Source: Clostridium sp. (GTDB taxonomy: Bacteria > Bacillota > Clostridia > Lachnospirales > Lachnospiraceae). From it: DNA of 37,350 nucleotides. Below are positions 1 through 37,350 of this stretch, in pieces. Each line of letters begins with the position of its first letter. The first letter of the stretch is position 1. The translations under genes and the position numbers were made by a program. Where the stretch lies: assembly GCA_023664605.1 (NCBI GenBank), contig JAMPFF010000027.1, positions 1-37,350 on the forward strand, given 5' to 3'. A model generated the notes under the pieces. The model saw only the letters and a program-made list of their open reading frames with translations. It was not told where the DNA came from and searched no databases.

Positions 1-6
1 CTTCAT
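1..6 (-). CDS. Possible first codons of a gene running off the left edge
   Basis: On the minus strand an ATG lies at 4-6, followed by AAG, preceded by a GAGGAGAG-type ribosome binding site at about 14-21. Together with the promoter-like sequence just upstream this suggests that a coding region begins here and continues outside the window. Only two codons are visible, so nothing can be said about the product. It would be transcribed in the same direction as the recombinase at 101-1027. Confidence 0.35.
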
Positions 7-31
7 ATCTTTCTCTCCTCATCCATTCCCG

Positions 32-60
32 AAGATAAATAATAAGAGATTATCCGTCAA
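32..60 (-). promoter_or_regulatory. Candidate promoter for the left-edge gene
   Basis: Read on the minus strand, TTGACG (55-60) and TATCTT (32-37) are separated by 17 bases, which matches housekeeping sigma-factor spacing. It lies between the recombinase stop and the ribosome binding site near position 15. The -10 box is not ideal. Confidence 0.4.
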
Positions 61-100
61 ATATGTATAAATATATTGATAAAATGCGTTGCTTATATGA

Positions 101-1027
101 TTAAATTGATATATGCAGATTCCTCCTCGGATGCTTCGTACTCAAAATATCCCGCTGCTTCGCCATGGCAACATGCGTATATATTTCCGTAATATTAATC
201 GAACTATGCCCAAGCATTTCCTGAATATAGCGGATATCGACGTCCTCCTCCAGCAGACAGGTGGCAAATGTGTGTCGGAACATATGCGGCGTAATATGCA
301 GGTCAATCGACGCCATGGAAGAGTACTTGCGAATCATACGGCGTACCGCCTGGTCGGATAAGGGGCGGCCGGACAGGTTAGCAAAAAAATACCCACAGCA
401 TTCTATTTCCGCGTGATATTCCAGACAATATTCTTCCAATATATGCCGCACATCCGGATTTCCAATCTGTATGCGGCGTTCTTTCGCGCCTTTTCCATAA
501 ATCAGAATGACGCCGTCGTTTAAGTTGACATTTTCCGTTTTTAAAGAGCATAACTCCGAAATCCGCATTCCTGTAGCAAATAAAAGCTCAATAACCGCCG
601 CGTCCCGCAGGGCGTTTTTTCGCTGGCAGACGGTTTTGCCATGTGTGCGCTGTCCATAAATGGTTGATAAAAAAAGCTCTATCGTGCGTAGAGGTATTGT
701 TTTGGGCAAAATAACAGGCTCCCTGAATTTTATCTGTATTTTGTTAAAAGGATTTATTTCGATATAACTTTTATATTCCATATAATGAAAAAGCGCCTTA
801 ACAGATGCAATTTTGCGTTTTACGGTTTTGGGTTTGTATGTCTGGTGCAAGCTCATGATATATTTTTCCAAGACGTCGGAAGTTATGTCAACCACATTCT
901 CGATAGATATCTGTGTCAGAAATTGCTTTAAGTCGATACGGTACGCTTTCATTGTTTTGGCGTCCAGCCGCTTTTGATACTGGCAGAAGTCTAAGTAATG
1001 ATTGATGATTGTCTCTAAATTATCCAT
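101..1027 (-). CDS. Tyrosine recombinase / phage-type integrase (XerC/XerD-like)
   Basis: A 308-residue site-specific DNA recombinase of the tyrosine family, which cuts and rejoins DNA through a covalent 3'-phosphotyrosine. The N-terminal SAM-like core-binding domain covers roughly residues 5-90 and the catalytic domain about 105-295. The catalytic residues are visible: Arg155 (ATGMRISEL), Lys179 (YGKGAK), His248 and Arg251 (HMFRHTF), His274 (LGHSS) and Tyr283 (EIYTHV). Length is normal for XerC/XerD or a simple integrase. The ATG has an AAAGGAG site upstream. It is not clearly the chromosomal dimer-resolution XerC/D, since its neighbours are accessory genes; it may belong to a mobile element. 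No attachment sites are identifiable next to it, though 19-bp direct repeats lie about 0.8 and 1.6 kb away. Confidence 0.93.
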   Translation of the reverse strand: MDNLETIINHYLDFCQYQKRLDAKTMKAYRIDLKQFLTQISIENVVDITSDVLEKYIMSLHQTYKPKTVKRKIASVKALFHYMEYKSYIEINPFNKIQIKFREPVILPKTIPLRTIELFLSTIYGQRTHGKTVCQRKNALRDAAVIELLFATGMRISELCSLKTENVNLNDGVILIYGKGAKERRIQIGNPDVRHILEEYCLEYHAEIECCGYFFANLSGRPLSDQAVRRMIRKYSSMASIDLHITPHMFRHTFATCLLEEDVDIRYIQEMLGHSSINITEIYTHVAMAKQRDILSTKHPRRNLHISI

Positions 1028-1253
1028 ATATTTTCTCCTTTGCTTTGTCAGGTTTTGTCAAAAGTCTATTGTATACGGATTGGAAATGTTTTACCATCAC
1101 AAATTAAAATGGATGAAGAAAGATGCGGCATATGTTATACTAAGGCAAAACATGAAACCGATACCACACTGTTGTGAGGAGAATATTTTTATAGTATGAT
1201 ATATTAAGATTTGCGTTGCCCCGTTGCGAAAACGCTTTGGAATGGAGATTAAT

Positions 1254-1718
1254 ATGATATATATAACGGCAACATCTGTTATGGCAGAAGAAATACAAAA
1301 TGTTTTACATACAACTATTAAGACGGTCTATGCAAAATATTATCCGAAAGAAGTAGTGGACTTTTTTTGTAAACACCATAATAGGGAACATATTTTAGAG
1401 GGTATAGCTTCGGGTAATATGGGGGTATTAATGGATGACAAAACGATTGTAGGCACAGGATGTTTCGACCATAACCATATCACAGGGGTGTATGTATTAC
1501 CTGGTTTTCAAAATCGAGGTTATGGCTCGCATATTTTGGATTGCTTAGAAGCAGAAATTGCAAAAAGCTCTTCTGCTTCTACCTTGGATGCGTCACTTCC
1601 TGCCGTGTTTTTATATGAGCATAGAGGCTATAAAACGGTAGGACATGGCGTTCTTGAACTAGAGAATGATATCAGGTTGGTTTATGAAATCATGGAGAAA
1701 AAATTGACTGTGGTATAA
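1254..1718 (+). CDS. GNAT family N-acetyltransferase
   Basis: A 154-residue acetyltransferase of the GNAT superfamily, expected to move an acetyl group from acetyl-CoA to an unknown amine. The acetyl-CoA binding motif A is clear (VYVLPGFQNRGYGSHIL, with QNRGYG as the Q/RxxGxG loop). A C-terminal FLYEHRGYKTVGH segment is the usual GNAT motif B ('Y...GY...'). I chose the ATG at 1254 because a TGGAG site lies six bases upstream; the reading frame is open back to 1224. It is monocistronic and divergent from the recombinase. The substrate cannot be named. Confidence 0.88.
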   Translation: MIYITATSVMAEEIQNVLHTTIKTVYAKYYPKEVVDFFCKHHNREHILEGIASGNMGVLMDDKTIVGTGCFDHNHITGVYVLPGFQNRGYGSHILDCLEAEIAKSSSASTLDASLPAVFLYEHRGYKTVGHGVLELENDIRLVYEIMEKKLTVV

Positions 1719-1940
1719 CTTTCCGTTTATCTGCTAATTGTCTTATCTTTTCCCTGTTTTCAAGAACTTTACAGTATGTCCGGTCTCCAAATTATGTATC
1801 CTTTTCCTTTGTAATGTGTGCATAGACATTCATTTATCCACATGCCAAACTATCCGGCAACTAAAGGTTATTACCCTGACTTGGAACTATTAGTACGGCA
1901 GATGATGAAGTGTCATTATGTAACTTTCTTATTGTGTGCT
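1719..1940. other. Intergenic stretch without a recognised gene
   Basis: Convergent space between the acetyltransferase and the broken type III toxin gene. Apart from the left copy of a 19-bp direct repeat (1851-1869) I see no gene, RNA or clear terminator. A short reading frame beginning ATGCCAAACTATCCG near 1842 has no ribosome binding site. Confidence 0.5.
1851..1869 (+). repeat. 19-bp direct repeat, left copy
   Basis: TATCCGGCAACTAAAGGTT occurs here and again, identical, at 2669-2687. The two copies bracket the whole type III toxin-antitoxin locus (1941-2586). The repeat could be a target duplication, a recombination footprint, or remnants of a larger repeat; no transposase lies between the copies. 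Confidence 0.75.
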
Positions 1941-2420
1941 TTAATATTCCCCACATTTCTTTTCTAGCATCTCAAAGTTATTTGTCCTTTTTGCTAATCG
2001 TGTGGAATCCCTGTTTCGTTTTTTATGATTATAAACAATCTCTGCGTTTTTCCTTATTCGTTTTTTTTGCCTGTTAATTTCACGGCTTTCAGCTTGTAAA
2101 AGAAATTTATAGTGTGGATTTTTTTCAGCATTGATGTCTAACTCAATCAACTGCTCTTTCGGAACTGGAACCATATTATAAAGATTGATAACTGCATAGT
2201 CTTTTATTTTAATAAAATCTACACTTTCTTTCATTTTCTTGTGTTTGGGCTTAAATGAAGATAATGGCGCAAAATAAGAAAATCCGTTAATCTTGAAAAC
2301 AGTGCCTATGTATTTTCATCCAAATGAACCCTCTTCATGTAAAAACAAATGCTCCTGATATTGGCTCAAGTATTTTATATAGGCATCTGTTACACCATAT
2401 ATTTTAATATTATTTTTCAT
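1941..2420 (-). pseudogene. ToxN/AbiQ-family type III toxin gene with an in-frame stop
   Basis: Type III toxins of the ToxN/AbiQ group are endoribonucleases that are held inactive by a repeat RNA and often cause phage abortive infection. The minus-strand frame starts at ATG 2418-2420, with AAGGAG at 2425-2430. It encodes MKNNIKIYGVTDAYIKYLSQ and onward for 34 residues, then meets TGA at 2316-2318, then continues in the same frame through KYIGTVFKINGFSYFAPLSS and KHKKMKESVDFIKI to the stop at 1941. The KHKKM, NMVPVP, LDIN and C-terminal EKKC features match the ToxN/AbiQ C-terminal half as I know it. Without the stop the product would be about 159 residues, close to family length. The TGA could derive from CGA (Arg) by one transition. 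Either the toxin is dead, or the fragment from ATG 2234 (97 residues) is made alone. Assignment is from recalled family patterns. Confidence 0.8.
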
Positions 2421-2442
2421 AAAGCTCCTTTGTCTATTTATA

Positions 2443-2473
2443 GAAAAGGCAGGAACCTAAAGTAGTTCCTGCC
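2443..2473 (-). terminator. Rho-independent terminator between antitoxin RNA and toxin gene
   Basis: On the minus strand GGCAGGAAC, an 8-base loop and GTTCCTGCC form a perfect 9-bp stem (2448-2473) followed by TTTTCT. It lies between the repeat RNA and the toxin ribosome binding site. That is the standard type III layout, where leaky termination sets the RNA-to-toxin ratio. Confidence 0.88.
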
Positions 2474-2556
2474 ATCTGTTAACTCGCTCACTTAAGGGCT
2501 GTGCATCACCCGCTCATAACTCGCTCATTTATAAGGCTGTGCATCACCTACTGTAT
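2474..2556 (-). ncRNA. Type III antitoxin RNA (ToxI-like), two 37-nt tandem repeats
   Basis: Two tandem copies of a 37-base unit lie at 2481-2517 and about 2518-2554. On the plus strand both carry AACTCGCTCA, then a short variable stretch, then AGGCTGTGCATCACC or GGGCTGTGCATCACC. They sit between a strong minus-strand promoter and a terminator, directly upstream of a ToxN/AbiQ-like gene. Known type III antitoxins are made of 2-6 repeats of about 35-40 bases, each processed by the toxin to a pseudoknotted RNA that blocks it. The RNA start is inferred from the promoter, and I did not model the pseudoknot. Confidence 0.8.
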
Positions 2557-2558
2557 TT

Positions 2559-2586
2559 AGTATACACTATTTTTTGCTGATTACAA
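2559..2586 (-). promoter_or_regulatory. Promoter of the type III antitoxin RNA
   Basis: On the minus strand TTGTAA (2581-2586) and TATACT (2559-2564) are spaced by 16 bases. Transcription would start near 2552, at the first repeat. Confidence 0.7.
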
Positions 2587-2668
2587 CTTATTTTATGAAA
2601 TTTTGTAAAAAAATGGGTAAAGACTAAGGAGCGAGATAATGATTCTTGGCAGATTGAGTAAAATTCTT

Positions 2669-2687
2669 TATCCGGCAACTAAAGGTT
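2669..2687 (+). repeat. 19-bp direct repeat, right copy
   Basis: Identical to 1851-1869. In this copy the following bases let the core fold as GGCAAC-TAAAG-GTTGCC. It lies between the antitoxin promoter and the XRE gene. Confidence 0.75.
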
Positions 2688-2720
2688 GCCAAAAAGAACT
2701 TTCCTGTTGGTGGTAAACAG

Positions 2721-2753
2721 CCTTACTATTTTGTATAATGCAAATTAGTAAGG
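2721..2753 (+). promoter_or_regulatory. Inverted repeat around a TATAAT box: candidate autoregulatory operator
   Basis: CCTTACTA (2721-2728) and TAGTAAGG (2746-2753) form a perfect 8-bp inverted repeat that brackets TATAAT at 2734-2739. The XRE regulator begins 11 bases further on, so the repressor probably binds here and shuts its own promoter. A clear -35 box is not seen. Confidence 0.55.
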
Positions 2754-2764
2754 GAGATGTGACA

Positions 2765-3382
2765 ATGAAATTATCAGAAAAAATTATCGCGCTACGAAAA
2801 GCAAACAAAATGACGCAGGAAGAGCTTGCCGCCATATGTAATGTCAGCAGGCAGTCTATATCGAAATGGGAGGCTGACATTGCGTTGCCCGAGACAGAAA
2901 AACTGCTGATACTGGGAGATACCTTTCGGGTATCTATGGATATTTTACTAAAAGACGAATTGACATTAAATGAGGTAAAAGATGTTCATAATTGCGGCAG
3001 CAATGCAATCCAAAAAAAGAAACAGGCATTATATGAAGGGATATTAATCAAAGAAAGCATAACGGATGACAGCATCATTGACGACATGAATATCCACAAA
3101 ATGGAATTATGGAATGCCGGAGGAAAGCCCAAATATTGGACGGCATTGTTTTTTACAAGCGATAAAAAAGATTTTCCAAAACAAATTTCAAAAGTCATGC
3201 GCTCCGATTCTGATACGGGCGGGAATTGGTTTGTAGATTTTAAGGCGGATAATGAAAAGTACATTGTGTTTAAAGATAAGATTTTGCAATATCAGATTGG
3301 CAATCAGACTGAAAAAGAATATGTATGCAATGAGTGTCGGAAATTAGGTATTGCCGATGAGCAGATGAACTGGCCGGAATAG
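2765..3382 (+). CDS. XRE-family regulator with an unassigned C-terminal domain
   Basis: A 205-residue DNA-binding protein. Residues 1-60 form a Cro/CI-type helix-turn-helix (KLSEKIIALRKANKMTQEEL, then NVSRQSISKWE), followed by the LPETEKLLILGDTFRVSMD stretch common in Firmicutes XRE proteins. Residues about 90-205 form a separate domain that I do not recognise; it has aromatic-rich strands (KPKYWTALFF, NWFVDFKADN) and ends in CNECRKLG. I placed the start at 2765 because AAGGGAG lies just upstream; the in-frame ATG at 2738 overlaps the TATAAT box. The next gene starts nine bases after the stop and has its own AGGAGG, so the two are probably one operon. Confidence 0.85.
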   Translation: MKLSEKIIALRKANKMTQEELAAICNVSRQSISKWEADIALPETEKLLILGDTFRVSMDILLKDELTLNEVKDVHNCGSNAIQKKKQALYEGILIKESITDDSIIDDMNIHKMELWNAGGKPKYWTALFFTSDKKDFPKQISKVMRSDSDTGGNWFVDFKADNEKYIVFKDKILQYQIGNQTEKEYVCNECRKLGIADEQMNWPE

Positions 3383-3390
3383 GAGGAAAC

Positions 3391-3951
3391 ATGAGAGTTT
3401 TATTAACATCAGCAGGTTTGGAAACGGAAGAAATCAAAGAGTGTTTTGTGAATATGGCGGATAAAGATATGTCTTTCGTAAAAGCGTTATTTATCCCTAC
3501 GGCGGCAATAGATGCAGGCGCAATAGAAGTTTTACCCAAATGTATGAATGACCTGTTAAAATGCGGTATCTTAGATAAAAATATTACCGTATGGGATTTA
3601 CATGACGGAATGGAGTTTGAGAAGCTAAAAGAATATGATGTGGTATATTTGTGCGGCGGAAATACCGATTATTTGCTGGAAAGAATCAACGCCACAGGTT
3701 TTCATAAGTCTTTGATGGAGTATATCAATGGCAATGGCCTGGTAATAGGGGTAAGCGCCGGAAGCCTTATTTTTTCTAATAATTTAGAGAATAATCTGGG
3801 TTTGATTGATACGAAATTAGACGTTCATTGCATAACGGGAGAAAAAAGGGGCAGATTGGCATATCCATTAAAAAATAATGTAAAACTGACAAATACGTGC
3901 GCGCTTGTCATACGGGATTTTCCGGATGGTCTGGAAATCATTGGCGAATAG
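3391..3951 (+). CDS. Peptidase E-like protein (peptidase S51, class I glutamine amidotransferase fold)
   Basis: A 186-residue protein of the S51/peptidase E family, cytosolic serine peptidases that release N-terminal Asp from dipeptides, although many relatives have unknown substrates. The conserved YLCGGNTDYLLERI block (about 88-101) and the nucleophile elbow GVSAGS (about 121-126) are both present, and an acidic/His segment (DVHCITGEKRGR) follows. The family usually has about 200-230 residues, so this is on the short side. It follows the XRE regulator closely, with GGAGG before the ATG, suggesting co-transcription. The physiological role is not evident. Confidence 0.85.
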   Translation: MRVLLTSAGLETEEIKECFVNMADKDMSFVKALFIPTAAIDAGAIEVLPKCMNDLLKCGILDKNITVWDLHDGMEFEKLKEYDVVYLCGGNTDYLLERINATGFHKSLMEYINGNGLVIGVSAGSLIFSNNLENNLGLIDTKLDVHCITGEKRGRLAYPLKNNVKLTNTCALVIRDFPDGLEIIGE

Positions 3952-4045
3952 TCTATTCCTTATGCGCCGTAATAATCGTATAGCTGTGCGCATTCACAGT
4001 TATGATGCAGCCTGTCCAGATTTTTGCACAATTCGTGTTCTGTAT

Positions 4046-5413
4046 TCATTCGGTTTTATCAATTCCTTTCCATTTCCCCGTAAAATAAAACGCCAGCCCG
4101 ATGAAAAAAGGTGTGAACCCAGCGAGTGCGTCGCCGAGCCAGAAACCATAATGTTTCAGATTAAGGGTGAGACCAAACAACAACGCAAGCCCGATTCTCA
4201 TGACGATTCCGTCAAGGATTGCCGTGACGAAGTTAATCTTATAATTGCCGCTTCCGTTAATTAATGCGTTCATAACGGCGCGCAGCGCGCTCCCGATAAA
4301 AAGCAGAACCGCAATCGGCACATAGCCTCCGGCAATGGCAAGGACGTCAGCGTCCTGCGCTTTCGTAAAAATACTGAATATTTCCTGTGGAAACAGACAG
4401 ATAATTACCGATAGAACGGCGGCAACCGTCAGCGTAATCAGGGATAGCTGTTTTAATATTTTTTTCACACGTTCATATTCTCTGGCGGCAATGTTTTGAC
4501 CGACCATCGTAGAACCGGCGGTGTTCATGGCGGTAGATATCAGGTTGGCGATGCTTGACACTTTGTTGGCGATGCCTGCAAATGCCGATACGGCGACGCC
4601 GTAGGAGTTAATCCAGGAGTTGACAAACAGCTTGGATACTTGGATGGAAGCCGTTTTGATAGCCATCGGCGTGCCGAGTTTTAAAAGGTCGCCGAGCATT
4701 TCTTTATTCCAGTGAAAAAAATTCCTGATGTGGATATTTAATTCAAATTGCGCGGCATTTTTCTTTAAAAATATGACACAGCAGAGAAAACTTAACGCCT
4801 GGCTGATGACGGTTGCAAGCGCTGCGCCGCCTGCACCCAAACCCATTCCGGCAACGAAAAGAAAATCAAGCATAAGGTTTAAAACAGCGGCGATGCTGAT
4901 AAAAATAAACGGATGCTTGGAATCACCCATACCGCGCAAAATGGCGCTGACGATATTATAGCCATAGATAAAAATAAGTCCCGACATGCAGATAGTGGCA
5001 TAGCTGACGGCGCCTGCTAACGCTTCCGGAGGCGTATTCATCAAGCGTAAAAGCCCTTGTTGAAAAATCAGCCCCACGATACTAAGCGTAATGGCGCAGA
5101 CGGCTAAAAAAGAAGCCATTGTACCGACAAAAGCGCCGATTTTTTCCCGTTCTTTTTTCCCTATATATCTGGCAATCAGAACCTGTCCCGCATTAGAAAA
5201 TCCCATTGCAACAAAAGTAAGCAGATTGGAGACATCGCCGCCGACCGCTACGGCGGAGATGCCGGCTTTTCCAAGTACGTTGCCGACGACCATCATATCG
5301 ACCATATTATAAACAACCTGCAGTAAATTGGAAAGAAACAGCGGTAATGCGAAAACAATCAGCTGTTTTGTCACATTGCCCCGCGTAAAATCTTTAATCT
5401 GTGTATCGCTCAT
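4046..5413 (-). CDS. MATE family multidrug/metabolite exporter
   Basis: A 455-residue polytopic membrane protein of the MATE (NorM/DinF-like) family, which exports cationic drugs or metabolites using Na+ or H+ gradients. It begins SDTQIKDFTRGNVTKQLIVF, typical of clostridial MATE proteins, and shows about 12 hydrophobic segments, with the usual duplicated six-helix halves (PLFLSNLLQVVYNMVDMMVVG early; LGTPMAIKTASIQVSKLFVN at the start of the second half). The frame is open to a GTG at 5491, but that extension runs through a structured element at 5462-5528, so I chose the ATG at 5411-5413, where the family begins. Its ribosome binding site (AAGAG) is weak. Substrate unknown. Convergent with the peptidase gene; no obvious terminator in 3952-4045. 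Confidence 0.93.
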   Translation of the reverse strand: MSDTQIKDFTRGNVTKQLIVFALPLFLSNLLQVVYNMVDMMVVGNVLGKAGISAVAVGGDVSNLLTFVAMGFSNAGQVLIARYIGKKEREKIGAFVGTMASFLAVCAITLSIVGLIFQQGLLRLMNTPPEALAGAVSYATICMSGLIFIYGYNIVSAILRGMGDSKHPFIFISIAAVLNLMLDFLFVAGMGLGAGGAALATVISQALSFLCCVIFLKKNAAQFELNIHIRNFFHWNKEMLGDLLKLGTPMAIKTASIQVSKLFVNSWINSYGVAVSAFAGIANKVSSIANLISTAMNTAGSTMVGQNIAAREYERVKKILKQLSLITLTVAAVLSVIICLFPQEIFSIFTKAQDADVLAIAGGYVPIAVLLFIGSALRAVMNALINGSGNYKINFVTAILDGIVMRIGLALLFGLTLNLKHYGFWLGDALAGFTPFFIGLAFYFTGKWKGIDKTE

Positions 5414-5461
5414 CTTCGTAACCAGCTCTTTTCTTATTCCATAATTTTCATGACATATGTA

Positions 5462-5528
5462 CGATGTTTGTGCCGACGTTATCAACGTCACACAAACTTG
5501 CGGTTCAACGTACAGCGTGCGCTGAACC
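5462..5528 (-). repeat. Two-hairpin leader element, copy D (before MATE gene)
   Basis: On the minus strand the first hairpin (5502-5528) has GGTTCA/TGAACC outer arms. The second (5462-5502) has AAGTTTGTG/CACAAACAT outer arms and an inner GACGTT-GAT-AACGTC stem. The arrangement and sequence match the copies at 7413, 20482, 22695 and 24833. The usual AGGYTGAG tail is missing here, and the MATE start lies 49 bases downstream. Confidence 0.65.
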
Positions 5529-5582
5529 TATTATATCAGAGGGGAATTTCCTCCGCAAAGAGTATATTAAAAAAATTAGTAC

Positions 5583-5611
5583 TTGACAATGCATAGTAGT
5601 AGGTTTAATCT
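5583..5611 (+). promoter_or_regulatory. Promoter of the PadR operon with a PadR-like half site
   Basis: TTGACA (5583-5588) and TAATCT (5606-5611) are 17 bases apart. The spacer contains ATGCATAGTAGTA, resembling the ATGCATAGTA-type operators bound by PadR regulators such as LmrR. Autoregulation by the downstream PadR protein is therefore likely. Confidence 0.65.
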
Positions 5612-5637
5612 AAGAGTATAAGAACGGGAAACGGGGG

Positions 5638-5967
5638 ATGAGGATGAATCCACAATTCAAAAAGGGAGTGCTGGAACTTATTGTTTTAGAATCCGTATGC
5701 CAGAAGGATATGTACGGCTATGAACTGGTGGAAGAAGTTTCGCGGGTCATTGACGTAAATGAGGGAACGATTTATCCGCTTTTGAAAAGGCTGACGAACG
5801 AGCGTTATTTTGAAACATATCTGCGGGAATCGTCCGAAGGGCCGCCGCGAAAATATTATCACATAACGGCCGCCGGGATATTATACCGGGATAGACTGGA
5901 AGCGGAGTGGGAAGAATTTCAGACGAGAGTGAACGCGTTTTTAAAGGGGAGGGAGCAGCATGAATAA
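5638..5967 (+). CDS. PadR family transcriptional regulator
   Basis: A 109-residue winged-helix regulator of the PadR subfamily 2 (short form). FKKGVLELIVLESVCQKDMYGYELVEEV is the first helix pair and recognition region; GTIYPLLKRLTNERYFETYL and GPPRKYYHITAAG form the wing, all typical. A second possible start is ATG 5644, which sits six bases after GGGGG. The gene overlaps the next one by eight bases. In Firmicutes, PadR genes are very often followed by a HAAS/DUF1700 membrane protein, as here, and respond to envelope stress or toxic compounds; that functional statement is family knowledge, not visible here. Confidence 0.93.
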   Translation: MRMNPQFKKGVLELIVLESVCQKDMYGYELVEEVSRVIDVNEGTIYPLLKRLTNERYFETYLRESSEGPPRKYYHITAAGILYRDRLEAEWEEFQTRVNAFLKGREQHE

Positions 5968-6811
5968 AGAAGCATTTCTTGAAAAGCTTAAGGAATATCT
6001 TGGTATTTTGGAAGACGGAGAGCAGCAGGATATTCTGGAAGAGTATGCGCAGCATATTGATATGAAAATGCAGAAAGGGTTGAGCGAAGAAGAAGCGATT
6101 CAGGATTTTGGCCCTATGGAGGAACTGGCAGAGCAGATTCTGGAAGCATATCACGTAAAACCGCAGTTTTCCGGGGAAAGAAATTCCATCGGTTTTACAA
6201 AAACAGAGACGGCCGGCACGGATGAAGAAGCAGACAGGCCTCTTCCCAAAGCGTTTGCATGGCTAAAAGAGAAAGCGGCCGAGATAAGCCGCGGCATTAA
6301 AAATGTATTTTCCAAGATAGGAAAAAAATGCCGCGCATTCGGCAGATGGTGCAGCAAACCTTTTGGGAAAGATAAGGCTGTGAATGATATTACGGAAGAA
6401 TGGGCAAAGGAGCAAAAAACAAAAGAGATGGGAAAAGGAATCAAAGGTATTTTAAAAACGATAGAAAATGGGATTGTAACATTATGCAGGGCATGTTGTT
6501 TATTCTGTGTTTGGTGCCTGAAATGGATTTGGAACCTCGGATGGCTGATGTTTTCCATACTTTGCGCCCTTATGGCGATGATTGTCTTAATGGGACTGGG
6601 CGCGGTGTTGGTTTTCCTGTTCCAGGGATATCCGTTTTATGGTATTTTTGTCCTCTGCCTGGGCGGTATGCTGTGTTTCGGCGCATTGGCGGGCGGTGCG
6701 TTCACCCTTTTAATCAGAAAAAAGAGTAAAAGCATTGAAAACAAAGATAATACGGATGGAATCAATAAAGGGGAAACAGAAAGAACGGACGGGGAGGTGC
6801 AGTATGAATAA
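5960..6811 (+). CDS. HAAS/DUF1700 domain membrane protein
   Basis: A 283-residue protein. Residues 1-70 match the HAAS/DUF1700 module (NKEAFLEKLKEYLGILEDGE, then EEYAQHIDMKMQKGLSEEEA and FGPMEELAEQIL), a helical domain that pairs with PadR regulators. A basic linker of about 100 residues follows, then three hydrophobic segments in about 175-255 and a charged tail. The ATG lies inside the end of padR, preceded by GGGGAGGGAG, so the two are translationally coupled. It probably acts as a membrane partner of the PadR regulator; a direct interaction is inferred from the family. Confidence 0.87.
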   Translation: MNKEAFLEKLKEYLGILEDGEQQDILEEYAQHIDMKMQKGLSEEEAIQDFGPMEELAEQILEAYHVKPQFSGERNSIGFTKTETAGTDEEADRPLPKAFAWLKEKAAEISRGIKNVFSKIGKKCRAFGRWCSKPFGKDKAVNDITEEWAKEQKTKEMGKGIKGILKTIENGIVTLCRACCLFCVWCLKWIWNLGWLMFSILCALMAMIVLMGLGAVLVFLFQGYPFYGIFVLCLGGMLCFGALAGGAFTLLIRKKSKSIENKDNTDGINKGETERTDGEVQYE

Positions 6812-7319
6812 ATTGCAGAAAATATTACTGATTGTGTTTTGTTTGGGCGTTTTACTGTGCGGGATAGGAAGTGGCGTCGCTTTTACGGAGTTTGGCGCAC
6901 TCAGCTACGGCGGCAGGCAGATTTTAGGAGAGCCGGATATGCGGACGGAGAGTTTTGATGTGGAATTTAAAGAAGGAAAAAAGCTGCAGGGAATTTCAGG
7001 TATGCGCGGGCGGCAGACCGGTTTCCAAACAGATGACAGTGTTCCGGAAAATACCGTTCGCTTCAGCGTGACTTATAATGCGGAAAATGTCACGATGCCA
7101 TACGCATACTGGGATGAAGAAACCGACCGGATTTTTCTTTCCTGCGAGTGGAGCGGAACGCACGATGATTTGGAATACATGATGGAAGCGAAAGATGTGC
7201 TTTTGCAAAATTTAAAAGAGGGGAAACTGGTTTCTTTCGATGTGGCGGGCATAGAAGAAGTGACTATATCAGTCAATCCTGAAACGCTGGAAAACATTTG
7301 GATGCCGGGAGTATTGTGA
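6804..7319 (+). CDS. Small membrane-anchored or exported protein of the PadR operon
   Basis: A 171-residue protein with one N-terminal hydrophobic segment (KILLIVFCLGVLLCGIGSGVAF, about residues 6-27) and an otherwise soluble, beta-rich extracytoplasmic part. The position after PadR and HAAS suggests the DUF4097/putative adhesin-like group often found in such operons, but I see no decisive motif. I put the start at 6804, which has GGGAGG seven bases upstream and overlaps the end of the previous gene; the frame is open further upstream to 6735 but that part reads through the HAAS gene. Function unknown. Confidence 0.8.
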   Translation: MNKLQKILLIVFCLGVLLCGIGSGVAFTEFGALSYGGRQILGEPDMRTESFDVEFKEGKKLQGISGMRGRQTGFQTDDSVPENTVRFSVTYNAENVTMPYAYWDEETDRIFLSCEWSGTHDDLEYMMEAKDVLLQNLKEGKLVSFDVAGIEEVTISVNPETLENIWMPGVL

Positions 7320-7334
7320 TTCATGGATGATACA

Positions 7335-7366
7335 AAAAAGATGCAAAAATGATGCAAATATGATGC
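7335..7366 (+). repeat. Short GATGCAAA-type iterons
   Basis: Three adjacent near-copies of an 11-base unit (AAAAGATGC, AAAAATGATGC, AAATATGATGC) lie between the PadR operon and the LRR lipoprotein gene. They could be regulator binding sites or simply low-complexity sequence. Confidence 0.4.
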
Positions 7367-7412
7367 ACACTCATGTTATCCTGAGTAAGTCTATAAGATT
7401 TCTGGATAATTT

Positions 7413-7472
7413 GCAAAGTTTGTGCCGGCGTCGATAGCGCTGTGGCAGCAAACTTGCAGGCTGAGGAAAGGC
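7413..7472 (+). repeat. Two-hairpin leader element, copy A (before LRR lipoprotein)
   Basis: Only the second hairpin is clear here (7413-7457): outer arms GCAAAGTTTG and CAAACTTGC, inner TGCC/GGCA and GCG/CGC pairs. The conserved tail AGGCTGAGGAAAGG (7458-7471) follows and doubles as the ribosome binding site. The similarity with copy B (22695) goes on into the start codons (ATGGTTATAAAAATG versus ATGGGTATAGAAATG). Confidence 0.7.
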
Positions 7473-9548
7473 ATGGTTATAAAAATGAAGAAATACCAAG
7501 CATTGTCATGCGCCGTAGCGTGCAGTCTGCTTTTGTGCGCGTGTGGGCGGGAAACGGCATCATCACAGGAAACGGAAGCGACATCCATGTCAGATTTGCC
7601 GGACTTATCCGGCGCCGCGAACGCCGATGAAGTGTTGGAACTGCTCATAGAAGACGAGGGTTTTCGCGAATGTGTGCATTACAAGCTTGGTATTGAGGAA
7701 GATGATTTGGCTGATGAAGTGCTGCGAAAGCTGGAAAACTGCGAGAGCATTACATTAGAAGAAGCGCCATCCGGCAATGCAATTTATTCGTTGGAGGCGC
7801 TGTCTCTTATGCCAAATTTGACATGGTTCGGAATCAATATCAACAGCTGGGATGATTCCGCTATCGAGGATTTTACGCCTATTGCGCAGTTGTCCAAGCT
7901 GGAAGAGCTTTATATCAATGATGAAAGAGACGAGCAGATTGACCTTTCTTTTTTAGGGCAGATGCACACGATTACGGCGCTTTTTTTGCCGAATTGCAAG
8001 ATGGCGGACTTTTCTTTTTTGGAAGAAATGCCGCAGCTGCAACGCCTGTCTTTCTATGAAACGCCCATAGAAGACTTGGCGGTATTGGAGAAACTTCCGA
8101 ATCTGGTTCAACTGTCTCTTTGCGGCAATGAGAATGTAAAAAATATAGAGGCGGTGGGAACGCTTACCGAAATGCAGGATTTGAACATACAGCGCTGCGG
8201 CATTAAGGATATCAGCTTTTTAAGCGGCTCAACAAAACTTCGGAACGTGAGTTTGAATGGAAATTTCATCACGGACATTACGCCGCTTGCGGGGCTTCAT
8301 AAGCTAGAACATCTGGAGTTATCCGATAACGGAATCAGTGATATTTCCGCGCTGGAAAATTTGAGTAGCCTGTATAACTTGGCGTTAGATGACAATGAGA
8401 TTCAGGATATTTCCGCACTTGCAAAACTGCCTCATCTGAATGAAGTGAGACTTTTCAACAACCTGATTGAAGACTTTACGCCCCTTGCGGATAAGGAAGA
8501 ATTGATGTATGCGGCGGTATTTGGCAATCCTGCTAAAAGTTTGGAGCCGATTTTTATGGTGCCGATGCTTCGGTATACGACGACCGGAGGCGTATCGGAA
8601 GAGGAAAAGGCGTTTGTCACGGATTGGCTTGCCGAGCATTATCCTGGGGTTGAACAGTTTTTTACATGTAATGATTTTATAGAGGGCGACTTGAATCATG
8701 ACGGACGCCGGGATATCGCTTTTGTCGCGACAAGCGAGGCTTTTGATGATAAGGGGGATTATTTAAGAACCCTCCGTATGTTTATTTTATTACAGCAAGA
8801 GGACGGTTCGTGGAAGGAGCTGGCGAATACACCGGAGATTGCCTCCTCCGAAATGGGCGGGACGAAGGGCGACCTTTACTACGGCGCGTTTATACAGGAA
8901 GGCTATCTGCTCATCCAAGAGGGATGGGGCGGCAAATCCGGTTGGGAACAGAATTCCATTTATGAATACCATAACGGAACGCTTCGTCTGGCGAGCAGGA
9001 TAACGGTCGATGATGATTATTACGCGGTTGGCTATGATGTGAACATACAGGATGAAAGGAGCGGAGAATGGCAGCATTATGCGATTGCCTGGGATGGAAA
9101 CCGCAATGTCCGCGTGGACATAGAAGATACGGAGCATCCGGCGCATAAAGCCTTTCCGGACATTAGTCTTTATCCCCACTCTTATTATATTTATGAAAAG
9201 GAAGAACCCCGCATTACATCCTCGGAAGCGCTTGACCGTGTTTTGGAAGAGGTATTGGAGGATGCGTTTTTAGCCGTAAAAGAAGAACTGCCTTATGCCG
9301 AGTGGCAGAAAGAGGGATATGAGCGTTTGGTGTGCGTGGAACTTCCTGATTATTATTATACCCTGCCCGAAACGCGGCATGAAGCGGACGGCGATTCGCC
9401 GGAATGGGAGGGAGATTATCTTTATTATGACCGTATTACACGGGAGAACGGAGAACTCTCCTGCCATCTCATCCGTTTGGTACAGGAAGATGGAGTAAAG
9501 ACATTTTGGTTAAATGACGAGACAGGGGAAATAGAAAGGAGCGAATAA
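7473..9548 (+). CDS. Leucine-rich-repeat lipoprotein
   Basis: A 691-residue predicted surface lipoprotein. The N-terminus MVIKMKKYQALSCAVACSLL runs into LLCACG, a good lipobox with the cysteine near residue 24. About residues 80-330 hold internalin-like leucine-rich repeats of about 22 residues, for example LHKLEHLELSDNGISDISAL and SSLYNLALDDNEIQDISALA. After these comes a GDLNHDGRRDIAFV block, which looks like an FG-GAP/calcium-binding loop, and a long acidic, aromatic-rich C-terminal region. Starts at 7473 or 7485 are both possible; GAGGAAAGG is next to 7473. It probably binds something at the cell surface; the partner is unknown. It stands alone, with a structured leader element. Confidence 0.85.
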   Translation: MVIKMKKYQALSCAVACSLLLCACGRETASSQETEATSMSDLPDLSGAANADEVLELLIEDEGFRECVHYKLGIEEDDLADEVLRKLENCESITLEEAPSGNAIYSLEALSLMPNLTWFGININSWDDSAIEDFTPIAQLSKLEELYINDERDEQIDLSFLGQMHTITALFLPNCKMADFSFLEEMPQLQRLSFYETPIEDLAVLEKLPNLVQLSLCGNENVKNIEAVGTLTEMQDLNIQRCGIKDISFLSGSTKLRNVSLNGNFITDITPLAGLHKLEHLELSDNGISDISALENLSSLYNLALDDNEIQDISALAKLPHLNEVRLFNNLIEDFTPLADKEELMYAAVFGNPAKSLEPIFMVPMLRYTTTGGVSEEEKAFVTDWLAEHYPGVEQFFTCNDFIEGDLNHDGRRDIAFVATSEAFDDKGDYLRTLRMFILLQQEDGSWKELANTPEIASSEMGGTKGDLYYGAFIQEGYLLIQEGWGGKSGWEQNSIYEYHNGTLRLASRITVDDDYYAVGYDVNIQDERSGEWQHYAIAWDGNRNVRVDIEDTEHPAHKAFPDISLYPHSYYIYEKEEPRITSSEALDRVLEEVLEDAFLAVKEELPYAEWQKEGYERLVCVELPDYYYTLPETRHEADGDSPEWEGDYLYYDRITRENGELSCHLIRLVQEDGVKTFWLNDETGEIERSE

Positions 9549-9659
9549 ATGTTTTCAATTTTATCCACTCCCGGCTAAATCAATTCAGCGCTTTTTTGCC
9601 AACTGCAAGTCAATAGTATCATAAATTAACAATGAGAAGATGGGAATTTATCCAATTCA

Positions 9660-9695
9660 TTGATTATTCGTCCAAAATGTGGCATAATATGGACG
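9660..9695 (+). promoter_or_regulatory. Promoter and operator of the fic gene
   Basis: TTGATT (9660-9665) and CATAAT (9683-9688) are spaced by 17 bases. CGTCCA (9669-9674) and TGGACG (9690-9695) form a 6-bp inverted repeat around the -10 box, and a further CGGACG lies near 9711, so a repressor may act here. The rest of 9549-9659 shows no feature. Confidence 0.6.
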
Positions 9696-9753
9696 AAAGG
9701 ATAATAAAACCGGACGATAAACGGATAAAGAAATGAGGCGGCAGGGGTGCATT

Positions 9754-10821
9754 ATGCGTAAATTTGATTATATGAAGCTGCAAAACGAGATGTGGGATAC
9801 AGAGATTGTTTCCTATATTGCCAAAATACATGAATGCAAAGGGAGGCAGGAGTTGTTTGTGAGGCAGAAGCCGATGGAACTGGAACGCCTTGTTGAAATT
9901 GCGCGCATCCAGAGTACGGAGGCTTCCAATAAAATCGAAGGAATCGTTACTACCGGCACAAGAATAAAACAGTTGATGGCGGAAAAGACAGCGCCGCGAA
10001 ACAGAGATGAGAGTGAAATCATGGGGTATCGGGATGTGTTAAACACAATCCATGAAAGCCATGACTTTATCCCCATAAGACCGTCTTATATTTTACAACT
10101 GCACAGAGATTTGTTAAAGCGGGCGGGGCTTTCTTACGGCGGGCATTTTAAGAATGTACAGAATTATATTAACGAAACAAGGGCGGATGGAACGCAGGTT
10201 GTCCGTTTTATTCCGGTGCCGCCTTATGAAACGGAAGAGGCAATCGGCGCTATCTGTTCAAACTATGAAAAGGCAGTATTGATGGAGACGATTGACCCGC
10301 TGATTTTAGTGCCTGTATTTATATGCGATTTTTTGTGCATTCATCCGTTTAATGACGGGAACGGCAGAATGAGTCGGCTTCTGACGCTGCTTTTGCTTTA
10401 TCAGAACGGATATGAAGTAGGAAAATATATCAGTATAGAGAAGCAGATAGAAAACACAAAGGATATTTATTATGATGCGCTGGAACGGGCGGATTACGGC
10501 TGGCATGAGGAGACGAATGACCCGACGCCGTTTATCCGGTATATGCTAAAGGTAATTCTGGCATGCTATACGGAATTTGAAGAGCGTGTAGGAATGTTAA
10601 GCGTTGGACGTACTAAAAGCAGAGCATATGATATTGTTAAGGCTTATGTAACGGAAAAAATCGGTAAGTTTACGGGAGCGGAAGTGATTGCCGCCTGCCC
10701 CGGCGCGGGGCGTTCTGCGATTCTTGCTGCATTAAAAAAGCTGACGGAAGAAAAAGAGATTGTCAAATGTGGCTCCGGAAAAAATACTTATTATGTGCGA
10801 AGCGATGTTTTTGAAGAATAG
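9754..10821 (+). CDS. Fic family protein (AMP transferase type)
   Basis: A 355-residue Fic protein, an enzyme class that usually attaches AMP from ATP to Ser/Thr/Tyr hydroxyls of target proteins. Residues 197-208 (HPFNDGNGRMSR) are the complete catalytic motif. Residues 58-63 (SNKIEG) match the (S/T)xxxE(G/N) inhibitory helix, placing it in the self-inhibited class with the inhibitory motif N-terminal. The C-terminal 90 residues, after FIRYMLK, look like a winged helix (TGAEVIAACPGAGRSAILAA, LTEEKEIVKCGS), which may bind DNA. I chose ATG 9754 because GGCAGGGG lies upstream; ATG 9733 is an alternative. No separate antitoxin is adjacent, consistent with an intramolecular inhibitor. Target unknown. 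Confidence 0.92.
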   Translation: MRKFDYMKLQNEMWDTEIVSYIAKIHECKGRQELFVRQKPMELERLVEIARIQSTEASNKIEGIVTTGTRIKQLMAEKTAPRNRDESEIMGYRDVLNTIHESHDFIPIRPSYILQLHRDLLKRAGLSYGGHFKNVQNYINETRADGTQVVRFIPVPPYETEEAIGAICSNYEKAVLMETIDPLILVPVFICDFLCIHPFNDGNGRMSRLLTLLLLYQNGYEVGKYISIEKQIENTKDIYYDALERADYGWHEETNDPTPFIRYMLKVILACYTEFEERVGMLSVGRTKSRAYDIVKAYVTEKIGKFTGAEVIAACPGAGRSAILAALKKLTEEKEIVKCGSGKNTYYVRSDVFEE

Positions 10822-10879
10822 ATGAATTAATATAATGAACCTCACCTCGGATATATACAGTATTACGCTATTCGAGAAT

Positions 10880-10942
10880 CACGGTAAACGCATGAAAAAA
10901 ATCGACAGAAAATCTGCCGATTTTTTTCATGCGTTTACCGTG
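10880..10942. terminator. Long perfect hairpin after fic
   Basis: A 63-base palindrome with arms of about 30 bases and one mismatch, beginning CACGGTAAACGCATG and ending CATGCGTTTACCGTG, with a three-base loop near 10910. The stem itself contains runs of seven A and seven T. It may terminate transcription in both directions, but there is no T tract after the stem, so it could also be a remnant of a palindromic repeat. The 63-codon reading frame across it is not a credible gene. Confidence 0.6.
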
Positions 10943-11036
10943 GCTTTCTTGACTTTTCTCATTTTTGAAATGACAGATTTTCTGTGCTTTTTATTTTCAC
11001 GGAAACAAAATGGGCAAATCACATAATATAAAAACA

Positions 11037-11065
11037 TTGACAACACGTATTAATGCGCATAAAAT
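11037..11065 (+). promoter_or_regulatory. Promoter of hicAB
   Basis: TTGACA (11037-11042) and TAAAAT (11060-11065) have an exact 17-base spacer. The -10 region lies inside the first of three repeats, so repressor binding would block it. Confidence 0.75.
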
Positions 11066-11145
11066 AGGGGAAAGAATACACATTAATACGCATAAGATGA
11101 AGAGGAAAGCATATAATAATACACATAGAGAAAGAGGCGGTTAAT
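11046..11145 (+). repeat. Three 33-34-bp tandem repeats in the hicAB control region
   Basis: Units begin at 11049, 11082 and 11116, with cores ATTAATGCGCATAA, ATTAATACGCATAA and ATAATACACATAG, each followed by a purine-rich GGGGAAAG/GAGGAAAG/AGAAAGAGG segment. CGTATTAATG (11046-11055) and CATTAATACG (11081-11090) form a perfect 10-bp inverted repeat. Together these look like operator sites for the ribbon-helix-helix domain of HicB. The last unit supplies the hicA ribosome binding site. Confidence 0.6.
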
Positions 11146-11147
11146 GA

Positions 11148-11333
11148 TTGAAAGTATCGGAACTGGTTAAGATACTAAAGAAAAATCAATGTTATCTATT
11201 AAGGCATGGAAGAAATCATGATATATGGTGCAGTCGAATCACCAATAAACAATTCTCAGTGCCGCGTCATCCGGCGCAGGATGTACCGAAAGGTACTTTT
11301 GAAAACATAAAGAAAGACGCCGGATTTGAGTAA
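11148..11333 (+). CDS. hicA: HicA family mRNA interferase toxin
   Basis: A 61-residue double-stranded-RNA-binding-fold toxin that cleaves mRNA and tmRNA independently of ribosomes. The family signature is plain: KVSELVKILKKNQCYLLRHG followed by NHDIW, with His20 and His24; family knowledge makes His24 (HGxxH) the catalytic residue. PRHP and VPKGTFENIKKDAGF close the domain. Length is normal. The start is a TTG with AGAGG about ten bases before it; the ATG at 11144 is in another frame. It precedes hicB in the usual toxin-first order. Confidence 0.92.
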   Translation: MKVSELVKILKKNQCYLLRHGRNHDIWCSRITNKQFSVPRHPAQDVPKGTFENIKKDAGFE

Positions 11334-11373
11334 CCCGAAATAATTTCAGGGTTTGGAAATGGAGGATGTTGAA

Positions 11374-11772
11374 ATGTCAAAATATGTATACCCTGCAGTA
11401 TTTACACAAGAAGATAACGGACAGTATTCGGTTGTGTTTAGGGATTTGGAAGGATGCTATACCTGCGGGGATAGTATAGAGCAAGCCATAGAAATGGCGG
11501 AAGATGCGTTGGCTTTGGTATTGTATGGATATGAGGTGGAGGGGAAAAAAATTCCAAAACCTTCTAGTCGGGAAAGTATAGAAGTGCGTCAAGGCGAGTT
11601 TGTCAATGATATCAGATGTGATACGCTTGCCTACAGAAAAATGTATAATAATAAGTCTGTGAGAAAAAACGTCACATTACCGGAATGGTTAAATGAAGAA
11701 GCGGAGGCGTTGAAAATCAATTTTTCACAAGTATTGCAGGAAGCTTTGTTGCAAAAGTTAGGCAGGACTTGA
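11374..11772 (+). CDS. hicB: HicB family antitoxin
   Basis: A 132-residue antitoxin that binds and neutralises HicA and represses the operon. The N-terminal HicB domain is clear (YVYPAVFTQEDNGQYSVVF, DLEGCYTCGDSIEQAIEMA, AEDALALVL). The C-terminal 35 residues (SVRKNVTLPEWLNEEAEALK and INFSQVLQEAL) are a ribbon-helix-helix DNA-binding domain. I chose ATG 11374, which has GGAGG eight bases before it; a TTG at 11353 is in frame. The stop codon overlaps the -35 box of the valS promoter. Confidence 0.93.
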   Translation: MSKYVYPAVFTQEDNGQYSVVFRDLEGCYTCGDSIEQAIEMAEDALALVLYGYEVEGKKIPKPSSRESIEVRQGEFVNDIRCDTLAYRKMYNNKSVRKNVTLPEWLNEEAEALKINFSQVLQEALLQKLGRT

Positions 11773-11797
11773 CAAACGCCCCGCAAATCACTATAGT
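11769..11797 (+). promoter_or_regulatory. Promoter of the T-box/valS operon
   Basis: TTGACA (11769-11774), a 17-base spacer and TATAGT (11792-11797). The -35 box overlaps the hicB stop codon. Confidence 0.8.
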
Positions 11798-11802
11798 AGA
11801 AA

Positions 11803-12078
11803 TAATTAGATAATCAGAAAAAGGTAACGACAAAGAGGAGTACATGACGTCTGCCGCCAGAGAGAACAGCTATTTGCTGAAAGGCTGTTTCGGAAAAGAT
11901 TCATGGAAGGTAGCTTTGGAACCGGAATGCCGAACCAGGATAAGAAGATACCGCAGTAAGCATTCCCGCCCTATCCCCGTTAGCGGATAAGATTCTGACA
12001 GGAATCGTTAAGTGATAAACGAAGGTGGTACCGCGTGATAATACGCCCTTTGCTGACAATGTCGGCAGAGGGCTTTTT
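11803..12078 (+). promoter_or_regulatory. T-box leader of valS
   Basis: A tRNA-sensing leader that lets valS be read when uncharged tRNA-Val is abundant. The antiterminator T-box AAGGTGGTACCGCG is at 12022-12035. The AGAGA loop of stem I is near 11861-11866. A GTA triplet at 11910-11912, in a GAAGGTAGC context, is a plausible valine specifier codon. The terminator follows at 12045-12078. The specifier is inferred by position and by the downstream gene; stem I was not folded in full. Confidence 0.9.
12045..12078 (+). terminator. T-box terminator
   Basis: GCCCTTTGCTGAC (12045-12057), a loop of AAT and GTCGGCAGAGGGC (12061-12073) form a 13-pair stem with two G-U pairs, then TTTTT. It is mutually exclusive with the T-box antiterminator. 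Confidence 0.9.
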
Positions 12079-12137
12079 CATGATATAAATAGGCAGGGTT
12101 TGAGAGTCAAAAGCATTTATCTAATAAAGTTAAATTT

Positions 12138-12348
12138 GACGAGTAATTGTGAAATGCCTTTGGTAGTATCAGAAATTGTGTAAAATATACATTCCATAAG
12201 CGGGTACTGTGAGACCGTCGGCGTTTATATGCGGTATTTTCGCATATTATGCGCCGCTACGGTTGAACTGTAGCGAGAGCGGCCCGTGTTGGACTGTATA
12301 TTTTACACAATATAGAACGTGAACAAAAGCATTTCACAATTACTTGAC
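12138..12348 (+). repeat. ~210-nt palindromic element in the valS 5' UTR
   Basis: Outer inverted repeat AGTAATTGTGAAATGC (12142-12157) with GCATTTCACAATTACT (12328-12343), and an inner perfect 17-bp inverted repeat ATTGTGTAAAATATACA (12175-12191) with TGTATATTTTACACAAT (12295-12311). Between them lie two small hairpins: CGGCG/CGCCG with ATATGCG/CGCATAT (12219-12256) and CTAC/GTAG (12257-12273). It is either a miniature inverted-repeat element or a structured RNA. It lies after the T-box terminator and ends 27 bases before the valS start. Confidence 0.75.
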
Positions 12349-12374
12349 ACAATACCATCAAAGGAGGACACACC

Positions 12375-15071
12375 ATGAGCAAAGAACTTGCCAAAACCTA
12401 CGACCCCAAAAGCATAGAGGACAGATTATACGAAAAGTGGTTAAATAAGAAATACTTCCACGCCGAAGTGGATAGGATGAAAAAACCGTTTACCATCGTC
12501 ATTCCGCCCCCGAATATCACGGGACAGCTCCATATGGGCCACGCGCTGGATAATACGATGCAGGACATCCTTATCCGTTTTAAAAGAATGCAGGGATACA
12601 ATACGCTCTGGCAGCCGGGAACGGACCATGCCTCGATTGCGACGGAAGTAAGGATTATTGAGAAGTTAAAAGAAGAGGGCATTGAAAAAGACGACCTTGG
12701 ACGGGACGGCTTTTTAGAGCGCGCCTGGGAGTGGAAAAAAGAATACGGCGGACGCATTATCGAACAGCTTAAGAAAATGGGTTCCTCCTGCGACTGGGAC
12801 AGAGAGCGTTTCACGATGGACGAGGGCTGTAATAAAGCGGTTACGGAAGTATTCTGTAAGATGCACGAAAAAGGATGGATTTATAAAGGCAGCAGAATCA
12901 TTAACTGGTGTCCGGTATGCAATACTTCCATATCCGACGCGGAAGTGGAATACGAAGAGCAGGCGGGGCATTTCTGGCATATCAAATATCCGCTTGTAGA
13001 CGAAAACGGACAGCCGAGCAAAACGGAGTTTCTGGAATTTGCAACGACGCGTCCGGAGACAATGTTAGGCGATACGGCGGTTGCGGTCAATCCGAAAGAC
13101 GAAAGATATACCTATTTAAAAGGCAGACAGGTATGGCTGCCGATTGTGAATAAGCCGATTCCGGTTGTGGAGGACGACTATGTCGATATGGAATTTGGTA
13201 CGGGCGTTGTTAAGATTACGCCTGCGCATGACCCGAACGACTTTGAGGTCGGCAAGCGTCACAACCTGCCGGAAGTCAATATTATGAACGATGACGCCAC
13301 CATCAATGCCAACGGCGGCAAATACGAGGGCTTGGACAGATACGAGGCCAGAAAGCGCATTGTGGAGGAACTGGAAAAAGAAGGTCTTTTAGTAAAAATA
13401 GAAGATTACTCCCATAACGTAGGCACGCACGACCGCTGCGGCACGACGATTGAGCCGTTGATTAAAAAACAGTGGTTCGTCAAGATGGACGAATTGATTA
13501 AACCGGCGGTGGAAGCGGTGAAAAACGGAGATATTAAACTGATTCCCGAACGTATGGACAAAACTTATTTTAACTGGACGGACAATATCAGGGATTGGTG
13601 CATCAGCCGCCAGTTGTGGTGGGGACACAGGATTCCCGCCTATTACTGCGATAAATGCGGTGAAATCGTGGTAGGGCGAAAGATGCCGGAAGTCTGCCCG
13701 AAGTGCGGCGATACACATTTTACACAGGACGAGGATACGCTGGATACCTGGTTTTCCTCGGCGTTATGGCCTTTTTCCACTTTAGGATGGCCGGAGAAAA
13801 CAGAGGATTTGGACTATTTCTACCCGACGGACGTACTGGTGACTGGATATGATATCATCTTTTTCTGGGTTATCCGTATGATATTCTCCGGTTATGAACA
13901 GATGAACGAAAAACCGTTCCATACGGTACTGTTCCACGGTCTTGTAAGAGACTCGCAGGGGCGTAAGATGAGCAAATCCCTCGGAAACGGCATCGACCCG
14001 CTGGAGATTATTGATAAATACGGAGCGGACGCCCTGCGCCTTACGCTGATTACGGGCAATGCGCCGGGTAACGATATGCGTTTTTATTACGAGAGGGTGG
14101 AGGCAAGCCGTAACTTTGCTAACAAAGTATGGAATGCCGCGCGCTTCATTATGATGAATATGGAGCAGGCGAAAGAAAAAACAGGCGCATGCGGCTGGGA
14201 ATGTTCATATGATAATATCAAAGAAAAACTGGAGCCTGCCGATAAATGGATTATCTCTAAATTGAATACGCTCATAAAAGACGTAACGGACAATATGGAG
14301 CATTACGAGCTGGGCATCGCGGTACAGAAAGTTTATGATTTTATCTGGGATGAATTCTGCGATTGGTATATTGAGATGGTAAAACCGCGCCTTTACAGCA
14401 AAGAAGAGACGGAGGCGGATGGCAAAACAGCCGCATTATGGACGCTTCAAAATGTTTTACTGGAAGCGTTGAAGCTGCTGCACCCTTATATGCCGTTTAT
14501 TACGGAAGAAATTTTCTGCACCATGCAGACGAAAGAAGAATCCATTATGATTTCTTCATGGCCCGTTTATCAAAAGGACAGGGCGTTTGCAGAAGAGGAA
14601 GCGGCGATTGAACTGATGAAAGAGGCTGTCCGCGGTATCAGAAACGTGCGTACGCAGATGAATGTCGCGCCAAGCAGGAAAGCCGCCGTTTTCGTAGTGA
14701 GCGAAAAAGATAAGGTGCGGGATATTTTCTCTGATGGCAGGCTGTTTTTTACATCATTGGCGGGAGCGAGCGATGTGACGATACAAAAAGACAGGACGGG
14801 GATTGCGGACGACGCGGTTTCCGTTGTGATTCCGGACGCGGTACTTTACATTCCTTTCGCGGAACTGGTCGATATCAGGCAGGAGATTGAACGTCTGGAA
14901 AAGGAAAAAAAGCGTTTGGAGGGCGAACTTGTGCGTGTAAACGGTATGCTGCATAACGAAAAGTTCATGTCAAAGGCGCCGGAGGCAAAGGTTGCAGAGG
15001 AGCGTGCAAAGCTGGAAAAATATACCCAGATGATGGAACAGGTAAAAATTCGTCTGGAACAATTGCAATAA
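12375..15071 (+). CDS. valS: Valine--tRNA ligase
   Basis: An 898-residue class Ia aminoacyl-tRNA synthetase that charges tRNA-Val. The HIGH motif is HMGH at residues 53-56, in PPPNITGQLHMGHALDN. The KMSKS motif is at 531-535. The CP1 editing domain lies between (FATTRPETMLGDTAVAV, then GTGVVKITPAHDPNDFEVG). The C-terminal 60 residues form a coiled coil (IRQEIERLEKEKKRLEGEL), the usual tRNA-binding arm of ValRS. Length is normal. AAAGGAGG lies upstream of the ATG. Control by the T-box leader is well supported; the palindromic insert in the 5' UTR is unusual. Confidence 0.99.
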   Translation: MSKELAKTYDPKSIEDRLYEKWLNKKYFHAEVDRMKKPFTIVIPPPNITGQLHMGHALDNTMQDILIRFKRMQGYNTLWQPGTDHASIATEVRIIEKLKEEGIEKDDLGRDGFLERAWEWKKEYGGRIIEQLKKMGSSCDWDRERFTMDEGCNKAVTEVFCKMHEKGWIYKGSRIINWCPVCNTSISDAEVEYEEQAGHFWHIKYPLVDENGQPSKTEFLEFATTRPETMLGDTAVAVNPKDERYTYLKGRQVWLPIVNKPIPVVEDDYVDMEFGTGVVKITPAHDPNDFEVGKRHNLPEVNIMNDDATINANGGKYEGLDRYEARKRIVEELEKEGLLVKIEDYSHNVGTHDRCGTTIEPLIKKQWFVKMDELIKPAVEAVKNGDIKLIPERMDKTYFNWTDNIRDWCISRQLWWGHRIPAYYCDKCGEIVVGRKMPEVCPKCGDTHFTQDEDTLDTWFSSALWPFSTLGWPEKTEDLDYFYPTDVLVTGYDIIFFWVIRMIFSGYEQMNEKPFHTVLFHGLVRDSQGRKMSKSLGNGIDPLEIIDKYGADALRLTLITGNAPGNDMRFYYERVEASRNFANKVWNAARFIMMNMEQAKEKTGACGWECSYDNIKEKLEPADKWIISKLNTLIKDVTDNMEHYELGIAVQKVYDFIWDEFCDWYIEMVKPRLYSKEETEADGKTAALWTLQNVLLEALKLLHPYMPFITEEIFCTMQTKEESIMISSWPVYQKDRAFAEEEAAIELMKEAVRGIRNVRTQMNVAPSRKAAVFVVSEKDKVRDIFSDGRLFFTSLAGASDVTIQKDRTGIADDAVSVVIPDAVLYIPFAELVDIRQEIERLEKEKKRLEGELVRVNGMLHNEKFMSKAPEAKVAEERAKLEKYTQMMEQVKIRLEQLQ

Positions 15072-15120
15072 ACGAGCTTTTAGTATAGAATATATATAGA
15101 GGTATTAGGAGGTGAGTCCT

Positions 15121-16641
15121 GTGAGCGCACAATTTTCTTCGGAACAACTGGATAGATTGAAATCTGCTATGGCGAAGCTGCGTGAAACAACGGAGCCTGA
15201 ATTTGTTGCGGCCGAAGAGATAGCTGTGGATGTGCAGCAAGAGGAAGAAGAAGAGGGTCTCTTAGCCAAAGGCACTTATTTAAAAGTGGATGAGGACGAA
15301 ATGGCGGCATGGCTCTATCTGACGCCTCCGGAACCGGATATGGAATACCGGAAACAGGATTTGATAGATTACTTAAGCCAGAACGGCGTGGTAGAGGGCT
15401 TACACCAGTCAAATCTTTCAGCCATTATCAAAAAGAAAGTGTATAACAGGGAGATTCTGGTTGCCAGAGGACGGGAGATACAAGACGGCGCGGACGGCTA
15501 CTTCGAGTATTTATTTACACCAGAGGAATACGGAGTACCCAAAATCAGGGAGGACGGCTCCGTCGATTATACGAATATCAATGCCTTGCAGAATGTCAGG
15601 GCAGGGGAGAAAGTAGCGCTTTATCATCCGGCCATACAGTCGGTGGATGGCGTTACCGTGCTTGGTAACGTGATGCAGGGCAAGCTCTATCGCGATTTAC
15701 CGCCGATGCGCGGCAAGGGCATCCGACGGGAGGATGAGAGTTACTATGCGCAGTCCGATGGTAAGATTGAGGTAAAAGACGGTAAGATTGATATCCAGAA
15801 CGTGCATGAGATTATGGGCGACGTCGATATGATTATCGGCAAGGTGGAGTTTTTCGGCGATATTATCATTAATGGGAACGTAGAAGAGGGCGTTACGATA
15901 CGCGCCGGCAGAAATATTGAGATTCACGGTTCTACGAGTATGGCAAACCTGTATGCGGGCGGCGATATTATCCTATCCCGCGGTATTCAGGGAGGCAACA
16001 AAGCAAAAGTATCGGCCAGAGGCAGCGTATATGCGGAATTTATCGAGCATACGAACATAGAAGCGGGCGGTATAGTACAGGCCAATATCATCATGAACTC
16101 CAATATCTTAGCAAAGGATAAAGTGGTTGCAACCGGGAAAAAAGGCGCGATTATCGGCGGTTATGTCAATGCCCTGAAAGGCGTGGAAGCGTCTAACGCA
16201 GGTAACGTTGCGGAAATTAAGACGATTATCCACTGCGGTTATGAGGCGCAGACGCATGAGCAGCTCCTTGCTATCAAGCGGCAGGAGACCGATATCAAAG
16301 CCAAGATTGCGGAACTGGTTGACACCATGACGGAGGCTCTCCGTGAAAAGCGTATGCGCGGCGCGCAGACGTCAGATGAGACCGAGAAGAAGATTTTAGG
16401 CTGGAACAAGATGAAAGACCAGTATTTCCAGCAGCTTGACAAAGTCGAAAGCGAACGCAAGAGTCTGGAAGAGATGGTCGAACAGAGTAAGGGTTCGGAA
16501 ATTAAGATAGACGGTAATATATACCGGGGCGTTGTTATCTGTGTCAATGCGGAACAGATGATGATTGAGAGAAATACTTGTTATATGAAGTACAATGCCG
16601 ACAAAGGAGTGATAGAAGGCAGTGTCATTATACATAACTGA
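15121..16641 (+). CDS. FapA/DUF342 family protein
   Basis: A 506-residue protein of the FapA (flagellar assembly protein A, DUF342) family, whose role in Firmicutes is not settled. The N-terminal region to about 130 is acidic and variable. Then comes the conserved part with NVRAGEKVALYHPAIQSVDG, followed by a right-handed beta-helix with short repeats (DVDMIIGKVEFFGDIIINGN, NIEIHGSTSMANLYAGGDII, ARGSVYAEFIEHTNIEAGG). A coiled coil follows (KIAELVDTMTEALREKRM onward). I chose GTG 15121, which has AGGAGG eight bases upstream; a GTG at 15112 overlaps that site. It is followed by folC with a 20-base overlap, so it belongs to the valS-folC operon. Confidence 0.9.
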   Translation: MSAQFSSEQLDRLKSAMAKLRETTEPEFVAAEEIAVDVQQEEEEEGLLAKGTYLKVDEDEMAAWLYLTPPEPDMEYRKQDLIDYLSQNGVVEGLHQSNLSAIIKKKVYNREILVARGREIQDGADGYFEYLFTPEEYGVPKIREDGSVDYTNINALQNVRAGEKVALYHPAIQSVDGVTVLGNVMQGKLYRDLPPMRGKGIRREDESYYAQSDGKIEVKDGKIDIQNVHEIMGDVDMIIGKVEFFGDIIINGNVEEGVTIRAGRNIEIHGSTSMANLYAGGDIILSRGIQGGNKAKVSARGSVYAEFIEHTNIEAGGIVQANIIMNSNILAKDKVVATGKKGAIIGGYVNALKGVEASNAGNVAEIKTIIHCGYEAQTHEQLLAIKRQETDIKAKIAELVDTMTEALREKRMRGAQTSDETEKKILGWNKMKDQYFQQLDKVESERKSLEEMVEQSKGSEIKIDGNIYRGVVICVNAEQMMIERNTCYMKYNADKGVIEGSVIIHN

Positions 16642-17965
16642 TAACGTGGAAACTTATGAGGCGGCCAAGAACTATATTATGGAGCTTCCAAGGTTTACCA
16701 GAAAAAACAGCATGGAGCATACGAAACGCTTTTTAGGGCATCTTTGCTCTATGGAGGATTTGGATAAAATCAAGATTATTCATGTAGCAGGCACAAACGG
16801 AAAAGGTTCCGTTTGTGCTTATTTACATTCCATTTTACAGGAGGCGGGAATTTCTAACGGCATGTTTACCTCGCCGCATTTAGTGTCTATACGGGAACGT
16901 TTTTTGATAAACGGGCAAATGGCTTCAAAAGAAGATTTTTTATGGGCGTTTAGCCGGGTTGCCGACAAAATTTTCCATCTGCCGGATGATTTGGAAAAAG
17001 AGGGCTATCATCCGACTTTTTTTGAGTTTCTTTTTTTTATGGCTGTCGTGCTTTTTGTAAAATACCGCGTTCAATATATGATATTGGAGACCGGTCTGGG
17101 CGGCAGGCTGGATGCGACAAATGCCATTGATAAAAAAGAAGTGTGCGTTATTACGTCAATCGGCTATGACCATACGGAGTATCTCGGAGAGACGCTTCCC
17201 GAAATTGCAATGGAAAAAGCGGGAATTTTCAGGAAAAATGTACCGGCGGTCTATTTTGAAAAAGAAAAATCCGTGTCCGAAACATTGGAAAAATGCGCGG
17301 ATTTTGTAGGAACAAAGACGTTTTCGACATCTTTTCGGGCGATAAAAGAAATAAATAGTCATGATAAAACTATTGATTTTTCTCTCCAATCAAATTATTA
17401 TGGTTATATTAGGTTACGTGTGCCTACAATAGCGATGTATCAGATAGAAAATGCGGCGCTGGCGGTTACGGCGTTAGAAAAACTTCCCGACAGGGAGCTT
17501 ATTTCGACAGAGCAGATACAAAGCGGTATCGAGAAGATGCGCTGGGAGGCGAGGATGGAGGAGATAATGCCATCCGTTTACCTTGACGGCGCGCACAATA
17601 CCGACGGCATACGGGCATTTTTGCAGACAGTCAGGCAGGATGGCTGTAAGGGAAAGCGTTTACTGCTTTTTTCCATGGTAAAAGAAAAACAGTACCGGGA
17701 TGTTATGGATATGCTTGCAAAGTCCGGTTTGTTTAAAATAGTTGGCGTAGTGGCAATACTGGATAAGAGAGCCTTGCCGTTACGGGAGTTGGCAGATTAT
17801 TTCGGACAATATACCGAATTACAGATACGAACATATGACAGATTAGAAAGTGCCGTGCAGGATATGGCTGCGAGCCGTAAAGCGCAAGACAGAGTGTATA
17901 TTGTCGGTTCATTATATTTGGCGGGCGAAGTGAAAGCCCTTTTAAGGAGGCGCTTAGATGATTAA
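16622..17965 (+). CDS. folC: Folylpolyglutamate synthase / dihydrofolate synthase
   Basis: A 447-residue Mur-ligase-fold enzyme that adds glutamate to folates with ATP. The P-loop VAGTNGKGSVCAYLHSIL (about 54-71) is followed by the substrate-binding TSPHLVSIRERFLINGQ, the LETGLGGRLDATN block and a C-terminal domain with VYLDGAHNTDG. Length fits FolC (about 430). The GTG start overlaps the end of fapA; AAAGGAG is 12 bases upstream, rather far, so a slightly later start is possible. The last codons overlap the next small gene. Confidence 0.96.
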   Translation: MSLYITDNVETYEAAKNYIMELPRFTRKNSMEHTKRFLGHLCSMEDLDKIKIIHVAGTNGKGSVCAYLHSILQEAGISNGMFTSPHLVSIRERFLINGQMASKEDFLWAFSRVADKIFHLPDDLEKEGYHPTFFEFLFFMAVVLFVKYRVQYMILETGLGGRLDATNAIDKKEVCVITSIGYDHTEYLGETLPEIAMEKAGIFRKNVPAVYFEKEKSVSETLEKCADFVGTKTFSTSFRAIKEINSHDKTIDFSLQSNYYGYIRLRVPTIAMYQIENAALAVTALEKLPDRELISTEQIQSGIEKMRWEARMEEIMPSVYLDGAHNTDGIRAFLQTVRQDGCKGKRLLLFSMVKEKQYRDVMDMLAKSGLFKIVGVVAILDKRALPLRELADYFGQYTELQIRTYDRLESAVQDMAASRKAQDRVYIVGSLYLAGEVKALLRRRLDD

Positions 17966-18104
17966 TTTTGAAGAAGAGTTAAAGAAGTTTCATCCAAGCC
18001 TTGAAGTGGAAGACGCGGAAGAGGCGATTTACAATCAGGATTTGACAGATATGGCGGATTTAATGGTAAAAGTGGTAAAGGATTCAAAATCGGCAAAAGA
18101 ATAA
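17958..18104 (+). CDS. Small conserved-type acidic protein after folC (48 residues)
   Basis: A 48-residue frame beginning MINFEEELKKFHPSLEVEDA and ending KDSKSAKE, rich in Glu and Asp and predicted to be helical. AAGGAGG sits seven bases before the ATG, and the start overlaps the folC stop by eight bases, so translation is very probably coupled. I recall similar short frames after folC in Lachnospiraceae but cannot verify this. No function can be given. Confidence 0.8.
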   Translation: MINFEEELKKFHPSLEVEDAEEAIYNQDLTDMADLMVKVVKDSKSAKE

Positions 18105-18146
18105 CGAAGCTTGTGGATGAGGAAAGGAACAGGGACAAAATAACAG

Positions 18147-19571
18147 ATGAAATGTTACAATTGCGGATGCGACTTGTCCGGACACGATTTTTGTACCGGC
18201 TGCGGCGCCGATGTATCCCTTTACAAGAAGATTATATATATATCCAACCGTTTTTATAACGACGGTCTGGAGAAAGCGAATGTCAGGGATTTAACCGGCG
18301 CGATTTCAAGTCTGCGTCAGAGTTTGAAATTTGATAAAAATAATGTGGAAGCAAGAAATTTATTAGGGTTGGTTTATTTTGAGACCGGAGAAGTGGTGGC
18401 GGCTCTTAGCGAATGGGTTATCAGTAAGAACCTGCGGCCGAAGAAAAACATAGCGGACGATTACATCGATATGATACAGACCAATCCGACAAGGTTAGAC
18501 ACTATCAATCAGACAATTAAAAAATACAACCAGGCGCTGACCTACTGTAATCAGGACAGCCCTGACCTTGCGATTATACAGTTAAAAAAGGTGCTGTCGC
18601 TAAATCCGAAATTTATTCGGGCGCATCAGCTTCTGGCGCTTCTTTATATTAATGGGGAAGAATGGGAAAAAGCTAAAAGGGAACTGACAAAATGCGTGCA
18701 GATTGACACGAACAATACGGTTACGCTGCGCTATCTGAAAGAAGTTGACGAAATGCTTCTGCCGGAAGAGGGCGTCAAGACCAACAATAAGAAGAAAAAA
18801 CGCTCGGAGGATGTTGTCAAATACCAAAGCGGTAACGAAACCATTATTCAGCCCGTCAATATCAAGGAGGGCAAGGGCGTAGGTTCCTTATTGAATCTGG
18901 GAGTCGGCCTTCTTATCGGTATTGCGATTGCCGTATGTCTGATTCTTCCGGCGCGGATTCAGACGGCGAAGGCGGGGATTAACGATGATTTGCGTCTGGT
19001 AAGCGAGCAGTTGGATGCCAAGAACGCGACGATTGACGAGCTGGAACAGCAGTTAAATGAACTGCGGGATGCCAAGAGCGCGTTGGAGCAGGATTTGGAT
19101 GCCTATATGGGGAAAGACAACAATCTTCCGGCTTATGATATTCTGCTGAAAGCCGCGGATGCCTACTTAACGAATGCGGAAGACGTGATTACCGTTGCCG
19201 ATTATCTTGAGGAAATCAATGCCATGGAGGAAGAATCGGAAGATCCGCAGGAGGAACGTTCCGAAGCCTATGAGAAGTTGTATAACACGATTCTGGCATT
19301 GATAGGGCCGACGGTGGCGGAGTCCTATTATGACGAGGGATATGAAGCATACAAGCAGGAAAATTACCAGGAGGCCATTCCTAACTTAGAACGGGCGTAT
19401 CAGTACGACGAGGCGAACGGGGAAGCGCTTTACTATCTGGCGAATTCTTATAACAGCGTAGGGCGCGGCGAAGACGCTATCGAAGCATATAAACTGGTGA
19501 TTGAGTTATTCCCCGGAACGGTGAAAGCAACAAAATCCGCTACGTTTCTGGCGGAGTTAGAGAGCGAATAG
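18147..19571 (+). CDS. Zinc-ribbon, TPR and coiled-coil membrane protein
   Basis: A 474-residue protein. It starts with a four-cysteine zinc ribbon (Cys3, Cys6, Cys16, Cys19). Tetratricopeptide repeats fill about residues 35-200 (AISSLRQSLKFDKNNVEARN, LAIIQLKKVLSLNPKFIRAH). A transmembrane segment lies at about 250-268 (LLNLGVGLLIGIAIAVCLI). A coiled coil follows, and two more TPR units lie near the C-terminus (YEAYKQENYQEAIPNLERAY). It probably scaffolds proteins at the membrane, with soluble domains on both sides. Partner unknown. It is the last gene of the valS-fapA-folC group, and a terminator follows. Confidence 0.85.
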   Translation: MKCYNCGCDLSGHDFCTGCGADVSLYKKIIYISNRFYNDGLEKANVRDLTGAISSLRQSLKFDKNNVEARNLLGLVYFETGEVVAALSEWVISKNLRPKKNIADDYIDMIQTNPTRLDTINQTIKKYNQALTYCNQDSPDLAIIQLKKVLSLNPKFIRAHQLLALLYINGEEWEKAKRELTKCVQIDTNNTVTLRYLKEVDEMLLPEEGVKTNNKKKKRSEDVVKYQSGNETIIQPVNIKEGKGVGSLLNLGVGLLIGIAIAVCLILPARIQTAKAGINDDLRLVSEQLDAKNATIDELEQQLNELRDAKSALEQDLDAYMGKDNNLPAYDILLKAADAYLTNAEDVITVADYLEEINAMEEESEDPQEERSEAYEKLYNTILALIGPTVAESYYDEGYEAYKQENYQEAIPNLERAYQYDEANGEALYYLANSYNSVGRGEDAIEAYKLVIELFPGTVKATKSATFLAELESE

Positions 19572-19606
19572 AATACCGACAGGTTATATCAATATGATTA
19601 CCATAC

Positions 19607-19645
19607 AAAAGAGAACAGGAAGATTTCTTGTTCTCTTTTTTTGTG
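19607..19645 (+). terminator. Terminator after the TPR gene
   Basis: AAAAGAGAACAGGAA and TTCTTGTTCTCTTTT form a long stem ending in a T-rich run. It separates the folC-TPR group from the spoIIA operon. Confidence 0.85.
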
Positions 19646-19679
19646 TAAGAATCTAATATTTTAACGAAAGGGGAAGACA

Positions 19680-19988
19680 ATGGAAGAGGAATTTAAAGTA
19701 ATTGACAACTATCTAATGATAAGGATGCCGGATGAAATCGACCATCATCACTCGGTTGACATAAGTAAAAGAGCCGACCGCTATATCATGGAATCCAAAG
19801 TCGGAAACGTTGTTTTTGATTTTGAAAGGACAACCTTTATGGATAGTTCGGGAATCGGCATTATTGTGGGAAGATATAAGAAAATATCCTGTTTTGGCGG
19901 CAAGGTGTTTGCGATTAACGTAGGAAACCGCGTGCGCAGGATTTTGATGCTATCAGGGTTACATAATATAGTAGAAATCATGGAGTGA
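19680..19988 (+). CDS. spoIIAA: Anti-sigma F factor antagonist
   Basis: A 102-residue STAS-domain protein that frees sigma F by binding SpoIIAB when unphosphorylated, in the forespore. The phosphorylation site is visible in FMDSSGIGIIVGRYK (Ser56/Ser57, corresponding to Ser58 of Bacillus subtilis), and the KVFAINVGNRVRRILMLSGL tail is typical. The ATG is preceded by AAAGGGG. It is first of the spoIIAA-spoIIAB-sigF operon. Confidence 0.97.
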   Translation: MEEEFKVIDNYLMIRMPDEIDHHHSVDISKRADRYIMESKVGNVVFDFERTTFMDSSGIGIIVGRYKKISCFGGKVFAINVGNRVRRILMLSGLHNIVEIME

Positions 19989-20006
19989 AACGGAAAGGAG
20001 ATATAG

Positions 20007-20486
20007 ATGATAGAGATTGTAAACTGGAATCAGAATACACAGATAAAGAATGAAATGAGGCTGGAATTTCGGGCTGTTTCCGATAATGAGTCGTTTGCCA
20101 GAACGGCGGTAGCGGCCTTTGTGACGCAGCTTAATCCGACGTTGGAAGAAATTTCGGATGTTAAGACCGCAGTTTCGGAAGCCGTGACAAATGCCATTAT
20201 CCATGGATACGACGGGGAGAAAAATGAAGATAATAAGGTGTGGATTCACTGTCTGATAAAAAATGATGTGCTGGAAGTGGAAATACGGGATATGGGAGTC
20301 GGTATTGAAAATGTGGAAAAAGCAATGGAGCCGCTCTATACGACGAAGCCGGAACTGGAACGCTCCGGCATGGGATTTTCCTTTATGGAGGCTTTTATGG
20401 ACGATTTGGAGGTCGTTTCCGAAGTGGGGCAGGGAACGACGGTACATATGGTGAAAAAACTGGGAACAAGCCCATGGATAAGTTGA
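20007..20486 (+). CDS. spoIIAB: Anti-sigma F factor (serine kinase)
   Basis: A 159-residue GHKL-fold kinase that both holds sigma F inactive and phosphorylates SpoIIAA. The N box is [19 protein letters not shown], the G1 box is [15 protein letters not shown], and the G2 region is [16 protein letters not shown]. It is slightly longer than the Bacillus protein (146). AAAGGAG lies before the ATG. The stop codon lies inside the first hairpin of the leader element that precedes sigF. Confidence 0.97.
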
Positions 20487-20571
20487 AAATTATCAATTTT
20501 CAGCTGCAAATTTGCGCATGATGCGCAAATTCGCGTGTTGTGAAATGGATAAGGGTTGAGCAAGAAAGGAG
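20482..20571 (+). repeat. Two-hairpin leader element, copy E (before sigF)
   Basis: First hairpin GTTGAAAAT/ATTTTCAGC (20482-20504), overlapping the spoIIAB stop. Second hairpin about 20506-20534, arms AAATTTGCGCA and TGCGCAAATT. A tail follows with GGGTTGAGCAAGAAAGGAG (20553-20571), corresponding to the AGGYTGAGGAAAGG of other copies but separated by about 20 extra bases. The layout equals copies B and C, with base changes on both sides of the stems. Confidence 0.65.
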
Positions 20572-20585
20572 TCTTGAATTGGTTT

Positions 20586-21377
20586 ATGGAAGAAACTGCC
20601 GTATTGATTGAACGTTCACAGGCAGGAGATAAAAAAGCAAGAGAGAGACTGATAGAGGAGAATCTGGGGCTGGTGCGGCATATCGTAAAACGTTTTCTGG
20701 ACAGGGGATATGATGCGGAGGATTTGTTCCAAATCGGCTGTATAGGACTGATGAAAGCGATAGATAAGTTTGACTTACATTTCGATGTAAAGTTATCAAC
20801 GTACGCCGTGCCAATGATACAAGGTGAAATCAAGCGGTTTTTGCGGGATGACGGCATGGTGAAAGTAAGCCGCACATTAAAAGAAAACGGGTGGAAGATA
20901 AAGCAGGCGGCGGAGAAACTTTCCCACGCCTATGGACGGGAAGCTACGTTATCGGAGTTATCACAACAAACGGGGCTTAGTGTGGAAGATATTGTATTGG
21001 CGTTAGATGCCAATGTGGAGGTGGAATCCATTTATAAGTCGGTCTATCAGTCGGACGGCAATGAAATCTATCTGGTAGACCAGGTGGTCGGAGAAGCCGG
21101 CGGCGTAGGGCATTCCGTATTATCCGGCGGCATATGCGCTCAAACAAACGTCTGCGAAGATACGGAAAAAGAAAGACTTTTGAATCATATGCTGTTACAG
21201 CAGCTTATGGAGGGATTGGAGGAAAGGGAAAGGGAACTCATCCGCCTGCGCTATTTTCAGGATAAGACGCAGATGGAAGTAGCAAAAGAAATGGGTATCA
21301 GCCAGGTGCAGGTCAGCCGCATGGAGAAAAAAATCCTGCTGCGGATGCGGGAAGAGGTGTGCGCGTGTCCCGGATAG
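20586..21377 (+). CDS. sigF: RNA polymerase sigma-F factor
   Basis: A 263-residue sporulation sigma factor that directs early forespore transcription. Region 2 is clear (LVRHIVKRFLDRGYDAEDLF, QIGCIGLMKAIDKFD, LSTYAVPMIQGEIKRFLRDD), as is region 3 (ATLSELSQQTGLSVEDI) and region 4 (KTQMEVAKEMGISQVQVSRM). The start is uncertain: ATG 20586 gives MEETAVLIERSQAGDKKA, which fits the family; TTG at 20574 and 20556 are in frame. AAAGGAG at 20565-20571 is 14 bases before 20586 but only two before the TTG at 20574. Between region 3 and 4 there is an unusual Gly/Ser/Cys insertion (GEAGGVGHSVLSGGICAQTN). Confidence 0.96.
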   Translation: MEETAVLIERSQAGDKKARERLIEENLGLVRHIVKRFLDRGYDAEDLFQIGCIGLMKAIDKFDLHFDVKLSTYAVPMIQGEIKRFLRDDGMVKVSRTLKENGWKIKQAAEKLSHAYGREATLSELSQQTGLSVEDIVLALDANVEVESIYKSVYQSDGNEIYLVDQVVGEAGGVGHSVLSGGICAQTNVCEDTEKERLLNHMLLQQLMEGLEERERELIRLRYFQDKTQMEVAKEMGISQVQVSRMEKKILLRMREEVCACPG

Positions 21378-21406
21378 CCGCGTTGGAAAGCAAAATTTGT
21401 ATTTCC

Positions 21407-21435
21407 TTGTAAAAAAAGGGAATGAGGTATATAAT
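21407..21435 (+). promoter_or_regulatory. Promoter of the aldo/keto reductase gene
   Basis: TTGTAA (21407-21412), 17-base spacer, TATAAT (21430-21435). Confidence 0.75.
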
Positions 21436-21489
21436 AAAAAGGACACCGAAAATTTTGTAAGCAGAAGAAAAGGATATGGTTAGAAAAAA

Positions 21490-22668
21490 ATGAATTATCG
21501 CACAGATAAATACGGGAATAGAATTTCGGTTCTGGGTTATGGTTGTATGCGTTTTACGCAGAGTGGCGGAAAGATTGATTTGGACAAAGCAGAACAGGAA
21601 ATTCTGGAAGCTTACCGCGCCGGTGTCAATTATTTCGATACAGCTTATATATATCCCGGGAGCGAGGATGCGCTTGGAAAGATACTGGAGAAAAACCAGA
21701 TTCGGGATAAAGTGAGTATTGCAACAAAACTGCCGCATTACCTGATTAAGAAATCTGACAGTATAGAGAAGTACTTTTTAGAACAGTTAAAAAGACTGCG
21801 TACGGACTATGTGGACTACTATTTGATGCACATGCTGACAGATGTTAAGACATGGGATAAATTAAAAGAACTTGGCATTTTGGAATGGCTCGAAGATAAG
21901 AAAAAAAGCGGAGCCATCCGGCAGGTTGGTTTTTCCTATCATGGCAATTCAGATATGTTCTGTGAACTGATAGATGCCTATGACTGGGACTTCTGCCAGA
22001 TACAGTACAATTATCTGGACGAGCATTCGCAGGCGGGGCGTAAGGGTCTTATGTATGCCGCCTCGAAAAAGATACCGGTTATTATAATGGAACCTCTAAG
22101 GGGCGGCAAACTGGTCGGTCAGTTACCGGAAGAAGCGAAACGCCTGTTTGCAGAATATCCGATAAAGCGCAGTCCGGCAGAATGGGCATTCCGCTGGCTC
22201 TGGAACCAGCCGGAGGTCACTTGTGTGTTATCCGGCATGAATTCTTTGGAAATGGTAAAGGAGAATGTCAGGACAGCTGCAGAAGCGCAGATTGGAGAAT
22301 TTACAGAGGCTGATGAGAAGCTGTTGGGCGATGTAGTACGAGCTATCAATGCAAAAGTAAAAGTCGGCTGTACGGGATGCCGCTATTGTATGCCGTGTCC
22401 GAAAAATGTGGATATACCGGAGACGTTTGCGGCTTATAACAGACGCTATACCGACGGGAAAAGAGCGGCGGTTATAGAATATTTTATGTGTACGGCGCTG
22501 CGCAAAGACTCTTCGGCAGCCTCAAACTGCATGGAATGCGGAAAATGCGAGGCGCACTGTCCGCAGCATATCGAAATCAGAAAAGAACTAAAGAACGCCC
22601 GCAAGGAACTGGAAGGACCGTTATATAGGATAGCGCGTAAGGCGGTGCAGCTTTTGAAACTGTACTGA
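21490..22668 (+). CDS. Aldo/keto reductase with C-terminal 4Fe-4S ferredoxin domain
   Basis: A 392-residue protein. Residues 1-280 form the (beta/alpha)8 aldo/keto reductase barrel, with the catalytic tetrad visible as Asp50, Tyr55, Lys80 and His114 (YFDTAYIYPGSE, ATKLPH, YYLMHM). From about 290 on, two cysteine clusters appear: CTGCRYCMPCPKNVDIP and CMECGKCEAHCPQHIEI, as in ferredoxin-like binding of [4Fe-4S] clusters. This fused type is common in anaerobes, where it may couple carbonyl reduction to ferredoxin-type electron carriers; the substrate is unknown. It stands alone with a good promoter, and the leader element copy B follows its stop. Confidence 0.94.
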   Translation: MNYRTDKYGNRISVLGYGCMRFTQSGGKIDLDKAEQEILEAYRAGVNYFDTAYIYPGSEDALGKILEKNQIRDKVSIATKLPHYLIKKSDSIEKYFLEQLKRLRTDYVDYYLMHMLTDVKTWDKLKELGILEWLEDKKKSGAIRQVGFSYHGNSDMFCELIDAYDWDFCQIQYNYLDEHSQAGRKGLMYAASKKIPVIIMEPLRGGKLVGQLPEEAKRLFAEYPIKRSPAEWAFRWLWNQPEVTCVLSGMNSLEMVKENVRTAAEAQIGEFTEADEKLLGDVVRAINAKVKVGCTGCRYCMPCPKNVDIPETFAAYNRRYTDGKRAAVIEYFMCTALRKDSSAASNCMECGKCEAHCPQHIEIRKELKNARKELEGPLYRIARKAVQLLKLY

Positions 22669-22694
22669 AAGAGAATATAGGAAGAGGTGAAAAG

Positions 22695-22802
22695 GTTGAA
22701 AGAATAAATTCTTTCAACCACGAGTTTGTGTTGACGTTTGCAACGCCAGACACAAACATCGCAGGCTGAGAAAGGAGCATGGGTATAGAAATGGAAAAAT
22801 AA
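22695..22802 (+). repeat. Two-hairpin leader element, copy B, followed by a 7-codon frame
   Basis: First hairpin GTTGAAAGAAT/ATTCTTTCAAC (22695-22718). Second hairpin (22721-22761), outer arms CGAGTTTGTGT/ACACAAACATCG and inner CGTT/AACG. The tail AGGCTGAGAAAGGAG follows at 22763-22777. The tail leads into ATG GGT ATA GAA ATG GAA AAA TAA (22779-22802), so no real gene follows. The start-codon region resembles that of copy A, which does serve a gene. Confidence 0.7.
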
Positions 22803-22836
22803 TCTGCTTTTGAAACATGAAGATGGAAAAACGAGG

Positions 22837-22872
22837 AAACATTTGTGTGATTGCGTAGAATGTTTGTTTTTT
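22837..22872 (+). terminator. Possible terminator downstream of copy B
   Basis: AAACATT (22837-22843) and AATGTTT (22859-22865) bracket a 15-base loop and are followed by GTTTTTTG. The stem is short, so this is a moderate call. Confidence 0.45.
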
Positions 22873-22985
22873 GTCATGTTGCCAAAAGTGGGTTATGTTT
22901 CTGGACTTCCCTCTTTTTTTCGTGTTATTTTATCATAATTTTTAAAATAGTTTACAATAAAAAGAGCAGGAATCGGGTAAGAGAC

Positions 22986-23030
22986 ATGATGCAGAATCGT
23001 TTGGCAGCAGACGGTTCTTTTTTTGCGTAG
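22986..23030 (+). CDS. 14-residue leader peptide of the ABC-F attenuator
   Basis: ATG ATG CAG AAT CGT TTG GCA GCA GAC GGT ... TTT GCG TAG encodes MMQNRLAADGSFFA. The frame is laid directly over the terminator hairpin at 22993-23024. A ribosome stalled by a drug on this frame would keep the hairpin from forming. Short leader frames of this type are known before ABC-F and other ribosome-protection genes; here it is inferred from layout. The ribosome binding site is weak (GGAATCGGG, 22969-22977 region). Confidence 0.55.
   Translation: MMQNRLAADGSFFA
22993..23024 (+). terminator. Attenuator hairpin before the ABC-F gene
   Basis: AGAATCGT (22993-23000) pairs with ACGGTTCT (23011-23018) and is followed by TTTTTT. 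A second similar stem, GAATC/GGTTC, lies at about 23043-23058, close before the gene, and could compete as an anti-terminator. Confidence 0.65.
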
Positions 23031-23083
23031 TCATAGGCGACGGAATCGGCAGCGGTTCTGTATGGAAAGAAAGGCGGGTATCT

Positions 23084-24601
23084 ATGGCGAAAATCAATGT
23101 ATCGAATCTTACTTTCTGCTATGAGGGCAGTTTTGACAATATTTTTGAAAACGTGTCTTTTTCTGTTGATACGGACTGGAAACTTGGGTTTATCGGAAGA
23201 AACGGCAAGGGAAAGACGACTTTTTTAAATCTTTTAATGGGAAAATACGAGTATCACGGCAGCATACAGACCTCCGTGTCATTTGACTATTTTCCCTACC
23301 GGATAAGCGACGGGCAGATGAAAAGCTGCGCCGCCGATTTTTACGACGAGCTTGCGCCGAATTTAGAGTCGTGGAGAATCTTGATGGAAGTGGAAAAATT
23401 GGGAATGGACGCGGAGCTTCTATACCGTCCGTTTGAGACGCTTAGCCACGGGGAACGCACCAGAGTGATGCTTGCCGTTTTATTTTCCAGAGATAATTAT
23501 TTCTTATTAATCGACGAGCCGACCAATCATCTGGATAGAGAGTCGCGGGAGATAATCAAGGAATATCTGCGAAAAAAGCAGGGCTTTTTGCTGGTATCGC
23601 ATGACAGGGATTTGCTGGACGCCTGCGTGGACCATATTTTAGTGTTAAACAGGGTGTCCATCGAGGTGCAGAAAGGCAATTTTTCCTCCTGGTGGGAGAA
23701 TAAGAGCCGCATGGACGCCTTTCATGAGGCGGAAAATGAAAAGCACCGTAAAGAAATAGGCAAGCTGCAGGAAGCGGCAAGACGCGCCGACGGATGGGCG
23801 CAGAAAAATGAAAGAAACAAGATTGGATACGACCCGATTAAGGAACATGCTCATGGCATTGACCGGGGTTATATTGGAGCGCGGACAAAGGCGATGCAAA
23901 AGCGCGTTAAACAGATGCAGGTAAGAATGGCGCATGAAATCGAGGAAAAAGAGGGGCTTTTGCAGGATATTGAAAATCCGGCGGATTTAAAAATCATGCC
24001 GCTTGTCCATCATAAGGACGTCCTTATCCGGGCGCAGAAATACGGACTTTCCTACGGGGAACACAGCGTTTTGCAGGAGTTTGATTTTACGCTCCAGCAA
24101 GGCGAACGTGTGCTTTTACGCGGGGCAAACGGCAGCGGAAAGTCCAGTTTTATTAAAGCGGTCTTACGAAGATGCGGGGCGCAGGAGACGGAAAATACTA
24201 TGGCAGAAAGCGGTATTTTGCAGACCGCAAGCGGGCTTATTATATCTTATGTAAACCAAGATGCTTCATACTTGCAAGGAAATTTAAAGGAGTTCTGCCT
24301 GCGGGAGAGTCTGGATGAGAGCCTGCTAAAAGCCATTCTGCGCCAGCTTGATTTGGAGCGCGTCCAGTTTGGCAAACGGATGGAGGAATATTCGGAGGGG
24401 CAGAAGAAAAAGGTATTGATTGCCGCCAGTCTGCTAAAGCGCGCGCATCTGTATATCTGGGATGAGCCGCTAAATTATATCGACGTTTTTTCCCGGATGC
24501 AGATAGAAGAACTTATCCTGCGCTATCAGCCGACGATGTTATTGGTGGAGCATGACGTGCGTTTCCAGGAGAAAGTGGCGACAAGGGTGGTGGAGTTTTG
24601 A
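23084..24601 (+). CDS. ABC-F ribosomal protection protein, Lsa-like
   Basis: A 505-residue soluble ABC protein with two nucleotide-binding domains and no membrane segment; ABC-F proteins of this type bind the ribosome and displace antibiotics. Domain 1 has Walker A GRNGKGKTT, signature LSHGE and Walker B LLIDEPTNHLD. Domain 2 has GANGSGKSS, YSEGQ and the degenerate Walker B IWDEPLNYID. The linker of about 75 residues (about 210-290) is helical and basic. The start MAKINVSNLTFCYEGSFDNI is typical of Lsa proteins, which give resistance to lincosamides, streptogramin A and pleuromutilins. The resistance spectrum of this one cannot be told. The leader suggests antibiotic-induced attenuation. Confidence 0.93.
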   Translation: MAKINVSNLTFCYEGSFDNIFENVSFSVDTDWKLGFIGRNGKGKTTFLNLLMGKYEYHGSIQTSVSFDYFPYRISDGQMKSCAADFYDELAPNLESWRILMEVEKLGMDAELLYRPFETLSHGERTRVMLAVLFSRDNYFLLIDEPTNHLDRESREIIKEYLRKKQGFLLVSHDRDLLDACVDHILVLNRVSIEVQKGNFSSWWENKSRMDAFHEAENEKHRKEIGKLQEAARRADGWAQKNERNKIGYDPIKEHAHGIDRGYIGARTKAMQKRVKQMQVRMAHEIEEKEGLLQDIENPADLKIMPLVHHKDVLIRAQKYGLSYGEHSVLQEFDFTLQQGERVLLRGANGSGKSSFIKAVLRRCGAQETENTMAESGILQTASGLIISYVNQDASYLQGNLKEFCLRESLDESLLKAILRQLDLERVQFGKRMEEYSEGQKKKVLIAASLLKRAHLYIWDEPLNYIDVFSRMQIEELILRYQPTMLLVEHDVRFQEKVATRVVEF

Positions 24602-24694
24602 TATTTTTCCAATTTTCCAGTTGAATTATAAGTCATTTTCATGTAAAATAATAATAATTGGATAAGCTTCATGATACAAAGTGTGAAAGGATGG

Positions 24695-24832
24695 ATGAGC
24701 AGTATGGAAAGTGGAGCAGGATTTTTATTATTAGCAGGCGGTCTGGTAGTAGTTTTGATACCCGTTGTCATTTCGGTAGTATCAGCGGTTGTGTCCGGTA
24801 TAGCGGCGGCTGTGGATGATGAGGAAGACTAA
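24695..24832 (+). CDS. 45-residue single-span membrane protein
   Basis: A small frame: MSSMESGAGF, then a hydrophobic stretch of about 30 residues rich in Val, Leu, Ile, Gly and Ala (FLLLAGGLVVVLIPVVISVV), then DDEED at the C-terminus. GAAAGG precedes the ATG; ATG 24704 is another possible start. The pattern suggests a small integral membrane protein with an acidic tail. The stop is followed immediately by element copy C. I do not recognise a family. Confidence 0.6.
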   Translation: MSSMESGAGFLLLAGGLVVVLIPVVISVVSAVVSGIAAAVDDEED

Positions 24833-24918
24833 GTTGAAAGAATTGCATTCTTTCAACTGCAAGTTTGTACCAACGCTTATAGCGTTCGGACACATAAACT
24901 CGCAGGTTGAGGAAGGGG
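24833..24918 (+). repeat. Two-hairpin leader element, copy C (before the 60-residue protein)
   Basis: First hairpin GTTGAAAGAAT-TGC-ATTCTTTCAAC (24833-24857). Second hairpin (24859-24903), arms GCAAGTTTGT/ACATAAACTCGC and inner AACGC/GCGTT. The tail AGGTTGAGGAAGGGG (24904-24918) is the ribosome binding site of the gene starting at 24926. The first hairpin is identical in arms to copy B. Confidence 0.72.
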
Positions 24919-24925
24919 TTTGATT

Positions 24926-25105
24926 ATGGATATGAATACTTTCCGGTATCAGGTGGAAAGTATTGACGGCGATTATGCGAATTTGAGGCGCATTGATATC
25001 GAAAGCAACGAACTGAAACTGGTTGCGCGCGCGTTGCTGCCGCCGGATATTTCCGAGGGAACGAAGCTGCTGTATGAATATATGCAGTATGAAATAATTA
25101 AATAG
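24926..25105 (+). CDS. Small cytosolic protein, possibly DUF3006-like
   Basis: A 59-residue frame starting MDMNTFRYQVESIDGDYANL and containing LLPPDISEGTKLLYEY. The pattern 'IDGDYANL ... LPPDISEGTKLLYE' recalls DUF3006 proteins (VDRIEGDYAVLE ... LPEGVKEGD), but the match is only by eye. AGGAAGGGG lies upstream of the ATG. It follows the small membrane protein and element C, and a good terminator follows. Confidence 0.6.
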   Translation: MDMNTFRYQVESIDGDYANLRRIDIESNELKLVARALLPPDISEGTKLLYEYMQYEIIK

Positions 25106-25122
25106 AAACAGGAAAAATGAAG

Positions 25123-25160
25123 CGCAGGTTCTTTGTAGAAGAAAGAATCTGCGTTTTTTA
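25123..25160 (+). terminator. Terminator upstream of spoVAA
   Basis: CGCAGGTTCTTT (25123-25134) and AAAGAATCTGCG (25142-25153) form a 12-pair stem with one G-U, then TTTTTT. Confidence 0.88.
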
Positions 25161-25180
25161 TTATGGAAAAAAATACAGCA

Positions 25181-25210
25181 TGTATAAAATTTTTACAACG
25201 ATAAATAATA
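25181..25210 (+). promoter_or_regulatory. Candidate forespore (sigma F/G) promoter of the spoVA genes
   Basis: TGTATA (25181-25186) and AATAATA (25204-25210) are 17 bases apart and resemble the TGAATA/CATACTA pattern of sigma G promoters. The -10 match is imperfect, but the spoVA genes of Bacillus are under sigma G. Confidence 0.35.
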
Positions 25211-25246
25211 GTAAACAACAGATAAAAATAGGGAAAGAGATACATT

Positions 25247-25882
25247 ATGTCAACCAATAACATCACACTATATATAAAAGCGCAGCAGAACGTGGAATTG
25301 CAGTCAGAGGATGTTTATGTAAAGGACATTGGAAAAATGACCTGTACGGACGAACAGACGCTGGCAAAGATAAAAACGATTAAGTTGCATCATTTTAAAA
25401 AAGATGAGACGAAAAGGACTGTTATCAGCATTTTAAAAGTGATAGAGGAAATTGAAAAGTCATTTCCGAACGTCAGCGTGGAGAGTCTGGGAGAAACGGA
25501 TATTTTAATAGAGCAGATAAACGTTAATAAGCATAAAGGCCCCGTGCAGACTGCTAAAATTATTTTTGTATCGCTTATCGCCTTTTTTGGAACGGCCTTT
25601 ACGATTATGGCGTTCCATAATGATATCGGGATTAATCAGGTATTTTCCAAAGTATATCAGATGGTGATGGGACAGATAAGCGACGGTTACGGGATACTGG
25701 AACTTTCTTATTCCATAGGGCTTGCGGTCGGCATTATTCTCTTTTTTAACCATATCGGAGGCAGGCGCATTACGAAAGACCCGACGCCGATTGAGGTGGA
25801 AATGCGCGTATATGAAACGGACGTCAACAAAGCGCTGATAGAGACGGCGGACAGGGAAGGAAAGAGTATCGATGTTAATTAG
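25247..25882 (+). CDS. spoVAA: Stage V sporulation protein AA
   Basis: A 211-residue membrane protein of the SpoVAA family, part of the complex linked to dipicolinate movement in spores. The N-terminal soluble part (about 1-95) is followed by two hydrophobic segments (about 102-122, IIFVSLIAFFGTAFTIMAF; and about 147-167, ILELSYSIGLAVGIILFF) and a C-terminal PTPIEVEMRVYE. AGGGAAAGAG precedes the start. It overlaps spoVAB by 11 bases. Confidence 0.9.
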   Translation: MSTNNITLYIKAQQNVELQSEDVYVKDIGKMTCTDEQTLAKIKTIKLHHFKKDETKRTVISILKVIEEIEKSFPNVSVESLGETDILIEQINVNKHKGPVQTAKIIFVSLIAFFGTAFTIMAFHNDIGINQVFSKVYQMVMGQISDGYGILELSYSIGLAVGIILFFNHIGGRRITKDPTPIEVEMRVYETDVNKALIETADREGKSIDVN

Positions 25883-26369
25883 GCAGATTTTTATGGGAGT
25901 ATTGGGGATAAGTTTTGGCTTCATTGTCTCGGGGGGCGTTTTTACGGTTCTGATTTCCGTCGGCCTCATACCGAGGTTTGCGGGGAAAATGCACATAGCC
26001 GGACATATCTTTGTGCTGGAAGAAATGGTTGTATTGGGAACGCTTGTGGGAGATTTTTGCAGCGTGTTTAGCGATTATGGACACATCGGGGAGTGGGCGC
26101 TTACGTGTCAACCGTTTGGAGAACATACGGGAGCGGTCTGGTATGCGGCGGGAAGCATTGTATTGATTGTCTTTGGTATTTTTTCGGGTATCTTTGTAGG
26201 GTGTCTGGCGCTTGCCATTGCGGAAATGCTCAATACGATACCTATTTTTTCCAGAAGAATCGGTTTCCGGCACGGGCTTGGTATCGCCATTCTTGCGGTC
26301 GCGCTCGGCAAACTGGCGGGGAGTTTGATTTATTTTACGCAGGCGGTTTATTTACATGGCGGTTCATAG
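25872..26369 (+). CDS. spoVAB: Stage V sporulation protein AB
   Basis: A 165-residue integral membrane protein with about four hydrophobic segments, containing GLIPRFAGKMH and ending in LAGSLIYFTQAVYLHGG, in agreement with SpoVAB. The start overlaps the end of spoVAA, with GGAAGGAAAG upstream, so the two are coupled. Expected to be in the inner forespore membrane. Confidence 0.9.
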   Translation: MLIRQIFMGVLGISFGFIVSGGVFTVLISVGLIPRFAGKMHIAGHIFVLEEMVVLGTLVGDFCSVFSDYGHIGEWALTCQPFGEHTGAVWYAAGSIVLIVFGIFSGIFVGCLALAIAEMLNTIPIFSRRIGFRHGLGIAILAVALGKLAGSLIYFTQAVYLHGGS

Positions 26370-26406
26370 GAACTTGAAAAAATAGAAAAAAGCGGAGGTA
26401 CGGGAT

Positions 26407-26880
26407 ATGAAACAGAATCAAAAAAGTATATTAGAGGAAGCAAAGAACCGGAAGTATCAAAAGCGTGTCAAAGAGGTGACACCCGCCAAAAATCTGCCAT
26501 GGCAGATGTTGAAGGCTTTTATCGTCGGCGGGATTATCTGTTGTATCGGACAGGGAATCTTAAATTATGCGACTAACAGCGCGGGTCTGGACAAAGAGAC
26601 AGCGGGCGCGTGGTGTTCCATGTTGTTAGTGCTTGCAAGCGTTGTGTTGACGGGTTTTAATATTTATCCAAAGCTGGTGGAGTGGGGCGGCGCAGGCGCG
26701 CTCGTGCCAATTACGGGATTTGCCAACTCGGTGTCCGCTCCCGCTATCGAATATAAAAAAGAAGGACAGGTATTCGGCATTGGCTGTAAAATCTTTACGA
26801 TTGCCGGACCGGTGATTCTTTATGGTATTTTTACAAGCTGGGTGTTAGGAGTGTTTTATTGGCTGCTTTCGCGGGTATAG
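26407..26880 (+). CDS. spoVAC: Stage V sporulation protein AC
   Basis: A 157-residue membrane protein. In Bacillus, SpoVAC acts as a mechanosensitive channel that releases dipicolinate during germination. Conserved blocks are PWQMLKAFIVGGIICCIGQG, GFNIYPKLVEWGGAGALVPI, TGFANSVSAPAIEYKKEGQV and FGIGCKIFTIAGPVILYGI. GGAGG lies before the ATG. Unusually, a strong terminator follows it and neither spoVAD nor spoVAE is found in the next 10 kb. Confidence 0.97.
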   Translation: MKQNQKSILEEAKNRKYQKRVKEVTPAKNLPWQMLKAFIVGGIICCIGQGILNYATNSAGLDKETAGAWCSMLLVLASVVLTGFNIYPKLVEWGGAGALVPITGFANSVSAPAIEYKKEGQVFGIGCKIFTIAGPVILYGIFTSWVLGVFYWLLSRV

Positions 26881-26887
26881 ATTAAAA

Positions 26888-26926
26888 AACAAGCCTCAAA
26901 TTGTAAAGAGAGAGGCTTGTTTTTAT
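26888..26926 (+). terminator. Terminator after spoVAC
   Basis: AACAAGCCTC (26888-26897) and GAGGCTTGTT (26912-26921), then TTT. It ends the spoVA group. Confidence 0.9.
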
Positions 26927-27008
26927 GATGCAGGAGCAATATACTTATATTAGTGCAAGTTGTTGATATGACGGAATAATAAGCAGAAACCGGAAAGCGA
27001 GGAGAAAA

Positions 27009-28238
27009 ATGATAGTAAAACCTACATATACACAGATAAAGGGAATTTTTAATACAGTCCGCGAAGCGGTGGGATATATTTCCAACCTGTCGGAAGAAAA
27101 TTATGCCCGGGTAATAGGAGTACTGTTAAGCGATTTAAGCGAGGCGGTAAAGGAAATTAATTTAAAGCTTTTGGATAATCTCAAGGTAAATTTTTGCGAT
27201 ATGGATTATTTAGAAGGAAAAGTAACGGATTATGCCGGCAAAGAGAAAGTGATAGAGCAATACGGACTGTGGCAGGAGACCATGCAGGAAGTGCTGGAAA
27301 GACAGTACAAGGCAGAAAATGTATGGGATGCAAAATTTATAAAATTGATGGACTATGTCAGGTATGTTGATTTTGACAGTATGGTGGAAAACGCTAAGAA
27401 TTCCTTGGATAAGCAGGGTGATTTAAGAAAAGAAGGATTTTGCCAATATTACCAAGGCTATAGCGATATGTGGGGAACCTTGGATATAGAAAATAACCGC
27501 TATGATGTGATAACCAACAGGGTTACCGCTTTGATGGAGCATCGGGAGGATTTTATATGGCTGTACCATAAATTGGGCGATTGGCGCTCCAAGCAGGTGC
27601 TTACCAGTATGCTGTATAGTTGGATTATCTTTGACAAGGATTATATTTTTGGAATGAAAGAAGCAAATTTTCCGGATTACTTTGATTTGGATTTGGTGAA
27701 ATGTGACGATAAAGAGGTCATCGTTGACCTGGGGGCGTGGATAGGCGATTCCATGTTAAATTATATTAATACATACGGCTGCTATCAGAAAATATATTGT
27801 TACGAGATTGATGAAGAAAATATGAAAAAGGTGAAAGCGAATCTGGGGGAATATCCCGATATTGAGTTTAGACGTAAGGGAGCGGGAAGCGAAAACGGCA
27901 GGATGTATGTGGACGGTTATATCGATTCAAGCTGCAATAGGGTAGTGGAGAAAAATACGGGGAAAGAGATAGAGATTGTCAGCATAGATGATGATATCGA
28001 CGAGAGGATAACCTTGATTAAGATGGATATTGAGGGAGCCGAACAAAAAGCCCTGTTAGGCTGCAGGCGCCATATACAGGAGGAAACGCCTAAACTGCTG
28101 ATTAGCGTCTATCATAACAATGAAGATATATGGAAAATTCCCAGAATGATAGAGGAAATAAAATCAGGTTACCGCTTTTATCTTAGGAGTAATGGAGAAC
28201 AATGGGGTCCGGCCGAGATTGTATTGTTTGCAATATAA
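27009..28238 (+). CDS. FkbM family methyltransferase with long N-terminal region
   Basis: A 409-residue protein. The C-terminal half (about 235-400) is an S-adenosylmethionine-dependent FkbM-type methyltransferase: VIVDLGAWIGDSMLNYI is motif I, YCYEIDEENMKKVKANL the acidic loop, ITLIKMDIEGAEQKALLGC the family signature. The first 230 residues are helical and do not resemble the usual short FkbM proteins. Such enzymes often methylate sugars or small molecules; the target here is not evident. AGGAGA lies before the ATG. It is monocistronic or reads into the glycosidase 42 bases later. Confidence 0.88.
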   Translation: MIVKPTYTQIKGIFNTVREAVGYISNLSEENYARVIGVLLSDLSEAVKEINLKLLDNLKVNFCDMDYLEGKVTDYAGKEKVIEQYGLWQETMQEVLERQYKAENVWDAKFIKLMDYVRYVDFDSMVENAKNSLDKQGDLRKEGFCQYYQGYSDMWGTLDIENNRYDVITNRVTALMEHREDFIWLYHKLGDWRSKQVLTSMLYSWIIFDKDYIFGMKEANFPDYFDLDLVKCDDKEVIVDLGAWIGDSMLNYINTYGCYQKIYCYEIDEENMKKVKANLGEYPDIEFRRKGAGSENGRMYVDGYIDSSCNRVVEKNTGKEIEIVSIDDDIDERITLIKMDIEGAEQKALLGCRRHIQEETPKLLISVYHNNEDIWKIPRMIEEIKSGYRFYLRSNGEQWGPAEIVLFAI

Positions 28239-28279
28239 CCGGATGTAAAAAATATATCACACAGTAAAGGAGTCTGCCA

Positions 28280-29584
28280 ATGGATAAAAACAGTTTTGCA
28301 CTGACGCCGCCGATGGGGTGGAACAGTTATGATTATTATGACACGACTGTCAATGAAGAACAGGTAAAAGCGAACGCGGATTTTATGGCGGCGCATTTAA
28401 AAGAGTTCGGATGGAAATATGTTGTGGTGGATATTGAATGGTATGCAAATGACGCGGGTACTATGCGGGAACGTTATCAATATATTCCGTTCGGGGATAT
28501 TGAAATGGATGAATACGGCAGATTAGTCCCAAGTCCGGCGCGCTTTCCCTCTTCGGCAGAGGGAAAGGGCTTTGCGCCGTTAGCGGATTATGTACATAAG
28601 CTGGGGTTAAAATTCGGGATTCATATTATGCGCGGCATTCCGCGGAAAGCGGCGCATGAAAACTGTCCTGTTTTGGGAGCGAAAGAAAAAGCGAACAGGA
28701 TAGCCGATCCGTCGTCTATCTGTCTCTGGAACCCGGATATGTACGGCGTTCGGGATACGGAGGACGGGCAGGCGTATTATGATTCGCTGCTTTCCCTGTA
28801 TGCGGGATGGGGCGTGGACTATATCAAATGCGATGATATCTGCGACAGCAGGCTCTATCGGGAGGAGCCTTTTTCCGGCTGGGAAGAAACAAGGATGCTG
28901 CACCGCGCTATCGCAAAATGCGGCAGAGAGATTGTACTCAGCCTTTCGCCGGGACCGGCGCATATTGAACGTGCGTGGGAATACTGCAAGTACGCTAATA
29001 TGTGGCGGATTACCGATGATTTCTGGGATGAATGGCGTTTATTAAAAGCGATGTTTGCGCGTTGTGAATTGTGGCAGGACCATGTGCGGGAAGGATGTTT
29101 CCCGGACTGCGATATGCTGCCGCTTGGCAGGCTGGACAAGGGCTTCGGACAGGAACGGGAAACGGGATTTACGAAAGAGGAACAAAAAACGATGATGACG
29201 CTCTGGTGTATGTTCCGTTCGCCGCTTATGATTGGGGCGGAACTGACGCTTATGGACGAATGGACGTTATCTCTTTTAACGAACCGGGATGTGCTTGCTA
29301 TGATGGATAAAACCTGTAAGGGTATGCAGCTTGTGCGGACGGATGAGCAGGCGGTCTGGAAAAATAAGGACAGCGCTTCCGGCAGGCTGTGCGTGGCGCT
29401 TTTTAATCTGGGCGATACGGACGCGCTGCTTTCAATAGGGCTTGACGAATTGCAGGAGGACTATCAGACGGGAGAAGAACAGGCGTTATATGAACTTTGG
29501 GATAAACAAAGCGCGAGTACGGCGGCGGGCAGGATAGAGGCGAAAGTGCCTGCGCATGGCGTGAAGCTTTACCGGGTCGGATAA
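28280..29584 (+). CDS. Alpha-galactosidase, glycoside hydrolase family 27
   Basis: A 434-residue retaining glycosidase expected to release alpha-galactose (or a related sugar) from oligosaccharides. The start LTPPMGWNSYDYY is the GH27 opening, VVVDIEWY the next strand, and GVDYIKCDD carries the nucleophile Asp185. WRITDDFWD (about 242-250) carries the acid/base Asp246 or Asp247. A C-terminal beta domain of about 100 residues follows. No signal peptide, so it acts in the cytosol. AAAGGAG is before the ATG. GH27 members also include beta-L-arabinopyranosidases, so the sugar is not certain. Confidence 0.93.
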   Translation: MDKNSFALTPPMGWNSYDYYDTTVNEEQVKANADFMAAHLKEFGWKYVVVDIEWYANDAGTMRERYQYIPFGDIEMDEYGRLVPSPARFPSSAEGKGFAPLADYVHKLGLKFGIHIMRGIPRKAAHENCPVLGAKEKANRIADPSSICLWNPDMYGVRDTEDGQAYYDSLLSLYAGWGVDYIKCDDICDSRLYREEPFSGWEETRMLHRAIAKCGREIVLSLSPGPAHIERAWEYCKYANMWRITDDFWDEWRLLKAMFARCELWQDHVREGCFPDCDMLPLGRLDKGFGQERETGFTKEEQKTMMTLWCMFRSPLMIGAELTLMDEWTLSLLTNRDVLAMMDKTCKGMQLVRTDEQAVWKNKDSASGRLCVALFNLGDTDALLSIGLDELQEDYQTGEEQALYELWDKQSASTAAGRIEAKVPAHGVKLYRVG

Positions 29585-29603
29585 AGGGCGGGGGAATAAA
29601 TGA

Positions 29604-30785
29604 ATGAAGTTAAAGACAGGAATAACCGTTGCAATATTGATGATATTCATAGGCTCATTATTGACTTTACAGGTAAAAGCAAGCGGAGGAGAACCGATAG
29701 AGGGAAGTAAGTTAGAAGAGTTTGAAAAAGAGGATGTACCTCTATTTGATGGCTTTGAGGAAATGGATTACTGCTTATTTTTGGAAACGAATGTTGAGCA
29801 TGGCGCAGCGGGTCATTATTACCGATATGGAATTTATGGGGATTTTGTCCGAACGGAACAAGAAGGGGAAGAGTTATTTTTTACTTTGAATGAAAAAGTC
29901 ATTGGAAGTAAGTTGGAATTATATACGCATGACGATTGGGATGATAACCTTGAGCCATTTATTCAAAATATATCTTCGGATTTAGAATGGTTTATTGTAA
30001 GACAGTATACGGATGCAGCAGCAAAATTGCATACAGATACGGCATATTATCAAGGAGAGAAGCAGGAACAAAAGGAATTGGGAAGAAGGGTAGAAACTGC
30101 GCTTTTTGAACTGCAAAGGAAAGCGGAGGATGGAACATATGAATTGATGGATGATGAAAAATTAAGGAGATGGGATGAAATAACCATGATTGCATGGGGA
30201 TGGGAAAACAGTTTATATGATTTTTTAAAAAGGAGTATCAGCGCCATCGACGAGTATGGAAAGTTAGCGGCGGTTGGTTCGCCGGATAATGCAAGCATCG
30301 GAATATACAGCATGGAGAGCGGAGAAGAGTTACAGCGTATAGAGATAGCAGATAGCATCGATACTGATTGGCCGCTCGAAATATCCCAGATGAAAGGAAA
30401 TGAAAAGAGCGGTTGGATTGTGTTTTCCAATGGGGATGTTACATATCGGATGACTTATCCTGACGGCAGTCTGGAGAAAATGGGAGAATTTATGTACAAC
30501 ACAACCTACTCGCCTGATGAAAAATACATTGCATATTGTACAGGTAATTGGGTCTTATATGATTTGTGGACAGTCCTGAAAGATGAAAAAAGACAGAAGT
30601 GGAATCAGATGCATGAACGATGGAATGCAGTTGGGAATGGCTGGTATGTAGAAGAATTGGAAACAGGAAAGAAAACATATATTCCTATTCCCATAGAAAC
30701 GCTGAATGTAGGATATGGACCGCTTGACGGCGGCAGATGTGTATGGTTTCAAAAAGATAAACTCTTCCAAATCCTCAATTCATAG
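29604..30785 (+). CDS. Exported protein of unknown function
   Basis: A 393-residue protein with an N-terminal signal peptide (MKLKTGITVAILMIFIGSLL followed by TLQVKASGG, cleavage near residue 28). The mature part is acidic and rich in Trp and Tyr. Near the C-terminus, YSPDEKYIAYCTGNWVLYDL looks like one blade of a WD40/PD40 beta-propeller. I do not recognise the family. The ribosome binding site (GGGCGGGGGAA) is about 10 bases upstream. Codon use is more AT-rich than the preceding glycosidase, so it may have a different origin. Confidence 0.7.
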   Translation: MKLKTGITVAILMIFIGSLLTLQVKASGGEPIEGSKLEEFEKEDVPLFDGFEEMDYCLFLETNVEHGAAGHYYRYGIYGDFVRTEQEGEELFFTLNEKVIGSKLELYTHDDWDDNLEPFIQNISSDLEWFIVRQYTDAAAKLHTDTAYYQGEKQEQKELGRRVETALFELQRKAEDGTYELMDDEKLRRWDEITMIAWGWENSLYDFLKRSISAIDEYGKLAAVGSPDNASIGIYSMESGEELQRIEIADSIDTDWPLEISQMKGNEKSGWIVFSNGDVTYRMTYPDGSLEKMGEFMYNTTYSPDEKYIAYCTGNWVLYDLWTVLKDEKRQKWNQMHERWNAVGNGWYVEELETGKKTYIPIPIETLNVGYGPLDGGRCVWFQKDKLFQILNS

Positions 30786-30821
30786 GAGAAAAAACATAAG
30801 CATTTTAGAAGGAGTAACACA

Positions 30822-32582
30822 ATGAAGAAACACAATAGAAAGCCCGAAAAATTACGCTTAGAACCAGACGATCTATTGGATTTGGATAACGAGACAGTAT
30901 ATGATGAGACGGATACAGATATTGATGATGAGGCGGCATATGGCGAGCCGGGTGCAGATTGGGATGATGAGGCGGTATATGACGAATCGGATGAGGACAT
31001 TGATGACGATTACGATTTGCCGCCGCTTGCGGATAAGAGGCTTTTATATGGCATCGCCGCCGCGGGAGCCGTTATTTTAGCTGTGCTTATTGTGGTGTTT
31101 GCCGTACATATCAAAAAGACCCAGAAAGAGCGGGAGGACGCCATAATGCTCATTAATCCGCCTGAAATAGTGGAGGTAGAATCTTCCACAGGTCAGGGGA
31201 TGGATATAGAAGAGGAAGCGGATACGGCGCAGAATACGGCGGAAGCGGAGAGTCAGACGGCGGATAATCAGGCGCAGGAGACGGGCGCCACCCAGCAGAC
31301 CTCACAGACACAGGTTTCCGTGGGAGCCTTGGATGACGAACAGGACCCGCAGGATTCCGGCGCGGCGGGAAATGAGGAAAACGGCGCGGAAGTTACAGTT
31401 TCTAAAAGAGAGGACGAAACGAGCGACACGACGTTAGGGATAGACGTTTCCAAGTATCAGGGAACCATCGACTGGGCAAAGGTGAAAGCTTCCGGCGTGG
31501 ATTTTGCCATGATTCGCGTAGGATACCGGGCGAAATCGACGGGGGAGATTTTCGAGGACCCTACGGCAAGATACAATATGCAGGAGGCACAGGCGGCGGG
31601 CGTTATGATAGGAGCCTACTTCTTTTCCTCCGCGGTCACGAAAGAGGAAGCAAAAGAAGAGGCGGCGTTTACCAAAGATATCATCGCGAAATATAAGATT
31701 ACCTATCCGGTGGCTTTTAACTGTGAGGATTTTCAGTCGTCGGACAGCAGACAGTACGGGCTGGATATTGAGGCGAGAACCGCTCTTGCCTGCGCTTTTT
31801 TGGACGAGATTGCCGCGGCGGGGTATACGCCTATGTTTTACGCCTCCAAAGGAGAACTGGATGGGAATGCACAGTGGAATACCCAGACGCTTTCTTCCAA
31901 ATATAAAATATGGGTGGCGCAGTACCCGGACAAACCTTATCCGGAAACGGCGTCGTCGTCCTATGCCGGCACGCATGATATGTGGCAGTATACCAGTCAG
32001 GGAATCGTGGACGGCATTAATCGGAAAGCGGACGTCAATGTGGCGTATTTCGGCTATACGAAAGAGGCGGCGGCAAAGGATGAAACGCCCGCCGAAACAG
32101 TGGAAGCCAATCCTGAAGTGGGTATCAATTTTACGGAGGTCAATGAGACGGTAACGGCAAAGCAGGAAACCAATCTGCGCTCCGAGCCGAGCACCTTAAA
32201 CGACGACTCCATCGTGACAAAACTTGTGCATGGCGATACCGCGACAAGGACAGGCATCGGGCATAACGGCTGGTCGAGGGTTATTTATAACGGACAGACT
32301 TTATATGCGGTAACAAGCTATCTGACAACGGATATGGAAGATACCGGGCAGCAGGCGCCGCCGCAGGGACCAATCTATACGCCTGTCAATGAGCAGGTGA
32401 CGGCGAAGATGGAAACTAATTTGCGCACAGAACCCAGTACGGCAAGCGACGATACGATAGTAGGAAAGCTGTATAACGGGGAAACGCTTACCAGAATAGC
32501 GGTCGGGGATAACGGCTGGTCGCAGCTTGACTATAACGGGCAGACGGTGTATGCGGTCAGCAGTTATTTGATGGTGCAGTAA
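30822..32582 (+). CDS. Membrane-anchored GH25 lysozyme with two SH3 repeats
   Basis: A 586-residue cell-wall hydrolase of glycoside hydrolase family 25 (muramidase). Residues 22-60 contain three acidic 13-residue repeats (consensus DDEAVYDESDEDI). A transmembrane segment lies at 74-97, then a Gln/Thr/Glu-rich linker to about 200. The GH25 domain is about 204-412 (LGIDVSKYQGTIDWAKVK at the start, WQYTSQGIVDGI near the end). Two bacterial SH3-like repeats follow (about 440-502 and 521-584, with AKQETNLRSEPST and AKMETNLRTEPST). The usual DxE motif reads FNCED (299-303), with Asn300 where Asp is expected and Glu302 kept. GAAGGAG precedes the ATG. It is likely involved in wall remodelling. Confidence 0.92.
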   Translation: MKKHNRKPEKLRLEPDDLLDLDNETVYDETDTDIDDEAAYGEPGADWDDEAVYDESDEDIDDDYDLPPLADKRLLYGIAAAGAVILAVLIVVFAVHIKKTQKEREDAIMLINPPEIVEVESSTGQGMDIEEEADTAQNTAEAESQTADNQAQETGATQQTSQTQVSVGALDDEQDPQDSGAAGNEENGAEVTVSKREDETSDTTLGIDVSKYQGTIDWAKVKASGVDFAMIRVGYRAKSTGEIFEDPTARYNMQEAQAAGVMIGAYFFSSAVTKEEAKEEAAFTKDIIAKYKITYPVAFNCEDFQSSDSRQYGLDIEARTALACAFLDEIAAAGYTPMFYASKGELDGNAQWNTQTLSSKYKIWVAQYPDKPYPETASSSYAGTHDMWQYTSQGIVDGINRKADVNVAYFGYTKEAAAKDETPAETVEANPEVGINFTEVNETVTAKQETNLRSEPSTLNDDSIVTKLVHGDTATRTGIGHNGWSRVIYNGQTLYAVTSYLTTDMEDTGQQAPPQGPIYTPVNEQVTAKMETNLRTEPSTASDDTIVGKLYNGETLTRIAVGDNGWSQLDYNGQTVYAVSSYLMVQ

Positions 32583-32593
32583 AAGGAGCAGCT

Positions 32594-33988
32594 ATGGTAG
32601 AAAACGATATATATATGACACTCCTGTCACATATATGGGACGCGGTGAATATCCTGCTTTGGGCGTACAGCTTTTATCGCTTTGCGGCTTCTTTTCTGGC
32701 TGATAAAAAGAAAGCCGTTTACGGCGGAGCGGCACATTTAATAGTAGAGATATTGCTTGAACTGCTGCCGGTTTTGCATAGTTATTTTCTGACGGAAGCT
32801 ATTACGACACTGGCGGCGGTTTTTATACTGTGCCTGGTAGAGCGGACTGATTATGCACATAAGATTTTTCTGGGAGTGACCTTTTTCGCGCTGGGGTGGC
32901 TTGCTTATGCGCTGGCGGACGTGCTGTATGATAATATATATCATTATGCCACGAAAACGGAATATATGCAGATGCATCCGAATTGGTATCCGCATTGGTT
33001 TGTATTGTGGGTGATAACGTCCATTCTGCAATATTTGCTGTGGTATGCCTTTATGATAATGGCGGTGCGCTCTATGGCAAAGGCGTATGCTAATCAGAGT
33101 TCGGACATGACGGGGAAAGAACTGCTTATGCTGGCGGTGCCGTCATTTGCGGCGGTAGTGGGATATATCGTGATATACCATTACCGGAGTTTTTATATAT
33201 TAGAACAGGATGGCGTAAATGGGAATGCGTATGATGCGCTTGTTCTTTTGTACTGCGTGGTTTCGGTGGTGACGATTATGGTGGTGATTGTGCAGTACCG
33301 GAATATCAAGACGAAGCAGGAGGAAAAAATGCAGAATGAACTGCTTGCCGCGCAGATGGAGAGTATCAGGCAGCATATCGGGCAGGTGGAGAACCTTTAC
33401 CGGGATATGCGCGCCGTTCGGCATGATATGGCGAATCACCTTTTTACGCTGGAAAAACTCTATGAGGAGAATGAAGTCGAAGAGGCGAAAGCCTACAGCG
33501 GGCAGCTGCAAGAGACGCTTACCCGCATGACGGGGGAGATAAAAAGCGCAAATCCCGTAACGGATATTATTTTACAGGAAGTAAAAGACGAGGCGGCAAA
33601 GCGGGGCATTTCTTTTCAGAGTGAATTTTATTATCCGGAGGATTCCAGGGTCAACGCATTTGACATTAGTGTCATATTGCATAATGCCCTGCAGAATGCG
33701 CTGGAAAATACAGGGGGCGGTGAAAAAGAGTATATCGCCGTCCGTTCTTACCGTAAGAAAAACGCCTATATCATAGAAATAAAAAACAGCTGTCATGAAA
33801 CGCTGCGCTGGAATATGCAAAGCGGACTGCCCCGTACGACGAAAGAAAAAACGGATATACAGGGGTACGGAACAAGCCATGGTTACGGGCTTTCCAATAT
33901 CCGTAAAGTGGCGGAAAAATACTGCGGCGGTATCGATATTACGGCGGCGGACGGAGAATTTTGCCTCAGCGTGATGCTGATGCTCTAA
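32594..33988 (+). CDS. GHKL-domain sensor histidine kinase
   Basis: A 464-residue membrane kinase. About the first 225 residues contain six hydrophobic segments, as in AgrC/VirS-type sensors. A coiled coil (EEKMQNELLAAQMESIRQHI) leads to the phosphoacceptor region VRHDMANHLFTLEKL (His near residue 280). The GHKL ATPase domain covers about 330-464, with the N box VILHNALQNALENTGGGEKE and a G2 region SHGYGLSNIRKVAEKYCGG. AAAGGAG sits before the ATG. No response regulator gene is next to it, so its partner is elsewhere or it serves as an orphan kinase. Signal unknown; a peptide is typical for the fold. Confidence 0.92.
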   Translation: MVENDIYMTLLSHIWDAVNILLWAYSFYRFAASFLADKKKAVYGGAAHLIVEILLELLPVLHSYFLTEAITTLAAVFILCLVERTDYAHKIFLGVTFFALGWLAYALADVLYDNIYHYATKTEYMQMHPNWYPHWFVLWVITSILQYLLWYAFMIMAVRSMAKAYANQSSDMTGKELLMLAVPSFAAVVGYIVIYHYRSFYILEQDGVNGNAYDALVLLYCVVSVVTIMVVIVQYRNIKTKQEEKMQNELLAAQMESIRQHIGQVENLYRDMRAVRHDMANHLFTLEKLYEENEVEEAKAYSGQLQETLTRMTGEIKSANPVTDIILQEVKDEAAKRGISFQSEFYYPEDSRVNAFDISVILHNALQNALENTGGGEKEYIAVRSYRKKNAYIIEIKNSCHETLRWNMQSGLPRTTKEKTDIQGYGTSHGYGLSNIRKVAEKYCGGIDITAADGEFCLSVMLML

Positions 33989-33992
33989 GCCA

Positions 33993-34022
33993 TTGACAAA
34001 GCCAAATTGAAAGGCATATAAT
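33993..34022 (+). promoter_or_regulatory. Promoter of the solute-binding protein gene
   Basis: TTGACA (33993-33998), an 18-base spacer and TATAAT (34017-34022), directly after the kinase stop. Confidence 0.75.
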
Positions 34023-34079
34023 TTGACTGGATATAAGATAACGGCGGGTAAACAGGCAGTTTTATAATGGAGGAAAGAC

Positions 34080-35432
34080 ATGGTTATCAAAATGAAAAAG
34101 ACAGCTGCGGTATTATTGGCGGCAGTAATGGCTTTTAGCGTCGTATCATGCGGGATAGAGGAAAAGAAAGAAAAAACGGTGGTTGATGAGTCTTTAAGCG
34201 GTGAAATCACTTTCTGGCACAGCTTTATACAAGGCGCTCGGATGGAGGCAGTGGAAAGAGCCGTGGCAAAATTTGAGGAAAAATATCCCAATGTCAAGAT
34301 AAATGTGGAAATGATGTCGTGGTCGGATTTTAAAGGCAGATGGAAAGACGGGATGGAAAACGGGAATCTTCCCGATATCAGCACAGCCTGTAATATGTAT
34401 GAGGCGGAGGAACTGGTAAACGCCGGAATTTTGCAACCTGCGGATGAGATAGTGGATGCGATTGGAAGAGAACGGTTTTCCGACAATGTACTCTATGAAC
34501 TGACGCACGGGAATCAGGTTTACGGCGTTCCCTACTATTCCCATGCCTATGTGATGTGGTATCGGAAAGATTTGCTGGACGGGGAAGGGATTGCGGTGCC
34601 GTCCACATGGGATGAGCTTTATGAGGCGGCATATGCCCTGACAGATGAGGAGCAGGGAATTTACGGCTGCCCTGTTTCCATGAGTCCGAAGGACTTTATG
34701 TCCGCGATCAATCTGCATATGTATGTGCGCTCCGAAGGGGGAAGCCTTTTAAATGACGATTTGACGGCGGATCTGACTAGCGATCTTGCACTGGAGGGCA
34801 TCCGCTACTGGGTGAAGATGTATGAGAACTGTTCCCCGAAAGAGACGATAAATGATACCGTGACGGAGCAGGCGGCGCTTTTTTATGAAGGAAAGACGGC
34901 TTTTGATTTTAATTCAGGTTTTCACATTTCGGGAGTTGCCGGGAGCAGGGAAGATTTGCTGGCGTCCATTGCCTGCGCGCCGCTTCCGCGGATGAATAAA
35001 GAAGATGAATATTACAGCGCGGTTGTTTCCCATATTCCCCTTGTTCTATATAAAGACGCAGAAAATGTGGAAGTCTGCATAAAATTTTTGGAATTTCTTT
35101 TTGAAGAAGAGAACTATATCGACTTTCTGGACTCGGTTCCGGTCGGGATGCTGCCGTCCATACGCGGAATTTCCAGTACGGAACAATATCAGAGCAATGA
35201 GCTCCGCAAACAGTTTGCCGGTGAGGAGGATGTTATTCAGGAAGCAATGTTAAATGGAATGGCGCTGGGTTTTGAGCATGGACCGAATGTACAGGCGGGA
35301 ATCATAACCAGCAGCGGCGTCATTGAAAGTATGTTTCAGGATATTGTACAAAATGGCGCAGATGTGGAAACTGCCGCCAGAGAGGCGCAAGAGGAGCTGA
35401 ACAGGCTGTTTGAGGAAGCTCTGGCACAGTAG
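34080..35432 (+). CDS. Extracellular solute-binding lipoprotein (family 1, sugar type)
   Basis: A 450-residue lipoprotein. The N-terminus ends in a lipobox, FSVVSCG, with Cys near residue 24. The mature part starts SGEITFWHSFIQGARMEAVE, then KFEEKYPNVKINVEMMSW, the pattern of carbohydrate-binding proteins of ABC transporters, followed by YGVPYYSHAYVMWYRKDLLD and IAVPSTWDELYEAAYAL. GGAGG is before the ATG at 34080; a second start is at 34092. No transporter permease genes follow. Instead a hybrid histidine kinase is 28 bases downstream, so it may present a ligand to that sensor. The ligand is probably a sugar. Confidence 0.93.
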   Translation: MVIKMKKTAAVLLAAVMAFSVVSCGIEEKKEKTVVDESLSGEITFWHSFIQGARMEAVERAVAKFEEKYPNVKINVEMMSWSDFKGRWKDGMENGNLPDISTACNMYEAEELVNAGILQPADEIVDAIGRERFSDNVLYELTHGNQVYGVPYYSHAYVMWYRKDLLDGEGIAVPSTWDELYEAAYALTDEEQGIYGCPVSMSPKDFMSAINLHMYVRSEGGSLLNDDLTADLTSDLALEGIRYWVKMYENCSPKETINDTVTEQAALFYEGKTAFDFNSGFHISGVAGSREDLLASIACAPLPRMNKEDEYYSAVVSHIPLVLYKDAENVEVCIKFLEFLFEEENYIDFLDSVPVGMLPSIRGISSTEQYQSNELRKQFAGEEDVIQEAMLNGMALGFEHGPNVQAGIITSSGVIESMFQDIVQNGADVETAAREAQEELNRLFEEALAQ

Positions 35433-35460
35433 AAAGGTTCTATTAAGGAGAATAACGATA

Positions 35461-37350
35461 TGGCGGAGGTTTTGCAGGAGAAAAACTTTGAAAAAAGCGG
35501 GCGGATAAGGGAAGCTGTTGTGCCGGCGCTTATTTTTCTTGTGATTCTATGCAGCACGGTATTTTATTATTATTACATACAGGAACAGCTGTTTCAGGAG
35601 AGAAGCGCTCATCTTTCGGAGATTACGCAGAAAGTGGCGGATCAGATTGATACCATCACGGAAACGGCAAAAGAAAACGTGAAGATGGCAACCGCATATA
35701 TATACAACAGCGACATTACCGACATAGAGGAACTGTCCGCAGTGTTAAAGGAACTGTCAGAAAGAGCTCTGGATAAGGATACCGTTATCATAGCGTTTGA
35801 TAAAGATGTGAATTATTATACGGCAACGAGGACGGGAAAATGGACGGGGCAGCATAATCCGGAGGGAAGTTGGGAAATGGAAAGCGGCATTATGACTCTT
35901 CCCTATGATACGATCAATACCTATTTGTGTTGCGTGCAAAGGCTGCCGGAACCTTACGAGATTGGCGATACTGGAATTACGCTCACCTTTGTAGCGGTTG
36001 CCGTGAATATGGAAAATGTACAGGAAATGATTAATGTTTCCGGTTTCGGGGAAAACTGCATGACTTATCTGGTCAGACCGGACAATAAACGCATATACCA
36101 GAATACTTTCGGAAAGCGGTTTATTGAAACTGCCGATATTATGGAAACGCTTGGCGGATGCAGATATCTCCGCGGGGGAACGGCACAGGATTTACAGGAC
36201 GCGCTGCTAAGCCAGTCTGCCAGGTGTATGGAATTTGTTTATCCTGACGGAACGAATTATTTTGTCAGTACGGCGGGACTTACGAAAAATTCCCTGCTTC
36301 TTTTTGTTCCGACGAAAGTTTTGAGTGCGAATACAGGCAGCTATTTTTCCATAACTATCGCTTATTTTTTGGTAATCGCGTTGGTTACGGCAGGTCTGTT
36401 CGGTTTTATCTTCCATTCCACGGTAAAAAGAGACGCGGACAGACAGATAATTAGCCAGCAGCAGGAGGCAAACCGGAAGTTAGAGGAATATAACGAAATG
36501 CTGCGGGAGGCAAAGGAGGGGGCGGAACGCGCAAGCAGGGCAAAATCGGAGTTCCTTTCCAATATGTCCCACGACATCCGTACGCCGATGAATGCCATTA
36601 TCGGTTTTACGGTAATCGCTAATTCAAACATAAACAATCGCGAGAAAGTGCAGGACTGCTTAAATAAGATTGCTTCTTCCAGCAATCATCTGTTATCGTT
36701 AATCAATGACATTCTTGATATGTCGAAAATTGAGAGCGGAAAGATTCAGCTTCAGGAGCAGGAGTGCAGCCTGCCGGTCATCATGAACAATCTGGTCGAT
36801 ATGATCAGGTCCCAGATGAACGCGAAGAATCTGTCGTTTTTCGTGGAAACGGGCGGTATCGAGCATGAGGATATTATTGTGGATTCTTTAAGGCTCAATC
36901 AGGTCTTGATTAATATTTTGGGAAATGCGGTAAAATATACCAATGCGGGGGGCAGCGTTACGCTTTTTATCAAAGAGCTTGCCTCGGATGATTCGGCAGT
37001 CGGTAATTATGAAATATCCGTAAAGGACACCGGTATCGGCATGAGTAAAGAATATCTTCCTCATGTGTTCGATGTGTTCAGCCGTGAATATAATTCTACA
37101 GTCAGCAAGATTCAGGGAACAGGGCTGGGACTTGCCATTACCAAGAATATTGTAGAGATGATGGGCGGCGCTATCCATGTGGAAAGCGAACTTGGCAAGG
37201 GAACGGAATTTATTATTTCACTGCCGCTTAGGCTTGCAGATAAAGCCGCGTCCGAACCGCGAATCGAGCAGCTTCTTGGATATAAAGCGATGGTTGTGGA
37301 CGATGATTTTGAAATATGCAGCAGCGTATCAAAAATGTTGGAGAAAATCG
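35461..37350 (+). CDS. Hybrid histidine kinase, incomplete at the right edge
   Basis: At least 630 residues, continuing beyond the window. A transmembrane helix at about 20-38 (VVPALIFLVILCSTVFYYYY) and another at about 300-320 (YFLVIALVTAGLFGFIFHST) enclose an extracytoplasmic Cache-like sensor. A coiled coil follows, then the phosphoacceptor helix SEFLSNMSHDIRTPMNAIIG. The ATPase domain has NILGNAVKYT (N box), DTGIGM (G1) and GTGLGLAITKN (G2). A receiver domain begins at YKAMVVDDDFEICSSVSKML and is cut off. AAGGAG lies nine bases before ATG 35461. It follows the solute-binding lipoprotein, with which it probably forms a sensor pair. Confidence 0.95.

Follow-up and report, generated by a model that had tools for sequence, protein, structure and literature searches.

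A dispersed two-hairpin element in Clostridium sp. most likely carries its own Shine-Dalgarno sequence into the leaders of unrelated genes

Five leader elements lie in the window, i.e. the whole stretch of 37,350 nt that was analysed (contig JAMPFF010000027.1 of the Clostridium sp. assembly GCA_023664605.1), and are members of a family that is most likely a non-autonomous mobile element bringing its own Shine-Dalgarno (SD) sequence, not its own start codon, since it splits the native SD from the start codon at 11 of 17 empty sites and its own 3' end gives an SD. We thus regard as probable a small mobile element family that enters near gene starts in sense direction, the SD of its tail replacing the native one.

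All five window places were recovered by the covariance model R1 in a whole-genome search, confirming as real the five copies claimed in the first-pass annotation (Table 1). As R1 was trained on 16 sequences that include neither the copy at 7396 nor the one at 20481, the E-values of these two copies are independent of training. The sixth window match at E<=1 is only a reverse-strand echo of copy 1 (5466-5497, E 0.42).

Table 1. Layout of the five copies in the window, with R1 matches, hairpins and tails.
Feature	Position	Strand	Basis and remarks
Copy 1 (before MATE gene), R1 match	5429-5528	minus	63.8 bits, E 2.4e-10
Copy 1, hairpin 1	5502-5528	minus	inverted arms 12 nt, 83%
Copy 1, hairpin 2	5462-5500	minus	arms GTTTGTG/CACAAAC; no recognisable SD tail after
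Copy 2 (before LRR lipoprotein), R1 match	7396-7489	plus	41.0 bits, E 2.6e-5
Copy 2, hairpin 2 only, without hairpin 1	7413-7457	plus	arms AAGTTTG/CAAACTT
Copy 2, SD tail GCAGGCTGAGGAAAGGCATGGTTAT	7455-7481	plus	sequence; tail pattern match 7462-7480; host-type ATG at 7485
Copy 3 (between spoIIAB and sigF), R1 match	20481-20567	plus	48.3 bits, E 6.4e-7
Copy 3, hairpin 1	20481-20505	plus	arms 11 nt, 91%
Copy 3, hairpin 2, diverged sequence	20506-20534	plus	arms 14 nt, 93%
Copy 3, diverged tail with AGAAAGGAG	20535-20575	plus	sequence; likely sigF ATG at 20586
Copy 4 (no gene after), R1 match	22694-22795	plus	103.3 bits, E 4.7e-19
Copy 4, hairpin 1	22694-22719	plus	arms 12 nt, 100%
Copy 4, hairpin 2	22720-22762	plus	arm analysis; fold z -6.06 for 22690-22780
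Copy 4, SD tail CGCAGGCTGAGAAAGGAGCATGGGTAT	22760-22786	plus	sequence; tail pattern match 22767-22786
Copy 5 (before small protein), R1 match	24832-24936	plus	89.5 bits, E 5.2e-16
Copy 5, hairpin 1	24832-24858	plus	arms 12 nt, 100%
Copy 5, hairpin 2	24860-24903	plus	arm analysis; fold z -3.69 for 24830-24920
Copy 5, SD tail CGCAGGTTGAGGAAGGGGTTTGATT	24901-24925	plus	sequence; ATG at 24926

The plan of two hairpins followed by an AGGYTGAG tail, proposed for all five copies, holds in copies 4 and 5 and fails in the LRR copy, which has no first hairpin; the MATE copy has both hairpins, but its AGGYTGAG tail is not recognisable, and the sigF copy keeps the plan with a second hairpin of different sequence and a diverged tail. 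Hairpin 1 of copy 3 already begins within the last codons of the preceding frame in the ORF list (stop 20484-20486). The left tip of copy 5 lies at TA/A from the end of its upstream frame. Copy 4 indeed precedes no gene, being followed by ATGGGTATAGAAATGGAAAAATAA with a frame that stops at once. Compared with shuffled sequences, folding of single copies was clearly better in three (z -6.06, -3.69 and -3.10) and weak in two (z -1.92 and -0.67, the latter for a stretch lacking five bases of hairpin 1).

With E<0.01 as threshold, the R1 search of this genome gave 71 copies, including the 16 sequences that trained R1, so that the expected further copies exist. Within the genus, R1 matches occur in 18 of the 25 genomes searched, compared to none of the 16 genomes from other families; a tiny hairpin-rich element is present in dozens of copies across a group of gut bacteria. 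Both hairpins are maintained by covariation: alignment A7 contains 236 two-sided changes, exceeding the shuffle control (64.9), and 92.0% paired cells vs 79.8% in shuffles, counts that lean towards the model's structure because A7 was fitted to it.

From these copies we would describe a non-autonomous element of about 80-110 nt, whose left tip, usually preceded by A and in many cases by TA, would be hairpin 1, followed by hairpin 2 and the tail CGCAGGYTGAG plus SD, which would usually meet TA at the right junction. As to a target-site duplication, L282, L372 and L385 would be compatible with TA or T at either flank, and L371 with no duplication or AT. By eye, no terminal inverted repeats were seen in the fetched copies, whose left ends read GGTTGAAA.. 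or GTGTGAAA.. vs right ends ..GGTTAT or ..GGGGGAT. A gene-bearing long version was also looked for in the fetched loci and not seen there; a pattern search gave 38 distinct left tips, all with hairpin 2 downstream, including two that the scan had flagged and that have it on reading.

As the first-pass annotation had claimed, the host genes are unrelated, and they are often housekeeping genes. In 57 of 72 copies a long frame starts at the element on its own strand and in 15 of 72 on the opposite strand, with 11% and 16%, respectively, in control windows; the opposite-strand value is background, implying that some copies do not precede any gene. We analysed the left flanks of 154 copies, a set that includes orthologues from close genomes and a few weak or reverse-strand matches, and of which 107 have an intact left tip. 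TA stands directly before the tip in 56 of these 107 (control mean 7.4, maximum 14), and the flank contains an SD 5-mer in 26 (control mean 7.3, maximum 13). For copies from other genomes the SD count is 20/50 (control mean 4.2, maximum 9), whereas the intact copies of the own genome, with 6/57, do not exceed their control (mean 3.1, maximum 6); a first test in the own genome had given 8/76 copies vs 85/1140 control windows (7.5%). The missing excess in the own genome may reflect decay in an older set. The mobiliser would apparently favour SD-TA targets.

Comparison of the close genomes G016 and G055 revealed 17 empty sites among 40 loci, with 7 of 20 G016 loci being empty in G055 and 10 of 20 G055 loci being empty in G016. 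The other 23 loci comprise 10 that are filled in both genomes (counting L377, which runs off its contig), two remnants, one that is replaced by unrelated sequence and 10 that are not comparable. Every exact empty site stems from this single pair and, as the pair was compared without an outgroup, precise loss is possible in principle at each presence/absence site; we infer that presence means insertion. At 11 of the 17 empty sites the start codon is preceded, at 5-15 nt, by an SD-like match, and the element went in either directly behind this match or in the gap that separates it from the start codon, the aligned insertion point lying 1 or 3 nt inside the match at two of these 11. Scoring was done by script for 11 of the 17 empty sites and by eye for six; in L283 the script's best SD-like match, AGAAA, is tied with a GGAGG seen by eye. 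Among the sites judged by eye the native SD is lost or replaced in L290, L388 and L390, the insertion is elsewhere in L286 and L376, and L289 is ambiguous. The inserted stretches are about 80-100 nt long and thus move the native SD to a distance of roughly 85-115 nt from the start codon.

These sites suggest how the element spreads. New copies would enter leaders in sense direction, very often between SD and start codon, which should impair translation, and the tail would provide a second SD that is suitably spaced from the start codon of the host gene. We propose that insertion is tolerated even before essential genes because the 3' end of the element supplies a usable SD, the host genes probably still being readable thanks to this spare SD. 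With time the native SD left behind would decay, in many cases together with the hairpins, while the SD of the element would remain as the ribosome site of the gene. Judged from sequence, the tail SD may drive translation and explain the tolerance of insertions, and the hairpin structure may serve mobility.

The 3' end of the element supplies SD sequence, with a tail consensus that includes AAAGGAGCATGGTTAT and others, whereas translation appears to begin at the host gene's own start codon. GlmS begins with Met-Cys; an ATG of the element itself as glmS start was rejected as it is out of frame. The dispersed element with a translation start of its own, as proposed earlier, is backed by the empty sites and largely right, except that only the SD part is brought. 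Likewise, a ribosome site on each copy was too broad a claim: many copies have an SD tail, but in topA, dnaG and others the hairpins are followed by the native SD.

Tail and hairpins can also occur apart, and the tail may instead be a genus-wide translation-start context (AAAGG-CATGG-N-ATG) that is targeted or captured by an element contributing hairpins only. The context is found without hairpins in clpX leaders of relatives (AAAGGCATGG..ATG) and, for a gyrB-like gene, in four of nine leaders (L265, L266, L271 and L272), none of the nine having an R1 match; a gyrB copy shared with G063 and G065 was discarded as a candidate since the genes there are a second gyrB-like gene with tail context only. 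Moreover, three different tail types follow the same core, and the new insertion L373 went into a tail-like context, between AGAAAGGTATGG and TATTAAAATG. We nevertheless consider this reading unlikely, as hairpins and tail arrive as one insertion at L282, L371, L372 and L374, the tandem copy L041, where the tail is not beside a gene, and window copy 4 have a tail with no gene after it, and few genomes of other genera contain the tail pattern (18 of 148, with 1-2 matches each, compared to 25 matches in this genome).

If the element is mobile, a Y1 (HUH) transposase might move it as a palindromic element inserting beside a short fixed sequence, similar to REP/RAYT or IS200/IS605 derivatives. Hairpins near both ends without terminal inverted repeats and the TA or A at the left junction agree with such a mechanism, which is improbable given that PF01797 had no match in the heavy carriers G000, G016, G055, G059 and G061 and did match in G005, G011 and G021, genomes without R1 or tail matches. 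PF01797 also occurs in the carriers G051, G010, G063 and G060, giving 7 of 15 genomes in total, and its absence from the heavy carriers is not final because draft genomes can lose multicopy transposase genes.

Copying through RNA by target-primed reverse transcription, with the gap between SD and start as target, would make the element a bacterial SINE-like element. The structured RNA in sense direction is in line with this idea, as is the 3' end, which is fixed in the 15 of 17 empty-site copies with tail type I; furthermore, the L385 copy lacks hairpin 1 and is joined exactly at the target, and the L388 and L390 copies are joined at short shared sequences. However, a deletion in the partner genome may have left L388 and L390 as remnants, and selection for the SD tail with loss of hairpins could also leave such 3' ends. 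The SINE-like element is a candidate only, and a rather improbable one. If it were true, the ribosome-binding region itself would be the target and the captured SD the price of tolerance, defining a class of mobile elements by translation-start sites, and dozens of genes, essential ones included, would have been re-equipped with element-borne ribosome sites.

For glmS, clpX, nrdR, glpK, dnaG, alaS and topA we searched the leaders of orthologues in relatives, using the best-matching loci only (for glmS, the best 30 of 58), and 0 of 70 had an R1 match at the leader, which does not support the broad-acting RNA regulator suggested earlier. In the window Rfam detected only a T-box elsewhere, with no family over the element, and for five loci it gave three weak matches at E<=1, none at gathering score; the only one over an element was TD-2 (29.9 bits vs 48.7) on the opposite strand. 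A known RNA family was therefore discarded, in agreement with the earlier failure to match any described one. A phage or plasmid origin was rejected as well, there being no match in a phage or plasmid collection, and of three viral-contig patterns two gave nothing and the third a single contig. A conserved cis-acting RNA regulator of a large regulon, be it a riboswitch, a thermosensor or a leader that binds a protein, with hairpins controlling access to the neighbouring SD, would fit the covarying hairpins next to an SD and the leader position and orientation, but is very unlikely in view of the element-free orthologous leaders of seven genes, the 17 of 40 loci that differ between two close genomes, the unrelated host genes, the copies with absent or reduced hairpins (G055 loci L281 and L293; tail-only sites) and the lack of a matching Rfam family.

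That mobile elements bring promoters to genes is known. In one bacterial lineage, the present element seems to bring a ribosome-binding site and to have become the ribosome site of many genes, among them housekeeping ones. The close genomes provide natural matched pairs, with the native SD in one and the element SD in the other, and bear on the tolerance of insertions between SD and start codon and on ribosome-site turnover. In the open-licence papers searched we found no report of such an element.

The closest known systems are start-associated sequences of mycobacteriophages and MITE/REP repeats. REP elements are short hairpins in many intergenic copies that are associated with RAYT (Y1) transposases. 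The present element shares the hairpins and the many intergenic copies, but a Y1 gene was not found in five heavy carriers (PF01797; draft genomes), and we know of no REP that is placed at gene starts with an SD. SINE-type retroelements are short, structured, non-coding repeats with a fixed 3' end and an occasional 5'-shortened copy, features that recur here, with one clean 5'-shortened copy (L385); in contrast, the present element has no A-tail and a junction duplication of about zero to two bases.

According to the parts of the source available to us, SAS/ESAS of Cluster K mycobacteriophages are SD-containing repeats at translation starts before unrelated genes. Almost all are oriented like the gene, about half have an inverted repeat directly in front of them, and an upstream stop codon may fall inside (PMC3203893). 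The SAS has 13 bp, GGGATAGGAGCCC, and 11-19 copies per phage genome; according to the authors, the extended sites show conservation in front of the same gene families, and the left and right arms do not support RNA pairing (PMC3203893). The present element resembles them as an SD-containing repeat at gene starts in gene orientation (57/72 same-strand frames). It differs in that its arms covary, its sites vary between close genomes, with no empty sites or insertion described for SAS/ESAS in those parts, and conservation before orthologous genes is not seen here (0/70 leaders); by eye, GGGATAGGAGCCC is also unlike the tail consensus AAAGGAGCATGGTTAT and others.

Pneumococcal BOX, RUP and SPRITE elements are, in the sections consulted, enriched between convergent genes (PMC3049150), opposite to where the present copies lie. 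MITEs have terminal inverted repeats, which were not seen in the present element, and the consulted part of the MITE review contains no mention of ribosome or Shine. They include elements with TA targets such as RUP of pneumococcus, and Correia elements carry promoters (PMC2229807, PMC10969869, as far as seen). Like MITEs and Correia elements the present element is small and non-coding, occurs in many copies and has TA at its junction, and, on the same partial sources, it parallels Correia elements as a mobile repeat that can feed an expression signal to the next gene, this signal being promoters in the Correia case.

The first-pass annotation had described a two-hairpin element recurring at five places in the window. 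We read and folded the sequence at these places, scanned it for inverted arms, and used the cleanest copy as BLAST query against the genome, resulting in 47 matches at E<=10. A covariance model (R1) with a hand-written structure was built from 16 aligned copies, and searching the genome with it (3.585 Mb, 78 contigs) gave 91 matches at E<=1 and 71 at E<0.01. All five window copies were recovered, two of them from outside the training set, confirming that they belong to one recurring element. The window's only Rfam match at gathering score is a T-box leader (99.6 bits).

We drew the plan of the element from a listing of 76 copies in this genome. The left tip is usually preceded by A, often by TA. 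The arms of hairpin 1 are GGTTGAAA../..TTTCAACC, GTGTGAAAAATAAATTTTTCACAC and others, those of hairpin 2 are GCGAGTTTGTG../..CACAAACATCGC with a variable inner portion, and some copies contain an additional small hairpin. Downstream of hairpin 2, CGCAGGYTGAG is followed by a Shine-Dalgarno (SD) tail, with three tail types (..AAAGGAGCATGGTTAT, ..AAGAATGGGGGAT and ..GGATATTGGCAGCATGGAGGAT). The covariation beyond chance that the first-pass annotation had asked for is present in A7, an alignment of 75 copies from several genomes: its 28 pairs contain 236 two-sided changes vs 64.9 in shuffles, 92.0% of cells are paired vs 79.8%, and the covariation score is 0.298 vs 0.116, all figures being biased towards the structure as A7 was fitted to it. 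None of 500 shuffles attained any of five measures, sliding the partner by 1-3 columns reduced pairing to 33-47%, and hairpin 1 taken alone has two-sided changes at 9/11 pairs. Five loci (L061, L072, L077, L079, L082) form a subfamily with an extra hairpin inserted (CATACAACAAAAAGCATGTGC..), the 5' part being missing in L077 and L082.

Coordinates and junctions of element copies and other features; for empty sites (loci lacking the element in the partner genome) the junction is the insertion as aligned.
Feature	Position	Strand	Left of junction	Right of junction
Cleanest copy, BLAST query	window 22694-22796			
Copy outside R1 training set	window 7396			
Copy outside R1 training set	window 20481			
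T-box leader	window 11818-12053	plus		
Tandem pair showing element ends directly	L041, ~1411-1586	minus	..GACATGGTTATTA	AGTTGAAAG..
Two tandem elements (nrdR leader) directly behind TTGACA..GATAATA-like promoter, the first without SD tail	L144, 1739-1917	minus		
Copy on viral contig	L421, 3425-3459	minus		
Empty site	L282		GGGAGGGCG	TAAAATGAG
Empty site	L371		GGGAGG	ATTTCTATGG
Empty site	L372		AATAGGG	GATTAGCATG
Empty site	L374		AAGGA	GGTTACTACTATG
Empty site	L385		AAAGGAGAG	TAAGATTATG

Of the first 72 of the 76 listed copies (four weak ones omitted), 57 have a long frame opening at the element on their own strand, against 11% of control windows, and 15 have one on the opposite strand, against 16%. 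Ten of the downstream products were checked against NCBIfam and all were confirmed (glmS, gyrB, cmk, thrS, dnaG, alaS, topA, ffh, ligA, lysS); rimM, nrdR, clpX, mutL, efp, sigF and more were named by eye from translations. In 48/76 copies a long upstream frame terminates close to the left tip, and in 15 of these 48 the stop codon starts exactly 2 bases before the element, TA and the element's first base forming the stop.

This genome carries the element at the leaders of glmS, clpX, nrdR, glpK, dnaG, alaS and topA, whereas the leaders of their orthologues in relatives, 70 in all (29, 9, 8, 5, 5, 9 and 5, respectively), gave no R1 match, the remaining matches within those loci falling off the leader. 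Exact element ends could be read in the close pair G016/G055 (flanks ~87-99% identical), where 7/20 G016 loci are empty in G055 and 10/20 G055 loci are empty in G016. At 11 of these 17 empty sites the element lies between the native SD, i.e. that of the host gene, and the start codon; the native SD is lost or replaced at three, one is ambiguous, and two insertions lie elsewhere, one behind a -10-like box and one within another repeat. Loss in one partner would also leave such pairs, but since native SD-to-start gaps remain at the empty sites, insertion appears the simpler reading of this two-genome comparison. Of 107 copies whose left tip is intact, 56 have TA directly before it (control mean 7.4) and 26 have an SD 5-mer in the adjacent upstream flank (7.3), with 20/50 in copies from other genomes (4.2) and 6/57 in this genome (control mean 3.1, maximum 6). 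A second multicopy repeat (..GCTACGGTTCAAACGCAGCGGTACAT / GATGCCAAAATACGGCATCTAAGTACCGG..) carries the element as passenger at L376, L377, L378, L380, L381 and L382 (G055); at L257, and at the site in G016 that corresponds to L376, the repeat occurs without it.

Matching 17 tails of this genome by pattern, we found a further ATG in 15, located 12 nt behind the first in 9/15 and in frame with it in 11/15. The two ATGs of glmS are out of frame and GlmS starts Met-Cys, indicating use of the host ATG; the element would thus supply the SD and not the start codon. At topA the native SD lies downstream of the hairpins. Contexts resembling AAAGGCATGG occur without hairpins in clpX leaders of relatives (L229, L231-L236, L245) and in 4/9 leaders of a gyrB-like gene (L265, L266, L271, L272); L250 has AGAAAGG only. 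These could be either old relics or a start context, which may be genus-wide, captured by the element.

No terminal inverted repeats were seen by eye at the ends of the copies, and the junctions are compatible with target duplications of ~0-2 bases. The new copy at L385 lacks hairpin 1 yet has an exact junction with its target, and the copies at L388 and L390 meet their targets in short stretches common to both. These cases hint at a copying process that begins at the 3' end; L388 and L390 may, alternatively, be deletions in the partner genome. A Y1 transposase had no match in the draft genomes of five heavy carriers (G000, G016, G055, G059, G061); it was found in carriers G051, G010, G063 and G060 and in three genomes where neither R1 nor the tail pattern matched.

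R1 was positive in 18/25 genomes of the genus, this one included, and in 0/16 from other families. The tail pattern occurs in 41/60 genomes of the genus (reversed control 3/60) and, with 1-2 matches each, in 18/148 of other genera of the family (control 1/148); a young consensus occurs in 33/60 of the genus. Named carriers have mostly Lachnospiraceae titles, COE1 and 0.1xD8-71 bearing no metagenome-assembly label. Phage and plasmid collections yielded no matching record, and one viral contig (IMGVR_UViG_3300035498_001876) carries a copy, which precedes a 576-aa frame starting MVIKM and is flanked by frames resembling, by eye, large serine recombinases.

In the open-licence literature we found no mobile element inserting between SD and start and supplying another SD. 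The start-associated sequences of Cluster K mycobacteriophages come closest in arrangement; they differ in size and host, are kept before the same genes and, unlike the element, have no support for RNA pairing (PMC3203893). Pneumococcal repeats differ in being over-represented between convergent genes (PMC3049150). Novelty would be larger if RNA copying were proved. We rate the element as belonging with small non-autonomous mobile repeats: MITEs have inverted ends, unlike the element, but RUP with its TA targets and Correia with its promoters are nearest in kind (PMC2229807, PMC10969869).
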